Source of the DNA: Porpolomopsis calyptriformis
Lineage: Eukaryota > Basidiomycota > Agaricomycetes > Agaricales > Hygrophoraceae
DNA length: 64,000 nt
NCBI GenBank assembly: GCA_951640195.1
Contig: OX621175.1
Span: 1,476,470 to 1,540,469 of the forward strand
Reading direction: 5' to 3'
This document shows, one piece after another, positions 1-64,000 of this stretch (within the stretch, counting starts at the first letter, position 1; each line of letters starts with the position of its first letter). Under the pieces are notes generated by a model that did not search any database, was not told where the DNA came from, and saw only the letters and a list, made by a program, of their open reading frames with translations. A program made the position numbers and the translations under genes.

Positions 1-1606
1 TTGAGCTTCCGCTTGAGGAGATCGCATTTGTTGAGGAACACAATCAGGGTAGTCTTTGCTAAAAGTTTGGAGGAACAGATCGAACGCCAGAGCATGAAGG
101 AGTCTTCGAGGCGGTTTATAGACGGATCCTAAAGGGAGGGTGAGACGGAAGGTGGCGAAGATATGAGATGTTCGGAGTACCTCACTGAGCCGTTCATCAA
201 AGCATGAGACGGGGGCAAGGAATATGATAGCGTTGACATTCTCGAAATAGGGGAGCCACGCCGCCCGCTAGTGCAAGGATGGTGAGAAATGTTCTTGTAG
301 AAACAAGGGAAGAAAGAAACGACATACGGAAGTACGAGCGCCGCCCACGTCGTACATGATCCACTCACGGCCACAGTCGGAGTCTACCATTAAATATCAC
401 GATTAAGAACGACAGGAGTGGGAGGAGATACATACTTCCGGGAGTAAAACTCTGCTCAAAGTGGAGCTTGAATTCCTGTACACCAAGCGTGCGTAGACGG
501 GCTCTGACAATGTCATCGTCTGAAGGTTCGTAAAATAGTGTCGCTATGCGGTCCAAGTCATCGAGGAAACTATACCAAGCGCAGAATCAAGTAAACGGAA
601 AAGTGACAGTAACAAGGAGGCCGGACGTACAACCCAGCAGAGTCTTCTAAATGTATCTTCCGACGTCGAAGCACGTTTCGGAGGACGGGATCCTCCCACA
701 ATGCCTTCATATCGTCTTTACACCGAGCGATTATCTCTGTTGTCTCATCTGGGGCTACACTTTCCTGTCTGGAAGACGGGGTATCTTGCGAGGGTTTAGA
801 GGAGGTACTGGTGCGGGCGAAGGCGTCTGTTAGGCACCTGACGTGGAATTCGTCTATACGTCGGCGAGAGGTGGATGGGTAGGTACTTTGAGAGCCCCTG
901 GCAGTACTGACATCCGCGTCAAACGGAGTAGCATACATAGGGCTACTCGTGGGTCCAACTTCTTCCGATCCGGCACCCAGGAGGTGTTTCAGGTCAAGCT
1001 CGACTTTGCGAAGGGGGGCAAGACGAAGTTTGAGCAAATGATGTTTGTCAGAGAAGATGAAGGGAGATTTATCATCGGTATCATTAGGGTCGTCTTGTTC
1101 CTCGTATTCGATGGTGGAGGATGTGTCGGGTCTTTCTCCTTCCATTTCTCCCTGGAGCGCATCGAGGATCCGGATGACAGAACGAAGGAGATTGAGCTGG
1201 ATGACGACTCGCCACGAGGCGCGTTCCTGTTTCCATGTGTTCCGGGCATGTTTAATACGGAAATCTGCGAAGAAATGAGGGGGGGTAAGTGCTTGAGCGA
1301 GGTGAATGAGCGAAACAGACTTTTCAGAGTGCTTGACTTTCCTGATTACGAATTGGTGAGATGAAGGTGGGAGGGAGGGAGGCATTAAAGCTTACCACTT
1401 TCGCTCTGACCAAGGAGCAACACACGGATGATATTCTGCTGTTTTTTTAAAGCTTGGCGGTCCTTCTTTATTCCCTCGTCGATGTTGTCGCTGATGATCT
1501 TGGCCTCCCGCTCACGCTTTTCTCGTTCAGCGCGCTGTTCCTGAGTTTCGCCCGGTGGAGGTGCCATGGCAAGAGTGAGTGGATCATTGTCGGTGGTGAA
1601 GACCAT
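1..1606 (-). CDS. Heterotrimeric G-protein alpha subunit (3' end outside window)
   Basis: This gene encodes a membrane-associated GTPase that relays signals from seven-helix receptors. Spliced exons are 1606-1396, 1341-1321, 1264-631, 569-436, 383-328, 267-181 and 128 to below 1, all GT-AG and in phase. The product shows the P-loop GQSESGKSSTLKN, the switch I stretch RARLRTLGV, the switch II stretch YDVGGARTS followed by RAAWLPYFENVNAIIFLAPVS (split here by an intron), and FLNKCDLLKRKL with the guanine-specific NKCD box. An insertion of roughly 120 residues rich in Ser, Asp and Glu lies in the helical domain, as in many expanded mushroom G-alphas. I chose the ATG at 1606 because DPLTLAMAPPPGET fits the usual N-terminus of this subgroup; the ATG at 1567 is possible. 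No N-terminal MGC lipidation motif is seen. The 21-nt second exon carries the end of the P-loop. The C-terminal receptor-contact end is missing only because the window starts here. Confidence 0.95.
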
Positions 1607-2011
1607 GTATTAGTATGATATTGGGGGAAGAGTGTGGAGTCTCACTCTGGCAACCCAACACTTGTCATGGAACCTGCGCCCCGATTAATTGAGGATGCCG
1701 CAAAAGGGTTACCTTGATCCGACGTTAAGAGCGTGAAGCGCTGATGCCCGGGTGCACGCCACTTGAATAGTAATCATCATATTCACCATCTCAAAACGGG
1801 AAATCCGTCACGCAGCTGGCCGAAATACAGGGTGCAACGTGAGTACGGTCGTAATTTCATGCGAGGCGCCCGGTTGTTGACCCTGGCGACGCCAGTCAGG
1901 TTCGGCTGTCTGTTGGTCAAAATCAATAAATGGGTCATGTGCTCGTGATCGATCCATTGGTTGTGATTGCTAATTTTATTTCTACAGTCCGTCGGGCGGG
2001 CGCGCGTACAC
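1607..2011. other. Intergenic, no gene seen
   Basis: This stretch lies between the start of the G-alpha gene and the stop codon of VPS74, both on the minus strand. It should hold the G-alpha promoter and the VPS74 3' end. I see no supported coding frame, RNA gene or repeat. Confidence 0.5.
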
Positions 2012-3373
2012 TCACAACAGGGAGTCTAGTTTTGAAAGAACCTCCAACACTCCTGCGATCAGCTCGAACGCTAAATCTTCCTCCCCAACCATCTCTTTCT
2101 TTACCTCCATCATGAGCCCCATCACCGAATCTCTTCCTGTCGGCTCACTTCTTCCATCAATCAGCGGCCCTGCACCCCTTCTTCTGGACGTGCTCGAGCC
2201 TGAGCCGTTGCTCCCAAACGGCCAGCATGAAAATTGGGCCAGGATATCGTCGCACCGCTGGAATGCGGCCTCTCGGATCTCGTACTGAAGCCGGCCAAAC
2301 GCATTGTCCAACACGCTTGCAGCATAACTCGCACAGACTAAGCAGACAGCGCGCATCGCCCGACACTGCGTTCCTTCAACCTCGAAGGCACCTGGCGGGA
2401 CACTCGCCGTGGTGGAGGTGAGCAAGGAAACCGCCCGTGAGACAATCGCCTCCTTAGTCCGCACATCCGCGACTGGATGTGTTGCCATGTCAAAGAGAAG
2501 AAAGTTGCGCTTTTCGGTCCGTAAAACACCCTTGTCAACAAGGCCTTTCGCAAGGCGTTCTCGGACCTGTTTGAGTTGAAATCCGATCTTCATGACGTTC
2601 CAGGTTTCACCTGTGATAGAGATTATTTAAAGAAATACTATCTTGTCATTTCTAGCTCCGCAGGAGAGCAACGGTCATAGACTTACCGCTCAGCAGATCG
2701 ATCCAGCTATTAATCCCCATTTTTGCCGTCTCTTGACCCTTCATCATCTTCAAGGCCTCGTCCAGTATAGTCTCCCCAGTTTGTCTGTCATCAATCACTT
2801 CGATTAATCGTTCTGGTAGAGGGCTTCGTTTTCGAATAGGGTCTTTCGTTAGTGCGATTCGTCGACGTAAAGCAAGTTCTATCAAGATGCAGCCGCGAAG
2901 CGCATATGATATATTGTCGTTCCAGAATGAGAGGTACCCCTGCCAAAAAAAAAAACTGAGTAAACATGCCGGACAAGCCAAGTCGTGATTATCAAGGGAT
3001 GAGCAGAGGCGAACCCTCTCTACCACACCCTGGGCCAATGGAGAGCCCTTCCCAGGCTTCGCGCAAAGGGGGGCAGGAACTTGAGACTGACCTGCTTGTC
3101 CTTTAGCCCAAGCAGTAATACCTCCTCCAAAAGCGTTAAGCGAGGCAGTTTCCCGCCCTGCCGCTCATCTTCATTCTCTCGTTCCAAATCCCTTGGATCG
3201 AAAGCTATCCTACTGCCCCGTTCGAAAGCGGAACCAGCATGGGTTATGGTGGTTGGTGGACTGGTCTTGGGCGAGTTGCCATTCGAGTTCACATGAGAGC
3301 CTCCTTCCTCCGAGGTTATTGCAGGGGAACCGTGGCCGGGTACTCTACGTCTCGAAAGACCTGTTGAGGCCAT
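2012..3373 (-). CDS. VPS74: Vps74/GOLPH3 family Golgi PI4P-binding protein
   Basis: The protein binds phosphatidylinositol-4-phosphate on Golgi membranes and retains glycosyltransferases there. Exons are 3373-3092, 2939-2687 and 2610-2012. The GPP34 domain is unmistakable: [16 protein letters not shown], then [17 protein letters not shown], then [16 protein letters not shown], then [13 protein letters not shown], then [19 protein letters not shown] and [12 protein letters not shown], ending in the conserved tail [18 protein letters not shown]. The start at 3373 gives [11 protein letters not shown], matching the short basic N-terminus of yeast Vps74. The frame stays open upstream to an ATG at 3574, so a 67-residue extension cannot be excluded. 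A Ser/Gly-rich insertion ([17 protein letters not shown]) precedes the last helix. The gene looks intact. Confidence 0.95.
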
Positions 3374-4364
3374 TGCTGACCAGAGGGTGATAGTCAAACG
3401 TAAACAAAGTGGAGGAGGTGATGCGGTCTCCTTTCTTTGCCTGTCCAACACAGCCACTAGGCACCCCTGCTGCGAGCGCAGTTCCTCTGGTGTGTGCTCC
3501 CGTTCGCTCAGTTCGTCTTGATTGACATGATAATGCAATTCGATAGACCCAATCGTTCGTTTAGCAGCACTCATACCGCCCTCATATAATTACCGAATAA
3601 ACACCTCAGAATTGCGGATTTCACCGCGGCAGTTCGGCCGCTAGCCTCATGTTGGGAAACGTTCCGCCTTGCGTACCACACAATCATGGTGAAAAAATGC
3701 AAAGACAACATACAGGGTGCTTTGAGGACGGTTTCCTACGGTTGACAATCTCATAACCAGGTTGGCAAAGCGCATCCTCGCCGACATTTTCCCTCAGCCT
3801 CTGCATTATCCTTTGACGGAAGTGCGGGGTTCGCAACTCCGTTCACATTGTCTTTGCATGTCCAAGACTCGCTTTAGAGAACCCCCCACGATTTACTACC
3901 TCCGATGTTCTTCCAACAATTCCCGCGCGTGATATCTTGCCATCCCCGTTAACGGCGACAAACCTCTCTCGTCACAGTCAAGGCTTGAGGTTGCTATTCT
4001 TGTTGGGAGTACGTTCAGCACCCTCTCCCGTCCGTGTGTGGCCAATTTGACTGGACGATATGTGCAGGTCACGTGACATTACAATCTCCGGCCCCTTGTT
4101 ACCGTTGTCACACAGCGTCGTAAATGGCTGGTAAAACGGGTAAAGGTACGTGATGGCAAAAGCTGTCCTGTGCAAGTACCGTGCTTATCCCTTCCTCCTC
4201 CATCTTCTGGACACCTTCCCCTTCATTTCCACCCCAGCGGGCGCACAGTTGTATTCGAGGGCCACGTCGACGTCCTTTGGGCAAGCTTCAGTGTTTTCAA
4301 TCGTTTCAAACCATCCCTCCAGCTGCCTCGATCCTTATATTTCCTGTCGCACACGTATTAAAGG
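3374..4364. other. Intergenic between divergent genes
   Basis: This interval separates the VPS74 start on the minus strand from an unknown gene on the plus strand. The first 200 bases remain open in the VPS74 frame and may be an N-terminal extension or 5' leader. A TATA-like stretch (TTATATTTCC) lies about 30 bases before the plus-strand ATG. Nothing else is supported. Confidence 0.4.
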
Positions 4365-5590
4365 ATGAAAAAGTTCTCCCGCGCACTATCTATTCTCAGC
4401 ACGAGAAAGGTGCGGGCACAGTGTATCCTAGCCCTTCGACTATCTGATCTCCCCCCCTAGTCACACGGTCGAGAAAAGGCATCCAACCATCCTCCCGACG
4501 CCGTACCCAATCTTGTCCCTACTATCGTGCTAGATCAACGATGGTCAGAAGTCGTTCCTCCTACGGCTGGTTTAGCTTTTGGAGTCGTGTGGGACCCAGA
4601 GTTAGGAATGGTTACATTTTCTGGCGCAGAACTATTCGAAACTTCTGATGACAACTTGCCGCAAAACGTCGATCTACCGTCGGATATAAACGATAATCGG
4701 TCCCAAATCCTCACCATCGATCAATCGATCATGCTGCCATCTGAGAACACAGCTACCCTTGCGGCTTTTCGAGACGCCCACCCGCAGTATTTTGGGCGAA
4801 AGACGCCGGACGCTAGTCGCCGGCGTATACCTGGATCTACATTGCCTTCTTCCACTTTCGGAGGGTTCGACCTCTACATTCGAAATCCGCGAATCCCTCA
4901 AACCGATAATGGCAGCCGACACTACTCCTGTTTTGACATGCTTGATAAAGACTTGAAGTTCGATCCGAAGACGGCTTTCGCGGAGTGGGAGAAGCTTTTG
5001 TTCCGACATTGTAGCCGGGAAAACGAGTCTGTGAATGACGAAGGTTTTTTTGAGGGCCTCCACCGTCACCGGGCGTCAGAGGCGACAGAGGAGAGCGCTG
5101 TTATGGTTGAACTTGTCTTGGTGAGTGCTTATCACCATGCGTTTTCTTGCCGGGTGCTGCTCTTCTGACAAGAACGAGAAAGAATTCGGCATTCTCAACC
5201 ACAACGACTTCAACGTCCAATTATATTGAAGTTAACGCTGCTGACGATGATGCTGACGACGACGTTGATGGTGATGGCTGTTCGACTTGGTTAGCTCTCG
5301 AAGCGCCCCAATCGTCTCTCGCACTCGAATTTTCGGACACGTGGCCCCATCGACGACTCAGAAAGCGTCGACCTGCAGAGCCAACGGCGCGAGCTTCGAC
5401 AGTTTTAGCTCGGGACGAGTACAATCACGTCATCGAGCCATCGTCCTCTTCGAGCCACGGCGGCGGCGACGAACGATCAGGGCTGCCGAGACTGGTGAGG
5501 AGCTTGGGGAAGTGGAAGAAATCCGCTTCGGATGATGATCGTTGGGTCTGTGTGGAGGTGACGCAGGTTATAACGCAAAGATATGTCTAG
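4365..5590 (+). CDS. Unrecognised protein, three exons
   Basis: I do not recognise this protein. My model joins 4365-4409, 4461-5120 and 5183-5590, giving about 370 residues. The first intron ends in a strong pyrimidine tract (CTCCCCCCCTAG) and the second begins GTGAGT. No single frame spans the region, yet the junctions keep phase, which supports splicing. The middle exon reads VLDQRWSEVVPPTAG and GVVWDPELGMVTFSG and looks globular. The third exon starts with a Thr/Ser run, then an Asp-rich acidic stretch (DDDADDDVDGDG), a basic patch (RRLRKRRP), and ends RWVCVEVTQVITQRYV. No signal peptide or membrane segment is evident. The start exon is the weakest part of the model. It may be a basidiomycete-specific gene. 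Confidence 0.5.
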
Positions 5591-6091
5591 AAGGATCAAG
5601 CTGGCCTTTTCGATGGGTTATCTCACGAACTTTTATGTGGGCACCCTTTCCCCCCCCCCCCTCATGCACTTTTTTCTACGTGGTAGATCTGGGCGGCCTC
5701 GACGGTCATGTTTGTATTTGTGAAGGCCGTTGTAATCGTAATTATAGAATGTAGTATCGTCTTTATTCTTGACTCGCCAGGTGGACCCGATCGATCGATC
5801 ATCTCGCCTCACCCTCCACAAACACGCAGGAAATGCATGGGAAAACGATCACATGGACGATCTACGTTGACCGGAATCTCTATGCGAATTCAGACAAAAA
5901 CGTGGAAAGGCATACAAAAAAAAAAATATAAGATGGTAGGATGGAGATGAGTAATGAACATGGATGTAGAGAACCAAGAGCGACCATCAAAAGCACCTTT
6001 CCCCAGCTACATAGTCTATCTTTTTGTCGTTGGGACCGTCATTACGTGTAATATGGCTCTTCCTCCCAAGTATCTGAGGGTGGTGAAAATG
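5591..6091. other. Intergenic, convergent 3' ends
   Basis: This stretch lies between the 3' ends of the unknown plus-strand gene and CHS7. It contains a 10-C run near 5648 and an A-rich tract near 5918. I see no coding frame or RNA gene that can be supported. Confidence 0.4.
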
Positions 6092-7305
6092 TCAGCGAGG
6101 GCTAGCGTCATGAATGAGTGCTGGTTCACCTTCGGTGATACTTCTCCAAGCTAAAAACAGCACGGCGACGGCGGCGGTCTCCAAGATGGTCGCTATAAAC
6201 GAGCCATCCAATCGTGCTGATGTTCCCTGTTAAATTTGAAGGTCAATTTCTGGTAAACAGCGCTCCTACCGGGGGAAGATGGTCACCTTGCAGATGAATT
6301 TGCTGAGGAGGAAGTAGTCTAACTGGCTGAGGACAAAAAGTGCGAAGGAAAGGATGTAGTACCACATCGGCCGGACTTCGTTAAGAAATATGACGACGAT
6401 ATATGCCATGATACCGAAGTACACGATAACAGCACTGCGGATGGGAGATCTCAGCAAGAAAAAGTAGGGGGAGAGATGGGTTACTTACGCTCCAGGCCAC
6501 AAGCTCGTTAGAACGAAGAGAGGAATACTATGGAGGGATGTTGGAGGGTTGGATACACCGATTATCTTTGTAACACCGAGACCAATGTCAAGCGAGATAT
6601 AAGTAGTAGCCGCAAAGAAGAGTAAAGCAAAAAAGGCAAATGGCTGAGGGGATGGTTTTGATTAGGGGAAGCCATCTGGAAGAGAGGTGAGACTGACGAC
6701 GATGGAACTTATTGAACCGTCCTCCACAAGCTGAGATGCGACAAGGGCGTTGCCCAGCAAAGCCCAAAACAAGGCCGCGACAGTACCGGCATGAATAGCA
6801 GAAAAGACGACCAGGGGTGTAGAACCTTGGGTGAGGAGTGAACCGGTTGTGATGAGTTGAAGAGGAAGAGTGAGGAAATAAAGGGTAAAGAAAATTCGGA
6901 TCTCCACGCGGCCTAGAAGGAAAGGGGGGGGGTGAACGGACTGTTGAAGGATGCAAGATAAAAGGAAAGAAACTGACCGACGGCGGCCTTTCTCCTGCTA
7001 GTGAAATATATTACGGCGCCGACAACAATCATGCTGAGGATGCAAGCGATGATGTTGGCGATATTACCGACAGAGCCAGCCGTGCCAGCTTTGGGGATGC
7101 CGCATTGGGGATTGACTCCTACTGGGGCAGAGACCGTCTGGTTCAAGGCTGAAGGGTCACTTCGGAGCAGCTGAGGGAGGTGTGAGAGTCTGGGTGGAGT
7201 GGAGGAGGGGGCGAGAGTGGAACGAACCTGAGGGTAAAAAAGATTACACCACGGATAAGAGGGAGTCTGCGAGCAAAGAGGAGAGAAGTCCCCGAAGCGG
7301 GTCAT
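6092..7305 (-). CDS. CHS7: Chitin synthase export chaperone Chs7
   Basis: Chs7 is an endoplasmic reticulum membrane protein needed for chitin synthase folding and export, so it acts in cell wall synthesis. Six exons (7305-7228, 7170-6978, 6912-6698, 6643-6489, 6434-6287, 6226-6092) give 307 residues. The N-terminus MTRFGDFSPLCSQTP fits the family's FGDF..CS.T.L.LC pattern. GVNPQCGIPKAGTAGSVGN is followed by repeated hydrophobic helices (for example IIACILSMIVVGAVIYF), then SRRKAAVGRVEIRIFF, WALLGNALVASQLVEDG, a late helix pair FALFVLSQLDYFLLSKFIC, and the terminal block LDGSFIATILETAAV with LAWRSITEGE. Seven membrane segments are expected. All introns are 51-65 bp GT-AG. The gene looks intact and functional. 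Confidence 0.95.
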
Positions 7306-7995
7306 GGTAAAGAGCGGTGTCGCTGCAGAACTGGCTGGGTATTGATATGGGGGTATAAGGTGATTCCGAGTGTGGGAAAGGGAAAAAAAAAAAAAAAGAA
7401 TAACAAATAAGGAGTCGATCAAAACGCTTGACTACAAACCCGGTTATAAAATCGATTGGGGGCGGTATCTTTGCAGCGAATACTGAGGACGCTGGGCGTT
7501 CGCTATCGAGGGTATGCACCTGGAGTACGCTAACCAGTAGAGGCAGCTCCACGTGTATGTGAACTTATCTATCTTGACATGAATCATGTGGCTTCAGTTA
7601 AATATACCGAGCCGAGAGTGGTGTTTTACTGATACAGAGACGTGAAAATGAAGTCCTAAACTCCTGGATCTATCAATCCCCGAACCATATCTCATGAAGC
7701 GGGAGATGGAGGCGAGTATCGTGGGGTTACCCCATCATCGACGCGGTTCAGCCAATCCAAAATGTCAGCCGAGGATAATACTGGTTCACAGGGCTTGATG
7801 TCACTGTCTTGTACATCAGAAGACCAGTTGCCGAGCTCAGAATCCACCCTGGTACTTCCCTTCACACTCAACTCGTCGGTCTTCGACTGCTCCTCGATTC
7901 CGGCTGTAAGCTGCAACCCATTTTCGTAATCCCACGATATGCTAGGTGCAACGCTAAACAGAATCTCGCCAGAGTGGAGCTCAAAAGTGCCTCTA
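7306..7995. other. Intergenic plus undecided 3' coding remnant
   Basis: From 7306 to about 7690 I see only the CHS7 upstream region, including a 16-A run near 7383. On the minus strand a frame is open from 8024 to 7692 and reads like protein (ISWDYENGLQL, ILDWLNRVDDG). It could be the real C-terminal end of the neighbouring coiled-coil gene reached by an intron or frame change that I could not place. Confidence 0.35.
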
Positions 7996-9855
7996 TCATG
8001 TGCCACGCCACTTCCGGAAGGCAAGGAAGCGTTCGTACCAACCGGTGACGGAATTCATCCCAGGTTTCAATGTCAATGGACGCAAACTCGGGTTTTCTGT
8101 TTTTTTCTCTACGTTGAACACCGAGAAGCTTTTCCAATCAAAGGAAAGAGAGCGGCGGTTGGACTTTGGAGGAGGAGGGGCGGCCATAATCAGGGTCTTT
8201 GGGGCGGCCGGTTGTGGTGATGAAGATCCAAATCTAAACCAGTCCAATGCGGGCATTGGACTTGACGAAGAGCGGCTGACCATGAGAGATTGTGGGTGGG
8301 TGTTTCGTGCCTTGCTATTTGCAGGAGGCTTCTTGTCCACAGGAGCTTTCTCGTCTGCCGAAAACCATGAAGTACTTGGAGAAGCTGTTGTTGGCACAGT
8401 TTGTCGTAATCGACCGCAAGTACATGCTCGAAACCTTCTTGTGAGATGATCCTGTCGATGATCTTGGACGCGTAGAGTGACAGCGCCTTGTTTGCATCCT
8501 TGAGAGATTTGACCTCTGTCCGGAGCGCGTCAACGTCACTGGTGGAGGTCGGTTGTTGAAGGCCTTGACCGCCTTCTGATAGTGAGGCCTTCTTATGATC
8601 CTTCTTATTTCGTTTGGTCTTTGAGGCAGGGCTTTCAACCGAGGGTCCAGCGAAAAGGTCCTTGCTCTCTGCTCGGCCGAGTTCAGCAGCGAGATCGAGT
8701 CCGGGCCCAGTGATGGGCAGATCAGCGAGAGACTCGCCGCGAGCTTTGGACGCGGACCCAGATCGTTTCCGTGTCGTTTCTCCTCGACGACGATGAGGTA
8801 AAGAGGCCGGAACGTCAGTGATGGACGGTTGGGGACCGGTTTCACTCTCTTGTTCGAAAGGTTCTTCTGGCATTTCATCTACTCGGTCAAGCGTGCTACG
8901 ACCAATGCTCCTAGTACTTCCGACATCTCCACTGTCGTTGTCGCTGCCGTCGTCGCCTTTGTCGCCCTCACTAGAAGCGTGACCGTCGACTTGCCTTGAG
9001 ACATCAAACTGTCCACTTAGCGTCCAAGAGAATCATGTAGCTTTCGTTTTCTTCTTGCAATTCGTGGTTGATTCTCTTAAGGTCGACAAGTTGGGTTTGT
9101 AGGAGCACGAGAGTGCTCTGGAGAGAGGAGTAGGAGGTGGAGAGAGTGGACAATTCTAGTCGGAGAGAAGTCATTTCAGCGGGTTCGGTTTCGGGGTCAC
9201 CGAGCTCCTGCGCCGGACTATTAGGAAGTTCGCGAGAATGATCGCCTTCATTTTCGCCTTCAGATTGGTCTGCTTCAAATTCATGTTCCGGAGTGGGTGA
9301 CGCGAGGTCGGGTTGTTTTCGCGCCTGCATAAGTGATTGGATGCGAGATTTTAGATGATGTTCGTTGTCATAAAAGGCCTGGCGTTCAGCTTCGAAGGTT
9401 GCGGTCTGTCAAACGAGTGATTCGTGAGCGAGGGCAAAAACTAGTTGAAGATAGGATACCTCACCTGCCCGTCATATCTTCGTTGTAAGTCTCTCTTCTC
9501 CTTTTCTAGTTCACGGACTTGTTGCCTTATGACCTCTATGCGGGCAGCCATCTCATCTTCTAACCGCCTGTTGGATGAGGTGAGTATTAGAAAAGGTGGA
9601 GAACAAAAAATGGATACAAACCTCCTCCTTCTTCTCCGTTTCCTTCTTCAGAGCAGCAGAGAGTGTATCCGTGGCATCATGGACTTGAGTGCCCCGTCGT
9701 GAGGGAGGTGATGGTTTTAAAGATTGTCGACGTGCTGTTGGTGAGACGCTACCCGGAGAAGCATTGGACAGACGGGTAGAACCTGTGGAAAAACGGGTAG
9801 ACTGCGGAGGTGAAGTCGGTCGCCTCGAAGTTGTGGATGGTGTAGCCATGTCCAA
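7996..9855 (-). pseudogene. Coiled-coil protein, reading frame broken as assembled
   Basis: The encoded protein begins MDMATPSTTSRRPTSPP, a Ser/Thr/Pro/Arg-rich head, and continues into heptad-like helices (IEVIRQQVRELEKEKRDLQ and LQTQLVDLKRINHELQEENE). A Ser/Lys-rich middle follows, then another helix ending YASKIIDRIISQEGFEHVLA and a Pro/Ser-rich tail with SNRRSLSFDWKSFSVFNVE. The exons I recognise are about 9855-9622, 9567-9465 and 9405-7996. Three frame problems appear: the junction of the first two exons is one base out of phase, the frame changes after ESYMILL near 9020, and again at an AAA run near 8410 where one more A would restore VDYDK-TVPTTAS. Codon composition is otherwise healthy, so consensus error is as likely as true decay. 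I cannot assign a function; a cytoskeletal or septin-linked role would be a guess. Confidence 0.55.
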
Positions 9856-10028
9856 AGCGTCACGGGTCGATCACTCTCTACAGCTGAAATGCACAATTTC
9901 AGCTGGACTGAAGAAGGAATTACTGCTATGTATAGCTATAATGTATATCAATAGAAGAACAAAGGGGAATCCGAAATTGTATTACCACCACGCACACGTA
10001 AGGTACCCATCACATTCTCACCAGCCAT

Positions 10029-12127
10029 TCACCGACCGGCGTACCTTCTCGCCTTCCTTATCCGCTCTCCAAATATCCAGAGCAACCATGGTCTAGAGTG
10101 CAGGTAGGTTTATTGATCAACATCTGAATATGGCAAGAAGGAACCACGTACGCGGGACAGCCGATGACGATCCCAATGACCGCTAAAACCGTATTGCCTT
10201 TTCCCGGTCCCAGTTTATGGTACATCGCAGGGGCGAAGAGTGGGAATGAAAATCCGGCAATGGAACGGAGACATGAGGTTGCGGCCAACGCTATCAAAGA
10301 ATAAGGGGAAAGGAGGATACTTAGAGAGGTGGAACGTACCCGAGGCGGCATGTAATTGATACATATCGACCACGTATGTGGTCGTGCCCTGAAAAATTAA
10401 CGTCATGCCGCTGCCGGTAATCGCCATACCCTTTTGCGAAGGTGAGTATACGAAAACAAGAAAGGAAAGGAAGAGACAATGTCTGCCACGATCCAATGAA
10501 GTTTTTTCTCGGGTGCCCATCCGGCGATGAGAAGACCGATAGGAACGAGAATGGAGCCAGGGATCATGGACGCTAGCAAAAGCCGTTCAACGGGTTAGGA
10601 TGATAAAAGAGGGATGGAACTGACGCAACCGAAACTCGGGTTTGCCCACACCCCCGTTCTTTTTCTTGAAATGAATATAAGTGGAATCGAAATAGAGCGC
10701 GTTCAACTGGGAGGCGCCGATGAGACCGATTCCGAGGGCGAGGTAATGTAAACCGGCGATCCCCGGTCGTTCGCTGTACGTGTCGCCGTAAATCTCAGGC
10801 ATGGTGGTGAGGAAGACTGAGAAAAAGGTCAAGTTGAATTAAGGAACGATTGGGAACGACTTGCGGTAGAAAAGGCCGTAAACAAAGGCGGTGTATACAG
10901 CTATTAGTTGGAGGATGGGTTCTTGGGACAACATGAGGAAGGGTCGGGTGAGTGCATTTGCGAATAGATGTTTCCAGCTATGAATGGGATGAATAAAGAT
11001 GAAGGGAAAGGAGAGCGAGTGGGCTCACTGTCGATCCTCGGTCTCGTAGATGGTGCGGATTCGGGTGGAGATTGTCTCGGGAGGTAGACTGGCGATGATC
11101 TTCTTCTTTTTTCTCTCCAACAAGGTTGGAGGATAAGCTGGGTAAGGTGAGTAGGGGTGGAGGATGAGTTGAATTGGCATACTCTCTTGGAGATAGATGA
11201 AACCGAAGAGCTGGATGATGGCGTCGAGTATAGTGGTTGACCAAAACTATGTACGATTATGAAAGATCTAGGTAGGAGGGTGACGGGACATACTACCCAA
11301 GGCCAGGTTGAGTTTTCGACGATCCTGTGAGGGGATGAGTGGGAGGGATGGGAGGGACGGGAGGGACGGTACCAAGCGCCGGCGACAGGGCCGAGCACGG
11401 GGCCGAGCCAGGGGCCGACAGAGTATATGGCGACGGCCTGGCCACGTTCTTCGAGAGACCAACAGTCGCTGAGAATGCCTCCGCTGATCTGGGGAATAGG
11501 GGGGGGTGAGAGAAGGAGGGGGGGGTGGAGGGGAGGAACGGACGAAAAGAGGTGCGCTTCCGCCGATTCCGGCCAAAAAGCGGCACACGATGAGTTGAGT
11601 TGGGTTTTTAGCAAACCCGCAAGCCAAGTTCCAAACTGGGTATGGTTAGGAATTGGGTGTTAATAGGAGGGGAGGGAGTACCGAAATAAAATAAGTTTGA
11701 GAGTCGGAGGACGCGAGAGCGTCCGTAGAGTTCGGATAGGGGACCTAGGAAGAGTGGACCGATGGCTTTGGGGGGGAGTGAGAGGAAGAAGGGGAGGGAG
11801 GGGGGCACGGACCATAAGCGAGAACATATACGGAAGTCATTATGGCGACGAGTACATTATCTGTGACACCGAACTGTCTTGCGATTTGATTGCTGGCGGG
11901 TGCGGTGATGGCGGAGGATACGGGGGATATGAATGTGAAGGAGGATACGATGATGGCTGTAACCCATTTTTGTCTACGAGTCCAACTAGAGAAGTTGAGT
12001 AGGGAGTGAGGGGGGGTTGTGTGTGTGGAACGTACTTCAGAGGGTTTGTCGGGTCATCCTGGCCGTCCCAGTCGACGATGATGGGGGAGGGGGGGCGATT
12101 GGGAAGGGGGGGGGAACGGTCGGGCAT
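10029..12127 (-). CDS. MFS multidrug-type transporter (DHA1-like), 14 exons
   Basis: This is a major facilitator, probably a proton antiporter exporting drugs or metabolites across the plasma membrane. Fourteen exons keep phase throughout and give 484 residues: 12127-12036, 11985-11813, 11765-11682, 11635-11544, 11488-11373, 11324-11294, 11246-11183, 11137-11029, 10977-10865, 10816-10625, 10572-10478, 10430-10340, 10290-10152, 10092-10029. Family marks include DDPTNPLNWTRRQKW at the cytosolic N-terminus, LGPLSELYGRSRVL (motif A region), NPTQLIVCRFLAGIGGSAP, SVGPWLGPVLGPVAGAW (antiporter motif C-like GPxxGP), LQETYPPTLLERKKKK, a long cytosolic loop, YVVDMYQLHAASALAATSC, and PLFAPAMYHKLGPGKGN. 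The C-terminus FGERIRKARRYAG is typical. One intron has a GC donor (10864). The product looks intact. The substrate cannot be read from sequence. Confidence 0.93.
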
Positions 12128-12972
12128 GGGTGGGAGGGAGTGGGAGGTGCGAAAGGAGTGAGTTGGGATGTATTACATATTATAACAGCAAGGTACGTCG
12201 GGAAATACCGAGGTAGCCGGGAAGGGATTAGATGGGACGGTCCGGGTCATAGCTGTTCAAGTAAAGTCGACCGATAGCCTTCTGCGGACATTGGAAAGGA
12301 TGGAATATGGGGTAGAATATGGGGTGAAAGGAATGGGGGACATTGACTAGACAAAAATGGGTTACAGCAGTCACCGTATCCTCCTTCAAAAGATAACCAA
12401 ATGAAAGTCCGACGGTGAGTCCGACTCGAGTTGCTCACCTAATCATCAACGAGCAGTAGCATTGACGGACCGATACTGCATGGCAAGTTCATCCTCAACC
12501 TCATCGTCGATCAGTACGTCATTCCGATTAACTCTATTCCGTCATGTCTCCCTTCCTTCAGTCAATCATCGCCTATTTGAATTCAATTCAACCCTCATTC
12601 TCGGTGGTAATTCTCTCTCTTTTCTTCCTATTCCAATCCTAATCCCCTTTCAGCTCCCAGTCATACTCAATTAGATCCCCTCATTCACTCCCCTCTTTTG
12701 CCTTCCTCTCTTCTCATCATCGTCTCCCATGCCCCGCCTCAGCTCCCGTCCGACACTCTCCCCGCAGTCAGGATCATCTCCCTCGCAGCGCCCCTCCAGC
12801 CCGGGAACGCGAAAGGGCAGATGAGGAGCGGCGTAAGGACTCTGAACTCTCAGCGGGCGCAAGAAGAGCACAAGTGAGCGTGGCATAAAGCTCACAGTTG
12901 TTCTTACTGCCACACGACGCATGCTAGGTGAGTTCCTGTTGCTTCTCTTCAATATATTCACCTCATTGTTAA
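12128..12972. other. Intergenic, promoter side of MFS gene and relic border
   Basis: Upstream of the MFS start the strand is G-rich, then becomes a patchwork. Apart from the short MFS-like fragment at 12341-12395 I see only weak frames. The plus strand near 12460-12960 may hold more eroded TRAPPC11 sequence, but I cannot support it. Confidence 0.4.
12341..12395 (+). pseudogene. Inverted fragment of an MFS transporter exon
   Basis: About 50 bases here match the start of exon 2 of the MFS gene at 11985-11935 but in the opposite orientation. Shared words are AGACAAAAATGGGTTACAGC and CGTATCCTCCTTC. The translated remnant TRQKWVTAVTVSSF corresponds to TRRQKWVTAIIVSSF. Loss of several bases shifts the frame, and matching sequence stops at AAAAG. 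It is a decayed piece of a paralogue or of an inverted local duplication, lying head to head with the intact gene. Confidence 0.6.
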
Positions 12973-14280
12973 TAGACGACCGGTTACTGGATGCACGTCT
13001 CACTTACATCCGGAGACAGAGCGTCACGCGCGGCGCTCTTTGTCCTGAGCCCAGTAAGCCCGTCAGAACTCGGTGATTTCGTACAGAGGTACGCCTCTTT
13101 TCATTTGCAACCATCAATTATGCGACGAAAGTGCACTGTTTCCCTATCATGTCACCAAAACTTTTGCGTTTTTATTGTCGGACGATCAGTACAAACCATA
13201 TTGTAGCTTGCAGCAGGCCTTGTACGAACCCGCACTGGAGTACTACACCAATCACTCGAAACGTGTACGCCGGAAACGAAACCGCCACACACAATCAGGA
13301 TCTAGCCATATCTCAAACTCACCTCTTGGGACAGCAAGGCCGCTACGTCCTGAGGGGTGGACTGTGCGCTATGAGTACAAGATGGCATGCTTTGCAGAGT
13401 TTCGAGGCGAAGACGGCGATTCTCCCACCTCGCACGAAACGTTGGTCGGAGGCCAAGGTACTTGCAGATTGTATTAACGTGAAGGTAAATCCCTCTATCT
13501 AGCAATCTCGGCCTAAAATTTAGAACGTCCTCGAAAATTCTCATCCGATCTCAGGTCTCAAAGCTCTATCTTTATAATAACGAGCACACGCTTGCGCTCT
13601 CGCATCACAATACCCACGCCCGCCGCTTTGCCAACTTTTCGCGTGGTTGGGGGATTGGTGAAGAGACGTACGAGTTTTGGAGCTGGATGGCAAGACAGTT
13701 GCGTATCATCCTTTCCTCGTCACTCCTCAAGTTTCAAACAGTATTTTCGATACTCCAGATACCGTGTCTTTGCCGAATTACTCGAGCAGGGCACGCAATC
13801 CACACTCACCATCCCATCTCATCTCCCCGCCCCTGTATCCTTATCCTCCACCTCACGCTCTTCCGTACCTTTGACCATCCAAGCCAACGCTGGGATAAAT
13901 GCGAGTCATGCATTGCAGCATCCTGGGTACTATTATCACATGGCAGCTCGGTACACTGAATTGAGAAGGGAACGTTTTCTGGCCGCTCTGAAGATGGAGG
14001 TAAGCATGCAAATATCGGACGATGTCTGGTTGATCTGATTATGGTGCGGGCCCTGCAGACCTCCCCCGGATTCGTGAACGAGAAGAAGGTGGATCATCTA
14101 ACGATCATCTTGGAGGTCCGTATCATCCTCTTGGCCAACTCATTGCGCAGCCGGTTCAAAGACAATTGCCCCTGTTTTTTTCCTCGTTGTCAACTGCAGC
14201 TATACACAAAGTCATACGAGTTATTCAAAAAGTACAGTCCGATAAACGGGCAGAATCAGAGCCAAGGCCGGCTGTGTTTG
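12973..14280 (+). pseudogene. TRAPPC11: TRAPPC11 (foie gras domain) gene fragment
   Basis: TRAPPC11 is a subunit of the TRAPP tether complexes that act in Golgi traffic and autophagy. Recognisable pieces, with introns still in place, are DARLTYIRRQS and ALFVLSPVSPSELGDFVQR (12,985-13,085), then ALYEPALEYYTNHSKRVRRK and EGWTVRYEYKMACFAEF (to 13,403), then ILPPRTKRWSEAKVLADCIN, then YLYNNEHTLALSHHNTHARR with GWGIGEETYEFWSW, then YRVFAELLEQGTQSTL, then HALQHPGYYYHMAARYTELR, and finally NEKKVDHLTIILE and SYELFKKYSP. Around 13,400 the frame jumps and roughly 25-30 codons usual at this place are absent. The 5' and 3' ends of the gene are missing, so no working protein can result. The piece ends abruptly at about 14,280 against an ERG24 fragment on the other strand. 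Confidence 0.75.
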
Positions 14281-14284
14281 AGTG

Positions 14285-14453
14285 TCTCGAGTGGGAGGCG
14301 GGGTGGGCAACCGCCTGAATGCTCTGAGCAGGCAAAGTAGAGGAAGTAGGTTGTGAAGGGGACGGAGAGGGTGACGAAAAGGGCGCCCGGAGGACCGAAG
14401 AATTCGTAGGATTTTGTGCGTTGATTGAGGAGAGGTTTGGAATTGGAAGACAT
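14285..14453 (-). pseudogene. ERG24: 5' fragment of a C-14 sterol reductase (ERG24/ERG4 family)
   Basis: From an ATG at 14453 the minus strand reads MSSNSKPLLNQRTKSYEFFG followed by PPGALFVTLSVPFTTYFLYF, then ACSEHSGGCPP. The block YEFFGPPGAL plus a first membrane helix and CxxxxGCPP is the hallmark N-terminus of the delta-14 sterol reductases of ergosterol synthesis. Similarity is lost after CPP at about 14,290, and the remaining roughly 400 residues are absent. The fragment butts against TRAPPC11 and NIK1 fragments of opposite orientation, so it is a displaced first exon rather than a gene. Confidence 0.7.
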
Positions 14454-14578
14454 GGTGAGAGATAAGATGAGGAAACGGTTCTGCACGTGTTGAGCTTATT
14501 ACCCTCCTCCTCCTCGCTGTCGTTGACGATGACCAACATCGTCGACAATCAATCACCATCCCGTATCTTGTCGCTCTC

Positions 14579-16040
14579 TTGTCCATCTATGAGCTTGGTC
14601 CTTCGGCGGCTCCAATCCCCAGATACGATGGCCCCACAGATAAACAGATGGATATCATCCTCAGGTCGCTCAGTGCAATGGCGAGACGGATGTACACTGC
14701 AGAAGACACGCTTGCTTCCATTAAAGCGTCCGAGAGCTGGCAATTGAACGGACCAGATACAAAAAAGAGACGAAGTGTGGGTGATATACCCTCCTTCACC
14801 AACGAGCTTTCACCGCATTCTATCTATCATCACATCATCGCCAACGGTGAGTCCCATCCAAGTAACAATAATGGCACCACCGAACAGGACGTCGAAATGG
14901 AACCACGAGATGACGACCATCCATCCACCATCCCCTGTCCACCCCCAAATGGCCGCCCGGAACATTCCTCCCTCGAAAACCTCACAGGCTTTGCCCCAAC
15001 CAAGCACACCCGATACCTTTACACCACAACGGCCTCCGCGCCGGCCTTTTCCCATGGACATCACTCCACCTGCCCGACCTGCGGGAGGGTCACCACCGAC
15101 GCCACCACCATGAGACATGTGTACACCGACCCTTCTGTCGGTTTGTCTTCCGTTGCGTTCGAGAGCGGGATGAGTGCCGTCGAGGAGCTGCGGTTGCTCA
15201 ATGCACAAGTCCAAGATGTCGCTCGTGTTTGTAACGCCGTCGCTAGGGGTGACTTATCTCAGAAGATAACCGTGCCAGTACAGGGCGTTGTCATGGTCCA
15301 ACTCAAAGACGTTATCAATACTATGGTGCGAATTACTCTATCATAATTCCATTGTACGCTACCGTTATATTGTACATAGGTCAATAAATTGGGACAGTTC
15401 GCTAAGGAGGTTACTCGAGTCAGTCAATAGGTCGGCACAGAAGGGTAAGTGATCTTTTACCACCCCTCGTTGGCTGCAACATGCAGAATTACTATTTAGT
15501 AAACTCGGCGGACAAGCTCTTGTCCTCGACGTCGAAGGAACCTGGCGAGAACTCACAGGCGTAGTCAACAACCTTGCCGCTAATCTCACTAGTCAAGTCC
15601 GGTCGATTGCAAAAGTCACCAAGGCAGTCGCACTAGGAGGCTTGTCCAAGCAGATCGAAGTGGACGCGGCGAGATCTTAGATTTGAAGAACACCGTGAAC
15701 GGTATGGTCGTGCGACTCCGTGCGTTGGCGGCGGAAGTGACGAGGGTGACACTGGAAGTAGGCAGTCAAGGGAAGCTCGGGGGGCAAGCGCATGTTCCAG
15801 ACGTGGAAGGTGTTTGGTTCGAGCTTGTCAGGAATGTAAGTGTCTATTTTTGAGTTTTTATGTGGATGTACGGTTGCCTTATCTCATTCTTATAAAAGGT
15901 CAATCGAATGTGCTCAAGTTTAACCGATCAAGTTCGCTCGATTGCCCATGTCACCACCGCTGTAGCCAAGGGCGACCTTACACAGAAGATTGAGATACTT
16001 GTCGAGGGGGAGATGGCAACGCTCAAAGGAACTGTGGATA
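14579..16040 (+). pseudogene. NIK1: N-terminal part of a group III (Nik1/Os-1) hybrid histidine kinase
   Basis: Group III kinases sense osmotic stress and fungicides upstream of the Hog1 pathway through a stack of HAMP repeats. The N-terminal leader (MDIILRSLSAMARRMYTAED) runs into HAMP units with NAQVQDVARVCNAVARGDLS and QKITVPVQGVVMVQLKDVIN, then [20 protein letters not shown], then [20 protein letters not shown], and KLGGQAHVPDVEGVWFELV. The gene is dead here. A TAG interrupts EVTRVS-VGTEG at about 15,428, two bases are missing near 15,669 in the segment before [14 protein letters not shown], and the fourth HAMP stops after [13 protein letters not shown] at about 16,040. The remaining HAMPs, HisKA, HATPase and receiver domains are missing at this place. 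A matching HATPase segment lies at the far right of the window on the other strand. Confidence 0.85.
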
Positions 16041-16105
16041 TTACCCTGCTTGAGACAAACCTGCAATAAAAAATTGGATACAATATTAAGAATATTAAAA
16101 AAGTG

Positions 16106-17200
16106 TTACTGACTTTGTTGTTGGAGCAGCCCCTTCAGATATGCCAACTCTTCCTTGTGCTGCTCCTCGCGTCTTGCTACCGCTTCCTCATGCTGCCGCT
16201 CCGCCTCCTCGCGTCTCGCTACCTCTTCCTGGAGCTGCTGCTCACGTCTTGCTACCGCTTCCTCATGCTGCCGCTCCGCCTCCTCGCGTCTCGCTACCTC
16301 TTCCTGGAGCTGCTGCTCACGTCTTGCTACCTCTTCCTGGAGCTGCCGCTCACGTCTCGCTACCTCTTCCTGGAGCTGCCGCTCACGTCTTGCCAACTCT
16401 TCCTGGTGCTGCTGCTCCACCCGTCCCTCTGCCTCGAGGGTCTTCTTACAAAACCTTTCCCACTCCGCGCGGTACTTTTCAAGGACCTCCGTAACATCGG
16501 GAGGTGATTCTGTGACCTGCACAGACTTGAACCTTCCTGCCTTCACATTATTCCCATCATCAACAACGTAGCCACCAAACTCGATCCGCAACATCTCACA
16601 AACTGCCCCTGCAAACAAATAACACTGGGAGGTGAAGAGAACGTAATGGGGCCAGTGGTCATGCAGGACCATCAGCATAACCATCAGTTGCGCAACCGAC
16701 ATCGCCTTGGACAGTCGGATGGTCCTGAGTCGTATGTGATCTTTAGCTAGGTAGTCATCGAATGAATATTTATCCCGGGCTTTTGAGCCAGGAAGTAAGA
16801 GTGTATCCTTTGCTTTTATGGTATTTTCGGACAAGGAAGCAAGCGAGGTGGATGAGCTGGAGGGTGAGCAGTTTCCGACTGGGCCGTCTCCTCCTGCTCG
16901 TTCAGCGTGAAAAAAAGTCTTAGCGATGGGTGATCCATCAATGTCGACGATGTCAATGTCGAGGAGGACTGATTCGTGGAAGACGGTAGAAGACTGCTTG
17001 AAGTGAGTCGCCTGGCGGACGAAAGCTGAGTTAGCCAAGTCGAGGTTTTCCTTGCTCTTTACAAATTGGCTGAGCACCGAGACGGGGAGTGACTGATCCT
17101 CCCCAGGCAAGAGCAAGTGGTCGGTGGACATTGGATTGTTCGCTACGAAAAACTTTGAGAATACAGAACGGACAGTGGATAGAAATGATTTGGGAGCCAT
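16106..17200 (-). CDS. Orphan basidiomycete protein with C-terminal coiled-coil repeats
   Basis: A single open frame from ATG 17200 gives about 364 residues. The globular part includes DDYLAKDHIRLRTIRLSKAM, then AQLMVMLMVLHDHWPHYVLF and CYLFAGAVCEMLRIEFGGYV, a pattern I associate with a multicopy uncharacterised family in mushroom genomes. From about residue 255 the chain is a long charged coiled coil made of 11-residue units of the form ARREQQLQEEV, two of them spaced by EEAERQHEEA. It lies exactly between the broken NIK1 and FOX2 fragments and reads toward NIK1. Its open frame contrasts with the decayed neighbours, which suggests it arrived with, or after, the rearrangement. An upstream in-frame ATG at 17224 is also possible. 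No function can be assigned. Confidence 0.6.
   Translation of the reverse strand: MAPKSFLSTVRSVFSKFFVANNPMSTDHLLLPGEDQSLPVSVLSQFVKSKENLDLANSAFVRQATHFKQSSTVFHESVLLDIDIVDIDGSPIAKTFFHAERAGGDGPVGNCSPSSSSTSLASLSENTIKAKDTLLLPGSKARDKYSFDDYLAKDHIRLRTIRLSKAMSVAQLMVMLMVLHDHWPHYVLFTSQCYLFAGAVCEMLRIEFGGYVVDDGNNVKAGRFKSVQVTESPPDVTEVLEKYRAEWERFCKKTLEAEGRVEQQHQEELARRERQLQEEVARRERQLQEEVARREQQLQEEVARREEAERQHEEAVARREQQLQEEVARREEAERQHEEAVARREEQHKEELAYLKGLLQQQSQ
16141..16400. repeat. 33-bp coding minisatellite
   Basis: The coiled-coil part of the orphan gene is built from near-identical 33-bp units, with a larger repeated block of about 96 bp present twice (near 16,165-16,260 and 16,260-16,355). Word pairs such as CTACCTCTTCCTGGAGCTGC and CTCACGTCTTGCTAC recur. 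The array keeps frame, so copy number can change without loss of coding. Confidence 0.8.
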
Positions 17201-17331
17201 TATAATGGTGACGAACACGAGCAAAACAGGCAGAGTACGCGAGGCTTTCCTTCAACATGAACCGATCCATATACTGTATAAGTCGTTTTGCCCGCGCACT
17301 CACCACCACTCACTTCAACCAGTTATTCAGA

Positions 17332-18219
17332 GCTCTTCGCTTCTCGCGGCGCGAATGTCGTCGTTAGCGACGTCAGTGCTGCCGCTGCCCAGAAAGTTGT
17401 TGACGAGGTCATCAAGTGTTTGTCAATCCATGTCCTGCAATATCCGACAAGTTAATTCCATTCTACAGCCGGCAGCAAGGCGGTCGCAAATACGTCCTCG
17501 GTGACAGACGGGGGTGCTGTTATACAGTCTGCACTTGATGCGTTCGGCGCGGTGACCATCCTGATCAACAATGCCAGTAGTTTACAAGACAAGGGGTGAG
17601 TTTTTCTCAATGAAACTCGTCTGGGCGTAATTTATTATAACCCCGGTGTTATCGTCATCGTTTTTTGTGACGGACTCACTCGCAAACATTTATGAGGTCT
17701 CATCGGATTCACCAAAACCGTGGCGCGAGAAGGCGTCAAATACGGAATCAAGAAGATTCGCAACTTGTCAGGGACGCTAAAGGGGTCCACATCGATCCAA
17801 CTACACCGAGCGAGATGTAATCCTGTATGACATAGGAATTGGTGCGGCAGCAAAGGAACTCCAATGGACGTATGAGGGACACGATGAATCCAGTGCCCTT
17901 CCCACTTTTGGAGTTATCCCTCAGTTCCTTGCCAGCGCTGGCATCCCGTTGGGCTGGCTCCCCAACTTCAACCCAGTTAGTCAACTGCTAATACCTTGCT
18001 TCCGACACCGACTCTGCTTCAGGCGAAATTACTCCATGGAGAACAGTACTTGGCTATGAGAGGCAGTATTCCCACCAGCGGCGAGTTGGTGAACGAGGTT
18101 CGGTTAGTCTTGACTCGTGAAGTACGAGACGTGAATGGGCCAGTGTCGGATTAATGGAAGTTCTCGATAAAGGCAAAGCGGCGGCTGTCACGCTCAGTAA
18201 AAACGCAAAGTCGGGTTAG
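17332..18219 (+). pseudogene. FOX2: FOX2 peroxisomal multifunctional enzyme, two joined fragments
   Basis: FOX2 carries hydratase and dehydrogenase steps of peroxisomal beta-oxidation. The first part is from a short-chain dehydrogenase domain: LFASRGANVVVSDVSAAAAQ, then SVTDGGAVIQSALDAFGAVT with ILINNAS (the cofactor-fold NNAG position reads NNAS), then GLIGFTKTVAREGVKYGIK. At about 17,780 it jumps into the hydratase-2 domain: NYTERDVILYDIGIGAAAKE, then LPTFGVIPQFLASAGIPLGW, then AKLLHGEQYLAMRGSIPTSG with ELVNEVR and MEVLDKGKAAAVTL. The segment that normally links the two domains is absent, as are the first dehydrogenase domain and the hydratase catalytic C-terminus. Introns are retained. It ends at TAG 18,217-18,219, two bases before the palindrome at the FAS junction. 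Confidence 0.8.
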
Positions 18220-18220
18220 T

Positions 18221-18238
18221 CGTGCTATATATAGCACG
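18221..18238. repeat. Perfect 18-bp palindrome at the FOX2/FAS junction
   Basis: The sequence CGTGCTATATATAGCACG is its own reverse complement. It lies between the last codon of the FOX2 remnant and the first recognisable FAS codon (TTT GTG ACC at 18239). No intervening spacer belongs to either gene. Confidence 0.9.
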
Positions 18239-21200
18239 TTTGTGACCTCTTTCCTTACATCCATGGTCAACGAGGTTCTCCAACCCCTCGCAGTTGCTCG
18301 TCAAGATACACTCTTCTACCCTCATGGCATGGAGGTCGTCGCTTGGCTCTCTAAAACCATTCCTCGCCCTTCTACCATCTATCTCGCATCTATCCCTATT
18401 TCTTCACCTCTCATTGGCCTCACACAACTTGCCCAGTACCTGGTTGTCTGCCGTGTCTCTGGTCTCACTCCAGGTGAACTCCGTGATCGTATTGCTGGCG
18501 CGACTGGTCATTCGCAACGCCTGGTATCAGCCGTAGCCATCGCCGCATCTAGCTCTTTCGAGTCCTTCATGGACAATGCTCGTAAAGCGATTCGGTGGCT
18601 GTTTTTCTCTGGTTTGCGTGGACAACAAGCATTTCCCGTAACGTCTCTAGAGCCGAGTATTGTCCAGGACACAGTTGAGGGTGGAGAGGGCGTGCCGAGC
18701 CCTATGCTTTCTGTGACTGGCCTCTCGTTAAAGGACTTGGAGCCACACGTGAAGAAGACGAACTCCCACCTCCCCGAAAACGCCAAGTTGACAGTATCTT
18801 TGCATAATGGGCCACGCGCATTTGTTATCACTGGACCAACGCGCTCGTTGTGTGGACTTGTAACGAATTTGAGGAATGTTCGTGCACCCAACGGGATCGA
18901 TCAGAGCAAAACGCCATTTTCACAACGCAAGTCTGTATTTTCCATTCGTTTCTTAGTTGTTGGCGTCCCGTATCACAGCACATATCTTGCCGGCGCGGGA
19001 GAAAAGCTCTGTGTAGAGGATCTCGGGGGAGAGGATCTCTGGAAGCCCGAGGACCTGCAGATACCAGTTTTTCACACCGAGGATGGTGCGTTTTGTCGTC
19101 TCTTTCACCTTCGACATAATGACGAGCCGGTTGCACAGGTTCAGATTTGCGACTGTTTTCAGGGTCGATCACGCGTTTACTCTGCGATCAAATATTTACG
19201 TTACCCATTCACTGGTCAGTTGCGACCAACTTCCCGAAGGCAGCGACCCATGCGATTGATTTTGGTCCTGGCGGCTTGAGCGGGATCGGACCTCTCACTG
19301 CGCGCAATCTAGATGGACGAGGAGTTCGGGTTATTGTTGTTGGGGATAAAGGCAAGGGTGATGTTGAACTCTACGATACGCAATGCGTCAAGTTCGAGGA
19401 TCGATGGAGTGAGCAATGGGCGCCGGGCTTGGTGCGGACAAGGTTCGTTTAATGATACCGATATCTTCCGTTATTCTCTAATCCATCAATAGCGATGGTG
19501 TGATACATCTCGATACCCCGTTTTCTCGTCTCTTGGGCAAACCGCCGATCATGGTTGCCGGTATGACCCCCACCACTGTAAAAGCTGGTTTCGTCAGTGC
19601 TGTTCTTGAGGCTGGATACCATGTTGAACTTGCTGGCGGAGGGCACTACAGCGCTGCTGCATTGCGTGCCAAAGTTTCCGAAATACAGACGAAGATCCCC
19701 GCCGGGATTGGCATCACACTCAACTCCCTTTACATCAACCCTCGTCAGTTCGGTTTCCAGCTCCCTCTATGGCAACAGTTACGGCAAGAAGGGCTGCCTA
19801 TAGAAGGGTTTTGCGTTGCCGCCGGCATTCCGACTACGGAGAAAGCTGCCGAGATTATTGAGGGGCTGAGGAACGCTGGGATTAAGCACGTCGCATTCAA
19901 GCCTGGTAGTACCGATGGCATTCGACAGGTTGTCAACATTGCTGCTTCAAATCCCGACTTCCCCATCATTTTACAATGGACTGGCGGGCGGGCCGATGGG
20001 CACCATTCATTCGAGGACTTTCATCAACCTATTCTTGCAACGTATCGCTTCATTTGCCAGCAAAAAAATATCTCCCTTGTAGCCGGATCTGGTTTTGGTG
20101 CCGCTGATGATGTGTGGCCATACCTAACCGGGGACTAGTCTGTCTCGTACGACGTCCAGCCCATGCCCTTCGACGGCTTTCTATTCGCAAGCCGTGTCAT
20201 GGTTGCGAAAGAAGCGCACACAAGCTCGTCAGTGAAAGACTTGATCGTTGCGGCCCCTGGTGTGGAGGACAGGGGCTGGGAAGGTACATACGTGAAGCCG
20301 ACGGGGGGGATTTCACTGTGCGGTCCGAGCTCGGAGAGCCGATTCATAAGATTGCGACACGGGGCGTCAAGTTGTGGAAAGAGTTCGACGACACCGTATT
20401 CAGCCTACCAAAGGAAAAACGCATGGCATGGCTAACAGAGCGTAGAGCGGAAGTTATAGAGAAATTAAACAAAGACTTCAGCAAGCCATGGTTTGGATGG
20501 AAGAAGGACGATAGCGTTGCAACCGATCTTGGTGCTATGACATATGAAGAGGTGGTATTGAGGATGGTGAGACTCATGTTCGTGAAGCACGAGAACCGAT
20601 GGGTGGATACGTCCTTGAGGAATTTGACGGGTGACTGGTTGAGGAGAGTAGAGGAACGTTTTGCAGGCGTGAATGGCGGTGGCGACAAACCATCACTTTT
20701 GCAGAGCTTTGCAACGCTCGACGACCCCCTACCGTTCGTCGATTTGTTCTTCAGAGCATATCCGTTAGCCAGGGAGCAACCTTTGGCCTCAGAAGATAAG
20801 GCATATTTCTTGGCCATCTCTCAGAGACTTGGACAAAAACCCGTACCCTTCATTCCCGTGCTGGATGCCAATTTCGAAGTATGGTTTAAGAAGGTATGTG
20901 ACCCAACCAGAATTATCGACAGATTGTTCTAATTAGGTGTGACCTTCCGACAGGACTCTTTGTGGGCAGCTGAGGATATCGAAGGCGTTTTTGATCAAGA
21001 CCCTCAACGAGTTTGCATCTTGCAAAGACCGGTGGCTGTGAAACATTCTAAAGTCAAGGATCCAGCCATCAAGGATCTACTTGATAGCGTCAATTCATCT
21101 CTCATCCAGAAGCTTGTAGAGCACCGTTATGGCGGCGACGAATCCAAAATCCCCTCTGTCGACTACCTGGCTGTAAAACCCAAGGCTGCTTCTCCGGACT

Positions 21201-24200
21201 TCCTGGTGCCGTTCAACATCCAGCGAGTGGAGACAGAGGCCGAAACTTCCAAGTGATGGGTACTGCGGCACCTGAGCAGTCCCTGTGGTTAGAGACGTTA
21301 GCTGGCCCCCAAATCGGATGGTTGCGGGCTCTTTTCTGCTCACCGACCATTGTGCAAGGTTCATCGTATGTCAGTAACCCCATTCATCGACTCCTTGCTC
21401 CTCGTTCTGGACAAAGAGTTGTCGTTACCTTGTTGGATTCATCCCCTGTTTCCGTCACCGTCTATGGTGCCGCCCGGTCGAATAACGTTCAAACGCCGGC
21501 CTTCAAAGCAGTAGAAATTCAATATGACGCCCAATCAAAGCTGATCAATATTACGGTTTTCGAAGAACGTCAGGGAGTCTCAGTTCCTCTCCACTTACGA
21601 TTTGTGTATAAGCCTTCCATGGGCTCAGTTCCAATTCATGAAATCGCGGAGGGCCGCAACACTCGGATCAAGGAATTTTACTGGAAGCTTTGGTTTGGCG
21701 ATGAAGCTGTCCTCCCTAACCTTGACATCCACGATGTATTCGTTGGCCCCGAAGTCACAATTGATGTCACTGACGTAGCAAGATTTTGTGGTGTTGTTGG
21801 CAATCAAGGCGAGGCCTTCAACACCGTTAGGAACACGAAGGTTCAGGCGCCTATGGACTTCGCAATCGTGACTGGATGGCAGGCAAGTCTCATATTCATA
21901 AATATTTATGGTACTTTGACGGTGGTCCACAGGCAATCATAAAGTCGATATTCCCATTTGCAATTGATGGAGATCTCCTTAAACTTGTCCACCTTTCCAA
22001 CGGCTTCCGCATGGTCGATGGTGCGAAACCACTTCAAGTTGGGGATGTCTGCAAGGCGGAAGCTCGAATCGTCTCGGTCACAAATGCGAACGAGGGCAAG
22101 ATAGTCAAGGTGAAAGGTTATGTTCGTCGTGGCGACAAACCAGTTATCGAGGTAGTATCGGCATTTCTTTATCGTGGTCGCTTCTCCGACTACCAGAATA
22201 CATTTGAGACAACGGAGGAACCCGACTATCTAGTTGAGCTTGCAAACGACGCTGCCGTTGGGGTGCTGCAGTCGAAGGAATGGTTCAAATGGGATGATGA
22301 ATCTAGACCACTCCTGGCTGGCACATGGCTTATTTTCCGTATCGAGTGGCAAGTTTCATTCAAGGACAAGACCTCATACTGCGATGTCTCGGTCTCTGGC
22401 AGCGTCTTCGTTAGAGACCTTCTGAGACGCTTGGTCAAGGTCGGATCTGTGGACTTCCAACAGGACGATTGTAAAGGTAACCCCGTCCTCGCGTACTTGC
22501 AACGTCACGGCAGCCCTCAAGGGCTTGCGGTGCCCTTGGCGAACGGCGGTTACTCACTGACCAGCCCCGCCAAAGCCGTATTCAGTGCCCCCCTTACTAA
22601 CGAACCACACTCTGACGTCTCGGGTGATTTCAACCCCATCCACGTGAACCCGTACTTCTCTGACTATGCGTCTCTCCCCGGCACCATCACACATGGTTTG
22701 TGGACTAGTGCTGCAACACGTTGCCACGTCGAGAATGTTGTTGCGGAAGGTCACTCCGAACGGGTCCTTGCGTGCGTGGTACTTATCACTGAGACGGAAT
22801 TATTGACGGATTTTGTTTCTCAAAGCTATAATGTTACGTTTGTGGGGATGGTCCTGCCCGGTGACGAATTGACCGTCAGTATCAAACATGTTGCTATGCG
22901 GGATGGTCACATCGTCGTCCAAATCGAGACAGGAAATAGTCGTGGCGAGAAGGTTCTTGAAGGCTCAGCGGAGGTTGCACAGCCCACCACCGTCTGTATT
23001 CACCGGCCAAGGATCTCAAGAACCAGGTATGGGTATGGATCTTTACAATAGTTCCCCTGCCGCCCGCGCAGTGTGGGAGAGTGCCGATGCTCATCTCCGC
23101 AATGTGTATGGATTCTCTATCGTGGAGATAGTCAAAGACAACCCGAAGGAGAAAACTATTCACTTTGGTGGAATCAAAGGTCAAGCCATTCGCCAACGAT
23201 ACATCGATATGACATACGACACAATGGACAAGGACGGTAACGTCAAGACTCTCCCCCTCTTCGCCGATATCGACGTTCGCACTCCCAAATATACATTTAG
23301 TCATCCGAATGGACTGCTCTTTGCTACCCAATTTGCACAGATCGCTCTCGTCGTTACCGAGAAGGCCGCATTCGAGGACCTTCGGATGAAGGGTCTCGTG
23401 CAGAAGGACTGTGCTTTTGCCGGACACTCTTTGGGCGAGTATTCCGCACTGGCCTCGATCACAGACGTCCTTCCCATTTTGTCTCTTGTTGACGTTGTCT
23501 TCTACCGTGGAATCACAATGCAGCGTGCTGTGGAGCGAGACTCCGAAAACCGGTCTAATTACGCCATGTGTGCCGTCAACCCGAGTCGAATCTCGAAGAC
23601 ATTCGGCGATGCAGCCCTGCGTGAGGTAGTTGACAGCATCACTCTATCAACTAGCTGTCTCCTTGAAATCGTCAATTACAATGTCGAGGTGTGTTGCGTT
23701 TGGTGTACCTTTAACTGGTGTTGATCTTTCGGTAATCTTGCAGGGTCAACAATACGTTTGTGCTGGGGAGCTCGTGGCACTTGAAACGATGACGAATGTC
23801 CTCAATTATTTGAAAGTCCAAAAAATTGACATTGCCAAGGTGAAATTAATTCAAGTGTTAAACTAAATGTGGCTAACAAAGTTTATGCAGCTCACTGAAA
23901 CATACACTGTTGAGAGGGTCAAAGAGATGCTGGGAGAGATCGTCAAGAGTTGTTTCGAACGAGCTAAAGAACAGCAAAAAGTCGAAGGCCATATAAAGCT
24001 CGAACGTGGTTTTGCAACAATCCCCCTCCCTGGTATTGATGTACCTTTCCATTCCCGCTATCTTTGGGCTGGGGTCATGCCATTCCGAGCTTGTAGGATA
24101 ACTCAACCGCTACCTGAATTCTGATAACTAATATCCATATTGCAGATCTTTCAAAAAAGCTCAAGGCCGATCACCTGAATCCCGACGTGCTCGTCGGAAA

Positions 24201-27200
24201 GTATATCCCTAACCTTATCGCTAAGCCATTCGAAGTCTCTCGCGAGTATGCCCAGCTAACCTACGACCAAACATCGTCTCCACGCCTTGACAAAGTTTTG
24301 GGGAGGTGGGACGAGGACGGCTGGGCTGACCCAGCGCAACGTCAAAAGTTGGCGTATATCATTCTTGTGGAACTCCTCGCATACCAATTTGCTTCCCCTG
24401 TTCGATGGATCGAGACACAGGACCTGTTGTTCGCAGATTTCGCGTTCGAAAGGTTCATCGAGCTTGGCCCTTCTCCAACGTTGACCGGCATGGCTAAACG
24501 TACACTCAAGGCCAAATACGAGGCCCGAGATGATTCCACCGGCCGCTCTCGGTCGATTCTTTGTCATGCACAGAACGGGAAGGAAATATACTACCAATTC
24601 GAAGATGAGCCTGAAGCCGTTGTAGTAGTCGAAGAAGCTCCTCAAACTGCACCCCCGGCTCCCAGTACCGCTCCGGTTACAATTGCGTCGATTTCCGCTC
24701 CATCTGCTTCCGTCACCATGGTGGAGGATGTTCCTCTGAAATCCATTGAGATCTTGACCGTTGTCATTGCCCAAAAGCTCAAAAAAAAAGTAGATGAAGT
24801 ACCCTTTCAAAGAGCATCAAAGACCTTGTAGGCGGGAAGTCCACACTACAAAACGAGATACTAGGCGACCTACAGTTGGAATTTGCGTCTGCCCCTGAGA
24901 AAGCCAAAGAAATGCCGCTCGAAGAACTGGCGTCCGCATTGGGGATGGGATTTTCCGGCACCCTTGGAAAACATTCCAACGCGTTGGTCTCTCGTATGAT
25001 TGGTGGTAAGATGCCTGGCGGGTTTAATTCTTCTGCCATCAAGTCTTACCTTGCCAAGAGTTGGGGTCTGGGACCTTCGCGGTCAGACGGCATTTTGTTG
25101 CTTGGAACCACCCTAGAACCTGCGAAGCGGCTTGGTTCAGAAGCTGAAGCCAAGACCTGGCTGGACGGCATCGTGGCGATATATGCTAAGAGGTCCGGGA
25201 TTTCTCTGTCTCCAGGCAGTTCGGGAGGTGGAGCAGCTGGGGCAGCTGGAGGAGCCGTGATAAATAGTGAGGAGTTTTTGAAATTCCAGGCAGAGCAGGA
25301 ACGGTTTGCAGCCCAGCACGTCGAACTCTATATGCGCTACCTCAAACGCGACTCACGCTCGGGTGAAATTGCATTTGATAAAGAAAAGGCACATTCGATC
25401 GCTCTTCAAGCCCGGTTAGACAGCATCGCGAAGGAGCACGGCGACACCTATATCGATGGTATCCAGCCAATCTTTGATCCACTCAAGGCACGGCGCTTTG
25501 ATTCTTCCTGGAACTGGGCTCGACAAGATGCTCTGCTTATGTATTACAACGTTATTTTCGGACGACTCGCCACCGTAGATCGCGATATTACTGCGCGTGC
25601 CATTTCTCTCCTCAATCGTGCCGATCCGGACTTCCTTGTCTATATGCAATACAACATTGACCAATGTGACGTTACTCGAGGCGAAAACTACAAGTTGGCC
25701 AAAGAATTCGGGCAACAACTCCTCGATAACACTAAAGAGGTCATCGGAAGGCCACCGGTTTACAAGGATGGTTAGTCGCGCTTAGATATTGTCTACTTTT
25801 CTCTTCTAACTGGTCCCTGAAGTTACCTTTCCCACCGCGCCTCGTACCGAAGTCACGGAAAAGGGCGATATTGTGTACTCGGAAGTCGTTCGCGAGAATG
25901 TCCGCAAGCTTGAAGCGTACGTAGAAGAAATGGCGAGTGGTGACACTGTCTCGGGAGCCGTAAATATCCAAAAGGTTCAGGACGATGTTCTTAAACTCTG
26001 GACGGTTGTAAAATCGCAACCTGGAATTAGCCAAGAGCAGAAGAATCGCATCAAGGCGCTTTATGAAGGGGTGGTTCGTTCTCTACGTAAAGGACCTGAT
26101 CCTCGTAGCCGCGTTGGAACCCGAAGCCGGAGATCATCATCTCAATTCCTTCGCCCTCAAATTACAAGCGTTTCATTCGTATCGGCCGACAAGATTCCCT
26201 TGTTGCACTTGAAACGCAGAGTCGGCACTAATTGGGAATATAGCAGCAACCTGACGAGTGTCTACTTGGATATCCTCCACGAAATTGCTACCTCAGGTAC
26301 GACATTCAAGGACAAGAATGCTCTGTTAACTGGCGTCGGCAAGGGTTCTATCGGTGTCGAGATTTTGAAAGGGCTGCTCTCTGGCGGTGCACATGTTGTG
26401 GTCACCACATCCCGTTACAGTCGCGCCACTGTCGAGTATTACCAATCGATCTTCCAGAGCTTTGGAAGTCGCGGTTCCGCTTTGATTGTCGTCCCATTCA
26501 ATCAGGGTTCTAAGCAAGACGTCGAAGCTCTAGTTGACTACATCTATGCTACGTTAGGGCTCGATCTCGACTATATTCTCCCATTCGCCGCTGTTCCTGA
26601 AAATGGACGAGAGATTGATGGTGTCGACGACAAGTCTGAACTTGCCCATCGTATCATGTTGGTCAACCTCCTTCGAATTCTCGGCGCTGTCAAAAACAAG
26701 AAAGCCAGTCGAGATTTCGTCACACCGCCTACCCAAGTCATATTACCGCTTTCGCCCAACCATGGTCTTTTTGGGAATGATGGTCTCTACTCCGAGTCAA
26801 AAATTTCTCTCGAGACGCTGTTTAATCGCTGGAGCTCGGAAAGTTGGGGTGAGTACCTCTGCCTGGCGGGTGCTGTCATTGGGTGAGTGAATGTCGACGC
26901 TTTTGTCATCATCTATCTAAATTTGCTCCCATTAGATGGGCCCGTGGTACGGGCTTGATGAGCCCCGCCAATATTGTCGCACATGAGTTGGAAAGTTATG
27001 GCGTTCGCACCTTCTCGGCGAAAGAAATGGCGTTCAATATTCTGGGTCTTATGCATCCGCTGCTATTCAGCATTACTCAAGTGGAGCCGATTTGGGCAGA
27101 CCTCAACGGTGGAATGGCTCGGCTTCCGCACCTTGCAGATATCACAACCCGCATCCGTATCAACCTCAATAAGAAGAGCGAACTTCGCCGTGCTATCGCG

Positions 27201-30142
27201 AGAGATAGTTCCGCCGATTTTCAGGTTGTCAATGGCGTTGAGGCGGAAAGACTTTTGCAGACCGTAAACGTGGTCCCCCTGGCGAATTTCCGATTCGATT
27301 TCCCCGCTTTGGAGTCGGTCGACTCACTGAAAGATGTATCCCAGCTACGGGGTATGATTGATCTGGACAGAGTCATCGTTGTCACGGGCTTCGCTGAAGT
27401 CGGTCCTTGGGGTAGCTCCAGAACACGATGGGAGATGGAAGCAAGAGGTGAATTCACCATCGAAGGGTGTATTGAAATGGCGTGGATGATGGGCTACATA
27501 AAACACTTCGACGGTCGCCTAAAGGATGGGTCTTTGCATGTCGGCTGGGTTGACAGCAAAACCAACGAGCCAGTGGATGATAAGGATGTCAGAGGACGCT
27601 ACGAAAAAGAAATCCTAAGTCATGCCGGAGTCCGCCTCATCGGTGAGTAAAGTATGCTGATTCCCCCTTCAAAAGCTTACGCTTGCATCCTAGAACCTAA
27701 CCTTTTCCGAGGTTACAACCCCAAAAAGAAAATCTTCAACCAGGAGGTTGAGCTAATCCATGACTTGGAACCCATTGAAGTCGCGGAAGCCGAGGCCGAA
27801 AACTTCAAATACCAACATGGTGACAAGTGCGATATCTGGGCTGGTGAAAGCGGCCAGTGGTTTGTGAAATTCAAGAAGGGTGCATGCATCTTCGTCCCAA
27901 AAGCTTTCAAGTTCAGCCGTACAGTGGCTGGTCAAGTCCCGACAGGTTGGCACGCTGGTCGATACGGCATTCCTGATGATATCATTGCTCAAACGGATCG
28001 AGCTACCCTGTGGGCTCTTGTCTGCACAGCGGAGGCTCTCAATATGTCCCGCATCACAGACCCATACGAACTATACAAGCACATGCATCCCTCGGAGGTC
28101 GGGACTTGCCTTGGAAGTGGCATGGGTGGAACTGAGAGTCTGGGAAAGATGTTCAAGGATCGCCGAGAAGAGAAGGAAGTGCAGAATGACATCCTTCAAG
28201 AGACGTGAGTCCTTTTTCCAGTACGGTCATCCCATTTCTCAGCGTCCCATTTTAGTTTCATTAATACCACGGCTGGCTGGGTGAACTTGTTATTAATGTC
28301 CTCGAGTGGCCCTGTTAAAGTCCCCGTGGGAGCCTGGTTCGTGTTTCCTCTCCGTGTAATTTCCCGCTGACGTGATCCCTCTCGCAGCGCAACGGCACTA
28401 CAGCCCCTTGAGATCGCATGCGATACCCTCCTGTCCGGAAAAGCTAAAGTCATGATCGCTGGTGGCTTTGACGACATTTGCGAAGAGGGCTCTTACGAGT
28501 TCGCCAACATGAAGGCGACAAGCAGTGCAGAAACAGAGTTTGCGATGGGTCGGGAGCCTACGGAGATGTCCCGTCCAGCAACAACAACTCGTGCAGGGGT
28601 AAGACAAATTTGACCATATCTGTTCTTCTGATATTCATGCGTTCAAACCGCTCAGTTCATGGAGGCACAAGGAACTGGGATACACATTGTCATGACTGCC
28701 AAAACTGCCCTGGCACTTGAAGCTCCGATTCGTGGCGTCATTGCATTCACTTCCACCTCGACGTAGGTATAAGCCGATTCGCACTGGTATAGAGACTGAC
28801 ACCACTATTCAGTGATAAAGCAGGACGGTCTATTCCAGCCCCTGGTTGTGGGGTACTGACAATTGCTAGGGAGGTAGCATCGAAACACCCCCTACCGCTC
28901 CTCGACGTAGCCTACCGTTCTCGTCAAATCACGTTTAGACGCACTCAAATCTCTCAATGGCTTTCACACGAGCACTCACAACTTCGTGAGGAGCTCGAAG
29001 CATGTAAGAGCCGAGGAGAGCCTGTCGACGACGAATACTTCTCTTCACGGGTGGCCGATATCGAGAAGGAAGCCGACCGCCAAGAGGAAGATGTGTTAGC
29101 TATGTACGGCATGCTTGAAGGATCCGACCCACGAGTAGCACCGCTGCGTCGTGCGCTTGCTGTTTGGGGCTTAACCGCTGATGACATTGTCGTTCTGTCG
29201 ATCCATGGAACCAGCACCGGTGCTAATGTGAGTTTATCCTCTTTCCGATGAATCGAGAGACTCACAGAAGCTACAGGAAGAAAACGAGACACACATCTGG
29301 AACGATATTTTCACCTCCATTACTCGTACCCCTGGTAATGCCATCCCCATCATGGCGCAGAAGAGTTTACTGGGACACTCGAAAGGAGGATCAGCATCAT
29401 GGCAATTGATGGGTCTCTTGCAAACCGTTAGCTCCGGCATTATTCCTGGAAACCGCAATAGCGAGTGAGTAGGATCCGATCATGTACTTAAATACACCTT
29501 TCTGACTATGCACAGCAACGTCGACGCTCACTTCCAAGCTCATCGCTTCCTAATGTTCCCTTCGAAATCTATTCACACCGACGGTATTCGCGCAGGAGTG
29601 ATGGTATGAAACTCTTAGCTTATCCGAAAACCATCTCACCCTCGTGTTCCTAGTCCTCCTTTGGATTTGGTCAAGTTGGCGGCACGGCTTTGGTTGTTCA
29701 CCCCCGATATTTGTTTGGTGTACTCGAACCTTCCGCATACGAGTCTTACAAAGCTAGAAATCGTATTCGCGCCCTTCAATCGTACCGGGCGATGAGCGAG
29801 ATGATGACTTCAAATTCGCTTGTGAAGATCAAGGAGGTTCCCCCGTACAGCGTTGACTTGGAACGCCGCGTTTTGTTGAACTCCATGGCGAGAGCGACTC
29901 TCAACCCGAAGACCGGTAGCTACGTGTTCCCCGAGAAAATGACGACAACCATAGAGATGGATACCGCCAACACAAAGGCGATCTCGGAAATATCACACGT
30001 CCTCACTGAAACTGGCACAGCAATAGGTGTCGGTACCGACCATGGTGCGCTTTCTATGATGCTCAAGCTTCCGAGACTGACGGCGGACTTGAATAGAGCT
30101 GATCTCATCACAGCCTTCCTGAAACCTTTTTGGCATTATTGA
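18239..30142 (+). pseudogene. FAS: Fused beta-alpha type I fatty acid synthase, truncated at both ends
   Basis: Domains follow the basidiomycete single-chain order with introns retained: acetyltransferase (18.24-19.1 kb), enoyl reductase (19.5-20.9), central and dehydratase region (20.9-22.98), malonyl/palmitoyl transferase (22.98-24.6, GHSLGEY intact), ACP (24.7-25.1, DLVGGKST Ser), ketoreductase (26.3-26.9) and ketosynthase (27.6-29.6, VGAC with the Cys codon split by an intron at 28336/28388, plus GHSKGG). The beta-to-alpha join is continuous (YYQFEDEPEAV to VPLKSIEILTVVIAQKLKKK). It is unlikely to work. The first roughly 200 residues are missing. The AT nucleophile motif reads GHSQR instead of GHSQG. 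TAG at 20136 replaces a Trp codon. Frames break at a 7-G run (20303), near 21246, near 22994 and at an AAA run (24809). The phosphopantetheine transferase end dissolves after GVGTDHGALS. Four of these breaks are single-base homopolymer or two-base losses that could be consensus errors; the truncations are not. Confidence 0.85.
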
Positions 30143-31311
30143 TGTTGTCGGACAGGGTCTTCCCTAGAAAACAAGATACAGCTAACCTCTTTGAGAAGAC
30201 TTGCAGCCCATTGGCATATCTATCATGAGTATTGCTCCAAACTTCGTAATACTGCTCCTCCTGCCGTCCCATTCTTGGGTACGTTGCTAGCTCCCTTAAC
30301 TAATTTCTTGACTGAGGTTATTGGCGCAAAGGACGTTACCTGACAGATCTCACCTTCTGTCGTGAGGGCAACCCTTCTTATAGAACGTCTCCTACGACTC
30401 CCAGCAAAAAGCTCCTTAACTTCAACAGGTATCATAAGTTGGCTTGAAGGTGCGGCACACCAGATACGAAATTTCGATGAGTTGATATTAAATTTTAGTT
30501 TCATTCCACTGATTTACAGGTTGTTAATGGCGTTGAGGATGTGATACCTTCAATGAGATGATGCCATTGGCACCCTCATGACTTGCATGCTAGGTAAGAC
30601 TTTGTTTTATTGGTTAATTGGCATAGTGGCGGGACTAGCTGGTTTCACCCGTGCGAAGGGGCTCATCAGTGGGCTTAACCGCTTGCCCATACCAGCCCTT
30701 ATGGCTATACTGTGTACCCAACTTAGATTGCTGAGGGGGAGTCCAGCATCAGGTCATGAATGACCCAACAACCATGAACGGTCCACTCAAACCGACCATG
30801 AACGGAAGGTAGAGGTCTTTGACCCCGAACAGGTGGGTAGTCAAGGGGGGTGCAGACTGAATGGTGAAGTGCGCCCTACTTCCTCTACATTCACATTGGA
30901 CCATGATGGCCGACTGCCTGCCTTTCATGAGCGAAAGGACTTGTCCACGATAGCCTTTAGTTATCGAACCCACACACTTACTAGCAGTCGGCCGTCTCCG
31001 GAGATAAGGCCGAAAGTAGATAGTGCTATGTCTTGGGTTCGAACCCAAGAGTGAATATTTACATATGAACAGGCTAGTTGTCATTTACATCAATCTCTTC
31101 ACCACTACTGTAACAGATATGTTACATACAGCCACCATGCCGTGTTTGTACGTATTTGTACCAGATACCTTAAGTACCGGTTATACTTAGGTAAACAATA
31201 AGTTTACATCCCACTCCCGCTTATACCAGATTGCCCCAATACATTGGTTCTGTGCATATCCTGGTATTGAGCAAAGTGTGATAACTTATCCCCAATCCTT
31301 ACACTTTTTTG
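30143..31311. other. Non-coding spacer between FAS relic and the giant element
   Basis: Possible eroded FAS 3' sequence extends to about 30,560. A segment near 30,520 (CAGGTTGTTAATGGCGTTGA) nearly repeats one inside the FAS at 27,224. Further on there is a perfect 18-bp palindrome CTTGGGTTCGAACCCAAG at 31032-31049, whose centre resembles a tRNA T-loop (GGTTCGAACC). I see no complete tRNA around it. Confidence 0.4.
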
Positions 31312-32690
31312 CACATCAGGGACCCATTATCAACAAAATGACCAAAATGCTGGCACAAAATTAATTCAAAATTCTTTGGGGGATTATTAGGGCATCCCAA
31401 TACAATCAGTTTTTAATTTACTAACCCATAAATTAAAAAAATCGGCGGTCCCATTCTTGAGATATATGTAAAATACTCCATTTATACCATTATGCAGCCC
31501 AGCTATTGTATTGCACTCTATAAATCGCAATTTCATATCCATTCGATAGGCACAGTGAACTAATGGTGAGCCCACCAAAAATTCCGATTTTTAGAGCATT
31601 TGGTATGTCGTGGTGGAAGATGGTAAGGTTTTAGGAGGAAGTATAAGTATAAGTAGCTATAGACTGCTCTAAAAATCAGGGTTTTATATTCAATCGATAG
31701 CCCCAGTGTCATAGAGGTGGGGAATACAACAATCCCGATTTATGGACCATTTGGGGTACCGCAATCAGTTATATAAGGGGTATGGGGGGGGGATATCTCC
31801 AACTTATCACAGAGGTCCTTAAAAATCAGGATTTCATGTTCAATTGATAGCGCTAGTGTCACAGATACTGGGAATACAAAAATCCTGATTTATAGACCAT
31901 TTGGGGTACCGCAATAAGCTATATAAGGGGTATGGAGGGGTATATCTCCAACTTATCACAGAGGTCTTTAAAAATCGGGATTTCATGTTCAATCGATAGC
32001 AGTAGTGTCATAGAGGCTCGGAATAACAAAATCCTGATTTATAGGCAGAATAAGGTACCGCAATAAGCCATATAAGGGGTATGGGGGGTATATCTCCAAC
32101 TTATCACAGAGCTCTTTAAAAATCTGGGTTTTATATTCAATTAATAGCCCCAGTGTCATAGAGGTGGGGAATACAAAATTCCTGAGTTACAGACTATTTG
32201 GGGTACTGCAATCAGTTATATAAGGGGTATGGGAGGGGTATATCTCCAACTTATTACAGACATCTTTAAACATTACAATTTCATGTTCAATCAATAGCAC
32301 CAGTGTCGTAGATGCTTGGAATAACAATATATGGATAGAATAAGGTACTCTAATAAGTTATATAAAGGGTATGAGGGACTATATCTCCAACTTATCACAG
32401 ACCTCTTTAAACATCACAATTTCATGTTCAATCAATAGCACCAGTGTGATAGATGCTTGGAATAACAATATATGGACAGAATAAGGCACTGCAATAAGCT
32501 ATATAAGGGGTATGGGGGAGTATATCTCCAACTTATCACAGACCTCTTTAAACATCACAATTTTATGTTCAAACAATAGCACCAGTGTTATAGATGCTCG
32601 GAATGACAATATATGGATAGAATGAGGCACAGCAATAAACTATATAAGGGGTATGGGGGGGTATATCTCTAACTTATCACAGAGCTCTTT
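31312..32690 (+). repeat. Left terminal inverted repeat with 7-unit subterminal array
   Basis: The outer 340 bp are unique to the two ends. From about 31,660 the sequence becomes a tandem array whose landmark TCTCCAACTTATCACAGA occurs near 31801, 31950, 32098, 32248, 32389, 32530 and 32671. Spacing is 149 bp for the first units and 141 bp for the last three. Each unit contains TATATAAGGGGTATGG, a Pu-rich AAAATC block and CAATCGATAGC-like words. Confidence 0.9.
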
Positions 32691-32691
32691 A

Positions 32692-33001
32692 CAGCTGTTT
32701 GCACATGGCTTGACACACTTTTCCGCGGATTTGAAAAAAGAAAAGAGTCGACTCAGTGCTGTTATGACTGATTATTAATCATTTAAATACAACTGTTAGG
32801 CTGTTGTACCAAGATCAGGCTTAATGGCAACCTCAAGCTTGTCGGAAGACGATTCAATGTCACCAGGATCAAGCACACTGTTGGGTGGTACCATTAAGGT
32901 GATGAGCAATGTTAAGAGTTACAGTAAGAGATTGTACAAGTTATGGCTGGTTGACTTTTCTTAAATCTCCGGACAAGTGTCAAGCCATGTGCAAACGGCT
33001 G
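32692..33001. mobile_element. 310-bp MITE with 25-bp inverted ends and TA duplication
   Basis: The left end CAGCTGTTTGCACATGGC is matched in inverted orientation at the right end with a single mismatch over 25 bases. A TA dinucleotide lies directly outside each end (32690-32691 and 33002-33003), as expected for Tc1/mariner-type insertion. The interior has no long frame, so it is non-autonomous. It sits at the inner edge of the left subterminal array. Confidence 0.8.
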
Positions 33002-34622
33002 TAATCCTAATCTACCTGTAGTTAAATGGAATCGGATCATCTATTTACTCGGCTCGACTGGCCTGGGTCTCTTTCGTCTGACTACCAGAGTCTACTGCTG
33101 GTTACCTGAGTTGAGCTCACGCCACGTTGAGTCGACCAAGTTGAACGGTGTTGTCACTACCCGCCTCTGAAACACAGTGACTGGCACTTCGTAGAGAGTT
33201 TGTTGAACTCTATTTCGGGGACCGCCTTGTGACAGTCACCTCACATGGGTGTGACAGTCACTCGACTGGTCGGGTGACAGTCACTCAACTCACGTGGGTG
33301 TGACTCTATATTAGAACCAGTCAACTGCTTCCTGCACAGCGTATTTCTCGAAAATATGACAAGGGCAAATATGGGCAGATTTGTGTAAATTCTGAGACAT
33401 GACCACAATTTGATAAGAACTTGCTGCATCAGGAATACAGTATAACTGGAGCACATTCCCGTCAATACAAAATATGACGAGAAGAATATATCCCAGCTGA
33501 GGGAGTAAGCATTTTCTGGCATGCGTAACCTCATTAATGGACGCGCCCATAGTGACGCGTATACCAGGTATTGCCCTTGGAATACCTCTCGGTGCTGACT
33601 GGTCATGCCTGCCGATATCCCACACTGATACGAACCAAAATATACCTTAGATGCACCAGATTGGTGAACTTCCTTGTTTGACGGTGGTGACACTGGTACA
33701 TGATTGGATGAGCATCAGTTCTCCGTAGATATTGGTCCGTGCACCTGTACATAAATACTCGTCGTTACCTTGTACTTCCTCACGTGTTTGCCTCACGAGC
33801 TCAACGAGGTCCAAGCCGTTCCAACACATGATACCATATTCCTTTTGTTCTTTCACAATGTTGATAGTTTCCGCAAGGAGTGCCATCCGATATCATTGAA
33901 CAGCGTAAATTACAAGATATGTCTACCAGGACCTGAGGTCAAGGTCTTAACTGATGAGATCTCCTCCAAGCGTCGCAGGAGTGGTTGACGGTGTAGGCCC
34001 ATTCCAGGCCTCTCTAGAATGACAGTGTGAAGATCTACAGCCTCTGTAAGCCTGTTAAGCCTCCACCGAGACCAGAAATCATAATGATGATTCTCATTAA
34101 TCCAGCAGGGTATCCCTTACATGCAGATCACCGAGTCACATATATATGGTTGCACTCCCAAGCAACTACCAACATATACGTCATTTTCCTGATGTAATGT
34201 GAGGAGGGAGTGCTGTACCACTGAAAGGATTCATGCCTCGATGGGCACGGCAGGCAGCACGTTGAGCGAAAAGTAGTACACGGTCGTTCGTATTGCCATT
34301 CGAGTCTTCCAGATTCATCACTGCCAGGACTAGTTAGTTCTATATTACTATACACAACCAACTCTGCAACTTTGTTCGCAGCCTTATAAGTGGGTTGTCC
34401 CAGGGCTTTGGCTCACGCAGTGAGTTTCATGAGTTGTGTCGTGATTTGATTTAATCGACAGGCAAACGAAGGCTGCAAGAAGTGAAGTAAAGTGAACTGG
34501 TGGCTAGTCCTATAAGGATTTCTAGGAAACCCCGAAGCCTCACATAGAGTCGCTTTGTGAGGTGAGTGTTTATGTGTGGGTTCCGTTAGTGTACGCGAAT
34601 CAACTTAAGCTGGAATTAAGGA
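33002..34622. other. Non-coding left interior of the giant element, with iterons
   Basis: Three copies of the palindromic word GTGACAGTCAC lie at 33229, 33251 and 33274, two of them followed by CTCAC(A/G)TGGGTGTGAC-like sequence. Some minus-strand frames between 33,240 and 33,890 look weakly coding (for example NGLDLVELVRQTREEVQGND), but I could not build a gene. Confidence 0.5.
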
Positions 34623-36230
34623 ATGGCTGAAGTTTTCGCCAACGATGAAAGCCTCTGGAATCAGTCGACAACCCCCCCCATTAGCAAGTTCACTAAATGG
34701 ACCTTTGGACGTAATTTCATCTGGATAGGCACGATATGCTGCGAATTGCATGATGATGGCCTCCCAGCATTCGAGCTTGCGCTCTTTGATGCGCACTACA
34801 TGTATTGGCATACAAGTGCTACTGGCCAGTACAGCCATAACTACAACTACCACACTCGGTTGCGTGCTGCCATAGAGGACTACTTCAAGGGGGTGAAGGG
34901 GCATAATTTGCGCTCGCCTGAAGTCCTCACCCCATGGCTATGGCGAACATTCTGTGGATGCACCCATATCCCAGAGGGCCGCAATGACTTTATGGAACTC
35001 ATTAAGAGATATGGTGCCTGGAAGGATGAAGGCATGCCTGCACCCTCTCTGGACGGTGAGTGTAATGAGATATTTATTCACGCTTCGATTTTAATTTTAA
35101 TTGACACGCAGAGTGGGAAAGGGCTTTAAAAACCCCCAGTGTCCAGCTTTATCTGCCCAGGTGGCTAGAAATTTCAAAAGACCACCTAGGCTTCCCAGAG
35201 AAAAAGACAAGACTTTACGCCTGGCAATTCCATGTGTTTTTGTGAGCATGCCCAAGCAGTACTATTGCAGCTGGTAAGACATTGCGTTTTCTCTGCTTGT
35301 TGAAGACTAACTATTTGGTGTAAAAGAGGCAAACAAACCATTGAAATTTGTCGACACCCCGATCTATGCCTTTTTCTCCAAGGAAGAGCGTTCCACGATG
35401 CCTTGGATACGTCTGCTTGCAGACCCATCCTTGGTATGCCCACGCTCCACCTCCCTCGTTGACCACAAAGCTCTACAAAAGCTTAACCCAGGCGCCAAAT
35501 TGGATGACTCTATCCTAGGCTCATACATCGATCTCTGTCGGGCTCAGAATAAGGATAAAGAAGTAAAACTGATATCGACATATTTCTGGCCTCAGGTATC
35601 AAACCTAGACCACAAGGATTATGGTGGCACAACAAGGTTGCTCTCTGCAGAGTTGGTAAGCCCTTTTCCCAAACGTTTCCTTCCTTCCATCGATCTAACA
35701 GGTTACCAAGAATGGCCAAAAGGTCAAACGTGGATGGTATGCAGCTGCTTTGTCCTCCATCAATGAGACGTTGGAAACCTTGAAGTCCCTTTATATCCCC
35801 GTAAACCAAAACCAAAATCACTGGCTGCTGCTGAGGATGAACTTCACGGATCGACGCTGGGAGTTCTATGATAGTATGACTGCATGCAGAAATGCGAAGA
35901 CCCGGGCAGGCATTATTAAAGTGAGATTTTCAAGCCACAGAGTTCCTGATTAAATGCTGACAGGTGTCGAAAAAGGCTGTCAGCGATTATCTCACCACTG
36001 AGGTGAATTATAATCTCTCTGGGTGGAATTGCGAAACAGATATGTCTGTGCCGCAACAAAAAGGGTCCACAGATTGCGGGGTGTATACCTGTCAATATCT
36101 CAAGTGGCTGGTCAATGGTATGGCTATACCTTCAGTTTTGGAAGAGGCTGATGTTGCTGATTTTCGGAATATGATGATCATGGAGCTGGTTTCTGGGAAG
36201 CTTAGGATTGGCGATCGCAAGGAATCTTAA
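34623..36230 (+). CDS. Ulp1/SENP-like C48 cysteine protease
   Basis: C48 proteases remove SUMO or related modifiers from proteins, usually in the nucleus. Exons are 34623-35055, 35112-35273, 35329-35655, 35702-35920 and 35964-36230. The C-terminal half has the Ulp1 fold signature: KLDDSILGSYIDLC near its start, His in NQNHWLLL (codon 35819), Asp in WEFYDS (35870), Gln in VPQQKGSTDCGVY and the nucleophile Cys (36075). The roughly 200-residue N-terminal part (FIWIGTICCELHDDGLPAFE, TPWLWRTFCGCTHIPEGRND) is unknown to me. Exon 2 carries one base too many in a five-T run at about 35237. Removing it would give HVFCEHAQAVLLQL and restore phase; as written, a TGA follows. This may be a sequencing artefact or a recent mutation. 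Ulp1 domains recur in large fungal and algal DNA transposons. Confidence 0.75.
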
Positions 36231-36549
36231 TATACACTCACTGTACTATTCACCTGGTTTTTGTCTGAAGATGGGGTAGCTTTATTAGCTGTAATAGCAT
36301 TCAGCATTCGTTCAGCATTCATTCAGCATTCGTTCATTCAGCCATTCTATTCATTTGTGCATCGCAACCTTGTCTTCATTTCATCATTTCCTCAACATAC
36401 TTATGAAAGTTGTGCATGGCACCTTTGGCAATGAGGGCGTGTATGCCTTTGAACATTCTCTTCATGAAAACCAACTCATCGTTGTCCTCAAACATAGTGA
36501 AATTTGCCAAGTCTTGTCGCTTTTTCTACTCCATCACCAGATTCTTGAT
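36231..36549. other. Convergent intergenic gap with short tandem words
   Basis: This interval separates the 3' ends of the Ulp1-like and AT-hook genes. It contains a small tandem array of TTCAGCATTCG-like words at 36298-36345. No gene is seen. Confidence 0.5.
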
Positions 36550-38382
36550 CTAGTCAGAAAAATGGATGGATGCAATACCCCCATATTCGACAGAAAGACA
36601 TACCATGTCTACATCAAAGTGTGACAAATCGACCCATATGCCTTTCTTGTCGTATCCTTTCGTTGCATCCGATAGATCAAGGAGGTGGGTTGCGAGGTCA
36701 TCTGCATTACCGCTGAGTGGCTGAAGGAGCAATTTCACCCAACGTGGGATGGGTTCTGGTTCTAGCTTATCGTGACCATCATCCACGACCTAGAAGAAAA
36801 AGGATGGCTACCGTCACCATCTATCTGGACTTGTACTCCGAATGACTCGAATGCAAGCCTGATACCCACCAGAGTGGTGTCTGTAGCGTGCCCCTTCCCC
36901 TTCGTATCCTAGGAGACATACATATAAGCATACACGAGGCACATGATGGGGAAAATACTATACCCTTTTCCTTTTCTCAACCTCTATTTCTGGATCCAGA
37001 CCTACAAGCAGGCTTTCGGATAGATTTCGATTTCGATTTTTCTGGACAAATTCTTGGATAAATCGCCATTGCTTCTGACTAGGTATGAAGAAGATAAGAC
37101 CCACCTGCTGAGGGTGATTCACAGATGGTATAGCTGAGGAGGGTATACACCTTGCCAATGAGGGCTGCTTAGGGCGTCTTACCTGTACAAATCATTCAAA
37201 TACAAACATAAAACTACAAACAAACCTGGAAGTCCTTGCCAGGAGAAGCAGGTAGTGACTTTGCTGAGACGCCTGCTTCTGCTTCTGGTTTTGTATTCGC
37301 TTGAATTCTCTGTGTATGGTGAATATGACGCCATTGAAAAATAACATAGTCGGTACCTTTCTCATGGCCTTTTTTCTGGGGACATCACCCCCCGTTAATG
37401 CAGGGAGGGTCTGAAAGAAATCCATAGGGCAAGATGCAACCCTCTCTCCACTCCTCAGAATCCGTGCTTTGGGGAAATCATTAGATAATTCAACATGCTT
37501 GTCCTTGCATGGGCGTCCTCGCTTCCTTTTTGGAGCTCATGAAATTAATTGAATGATAAGTACTTAACAAGCTATTGAATTGACATCAGGATCACACACC
37601 TTCACCTTCACCCTCACCTTGATCGTTATCATCTTGTTCATATTCGTGTTCGTGTTCATACCCAGGTCCAAGTTCAAGCTCAGGTACACACTCAAGTTCC
37701 ACGGAGGAGATCGCGACAGCCTCCAAACGATTGGTGAACCCAAATAAGATGCAGTCTGCTTCGAAACCGTCAAGCCAGGTGGTGCAATTCGATCGGTCAC
37801 TGAAAGGATCAACGGATTTTAGGACTTGGGGAAGCCAGTAGAATTCTTTGCTCTGCTTCCAGGATAAAAGGTCTGGGTATACAAGCATTTATTACTCAAG
37901 CCTAGCCTTGAAAATATCGATATCTTACCATACCACCAGTGTTGTCTGGAAGAATAATGGCTTCTAAGCTCGGCTTCGAATGCTTTGAGTTTTTTGGGCT
38001 GGTGGGCCTTCCCTAGCTCCAGTCGAACACAGAACCGATGAACGACATCAGGAATCCAAAGACTGCCAGACGCAGGCTTTTCTCTTTGCGCTTCCTTTAT
38101 GATATACGTCCTAAGCATGTCATACCATACCATCAACTTTCCAAGATGACTCCCTCCATCCTCTTTTTGAAATTGCAGCTGAAGCTGGCACAAGTCAATG
38201 ATGGTGAATATTGGCCTCCACTTTATCGGGAGAGAACAAATATGTTGGGCCGCTTGGACTGACATGAGTCCATCCTGGGTGGTGTTTTTGATATAGCATC
38301 GTGAGGATAGCGGAACCGTGGCCTGCGGGACCTTTCCAACAGGCCACCAGCTAGTTTCGAGAGCATGCAAATCAGTCTCCAT
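36550..38382 (-). CDS. AT-hook protein of unknown function, eight exons
   Basis: Exons 38382-37929, 37872-37600, 37535-37357, 37309-37226, 37182-37105, 37041-36964, 36908-36837 and 36789-36550 keep phase throughout and give 485 residues with no internal stop. The N-terminal 240 residues look globular and Trp-rich (LETSWWPVGKVP, GSLWIPDVVHRFCVRL). An acidic run follows (EHEHEYEQDDNDQGEGEGE), then APKRKRGRPCKDKHVE, an AT-hook core GRP flanked by basic residues, which binds the minor groove of AT-rich DNA. The C-terminus ends with EPIPRWVKLLLQPL and VDLSHFDVDMVCLSVE. I do not recognise the family. An AT-hook product encoded inside an element with AT-rich repeat arrays could plausibly bind them, but that is inference. 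Convergent with the Ulp1-like gene. Confidence 0.7.
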
Positions 38383-39040
38383 GGATTTTATCAAGAGATT
38401 TAGCAAGATGCACTAAAGTGATCGGGGCAAGTATGGTTTGTTTGTCGAGATTTATCAGCTACACCTGCTATACTTCACTGCATATACCGTATTGAGTCGA
38501 TGGAGCTGTAGATTGAGCTAAAAAGTAGAGGACAACTGTGGAATAACACTGCGCCATTCGATCCTGATCCTGCCACCTTCTTCTACCTGCCCTTCTCCCT
38601 TGCGTTCACTTAGAGGCCTGGCTGAAATAAATGCATTCCGTTTGAAGCAAAGGTGGGAGAGCAGTCTAACAGAGTTTCAGTGTACTCCTCTGAACCGAAC
38701 CGCTCTGTTCCGAACAGAGTGTACTTGGTTAAAAGGTGGTGATACATTGTGGTGCAGTGAAGCTAAGAGGCAAGAACTAGGCCGACCGAAGGTGAACGGT
38801 AACATAGCGCTGTGTAGCACTGACTAACTGCATGACGCATGCAGCGTTCGCTGATAGGACATGAACCTACCGCGGTCTGAGAATTAAGGGGCGAGAAAAC
38901 CAAGCCAATCGACAGTGAGCGTGGGCAGAGCTCGTTTGCCATAAGCCACAATAATCGTGGCATCCACACTATAAAATCCCCTCATTTTTTCTCGACCCCA
39001 ATTCTCCACTTTCTCCCTAAGCCACCACCCACCATCCATC
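38383..39040. other. Intergenic, divergent spacer
   Basis: This is the shared upstream region of the AT-hook gene and the plus-strand F-box copy. I see no supported gene or repeat in it. Confidence 0.4.
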
Positions 39041-39784
39041 ATGATCCTCCTTCCCCTAGAGCTGTGGTTCAAAATAATCTCCCACATTCAGGACAGGCCC
39101 AGGGATCTACTCGCACTATCCCTAGTGAATAGGGATGTTTCCTCCGCTGTGTTGCCCTCCCTGGCCTGATATGCCATCGTCAATCCATTGCCACAGCCGC
39201 GACACCCTATCCACCTTGTTGAGTTCACCGCCATTTCGGAGTGGGGCGGCGATTTGGTTCAGGAACATCTGGAGATGGCCGGGAGTAACCTGTGGGTCGC
39301 CAGGTTGGGATTCGATGCCTCCGGATGTCAGTGTTTTAGTTTATTCCTATATGTCTAGGCTTTATCACTAATCCCGCATAAAGATGACTGCCTAGAACTC
39401 GAGCGGTTAAGCTTTTCCCGCAACTTATACCTCAGGGAAGTTACCCTCTCTGGATTACGACTAAAAATGCCGGGTCACTACGACACAATCGATATCTCGA
39501 GAATATTTGCTGGATGTCTGATGAGTGCTTTGACCAAGTTCACTCTGGATCTTACATGGGCCAACCTGGATAACTGCGTCAATGTCAATTGGGCCCTCCT
39601 CGACGCATATCTTTCCTCGAGACCTTCCCTTCAATCTGTGCACATTTTAGGCCCTCTGTTTGTAATAGAGGTCAACGATATCATGCCACTGATTGGCACC
39701 AAGGGCATCCTTAGGGTGACATCCATGCCAACCCTGCCGGAACCATCGGTACCATGGCCATCCCTATCGTGGGTGGGTATGTAA
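39041..39784 (+). pseudogene. F-box protein copy, inactivated
   Basis: From the ATG the product reads MILLPLELWFKIISHIQDRP and RDLLALSLVNRD, an N-terminal F-box that would recruit an SCF ubiquitin ligase, followed by a leucine-rich body (VTLSGLRLKMPG, TKFTLDLTWANLDN). Exons 39041-39326 and 39384-39784 have the same first-exon length (286 bp) as the paralogue at 40561-41364. A TGA at 39167-39169 sits where the paralogue has CGA (FLARYML against SLA-stop-YAI), a single C-to-T change at a CpG. A second apparent stop near 39358 falls inside the intron. Everything else remains alignable, so the loss is recent. Confidence 0.8.
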
Positions 39785-40089
39785 GCGAGGCAGGAAGAAG
39801 TTTTGAAGAAGGAAGGGTAGTGGAAGGGGGCAGGATACGGGTTGAATGGGAATGTGGTGACGTTATCCTGTAGCCATCTGTTGCAATGGATCGTGTATGA
39901 TGACCCTGCCTGATACTGATGAGTCCGGATTGGAAGATATCGTCCTCTTGAGACGACCCAAGCCCAAGGCGGAGAACACAGAGAGAGATCATTGTCATTG
40001 TTGCTGCATCTGTGTCTACTTTTTATATGTATACGACATCGAAGGGGTCTAACCTACAAAGCGAAGCGCTTTGTGATCCTTTGATAGCA

Positions 40090-40380
40090 CGATATTACTG
40101 AGAAGAAAGATTGTTGGATTGCGCAGCGGCTGCAAGTAATATCGAACTGTTGCTTTTGTCACCCACGCAGATTCGCCCTGCCATTTCCCATCGGAGAGAT
40201 CCCTAAAGCTAAATATGTAGCAACTCGTGCTGCAAAGGAAGCCTTATGGCTCCGCACCTTTATTGGTGAAGTATTTGGCCCAATCCCGTCTCAACTATCT
40301 TTTCAAACAACCAATCAGCTATCGTGCTATCAAAGGATCACAAAGCCCTGACCCCTTTGATGTCGCATACATATAAAAAG
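40090..40380 (+). mobile_element. Ty1/Copia retrotransposon remnant (RNase H end)
   Basis: The plus strand reads AKYVATRAAKEALWLRTFIG followed by EVFGPI, then QSAIVLSKDHKAL in a shifted frame. This is the C-terminal RNase H region of Copia polyproteins (AEYVAA..AKEALWLR...DNQSAI.L). Only about 60-70 codons survive and the frame is broken. The remnant forms the centre of the F-box inverted duplication, and part of it lies inside both arms. Confidence 0.75.
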
Positions 40381-40560
40381 TAGACACAGATGCAAATGTA
40401 TATAGTAACAATGACAACGATCTCTCTCTGTGTTCTCTGACTTCGGCTTGGGTAGTCTCAAGAGGACAATATCTTCCACTTCGGACTGGTCAGTATCAGC
40501 CAGGGTCATAACGGATCCATTTCAACAGATTGTTACAGGATAACATTGCCCCGTTCCTAT

Positions 40561-41364
40561 TCAACCTGTATCCTGCCCCGTTCCACTCCCCTTCCTTCTT
40601 CGAAACTTCCTCCTACGTATCCGCCCAGATATAGATGGCCATGGTACCAATGGTACCGATGGTTCCGGCAAAGTTGGCCTGAACGTGACATCAAGGATGC
40701 CCTTCGCGGTGACCAGTGGCATGATATCGTTGACCTCCATCACAGACAGAGGGCCTAAAATGTGCACAGATTGAAGGGAAGGTCTCGAGGAAAGATATGC
40801 GTCGAGGAGGGCCCAATTGACTTTGATGCAGTTATCCCAGTTGGCCCGTGTAAGATCGAGAGTGAACTTGGTCAAATCTTCCATAGAACATCCAGCAAAT
40901 ATCCTCGAGATATCAATTAGGTTGATGTTACCCGGCTGTCTTAGTCGTAATCCAGAGAGGGTAACTTCCCTGAGCCACACGTTGTGGAAAAGGTTTAGGT
41001 GCGTGAGTTCGACGCAGTCATCTTCATGCAGGGTTAGCGATAAAACCCAGACACATAGGAATAACCTGAAACACTGACAACCGGACGTATTGAATCCCAA
41101 CCTGGTAACCCTCAGGTTGCTCCCAGCCCTCTTCAAATTTTGCTGAACCCAACCGCCGTGCCAATTCCTGATGGAGGTGAATTCAAGGAAACGAATCGGG
41201 TGTTGCGGCTTTGGCATTGGATCGACAAGCATGTATCGGGCCAGGAATGGAAACACAACGGAGGCAAAGTTCCTGTTTACTAGTGCCAGTGCAAGCAGAT
41301 CTTGGGACGAGTTCTGAATGTAGGGGATAATTTTGAGCCACAGATCTATGGGAAGGGAAATCAT
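40561..41364 (-). CDS. F-box protein, likely intact copy
   Basis: From ATG 41364 the product reads MISLPIDLWLKIIPYIQNSS followed by QDLLALALVNRNFASVVFPF, a typical F-box, then a leucine-rich body with REVTLSGLRLRQPGNINLID and TKFTLDLTRANWDNC. The best model joins 41364-41079 and 41021-40561 (248 residues). The unspliced frame is also open, so the intron is inferred from the paralogue, where the same segment contains a stop. F-box proteins of this LRR-like type are greatly expanded in mushrooms and act as substrate receptors of SCF ubiquitin ligases. An upstream in-frame ATG at 41442 is less likely, because the paralogue starts at the equivalent of 41364. Confidence 0.75.
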   Translation of the reverse strand: MISLPIDLWLKIIPYIQNSSQDLLALALVNRNFASVVFPFLARYMLVDPMPKPQHPIRFLEFTSIRNWHGGWVQQNLKRAGSNLRVTRLGFNTSGCQCFRLFLCVWVLSLTLHEDDCVELTHLNLFHNVWLREVTLSGLRLRQPGNINLIDISRIFAGCSMEDLTKFTLDLTRANWDNCIKVNWALLDAYLSSRPSLQSVHILGPLSVMEVNDIMPLVTAKGILDVTFRPTLPEPSVPLVPWPSISGRIRRRKFRRRKGSGTGQDTG

Positions 41365-41479
41365 GATGGATGATGGTGGTTTTGGGAGACTTTCAGCTGC
41401 TCTATATACTAAGTCGACCTTGACGCTTTGACTCACTCTCAACTAAAATCGATTATTCACGTGGCTAGGGTCGCTTAAA
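41365..41479. promoter_or_regulatory. Compact bidirectional promoter with CACGTG
   Basis: Only 115 bp separate the divergent starts of the F-box gene and the small basic protein gene. It contains GATTATTCACGTGG, with the palindrome CACGTG (bHLH-type site) at 41458-41463. The same pairing of GATTATTC and CACGTG occurs in the divergent promoter at 52426-52554. Confidence 0.5.
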
Positions 41480-41946
41480 ATGCCACAGTTTGACAGGGTG
41501 AACCTGAACGGTCCTCTACTACGACCATCTCCAGCAGTCTTCTTCATGACTGTGTCCGCGTCGCCTCACTTGGCCACTAGATCTCAATCTCAGAGGGTTA
41601 CAACCTCAGACCAGATGGAGGGTGAGGGAAACCCCATGGGACCAGGATCTGCAGGGAATCAAAGTCACGCTGCCCAACATCACCAGGTGAGCTTGCTCTT
41701 TTCCTTTTTTTCAGGTTGACAGAGGGGACGTGTTAGGCGAATGAGATGAACATCCCCAAAGCTGTCAGCCCGAGAAGAAGAAAGCAATGGAAGGCCAAAT
41801 TTTTGTCGGATGAGGAAACTGAAGAAACACTACCGACCGTCTATGTCAATTCAAAGAACACGAAGATGACAACCATAGCAGAGCCGTCGGTAAACACCCA
41901 GTCGACAACGGATGGCGATGGCAAGATAGCCGAAGAGATCCAGTAA
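41480..41946 (+). CDS. Small basic protein of unknown function
   Basis: Exons 41480-41686 and 41737-41946 join in phase 0 (donor GTGAGC, acceptor GTTAG) to give 138 residues. The sequence is low in hydrophobics, Ser/Thr-rich, with a basic patch SPRRRKQWKAKF followed by an acidic tail EETEETLP and GDGKIAEEIQ. It is probably disordered. It shares a short bidirectional promoter with the F-box gene. No family is recognised, and the gene may not be real if the splice pair is coincidental. Confidence 0.45.
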
Positions 41947-43282
41947 ACAATCCACTGTGGGATCGTCACTGCGCCAACCCAGCCGGGGACTGATAATGAC
42001 CCCATTGGACCACAGTCGACGGAGAGCCATGGGATTGATGGTTAGGGGTCAGAGAGATCAAAACAATTTCAAACGGTTACGGCGAGAGGATGGAAATGCT
42101 GAGGTTGGGATCGAACGGTAAGGCTTTCATTAAAAAATCTGAATATCAGGCCCCTGTGTTGAATAATATGGTTATCAAGATTCGGCACGCAATCTCTCGG
42201 ATGCAGTAGAGAAGCATGGATGGTGACCCTTGCCATCCCTCCCATCTGTAGATTCCACCTTGTTCTCCCTTAGCCAACTTCCTCTTTACCTTCTTCTCAG
42301 GGTGGCCCTCGTACCCATTCTCACTCCCGCACTCTCTTTTCCTACATTTCATCTGCTCACGCACGTCGGATATTCCCTATGAATTGAATTTTCATTATGA
42401 CCTTTTGTGTTGGTATCCAGATGACCACTCACCAAGGTGCAAACCATTCACCGCTTCTCCAACATCATCAAGGATGGCAGTCACGCTCCATTACAAAGTG
42501 AGAAATAAGTGATTCTGAGTCGTCTGAAGAAGCACAAAGATGTCTTTCAGCCATACTTTAATCTTATGTTGCTATACTAGGTGTACCCGAGGCCCTTTAC
42601 CTCGGCATGTCGTAGATTGACGGCATTTAAAGTTTTCTTAGCAGGCAAGTATTGCGTTCCATAATACAGGCTATCGATAAGGTTGAAGACATTAGCAAAC
42701 CTTTGCCAAAATGAGACTGTTGGAAGGAAGGGAAGGGAAATCAATGAAAAACAGTAACTAAATCACTCAATCACCCCCTCACATCTTTTCAGTGATGAAA
42801 ATTTCTAGTTACTGAAAACAATACCACAGAGTAGGTTTGTAGGTGCGGATCATTAGCAAATTGGAAAACTTACATTTAGCTAAGGCGGCAGCTGACTAGT
42901 CTACATTAAATTGACTTCACCATGCCCAAAGTACATCTAATCATTGCATGATCACCACGAATCAGTGCCAGTTGATCTGTTTATCAGTAAATTTCAGTTA
43001 CGAATGCTGTAATACAATGAGAAAGTCGCTACTATTCAAACGAGAAAAAGAGACCTTCGGTGATAAAATTTCATCGATTTTAGTTCCAATGGAGATGACC
43101 TCAACATCTCACTTGATTTTATGGTTCATCCTTCTTTTATAATTACACTCACGATTGTCCAAACTGCCTCTTTTGAAGTGCGCAGCCAAGCATAAGTTAT
43201 GCTGGGCTCGATTTGAACACCTACCAAATATAGGATTAACAAACATTCACAAGTTCCGAAAGCACTACCGAATCCGAATCCA
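41947..43282. other. Non-coding interval inside the giant element
   Basis: About 1.3 kb without a supportable gene. Short frames on both strands lack coding character. I see no clear repeat here. Confidence 0.45.
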
Positions 43283-44717
43283 ATGGCAAATCTCGATTTT
43301 ATTCTCAACGATACCCATAGATGGCAGGATGGCATCTCAGAGGTTCAACCAAGCAGCTGGCTGTGTCTATTTGAATTGGAGAATTCAAAGAACTACCTGT
43401 TCAAACCGATGGGTTCCGATACAAAGATACGCTGGAAGTATTTTCCATTGGAATTCATTGCCTTTAATATCATCACGAATCAGTCTCGCCACTTTTCCTT
43501 GCCATTCATGCTGTGCCAACAGGTTGCGTTTCTTGATCTTCAATATTGGGCTAGCCTGGTTTCTGGAGATAAATCGATGTCGCGCTATTTAGAGCTACTA
43601 AGGGATGACCTCCTTGAAGAATTCTTCGCAATGGAACCCCCTTCCAGCTTTAATAAACAACCTTGGAGTACCCGGCCTTGGGCCGTTCGAACGATGCACT
43701 CCTTTGGCCACTTGAAGCCTGACCGTGACGCTTATCTCACCACATGCAGAGAACAGGGCTGGGAGAGTTATATGCATGGCAACCCATTGGAATATCGTAC
43801 GTGATGAATCGCTCCCAAAGTCCTGATGGTTTATACTACGTTCTATAATAGGATGGACAGATATTTTCAACAAATATAAAAAACAAAATACCTGGATGAA
43901 TTCGGGTCATCATATTATAGACAGCCTTGCAAGCGCACTGAACAAAGCGAGGGAACATATCTCTGTGGGCCCTTCAAATGTTTTACTCTCTGCAGCCGAC
44001 CTTCTCGACAAAGGCGACACCTGTTTGGCACAACAAGCTGGTGTGTGAATGGGATCCATCGCTCTCATGCTACATCAGATATCCTGACTAAACGATCAGC
44101 CACAGTCAAGATCCCTGAGTTCGATATAAGTATCGACCCAACACATGTGGATAAATCACCATTGGATGTCGCATTGGCACATTCTACCTCAAAAGCTGGT
44201 ACGTGAATGGGATCTATGGGTCTCATGCCACACCAGATATCAAATATCTAGACTGATGATGATGATCAGCCACAGAGGAGATTTCTTCTTCATTCGCAGG
44301 CGAAATCGAACAGAGGCTTAGGGCTCCATTGCCAACATGCATCGTGCAGCCAAACAAGTTAGTTCATTCAGCCGCTCGATAACTTAGCATCCTTTGACTA
44401 CTGTATAGCAGACAATCATCTACACGTGTGGCCGTGGTACGAACCTCGGAACCTCCAAGTAGGCAGGCTACTCAACGTGAATTTATTTATTGCGTATTGA
44501 TTTATTAACTTATTCTTATTCTTATTTCTCTCCCACTTCAACAGCACAGGTTGAACGAGGGAAAAACTACAAACAAAACAAGTGGAAGCGGAATAAAATG
44601 AAGAAAATGAAGGCAGCTCTATTACGAGAGACAGAGGCTGAGTTAGCTGCACGCAACCCACCCAGCCAACCAACGCGACCCAACCATTCAACCACACGGG
44701 TGAACCAAGGGAGATAA
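43283..44717 (+). CDS. WAVR-HSFGH family protein 1
   Basis: Exons 43283-43796, 43852-44040, 44100-44198, 44270-44357, 44409-44476 and 44545-44717 keep phase and give 376 residues. The first 171 residues form a domain shared with two other genes in this element: a Trp/Phe-rich start (SSWLCLFELE), a central LDLQYWASL helix with RYLELLRDDLLEE, and the signature RPWAVRTMHSFGHLKPDRDA followed by YLTTCREQGWESYMHGNPLE. I do not recognise this domain; the two His in HSFGH and the Cys could bind metal, which is speculation. The C-terminal half is Ser/Thr-rich and ends with a strongly basic stretch (NKWKRNKMKKMK), likely nuclear. Introns 2 and 3 are near copies of each other. Confidence 0.7.
44041..44269 (+). 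repeat. Duplicated intron pair inside HSFGH family protein 1
   Basis: Intron 2 (44041-44099) and intron 3 (44199-44269) both start GT(G/A)(T/C)GTGAATGGGATC and share CTCATGC(T/C)ACA(T/C)CAGATATC and the end GATCAG. The flanking exon edges are also shared (GCTG before, CCACAG after). This is a tandem segmental duplication that created a new intron and exon without frame loss. Confidence 0.85.
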
Positions 44718-45050
44718 TAGCTTCAAGGGTGTAGCGCATCTGCTGGGCCAAACACTAACCGCAAGTACAACGTGGGGCTCTATCTCCCTAAGGGATAGGG
44801 AGTCCAGAAGCTGCCACCTTTCTGTATATGTAAATAAAGCAGATTGTGTTCGGCATATCTACTAGGTTACATGAGGTTGTAATTGGTTTCATCGCAGGCA
44901 AGGTAATGTATGTATTCATGTATGTTTTTTTTTTTTTTTCACGTGAGACATGAGCATCAAAGTCCAACTCAATTGTATCGATTGTAAAACTGTAACAAAG
45001 TACAGGCATATGATAGCAGCACATCAATAGATAATGAATAGAAACTGTCC
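44718..45050. other. Convergent intergenic gap
   Basis: This gap separates the 3' ends of HSFGH family gene 1 and the HSFGH-JmjC gene. It contains a poly-T run at about 44,923-44,939 and a CACGTG at 44940. No gene is seen. Confidence 0.5.
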
Positions 45051-47730
45051 CTATGGCGGTGGAAGAAAAAGTTCAGTGGATAAACATTTTTCTTCACTGA
45101 GCGCCATCCAATGCTCTCCACTGACGAGTACTTCTGACTCCATAGCTGTCAGGCTGATTCCTGCCCTTTCTAGTATCACCTTGATCTGTTTCTGGGCCTC
45201 GTTGATTTCTCCTTCTTCCTCCTGAAAAAGGACATCCCACTCGGTCATCGGAAGGTCTGGCCTTTTCTGCTCACCCGGCAAAAGGTACTCATTCGATTTG
45301 AGAATCATTCTGGCCAGCGCCAAGAATGGCCGTCGATATATTTCTGGAAAGCTAGCTTTTAAACAAAAATGAGGGGATATCATTCATTCACGTGCTCACT
45401 TCGACTTTTGGCGACATGTGGAAGCGCTAAAACCATGCGAGAAAGCAACCTTGAGACGTGGTGATTTGCATTTGTTGAAAAATGACCATGCATATGGTCG
45501 AAGTCCCGCGATTGTTCAGTGAGGTGAAGCATCTCATAGGTATAAAAGTGACCTCCCGAACAATAGCTTGGCGTGGGGGTGTATACGGCATGCCAAATGC
45601 CAGGAGGCATAATTCTGACACATAGAATCAATATATGAGCATGAGTAATCAATTTTTAGAGCGTTAATAATATAAAAACTTACAGAATCTCCCCTGCAGA
45701 AAGAAACGTCGTGAAAATCTGAGCATGTTGATTCAGTTGGTGTAGTTGACTGAAGCAAATATCCTTGTGCAGGCTGCGCAACTTGTTCCGGGAGTTGTGA
45801 CTTTTTGTGTATCTAGGTCGAATAATGGCCCAAATTTTTATCCCGGCGTGCGCATAGATCCAGGTACACAAGCCGTTAGCATCCTTGTGGGGGAATGTTA
45901 CGAAGCCAGCATGCGTCAGCAGGTTCCACTGCATCATTTGCCAGGTGCACATCCGAATAACCTGTGGCCCTGGAAGGACTAGTTCTTGTCGAGTATTCAG
46001 CATCTTGTGATGCTTCGACTTGTCCTTTGGAGGGTGCTTCCAAAACTTCGCGAATGATTCATGTTTTGTGAGCTGGAATGCGAGTGCTTCGTCACTTATT
46101 CGACTGTTAAGGTTACTTGTTGAAATAAGCCAATGTACAAGCTCTCAGCACTCTTACCATATAATAGAGGGGGCGGCATTTCTCAGTGAAGGGGCATCCA
46201 GGATATTTCCACAGATGTCTACATCCTCAGATGCCTCGATAAACTCCCCCAGGGAAGAGTGGCTGTGGATGATGCCATCTGACTCCTTCTTGGACCTACC
46301 GACTGCACGCAATCTTGCGTCTATACAATATTAAACCACAGTAATCGTAGAGATGGATTTTACGTACCATGCCACTGAACTGGCTGGCTTAATGGACCCC
46401 TTGCTGCCTCGATCTCCTCCTTACAAAACGTCTCCGGACCTTCAAGATGTTGACCCTGTAATATAATGCATCGCTGATTAGCGAGATGGAGTCGCACGGC
46501 TTCATCGATGGCATGAAGTGGTTGGGAAGGTTCTCTTGGTGGGATAACAACATAGTTAGTTTCATCCAAGTCCCAGTTGTTTATCGAATGGGTTGCAGAT
46601 GAACCATCAGGTGATTTGGCAAGCACCTCAACTAATTTAGCGTCCTTAACAAAGCTTCAGTTAGCTGATCAAGAACGAGCACAAAATGATGGACGGACTG
46701 CATTTTGATGGCCCGGAACGTGAACCCATGGAAGTACGGTTTGCGACCCATTGGCCCATTGAATCGAGGATGCGTCCTGGGGAAAGTTCACTCCCCTCAA
46801 CGAAGTAAAGTAGTCGTGCTTATTCTGGGTGAGGGGTGCTGATGTTATGCGTTATCTTCTTCTTCATAAGGATGATGCGATGCGAATAACTTCACATACC
46901 AGATATCGTAGCTGGTTGATGTTTTTTTCGACTCGTGGGTTCTTCATCATCAGACAAAGATCGTTTTTGGGGAAGACTAGCGGCGCTCACTCCTTGGCCC
47001 AGTTCATTGGGATGGTTGATGAATCCGATCGCAATAAGATATTGCAGCGAGTCAGATTTCTCTTGAGCGGCATCGCTTGAAGTGCCAGCCGTCGCTGGAG
47101 AGTCTGACCAAGTGTCGGTCGCAAGCATCTCGTTCCCAAATGACACGACCCTGGATATGTGACTCTTCCAATCTTCAGTGAGCGATTTAATATCAGCTGT
47201 TGCACCCAATATTGATAAGATTACTCACCATATTGAGTCGGATCGTCATCTTCATAAGGCAGACGGTTCTCGTTTTTGCAACGATTGGCATAGAGTTGGC
47301 GACCTGTTTGAGAGTGTCCAAATGAATGGTAGACTCTGACGGCCCATTGCTTCACCGTCTTCAATCGCAATGATGCTTGAGTGAGCAGTTTACGATCCTC
47401 AAACCACAACTCATGCTGCACGGCCAAACAGAGGTTCTGGAGGTACTGTTTGATTCGTCCTGCATGTCGTACCTGGTTCTCTGCTTCAAGGCAGCTGTGG
47501 CGATGACTCAGGTCAAGGAAAGCAAGGATAGAGCGGTAATGGATGTGTATTTCGCGAGATCGCAGTGAGTTGTTGTGGTAGAAAAAGAGCTTGAATGTTG
47601 TTTGGGTCGATAATTCTGAGAAGCGCCAGAAATTGGACGGTTTATTCAAGAGGGTGGATGTCTTGGCTGGCCATAAAGCCTCATCATCAAATAGCTCTCC
47701 TTCTTTGTTGGCTATCGGTTGGGTGGCCAT
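45051..47730 (-). CDS. WAVR-HSFGH domain fused to a JmjC-like oxygenase
   Basis: Exons 47730-47229, 47196-46900, 46838-46699, 46644-46368, 46320-46158, 46103-45684, 45614-45400 and 45355-45051 keep phase across all seven junctions and encode 772 residues. Residues 1-167 carry the element-specific domain with VKQWAVRVYHSFGHSQTGRQ. A linker with a basic signal (PTSRKKHQP) follows. The JmjC-like core shows the Fe(II) ligands HxD in TFPHKDANGLCTWIYAHAGI (His about 532, Asp 534) and the distal His in ILIMPPGIWHAVYTPTPSYC (about 608), then SGGHFYTYEMLHLTE. JmjC enzymes are 2-oxoglutarate oxygenases that demethylate histones or hydroxylate proteins. The start ATG at 47730 lies 25 bp below a CACGTG palindrome; an upstream ATG exists at 47757. 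All catalytic metal ligands look present. Confidence 0.75.
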
Positions 47731-48318
47731 GATAATGAACGTATGTGTGGGGGTCACGTGGGTATTTATTCGATTAAAGAGTTTGAAAGCTACAAAGATG
47801 ATATGATTCTATCCAGGACTTGGATTAGATCATGTGCTATAAATGAATGCCGTATTCTCAAGTTTGAGGGTGACAAAGAAGCCCTGACATTTTCTTTGCC
47901 ATTTGATTCATTCCACTACTCCTTCATCTGGTTGAAGGAGTTATAAATATTACGGTGAAAACCATCATCCTCATTATAATTTATTGAAGTGAAGGATACA
48001 GATTGTGGAGGTGTGAGGTATACCGCTGAGGAAAGGTGGCTACAATGATCTGTAAGTCCCATGGTAACTTGCAGCTGCTGTTCGCATGTAAAAAAACAAA
48101 AAACATCAAGAAACTTTCATTATCATCTTCGTCTTCATCTTCGTCTTCATCTTCCTTTCGAATCGTGGAGGAATGGTAACACTGTTATCGGAGAATTGAG
48201 GCTGCTCCCCCTCTATCTCAGCTTGGATCTTGGATCAGTATCAGCTTGGTAAATTCATCTGAATGAAATGCACCATGGGATCCCACTGGCTGATCATTAT
48301 CAGCTGAAAGATTCATTG
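47731..48318. other. Intergenic, no gene seen
   Basis: This is the upstream region of the HSFGH-JmjC gene. It contains CACGTG at 47755-47760 and a CATCTTCGTCTT tandem stretch near 48,126-48,155. I see nothing else. Confidence 0.4.
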
Positions 48319-49302
48319 CTAGCTGTGAAATACTAAATGATCACAATGAGTGAATGTGAACCATGTGTGTCTTACAGACCTACCCAAGATCAGCCTCATG
48401 GGTAGGTGATGATGTATTTACACCGTATCCATGGGAATCTGGGTTGATATTCTTCTCCTGAACATCGTTAGCCCACTGTTGGGCTGTATTTTCATTGATG
48501 CCAGTAGTAAAGAGAAGCATATAGCATTAGAGCATCCCTAAGCCAAGATGTTGATTTCATTTACTCTCACCGTTAACTCCAAGGAACAAAGCAAGCGCAC
48601 AGGTCACAGAGTGCCCTCTGTCAAACCGGGGAGGTTTCGTGTGTGATTCTAGCTGCTGGAGACATAGCTGGAACCCCCTGCTTAGCCAGTTTGTATGGGT
48701 TTCGAATAAAGTATGCCATTCTATGTAGTTTGAATTGGAAAGCATGATGAGATAAGGGAAGCTTGTGTATGCAGAAGCTGCCTCTTACAGTATAAGGTTG
48801 GGTCTTCATGGGTGTATGGAGTCCACCCATTTGCCTTGCATTTCTGAAGGTACTCCCGTCTGCCGAAGAAAGAGTGGCCAAAAAAGTGATTCATTCTAAC
48901 TGCCCACGGTATTGTCGTTTTAGGTTGGAAGCTAGAGCCAAAGCTGCCATGGTTTTGTGATAACTCAACCCAGAGATCAGACCTGAGCCTTTCCAGGTAA
49001 CGTGTGATACGATTTGCACTGGGATGAGGGTTAGCAACATTCGCCCAGTATTCAAGGTCAAGAAGAGCGATCTGAAGTGTGGTCGATAGAGGGAGAGTGT
49101 AGTGTCGATGTTTGTTTCTGCTTTTGCAAAAAGCATGTAAAATGATCTGCTTTTGCTGGTTCAATTTGAGGGTCAAGTCAGGTTGTGTGAAAGGGTGGCT
49201 GATTTCCTCAAAGAGCCAGATGGTGTCGCTTGGTGGAACAGGAGAGCGATCGTTCGACCACCAATTATTATCCGCATCCAAGCATCGAGAAGAACACATC
49301 AT
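48319..49302 (-). pseudogene. WAVR-HSFGH family copy 3, stop across a splice junction
   Basis: From ATG 49302 the first exon (49302-48789) is 514 bp, exactly the length of exon 1 in family member 1. It encodes DTIWLFEEISHPFTQ, then LLDLEYWANVANPHPSANRI with TRYLERLRSDLWVEL, then IPWAVRMNHFFGHSFFGRRE and YLQKCKANGWTPYTHEDPTL, so the family signature is complete. Further exons are inferred at 48720-48571, 48483-48384 and 48322-48319. The first junction reads T|AA TGG, creating a stop where member 1 has C|GA TGG (Arg-Trp). Either the copy is recently dead or splicing differs. Downstream exon 2 still reads sensibly (EWHTLFETHTNWLSRGFQLC). Confidence 0.6.
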
Positions 49303-49836
49303 TTGGTTCCAAGGGTAGTTACATTTGGGGGTGGGTGGATAACTGCATGAAAACAAGATAATCAGCATAAAATTTATCTAGATGTGGTGAAAAAATAAGC
49401 ATTCATTCAATCGCATGCGTATAGCCATTGTGGTGCTGGAAGTAGTTTCGTGTGTGAGTCACAGCTCTTGATCACTACTTAGGCTCCTCACACATCACTT
49501 CATAGCACATCACTTCATAAGTACATAACAGCTAGTTGATATTCACGCATACACAGACAAGATAGCTGGGAGTTAATCAATACAGTATCAAAGCAACTTG
49601 ATATGTTATGCGTGACATCACATTTGCATACCAAAATGGGATGGGAGTGGCGCATGTGAACTTGCTAATTTACACCTGCACACAGCTCAACATGTCTACA
49701 CAGGTTTAGCACAAATCGTATGTAGTAGACTTATATAGTAACTAGCTTGGAATGCAGCAATACAAGTTGATTAATATTTGTGGAAAGTTTGATGCGACAT
49801 GCATGCAGCGTAATAGATGCTAATTCAGTAATTTTA
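49303..49836. other. Intergenic, AT-rich
   Basis: Short direct repeats (CACATCACTTCATA twice near 49,490-49,520) are present. I see no gene or RNA. Confidence 0.4.
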
Positions 49837-50987
49837 TCAAGACCATAACCTCCATGATGGTCTGTAGTTAAGCTTTCTGTCTCCATAGAGAACCTGAACC
49901 TGAGTGTGGTTGCTTTCGAGCATTTCACCTGACGCAATCATCTCCTCCATCCTTTTCAATGCCAACCGTGCAAACTCTTCACAGTCCATGTCTATCCAAG
50001 CGTCGAATATACCAGCCCACGTAGCTGTGTTTGTAAAGGTATTATTGAGATATATAACTTGAGGCGATGCTTGTAAACTGGATTTGGGGGAATTTTTTGC
50101 TAAGATTCTAGCGGACTGCTTGATAAAGTCAGTAGTACCCTTCACTTTCAAGCTAGTGCCAACCACAAGGAGAAGATCTAGTTGGCGACTGGGGGTGGTA
50201 GTTAACCCAAGATCATTTTGCTGCACGTTTGCTATTTCTTCTCCTCGAGGATGTGGTTCTCCGTAAAGAATGATATTGGGTCGGAGTCGAGGCACAGTCG
50301 TTCTGCGTTTGCCCTGCTCTACCCTCTTTTCCATATTGATTTGACATTCAGTGCATTCTGGTAGTTGGCCCTCTTTCAAAGAGGGGTAGTATGGTTCGAG
50401 GATAAAAATGGAGGAGCAGCCAGGGCATCGTAGTTCCTCTAGGGATCCATGCAATGGAATGCATCGGGCTGGTCCATCACTGGGGTGAATTTCTGAGGAC
50501 ATATGTAACCCAGCCTTGAGCTCCAAACCATCGATATTTTGAGTGTAAACATGGAGTAACACTCCTTGGAGGTCTAGAGCACAAAGGAAATGGTGGAAGG
50601 CAGTGGGTTGTGCGATCGCCGCTTTCTCAGCAAGGGTGGCAATGAGCTGACAATGCAGTGATTGTTGCTTTTGGGTCTAGAACATTAACTTGGTCAACTA
50701 ATCCTCACTTGAACATATATTTCTCACTACGAGGGATGAGCTAGTAAGCAGATCAGTCAGGTTGACTCCGGTAAATCCAGATAGTGCGTTGCCAGTATAT
50801 AAGCCATCTGGTCCTCTAAAACATGGAATACCTGCAGCCACGGATATTCCTGCTCCTAGAGAGTAGGTAAGTATTTGAATGAAACATGATGATGGGTCGA
50901 TTTACCACAGAGCACGACGATTCTCTTTGCTTTCAGTATTCCATCCATTAGATCTGTTGCACTTTGTTTTATAGTGGAGGGGAACAT
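49837..50987 (-). CDS. Sirtuin (Sir2-type NAD-dependent deacylase)
   Basis: Exons 50987-50906, 50855-50731 and 50676-49837 keep phase and encode 348 residues. Sirtuin motifs are complete: CGAGISVAAGIPCFRGPDGL (NAD loop, residues 27 onward), VYTQNIDGLE (114-118 TQNID), catalytic His in PLHGSLEELRCPGC (about 145), zinc cysteines RCPGC (153, 156) and PECTEC (177, 180), and LLLVVGTSLKVKG. NAD-dependent deacetylases of this type act on histones and other proteins and commonly enforce silencing. The chain has no long N-terminal targeting extension. It follows the BAH-PHD gene on the same strand with only 72 bp between that gene's stop codon and this ATG, which suggests a shared or read-through transcript. 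Presence inside a repeat-bounded element is unusual. Confidence 0.92.
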
Positions 50988-51059
50988 AATAGCTGAGTTT
51001 TTAGCAGTAACACGGTGAAGGATAGTAGGTATTAGATAAGCTAGAAGAATGGTAAGGTA

Positions 51060-52425
51060 TCAAATAAGCAAATCTGAGCTACACCGAGGGCAAGTATAGT
51101 ATGTTTGGTCTGTAACGACTAATGGCTCATAAGAGTCTGTGTTATCTATGCCGAATTCTGCCTCAAGCCAGTTTTCCCAGTCAGTGTCTATCATATTTAA
51201 CCGAGACTCCTCAATGAGGTGAGCAGCTATCCATCCAGAGGCTTGGACAACACTGCATTCCTGTGAAGAAAGCAACTTTCTAGCCTTGTTCACGATCCTA
51301 ATATTTCCGGCTGTAAAATAAGTGAGACCTCCCCTAGCTGTGGGTTGGAAAGCAACTTGAAGTATAATTTTTGGGGTGTCGGCAAACTTCTCTATAGCAT
51401 AGAGATTGTTAAGATACTGCTGCTGGGTAATGTTGGCAGGGGTTCCTAGGCAAGTAAGATGGGACCATCTTTTGCAGGACCAGCAGTAGCGTTGTTCCTC
51501 TGTATCGGGGGACCAAAGTGAATAACAGTGAGTTGCGCCACATATTTCTGGCTCGCCCTACCACCCAATAGATTACTACAGGGTATATGTTTAGTTCAAT
51601 GAATGCACCTTCAATGCCTGCCTATGCCCATCCCAGAAGTATCTAATAGAAATTTTAGTATAATAGATGGGTTGGTATTATCGTCAAGCTTACCGCATGT
51701 AATACGCGGTTACTGGAGGTTGATCTTTGATCTGATTTTTAATAATAACAATGTCGATTGTATCTACAGTTTAATTTTCAGTTCAGTTCAGTTCATTCTT
51801 TTATATCTGCTTCTCGATATAATAACCCTCACCTTCCAAGGCTTGCGCATCAATGATATCTGTAGAATCAGAGCCACACAGCTCTTGCTTTCCAAATGTG
51901 TTTATATACCTGTCAAGAGTAAGAAGAACATAGAGTGACAGGAGAAGGAGTAGGTTTTGAGATGCAACCTTTTAGTATCAGCCTTAACATCACTTCTCTC
52001 CAACAACTGCTTGGCTGTATACATCCATGAAACCTTAGCAAGATACTTGTTCTAAAGCACATTGTCAACATTGGGTAGGGTAGCTTGAGCAGGTGTATCA
52101 CCTTAGTAGTTTTTCTTATTTGTAGGATCAAACCTTTCCAGTAGTCATCCATTATAATATTATTTTCTTCCTTTGCATGGAGGCCAAGGTGACGGATGAG
52201 GCAGCTGTGTTTGAGGGAAATAATCAAATGACTACTATTCAAGCATTATCGATAAACACTTACAAGTCATTCTTAACGAATTTGCAAGGAGAGCCTATAA
52301 AGTTTTGATTCGGAACAAATAGAACAAGGCATAGGTGATATCTCACCATCATTTGGATTAGGAACCTCGAGGTATTCTACGACTTTTGCAGATTTCCATT
52401 GTTTTTCCTCGGTTGTAGGTGCCAT
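51060..52425 (-). CDS. BAH-PHD chromatin reader
   Basis: Eight exons (52425-52347, 52294-52264, 52204-52102, 52051-51969, 51909-51833, 51763-51694, 51642-51609, 51557-51060) splice in phase to 324 residues. The BAH domain occupies roughly residues 15-150, with VKNDFCLIRHLGLHAKEENN, the strand YLAKVSWMYTAKQLLE, and FGKQELCGSDSTDIIDAQAL. Then a PHD-type zinc cluster follows: PEICGATHCYSLWS, then YCWSCKRWSHLTCLG. The end EPLVVTDQTYYTCPRCSSDL adds another Cys pair. BAH and PHD modules read nucleosome or histone-tail states. The gene is expressed toward the adjacent sirtuin, and its start lies 130 bp from the divergent start of the 1,540-residue gene. Exon sizes down to 31 and 34 bp are unusually small. 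Confidence 0.85.
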
Positions 52426-52554
52426 AATAATAAATCTACGGACCAATGTTGATTATTCGTATTATATTCCCACAGCTATATATATGTCACGTGAATGTAG
52501 ATACACTTTGTCTCGACTATTGCACAAACATAGCTCTCGATCTTAACCTCCAAT
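52426..52554. promoter_or_regulatory. 130-bp bidirectional promoter
   Basis: It separates the BAH-PHD ATG (minus) from the ATG of the 1,540-residue gene (plus). It contains GATTATTC near 52451, a TATA-like run GCTATATATATG at 52475-52486, and the palindrome CACGTG at 52488-52493. Such a short divergent spacer implies that both genes are switched together. Confidence 0.55.
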
Positions 52555-55500
52555 ATGGCAAACCAGGCAAATGAAGGTGCAGATTATGACAGTGATATAG
52601 ATAGGATCATAGCTATGTCCTCACTAGCCAAGGTAAGCCTATCCCTAGTAGTTATGTATCTAATTCGATTCACACAATTAAATCATTACGAGGCTAATAA
52701 AACCATAATAAACCAGGAAGGGGATTCGACTTCTAGTGGTTCAGATGATAGTGATATACGTAATATCCTGAATATGCCTTGTGCAGAGAAGATGCCAATG
52801 CCAATACCGATGCTAGGAGAAAAACATATGCCTTCCAAAAAACATATATTAATCAACAAAAAGCCAGTATACTCAGTAAGTGTATATCTGTTTTCAAGGT
52901 TAAAGTGCTCACATTATTACAGACAACGTTAATTAGCCTAAATCATCTTAACATCCAGAATTCGGATCAGCAATATATATCGATACCTCCATTGGCTCCC
53001 TTAGGTCCCCAGCCAGGTCCTTCAAGGGTCCAAAACGCAATAAGTAGAAAGGATAATGACGCTGTATGTCTCAATTAACCTATGACAATAATAACTTACA
53101 TTTATTTATTTTCCAGGTGGCGAAAGCATGGTATGTATTTTAAGAGAAATCATAAGATACTTGCGTATTAATACTGGTTAGGTTTAGTGATTATAGCTCT
53201 CCTTCAGAGCCTTCGGTGGATATTAGAAGGAACAACTCGCGATTTGAAACCAGACACCGGTGAATAAATCTATCATTCGAAATGTTAGGTTAAATACTAA
53301 ACTTTTAGAAGCTCAACAAGCCGATCATCGTCGCCAGCTAGCAATAACGGATCAGATTTCATTGGATCCAGTGAAAGTGACAGCGCTCATTCTCATTTAC
53401 TAGCAAAAAATGCCATTCGATTGAATCTACCACGATCTGAGCAAGAGCTTTTTATAGGTATGTTCTTATATTATTGGTGGTGATTAGACTCATTAAGGAT
53501 ATTAGACACGAAGCTAGCAGATCCAAGGATATGGGCTTCAGCTTGTCAATCATTGGGATCTGCTAAGCCTGGAAACCACCTGGATCACGCGGTCATAGAA
53601 ATTTACCTTTTGAAATCATGGTATATGTCCATTCAACCCCAGATGCCATCTCAGAGATATTCCTACTATCTAGACTCGGAAACGGTGAGCAGGGTAATAA
53701 GAGAAGAAGAAGACATCCTGTCTACCGAAATCCATAAAACTCTCCTTCTTCCACCTCACATTGCTATCCCGAAAAAGCCTGTGTTATTTTTCCCTCCACT
53801 ATCATGGCAATCTTCTGCAACCCAAAGGCTAGCTTTATTTGATTACCAGCAGGAGAAGGTTCTTGTTTTTAGCCATGGAGCTCCACTCGAAACCAATATG
53901 TACTCAGATTGGACGGAGTGGAATGGCAACTACTATTGGAGGGCTATTGCTAATGTGTTTGGGTGGATCCTGGGTAGTGAGTTGGATGAGCGAGGTCCCC
54001 AAGTAATCGAACCGAATTGGAATACGGTGAAAATCTCGTTTCTATACAGAAGAAGCATATTCATATACATATTTCAACAGAGTGAGGCTGACACTGGTTC
54101 CTGGATGGCATCGCTTTGCCAAGAAATCTTTGATAATGGCTGGATGTACTCCACAGACATTAACCAACACCCACTTGCACCCAAATTGCAATGTGTTCAT
54201 GCGATGCGAGAGAGAATATTTCTCACTGCGCTTCAAACTGTACAAAAATCATATGACTTCTGGAACAAGACTCAGACCCTGCTTCGGTATTCCATGGAAC
54301 CCAATTCTGAGGTTGTGAATGATATGAAGGCTGGGCTTTTAAAATTCAAGCGTTTCGAGGTAATAGCACTTGCGCTTGCAACTGCTCGTATGAAGTGTGA
54401 GTATTATCTCATTCCGATTACCTGTGATAATCAATCTAAAGAGGCTACCTATATTAATCAACTAGGCCATCTTCTGGATAGTCACGACAAGGATGGCAAT
54501 GCCAGCAATGACGACAACAATCACAATGATGATGACAATGACAATGACAATGATGACAACGATGATGATTCCATTGTAATCAACCTACCACCTCAGCCTT
54601 CCAGAAGGTCTCTACCTGAAATCCAACTTCCAGAGGTTGAGCTAAATGGGAATGGGGGTGAAGAAGCATTAGCAACAAGCGTTGATGAGCGGCCTTTTGA
54701 TGACTACGAATCAGCTATGTTGGTTTGCTCCGAGGATCAAGCTGATATCATTCCAAACACGTGGACCTTTGACACCAATGGAATGCTTGTATTGGGCAAG
54801 CACTGGAGTATCTGGAGGGATAGAGGCTATAGGTTGCAGGCCGATTTTTTCTCTATGTTCAATAACCAGGAACCGGTTCTCCTCAATGACCACCTTCTTC
54901 CACACTGGGATTCAAGTGATCAAGCAAGTGGATGTTTACCATCATCTCCAGTTGCATACCCATCCTCGTTATCTTCTCATTCTTCTGAGGTGCCGAATTC
55001 CCTACCAGCTATGGACAACCCAGATGTGACTATGATGGGTGCTCAGGATATGTTGGATGAGGCGGGAGGGGTGGAAGGGACATCAGAGAGCCAGGGTGTG
55101 TTTGTAAAAGGTAAAGCACGCAACAACAAATTCATCTACTTCGACTTGGAGAAGGATAGAGTAAACCTGGACGATGAAGAAGTGTCAGTGTCGGTGGATA
55201 TCAACAGCGTCATATGGGTCACGCATAAACCACAGTTCATTGGTCCAATCAATATTCACCTTCTTCCACTGTTAGATGACAAACCTCCATTCTCTGTCAA
55301 CAATCATGTCTATGTCCAGGTTCTACAACCACCTACCACTCGAAATCCTAGGCAGAGGTCTAAAAGGTATCCACTTAGTGCCTTGCCACATACCCATTTC
55401 GGGCAGATGGGTCAAGGATCAGGCCAATTTAACACCTACGTCTTCTTCCCTCGTATGATTAGGAAAGACCCAGGAACACATAGAATGACTACTCTGATGC

Positions 55501-57592
55501 CAAGGGAGGTACAGGAGTTGTGGTTCTCACAAGTGATCATGCCTGCTCTGCCAGTGGTTTTAGCCAACTACACCGGAATTATGGAGTATCTTCCTACAAG
55601 CGTCAGTAATCTCCAATGGAAAATAGGGACAAGACGTACGACCAAGACCATTCCCCTCACACCTGAAGCATTTTCTTCCATGCGAACCACTCTCTGCGAC
55701 ATCATAAATAACCAGCCCGATCTCCTAGGCCGATTCGGGTCCTTTTTCTTTGTTGTAGATGCTCGAGGTATCAAACTGCTCTCTAAGCAGCACCACCCAA
55801 CCGAGAATATATATCAGGCACTCTGTTCAATGATTCCTAACATGGACTGGGATTATATGAAGGACCGATCGCATGGAGAACTCTTGCTTGATCTTGGGAT
55901 TTCATACCATCCTCCTTCTAGGGAGGATCAGGAGCCATTGGTAGGGCTGTGGAGGTTAGATAGGATCGACGACTCGTACGACCTTATGGGGATGAAAAAA
56001 GGAATGACCCATTATACTGCCATGTTTGGAGCTTATGGAGGGAGACAGGCTGAAACCAAGTTGAAGAAAAGTCGGCTTGTACACCTTTGCTTCCGATCCA
56101 GCTACAACCTTTGCTTTGAGGTGGTGCGACTTCCTGGCCAAACGAACTACCTATGTGATGACTGTGATGCAGTCAAGACAAATGACCGATTCATGACTAG
56201 CTGTGATCACTGGAAAAAGCTGTTTCAATCTTCTCAAATCCAGTCATTCGGCGTTAGAGAAGAAGTTAGAGGGAGTGGGTTAGCCATTATAAAGCTTCTT
56301 GATGTAGCATCTGAAAAGGTAAGCAGCGAAATAACTGCAAACTAGAAATGTCTAATGATTGCCAGGCACAAGACTATATGTCGTCTGACCCTATCATTTG
56401 GATCAAGTCGAGCCTCTTTTTCAAGTTGTTGGCAAGAAGGCTAGCAGAGTTTCAAAACGTCCAACTACACCTTTCACGAAATCGACCAAGCAACTATGGA
56501 ATGATGGCTACGCTTATCATCCACCTGATTAAGCACACCATGGTCACGCCAAGGATAAAGCACACATTCTTGAATGATGTGTTGCGAGACCTTCGTTTCA
56601 GTTCGATAATGTGGAGGTTCGGAATGTTCTTTCTTCATGACCTCAAGTTGAAGAAAGGAGTGCTATCTCTAAGAGAACTACCGGAGGAGGATCCAGCTGA
56701 GGTTATCCAAGCGTATGGACAGTCCTTGAAGAAGCCACAGGCAACTCAAGCCAACCAGCCATATCACCTTATTCAAATGTATCAGCAAGATGCATGCCCT
56801 TGGGGTCCCGATCCATCTTGGTCAAGAATTCAGAAACTGTTGGAAACTGAGCCAGAGATTTTCCTTAGGGAATGGAGGTTGGATGATGACTGGGAAGCTC
56901 CTGAACTGCTTTACACAAAGCTGTTGTTTGTTGAGTTCACGCATCAGCTGTGGCTAAGTCTGGCAGAGCAGTTTGCATCAGCAGGTGTTTTACCCAAGCC
57001 AACCACAGTTCAGGAAGCAATGGAGACTTGGACGGTACCTGCGATTCAGCATATCATAGGCATTGACCATTGCCGATTCCTTCCTTCGAGCTGTGGCCTT
57101 AAAGGAAAGCTTCCTTTGAGTCACTCCCATGATCTATCATTTTCAGCACGTCGGGCAACCTTCTTCCCTGAACAAACTATCCAGATCCCAGAGAATTCAG
57201 TCTGGAAACCATACACCCAGCCTGGAGGATATATCTCCACTTACCACCAATATCTTGTGGATTGGGATATGGATGAAGGTGATCAGCTCTGCCGTGAATT
57301 GGACAATATATTTGGCCAGTTACAATGCCTTCCTGTAGGTGGCCTATCGAATAAAAAGGGGAAACAAGTCATATGGGGGATGAAATCAGGCAAGATCAAC
57401 TTTATTTCGAATTCAAAGTTCTATCGGATTGAAGAAATTGGGAAAGAGGTGGCTGCGCGTCCACGAACTCAGGTCCTAAAAAGGCCTCATGCTTCAAAGA
57501 ATATACTTCAGAGACGACTAGATGAAACCTTGGGGAGATCGATAAAACCACCTATTCGGAGCCGAAAGTCTGCCAAAATCTACCAAAAATGA
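52555..57592 (+). CDS. 1,540-residue unknown protein, candidate mobility factor
   Basis: Eight exons (52555-52632, 52717-52875, 52959-53063, 53117-53130, 53182-53259, 53309-53457, 53506-56318, 56366-57592) join in phase, including a 14-bp fourth exon. The N-terminal 190 residues are Ser/Asp-rich and disordered. A large globular region follows, with SDWTEWNGNYYWRAIANVFG, then a poly-Asp/Asn tract near residue 530, then conserved-looking blocks ELWFSQVIMPAL, GSFFFVVDARGIKLL and EPLVGLWRLDRIDDSYDLMG (about 1005) followed by HYTAMFGAYGGRQAE and FRSSYNLCFEVVRLPG. A Cys pair (YLCDDCDAVK) may bind zinc. I recall similar GLWRLD...YGG proteins as multicopy uncharacterised genes of mushrooms, but cannot name a function. 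No recognisable DDE, tyrosine recombinase or polymerase motif was found. It is the largest gene of the element and lies next to the right repeat array. Confidence 0.7.
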
Positions 57593-57922
57593 AAGCCTCC
57601 TGTGAGACAGAAAGCAGACAACAATCCTTCAGGTTCAGAGAGCGGGAAAGAGCAACAGGTTAGGGTTACTCGCTCAAAGGCCAAGGCTGCCCAGAAAGAC
57701 GAGGGAAGAAAGGGGGTGAGTGGTGTGCGGATAACTCGGTCAAGAATGAACGCTGCTAGGAAAGATGCGGAGAGAGAAGATTCAGGTTCAGGAAGACATA
57801 TAGTAGGTAGATCTCAGTCAAGAGTCAAGGCTGCTAGGGAACGGGCAGATTTAGAGTCTGATTCCGATTCCGATTCATTAGAGTACACAGATGAGCCAGG
57901 ATCAGAGCAATCTAGTAGCTAA
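57593..57922 (+). other. In-frame coding continuation after a TGA stop
   Basis: After TGA at 57590-57592 the same frame stays open for 109 codons to TAG at 57920. The sequence is basic and acidic by turns (RVTRSKAKAAQKDEG, RITRSRMNAARKDAE, SRVKAARERADLES, then DSDSDSLEYTDEPGS) and contains three related SR/K-A-A-(R/Q)K units. It looks like the true C-terminal tail cut off by a nonsense change, or a readthrough extension. Confidence 0.6.
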
Positions 57923-57949
57923 TGTATCGATTTGAAGATTATATATTCA

Positions 57950-60180
57950 CAGGTCTATTCTACCTATATGTGTTACACTGCTCATTGTGGTACCCCAATC
58001 AGTCTGCCCATGGGGATGTGGTTATTCTGGGATGTTATCACACTAATGCTATTGATTGAACATAACATGCTGATGGTTAGAGAGCTCGGTGAGAAGTTGA
58101 AGGTATAACCTCTGATACCTCTTACATGCTAATTACGGTACCCCAATTATTCCACACATGAGGATTGGACTACTCCTGATGTTTGTAGCACCAATGCTAT
58201 TGATTGAACATAAAATCCTGATGCTTAGAGGGCTCTCTGATAAGTTGAAGGTATACCCTCCCATACCTGTTGTATACTTATTGCGGCACCCTAGTTAATC
58301 CACACATGATGATTGAACTATTCCTAACCTTTGTAATACTCATGCTATTGATTGAACATAAAATCCTGATACTCGGAGAGCTCTGTGATAAGTTGAAGGT
58401 ATATCATCCGATACTTCTTACATACTATACCCCAATCATTCCACACATGAGGATTAGACTACTCCTGACCTTTGTAACACTAATGCTGTTGATTTAACAT
58501 AAAATCCCGATGATTAGAGAGCTCTCTGATAAGTTAAAGGTATACCACCCCATGATATCTTATATACTTATTGCGGCACCCTAGTCAATCCATACATGAG
58601 GATTAGACTATTCCCAATGTTTATAACACTGATGCTATTGATTGAACATGAAATCCTGATGCTCAGAGAGCTCTGTGATAACTTGAAGGTATACCCCCCC
58701 CTACCTCCTGTATACTTCTTGCGGCACCCCAGTCTATCTACACATGATGATTGGACTATTCCCAATGTTTGTAACACAGGTGCTATTGATTGAACATGAA
58801 ATCCTGATGCTCAGAGAGCTCTGTGATAAGTTAGAGATATACCCCCCTATACCCCTTATATAGCTTATTGCAGTGCCTCATTCTGTCCATATATTGTCAT
58901 TCCGAGCATCTGTAACACTGGTGCTATTGATTGAACATGAAATTGTGATGTTTAAAGAGGTCTGTGATAAGTTGGAGATATACTCCCCCATACCCCTTAT
59001 ATAGCTTATTGCAGTACCTCATTCTGACCATATATTGTTATTCCGAGCATCTATAACACTGGTGCTATTGATTGAACATGAAATTGTGATGTTTAAAGAG
59101 GTCTGTGATAAGTTGGAGATATACTCCCTCATACCCTTTATATACCTTATTGGAGTGCCTTATTCTACCCATATATTGTTATTCCGAGCATCTATGACAC
59201 TAGTGCTATTGATTGAACATGAAATTATGATGTTTAAAGATGTCTGTAATAAGTTGGAGATATACCCCCCCATACCCCTTATATAACTGATTGCGGTACC
59301 CCAAATAGTCTATAACTTAGGATTTTTGTATTCCCCACCTCTATGACACTGGGGCTATTGATTGAATATAAAACCCAGGTTTTTAAAGACCTCTGTAATA
59401 AGTTGGAGATATACCCCCCCATACCCCTTATATAGCTTATTGCGGTACCTTATTCTGCCTATACATCAGGATTTTGTTATTCCGAGCCTCTATGACACTA
59501 CTGCTATCGATTGAACATGAAATCCTGATTTTTAAGGAGCTCTGTGATAAGTTGGAGATATACCCCCCCATACCCCTTATATAGCTTATTGCGGTACCCC
59601 AAATGGTCTATAAATCAGGATTTTTGTATTCCCAGTATCTGTGACACTAGTGCTATCGATTGAACATAAAATCCTGATTTTTAAAGAGCTCTGTGATAAG
59701 TTGGAGATATACCCCCCCATACCCCTTATATCACTGATTGCGGTACCCCAAATGGTCCATAAATTGGGATTTTTGTATTCCCCACCTCTATGACACTGGG
59801 GCTATCGATTGAATATGAAACCCCGATTTTTAGAGCAGTCTATAGCTACTTATACTTATGCCTCCTCCTAAAACCTTACTATCTTCCACCACGACATACC
59901 AAATGCTCTAAAAATCGGAATTTTCTGTGGGCCCACCATTAGTTCACTGTGCCTATCGAATGGACATGAAATTGTGATTTATAGAGTGCAATACAATAGC
60001 TGGGCTGCATAATGGTATAAATGGAGTATTTTACATATATCTCAAGAATGGGACCGCCGATTTTTTTAATTTATGGCTTAAACTGATTGTATTGGGATGC
60101 CCTAACGATCCCCCAAAGAATTTTGAATTAATTTTGTGCCAGCATTTTGGTCATTTTGTTGATAATGGGTCCCTGATGTG
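57950..60180 (-). repeat. Right terminal inverted repeat with 12-unit subterminal array
   Basis: The complement of the left-end unit appears about twelve times. The landmark TCTGTGATAAGTTGGAG-like word lies near 58090, 58238, 58386, 58529, 58676, 58824, 58965, 59106, 59247, 59397, 59545 and 59695. Spacing alternates around 149 and 141 bp as on the left. The outer 340 bp (59842-60180) match 31312-31650 in inverted orientation. Confidence 0.9.
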
Positions 60181-61324
60181 ATTAATGAATGAATCAGTAA
60201 GATAATCAAAGTTAATTCTGAGGGGATTTTTACACACCTTAATCAAGCCATCCAAAGCCTTTGCTACCTCCATGGGAACAGAGAACTGCCGACTATAAGG
60301 ATTGAATAACCTGCCGGTCACCATCCGTTCGATTGCAGTCACTTGCTTCCCCAATCGTCCCACCAATTCCCATCTCTTCCTTGCCATGATGAACTTCGCG
60401 TAGTTCTTCTCTGGGGTCTCGATCTCGATCTCACACTCCTCCTCATTCAAATTGATATTATCCCACCACTTGTAGGCAGGACGGATAGTCTCTTTATGGC
60501 AGACATATGTCGCCAATCTCGTCCCCAATCTTAGCCTGAGGTCTCCAGCTGGGGTCAAGTGTAGGAGTTTCGGACGATACTGATCGACGTAATACCTCTC
60601 GAACAGGAGGGCCCCAAGGATGGGAGCATATTCCCGGGCAGGGTTTTTCTTCTTCTTTCCATCCGCCCACTTCCAGTTCGAGTACTTCAGAATCATCGTG
60701 TTCTAATCATCATCAACCAACCCATCCTCGTCGGTGATCCCATGCATCGTGAGGAAACTGTTGATGAACTCCTCTTGGATATTGTCCCATCCATGGACAC
60801 GAAAAAAGGTGAGAAGTTTGTTGTCCTTCTCATCGTCATCTTCCTCTTCCTGATCGTCTGCCTTCTGAGTCTCCTTCTGAGTCTCCTTCATTGGGGCTAC
60901 GGGGACAGCAGCCCTCACAGGTTGCCTTCTCCCCTTTCGAGATGGTGCAAGTTTTACGAATAACGATTCGTAGGGTCGCCTCTCAAGGATTCGTACATCA
61001 TCGATCCGACTTTGCACGAGGTGGATTTCCATCGGGAGCAGATGGGTTGCAATTGAGCCCCAAAGAAGCTCAGAGATCTATAAAGAGAACTTAGCTATTA
61101 ATTCAGTCAAATAATAGACAATCTACTATACCTCTGTCAGGCATGCTATCATCCCATGGTCATCTTCATTCTGGATTAGATGCCCATAACATATGTGCCG
61201 GTGCATGTACGCTGAATAGTCATTCAGCGATTGCCGCTGTTGGGCAATCTGGTAGTTGACCAGCAGGTCAAACCAGCGCGATATCTATTGTGTACATTGT
61301 GTACATGATTAGTTCAAGGACAAA

Positions 61325-61440
61325 TGATCATGCGCATTCACACCCAGTCATTTATGCACATGCATGGCTAGCTATCTATGCGCATGCGCATGTGTGGCTA
61401 GCTGTCTATGCGCATATGCGACTGGGTATTCATGCGCATC
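61325..61440. repeat. TGCGCA palindrome cluster in an intron
   Basis: The octamer ATGCGCAT or its core TGCGCA occurs at about 61329, 61377, 61383, 61408 and 61432 within the intron 61460-61285 of the GGQHR gene, embedded in words such as CAGTCATTTATGCACATGCA and TGGCTAGCTATCTATGCGCA. It resembles a degenerate minisatellite. Confidence 0.75.
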
Positions 61441-62539
61441 GAAATAATATGATCTCTTACCTCCTTCCATGTCATTAGCATCATGCTCAATAACTCCCTC
61501 ATTTTTTCAATCACCCACTCCGTCATCAGTGGCAGTGGACTCGACCCATCTCCACCCCCCACATCTATCAGAAATGCCATCCGTCCTGAGGCACTCTTTC
61601 AAACCAGGACTTGATCAGCGAGAATAGTGCGATCACTGTCCTCACTATATTCATCCTCGATCAGATTCACCACCTCATCACGATACTTTCCCAATGCCTC
61701 TCGATACTCGTCACTCGTCGACCCCATAAACATCCACGTCTGTGAAAAGCATCACTGAGCAATCTCATCGATGGCAGACAGAAGTCCTGTGCTCAGCATA
61801 TCTGTCTGCACTTGACCATCTAACCATTGGCGGCTTCGGCGATGCCTGTGGACAGTGAATTCCACTTGAGCATTCATCTCCCGCTGCTCCAACTCGTCGA
61901 TCTGAATGTTTGTCAAGGTACTCTTGCGAGAGGACGCAACATCTTTTAAGGTTTCCGCAGCCTTAGCTAGCTCAGTGGATTCCTTATGGATTTCCTCCGC
62001 ACTGGGGTGGTTGTGACTTGCACAGAATAGATAGTCAAGTTTGTACAACCCACACTGGATCGAGAAACTGAGGAACTTCAATCATATTTTAGTATTAACA
62101 TTGAATATAACAATAATAATAATATGAGCACTTACCGCCCCATAAGCTGACAGCATATTCTCGTCCAGCCATTTCCGATTCAATATTGTAACTTGGCGAA
62201 AGTATTGCCCTCGCTGCAACAATGCGTCAACAAGTTCAAACGCATGGGGAGTATGAATTATCGGCGAGAGCCGACTCCCGGCCAATTCTTTCATGGCATC
62301 TGCCTCCAGCTTTGTCGCCGTCGCCCTGTCTTCCATGCCTCTCGCCTTCACGATCGACCGAACTTGGGCCACAAGTTGTTCCTCAATCGTTTCGCGATAC
62401 ACATATTTGTTCTCGTTTCTTGACAAATACATCCCAAGCTCGCTATCCACTTTATCTATAATAATATCATGAGTTAAGTTAGTATATCAAAGTATGAACA
62501 ATGAGAGAAGATAAGGCATGCACAATCAGCAGAATAGTC

Positions 62540-62825
62540 AAATAGCGATGCGCATGAATGACCAGTGGTTCATGCGCATGCCCTTCCTATATTTGCGCAC
62601 ACACTACTTGCCCTATATGCGCATCGAGACCATGACCATTAGCTTAGTATAATCTATGCGCATGAATGACCAGTGGTCTATGCGCATAGAATATACTTCG
62701 AGTTGCCCATGCGCATCCAAAGCAGTCAGCAGGTGCGTATAAATCACTTGCAGTCTATGCGCAATAGCTGACTGCTCTGGATGCGCATTGGCAACTCGCT
62801 GCCAATGCGCATCGTCCATGCGATT
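62540..62825. repeat. Second TGCGCA palindrome cluster in another intron
   Basis: Within the intron 62842-62456 of the same gene the core TGCGCA recurs at about nine places from 62548 to 62806. The word ATGCGCATGAATGACCAGTGG is partly duplicated (near 62547 and 62656). The coding exons on either side lack such density. Confidence 0.8.
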
Positions 62826-63721
62826 ATTTCAAATGAACTCACCTAGGTCATACACACACACTTTCCACCATCTCTGCTCATTATATCTCGTCGTCGTTTT
62901 CCCTAGCAGCGCCCACATCTCCTTCACTCGATTGCCGTACTCATACATCTTGGCCAGATGCTTTTCCGACATGTTCCTCCGTCGCTCAAACTCCAGCGCA
63001 TTCTTCTCCAACAAGTTCATTTCTTCTTCGTACAAGTCCTTTAATTCCCACACTGCGGCACAGCGGTGCTGTCCTCCAAACGCAATCACCTGGTGTGTAA
63101 ACTGCTTCTCCAGAAACTCCAGTGGGGCCGGCCTCAGGACCTCTGGGTCCCTGGTAATCTGGCTTCCATCGATGTGGTCCATATAGATCCCAATCGGAAT
63201 CGCCAACTCTGTTTGGAATTGGAGGAAGCCGTTCTCGAGTAACGACTTCCTATGTTGCCGAACCTCGGCTTTAGACAGCGCCCGATCGTTGTACGTACCA
63301 AACTTGAGGTGATATTCGACCTCTTCTTCAGCTTCTTGCGCAGCGTACAGTTCGATCTGCGTGTATCCGACAAACGCCGCCCATTTTTTTGCTTCCATCT
63401 CGGTCGCCTTGCGCGTGGCTCGATCCATGTTCCGGAGCTCTTCCTCTTCAAGGCGAGCCGCTTTCGTCGCTTTCGGCGCTTTCGTGGCTTTCGTTGATTT
63501 TTCGATCTCCGCTCAGCACGAGCGGCATAACCTGACTAAGGGGATGGGAATGAGACTACTGGCATCCATGTATGTAGTACAAAACTGACGATCATATATA
63601 TGAGCTTGGAGGAAAGCCGACTGTCTGAGATTCATATATATGCCTTTACTTGCGTCTGCCAATCTGAATGCCACTCATCAGCCATATAAGGTTTGGACCT
63701 TTTCGCTGATGTACGCTTGTT

Positions 63722-64000
63722 GAAAGGTGCCATCTTCGCCAACGTGCTCTCCATCGAGGTCTGGCTGATCTGTGATGTGATAGTGAAGAAGAATTTACTC
63801 CCTTTCGACACCTCACTCTCCACCCACATGTTGCCCTGCATCAACAACACCAACCTCTTCGAGATGGAAAGGCCCAAACCAGTACCCCCATACTCCTACC
63901 AGGTGAATGAGTTCTCGTAGCCCATAAAAACAACCTGAATCGGTGTACTTACCCTCGTAGTAGACCCATCCGCCTGGCAGAATGTGTCAAATATCAAATT
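63722..64000 (-). pseudogene. NIK1: HATPase segment of a group III histidine kinase (continues outside)
   Basis: Reading leftward from the window edge, LIFDTFCQADGSTTR, an intron, and [15 protein letters not shown], then [20 protein letters not shown] and [20 protein letters not shown] are the G2 box and C-terminal strands of the ATP-binding domain of Nik1-type hybrid kinases. Similarity ends at MAPF (about 63722), where family members continue into the receiver-side linker, so this piece is cut there. It is in the opposite orientation to the N-terminal NIK1 relic at 14.6-16.0 kb. The upstream part of this copy should lie to the right of the window. Confidence 0.85.

Follow-up and report, generated by a model that had tools for sequence, protein, structure and literature searches.

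Introduction

HeT-A and TART of Drosophila are RNA-templated, measure a few kb, take the place of telomerase repeats, and lie with one constant end toward the centromere while the other end erodes. To our knowledge, the mobile elements known to attach to telomeres are retroelements. Y' elements are subtelomeric and polymorphic. The RecQ helicase repeats of A. bisporus are described in the same terms, and the Terminons of bdelloid rotifers as giant elements with many genes that form telomeric head-to-tail arrays, with host genes between the copies. Among DNA transposons, Helitrons are reported to be cleaved before TC, to join at AT and to allow the far end to be bypassed (PMC4778049). FoHeli1 and FoHeli2 start with TCAG, and in some FoHeli copies the first 73 or 85 nt are repeated (PMC5148889). 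PlavakaB, according to Kojima (PMC12730594), has the termini CATCA..TGATG and carries TET/JBP cargo in Agaricomycetes.

In this study, a window of 64,000 nucleotides from Porpolomopsis calyptriformis (contig OX621175.1, positions 1,476,470 to 1,540,469) was analyzed together with the genome it comes from (33.5 Mb, 17 contigs), and this single genome is the basis of all results. A previous sequence-only reading of the window had proposed an element of 28.9 kb with inverted repeats at its two ends, carrying a chromatin and SUMO/ubiquitin toolkit. We found that a single giant element, attached repeatedly by the same end, fills many chromosome ends with its copies, and that its striking property is this one-ended attachment near chromosome ends rather than its chromatin cargo. 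On balance, it is probably a giant subtelomeric DNA element that spreads by one-ended transfer, in which the stretch from its end to the telomere is moved onto another chromosome arm.

Results

Edges and inverted ends of the window copy

The element proper occupies positions 31316-60176 of the window, as defined by native copies of the left-flank repeat and by a paralogue of the right flank on contig C11 that resumes at 60177. The left (L) end (31316..32691, plus strand) begins with TCAGGGACCC and continues into tandem sub-repeats of 141-149 bp, while the right (R) end (58036..60176, minus strand), which is the recurrent attachment end, reads TCAGGGACCC on the minus strand. L and R align in inverted orientation over 1,378 bp at 94.8% identity, with the outermost 60 bp identical, and much of this alignment consists of the sub-repeats, of which the left end has about 7 and the right end about 12. 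The ten letters CACATCAGGG occur at 31312-31321 (+) and 60171-60180 (-), two matches against a shuffle mean of 0.26, and a count of two was reached in 3 of 100 shuffles. The inverted ends of the sequence-only reading are real, but the first four of their ten letters, CACA (31312-31315), are host DNA, because four native copies of the flank repeat carry them.

The L end is joined into the end of a dispersed LTR-like repeat of host DNA (31109..31315, +), a unit of about 200 bp with many copies at 96-98%. Its native copies (n = 4) read ..GCACATCCACAAG and continue CACATCCACAAG; at the edge, they (n = 4, one with an upstream substitution) show ..CTTTTTTGCACATCCACAAG.., where the window has ..CTTTTTTGCACA followed directly by TCAGGGACCC. 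On the other side, the host flank of R (60177..61327, +) has its 85% paralogue on C11 starting at the edge. No direct duplication was seen by eye at the two edges of this copy. The GC content is about 0.39-0.49 in the interior, 0.49-0.53 in the left flank and 0.46-0.48 in the right flank (60-64 kb), so that the claimed difference from both flanks holds for the left one, while the right one is not clearly unlike the interior.

The window copy as a deletion form of a longer unit

The copy in the window derives from a unit of about 52 kb by an internal deletion. The long forms on C4 and C15 match the L-side remainder (32692..34331) up to 34331 and then differ, diverging from the window at a shared ACT where the window jumps (deletion junction 34329..34331, with this 3-nt ACT as micro-homology), and the window body from 34329 to 60176 matches contig C16 at 99.4%. 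The 52-kb form on C15 (read along C15:46001-86000) is colinear with C16 toward R, bar one inverted segment of 17 kb, and differs from it over the last ~15 kb on the L side.

A genome-wide search with the terminal 20-mer of the TCAGGGACCC terminus (≤2 mismatches) gave 105 occurrences, L and R ends pooled, and the reversed-pattern control gave 0. Pairing L with R ends in the list of termini resulted in nine pairs, of which three are spaced by ~28.8 kb (on C13, C1 and C9) and six by ~52 kb (on C1, C4, C7 and C15, plus two on C9); the partner of a tenth scored L end was absent from the listed termini. The sequence-only reading was right in taking the locus for a repeated unit rather than a satellite arranged by chance, and the inverted pairs that it proposed to look for do recur, three of the nine at about its own spacing. 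Its 28.9-kb unit bounded by inverted repeats, however, is a deletion derivative, and most termini were found without a partner end at a distance of that type.

Distribution near chromosome ends

Among 100 listed termini, 93 lay on C1-C14. When the known L-type ends were removed, 76 of the 84 termini on these contigs were oriented with the body toward the nearer contig end; 79 of the 84 were within 400 kb of that end. Reduced to distinct R junctions (C1-C14), the body points toward the nearer contig end in 34 of 39, and 29 of the 39 lie within 200 kb of a contig end (expected 17%) and 35 within 400 kb (expected 34%). L012 (the window copy), L070, L090, L091 and L092 point the other way, and among the placed L-type ends three of nine conform in direction and six are opposite. 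The opposite orientation of the window copy, of these four other distinct R junctions and of the six L ends counts against the reading that we prefer. Part of the orientation bias may be due to survival, because an attachment directed inward would delete essential arms.

The C16 element unit was matched by 14 of 20 sampled contig-end pieces, among them the two ends of C15. Tandem arrays have exact unit spacing, 49,281 bp between R ends on C16 and 29,310 bp on C5, and they are incompletely assembled, because many contigs end within the element. Scored matches drop outward from R, from at least 48 for the R-adjacent ORF to at least 40 of 44 candidates at ~27 kb and 17 of 17 at ~47 kb.

Gene content

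Two of the cargo assignments of the sequence-only reading were supported by Pfam, namely a Ulp1/C48-type protease gene with several exons (34620..36227, +; PF02902, 4.2e-10 on exon 35961-36227), in which the frame shifts between the final two exons, and a sirtuin exon (49840..50676, -; SIR2, PF02146, 8e-23). The others did not reach this level. The PHD-like exon (51063..51557, -; PF00628, 0.0037) and the F-box-like ORF are below the Pfam cut-offs, the latter containing the right arm of an inverted repeat pair (39029..41376; arms of 727 nt, 81%). The AT-hook-like KRKRGRP, in an ORF without a match above the cut-off (37195..37536, -), and the BAH assignment rely on inspection by eye, as does the resemblance of the JmjC-like exons (45054..46144, -), for which no Pfam match was obtained with 45683-46144, 45054-45383 or 45383-45655.

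Further out, the C16 body encodes an alpha-kinase (2.4e-8), TPR repeats and a TET/JBP-like oxygenase (8.6e-7, below the Pfam cut-off). On the L side of C15, a second weak TET/JBP-like ORF (0.0057) is present, and the long form there also has an HTH ORF with a Tc1-like look. The sirtuin, Ulp1 and TET/JBP-like genes would be compatible with an element that may manage its own chromatin state, as the sequence-only reading suggested. The ORFs scanned, which are part of all ORFs, contained none of the genes of Starships, Mavericks or Helitrons, in agreement with the earlier exclusion of these groups; no Pfam match was found in them for the Starship tyrosine recombinase, or for the PolB and integrase of Maverick/Polinton elements.

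L ends, R ends and the DNA beyond L

L-type ends numbered 10 among 40 scored of 104 candidates. All 10 have one common junction within one repeat, in contrast to the R ends, which have differing flanks and are joined to many unrelated sequences. The single L junction fits only if L rides with the distal DNA, or if it attached once in the same manner. On C7, where the R end has a flank of its own, the 12.15 kb from the L end to the contig end are non-element DNA; two sampled pieces of it are 99.9-100% identical to the left flank of the window, in the same register, and the same block recurs at 89-93%, further out, ~19-20 kb from an L end, on several contigs. The transferred piece thus appears to extend beyond the second inverted end, which is not expected of an ordinary two-ended transposon.

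A conventional TIR transposon with two ends, for example a Plavaka, KDZ or CACTA element, that inserted near telomeres and whose copies were later multiplied and deprived of their second ends by chromosome-end exchange, would account for the true inverted repeats at L and R and for the nine L-R pairs, and such transposons also carry TET/JBP genes (Kojima, section 3.2, PMC12730594). We consider it unlikely, though worth keeping in view, because the 10 scored L ends on one junction stand against 39 distinct R junctions on C1-C14, the window edges show no direct duplication by eye, C7 carries non-element DNA beyond L, and a DDE transposase domain is absent from the ORFs scanned (part of all ORFs).

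R-end junctions and the target rule

In the distinct 20-nt flanks read (L and R), A or T precedes TCAGGG in 43 of 43 (p 1.7e-12) and C stands at -2 in 27 of 43 (p 7e-6), although a few flanks are related and the distinct flanks are therefore not always independent. For 13 distinct junctions, uninterrupted counterparts were obtained, that is, the same flank elsewhere without the element, exact over 18 nt at the edge. All 13 continue with T, and 11 of them with TC; in the 85%-similar counterpart of the window's own right flank, the next base is C and not T. Since T(C) is common to the target and the element, these two bases could be micro-homology.

One of the 13 counterparts is the dispersed LTR-like repeat, and the other 12 fall within element sequence or the distal tail. 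R was joined inside the element at 57 and 115 bp from the element's own end, at ~3.3, 29, 34, 34, 44, 47, 48 and 49 kb into another copy, and at two further-out junctions in the distal tail. Thus, new copies attach at whatever point an older one was cut.

The same data bear on a Y'-like subtelomeric repeat with no mobility, spread by ectopic recombination and break-induced replication. The exact-unit tandem arrays of C16 and C5 and the common non-element segments show that much exchange has taken place, but homologous exchange would not give 43 distinct flanks meeting one base under an A/T rule, and we regard this explanation as rather improbable.

The 1-kb probe from the distal part gave 17 matches of 17 candidates, three of which are partial (1-905, 1-285 and 1-55). 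The first two stop at the start of an R end, and the third, on C11, stops where no R end is listed. At the two R junctions that could be tested with the probe, the displaced remainder of the recipient was not listed on the same contig, and the rest of the probe for the C11 match was also absent from the listing of that contig.

The R-adjacent gene, its intron and the telomere repeats

Next to R lies a two-exon gene of ~1,350 aa in total, composed of a large exon (53484..56318, +; P0001 without its intron-borne tail), a predicted GT..AG intron of 47 nt (56319..56365, +) and a second exon with a conserved ORF (56366..57589, +; P0002). Of 75 candidate matches to the P0001 ORF, 48 were scored, with identities of 99-100%, and 43 of the 48 are without an in-frame stop. 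Its six homologues are hypothetical or unnamed, the large exon matched no Pfam family, and the gene had no match to any known enzyme. The gene is a candidate for the mobility enzyme. The Helitron Rep (PF14214) had 35 matches in the genome, and a comparison of the two lists by eye showed none that recurs at a constant position next to the 48 P0001 copies. All three copies read for the intron contain it, and the intron-coded tail of P0001 is spanned by all 48 scored matches. A sense-strand intron kept in amplified copies indicates spread by DNA and argues against an RNA intermediate.

Telomere repeats were searched with a mixed TTAGG/TTAGGG pattern of 26 nt (≤3 mismatches), which shorter tracts would escape, and were found only at six contig ends. 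The element junctions contained no match to this 26-nt pattern, and no telomere repeats were seen in the flanks read. On C6 and C7 telomere repeats abut the element body directly (equivalents C16:32263 and C16:27799), and the last unit of C16 measures ~53 kb from R to the telomere, the final ~1 kb having no match to anything read. In the few copies that were followed outward, no constant far end was seen. A telomeric retroelement of the HeT-A or Terminon type, attaching to chromosome ends via an RNA 3' end, would produce head-to-tail arrays near chromosome ends with one end constant and the other variably truncated, and has a precedent in the giant multi-gene Terminons, but it is very improbable here, since the kept intron disfavours an RNA route, the 26-nt telomere pattern is at six contig ends only and not at junctions, and reverse transcriptase is absent from the ORFs scanned (part of all ORFs).

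Discussion

The site-exact end, the target rule that equals the element's own first bases, the one-ended junctions, the telomere-ward orientation and the carried DNA fit the end-to-telomere transfer that we favour. In this process, a nick or break would arise exactly at the element end, before TCAGGGACCC, and the freed end would attach at an A/T^T(C) site of a different chromosome arm. Everything outward from the end, telomere included, would be copied across, and the recipient's own distal arm would be lost. Repeated rounds would generate head-to-tail arrays, with every older copy cut short by its successor, and broken tips would be re-capped by telomere repeats. We infer an enzyme that cuts at the element end, which the R-adjacent gene may encode, and the copying would occur by rolling-circle run-off or break-induced replication. 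In a Helitron-like route, considered because the end starts with TC and joins at W^T, the TC-starting strand would be displaced and run off at the telomere, and its 5' end would then be joined to the target; in a break-induced replication route, the enzyme would cut at the end and repair would copy outward.

A bolder version, possible but put forward tentatively, is a new class of mobile elements that moves whole chromosome tips. Here a dedicated nickase, perhaps the R-adjacent two-exon protein, would open the TC end of a subtelomeric copy, the displaced strand would run off at the natural telomere and its 5' end would join a W^TC site of another arm, so that the chromosome end would serve as the missing second transposon end.

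If end-to-telomere transfer is true, the replacement of tips by a DNA element through one site-exact end would be a novel mode of chromosome-end movement, and would account for fast subtelomere turnover in this fungus. The nick-site rule CW^TC would be open to testing. The near-identical copies of the gene set (at least 48, counted by the R-adjacent ORF) would also allow us to ask how a travelling set of sirtuin, Ulp1 and TET/JBP-like genes affects subtelomeric silencing.

Comparison with known systems

The element resembles Helitrons in that its end starts with TC (TCAG in FoHeli) and joins beside A/T before T. Helitron and Helitron2 elements (FoHeli, Helraiser) also share with it inverted repeats near the ends and the carriage of flanking DNA when the far end is bypassed, and the junctions at 57 and 115 bp recall the 5' repeats of 73 and 85 nt in FoHeli. 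It differs from Helitrons in having no Rep gene found, no fixed 3' end seen in the few copies read outward, a size of ~50 kb, a location near chromosome ends and an opposite side that bears the same end in inverted orientation.

The element is like Terminons in being giant and multi-gene, with head-to-tail arrays and host genes between copies; however, Terminons have reverse transcriptase and junction telomeric repeats, whereas the present element keeps an intron and no telomeric repeats were found at its junctions. With HeT-A/TART the element shares a constant end on the centromere side and erosion of the opposite one, but TTAGG/TTAGGG repeats cap the ends here. The PlavakaB termini CATCA..TGATG resemble CATCAGGG at some junctions of the element, and TET/JBP cargo is common to both, but the CA before TCA is not fixed in our element, no duplication was seen, and no transposase was found in the ORFs scanned. 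With Y' elements and the RecQ helicase repeats, the element shares a subtelomeric, polymorphic nature, and it is distinguished from them by its site-exact end and its target rule.

Element ends and associated repeats

The tandem sub-repeats inside the two ends of the window copy carry G-runs (GGGGTATGGGGGGG) at window positions 31670-32691 and 58036-59751, on the strand that is read inward, towards the body, starting at the TC end. In conforming copies, with the body facing the nearer contig end, the G-runs have the polarity of the telomeric G-strand. The telomere repeat at the contig ends is an irregular mixture of TTAGG and TTAGGG.

A second tandem array of right (R) ends was found on contig C5 (C5:33189-179739), where six R ends are spaced at exactly 29,310 bp throughout, compared with a unit of 49,281 bp on C16. 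Three short, degenerate solo ends (L087, L091, and L092; about 145-194 bp) are 89-94% identical to known ends, and two of the three have the non-conforming orientation. These are older relics of the element family.

The window has other repeats too. To the left of the element, its flank contains a 75/33-bp tandem array (16143-16433). At 39029-41376, two 727-nt repeats that are 81% alike lie in inverted orientation, one of them within an F-box-like ORF; this pair is also present in C16.

Cargo ORFs

TET/JBP-like ORFs, both under Pfam's cut-off, are present in two forms of the element (L035:9376-9999 and L064:5484-5843). For two adjoining ORFs at L037:4217-6569 (C16:64217-66569), Pfam returned no match and NCBIfam only a chance-level one. 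By eye, the pair appears CRN-like, showing a GSGKTR that resembles a P-loop and a C-terminus of nuclease-like look.
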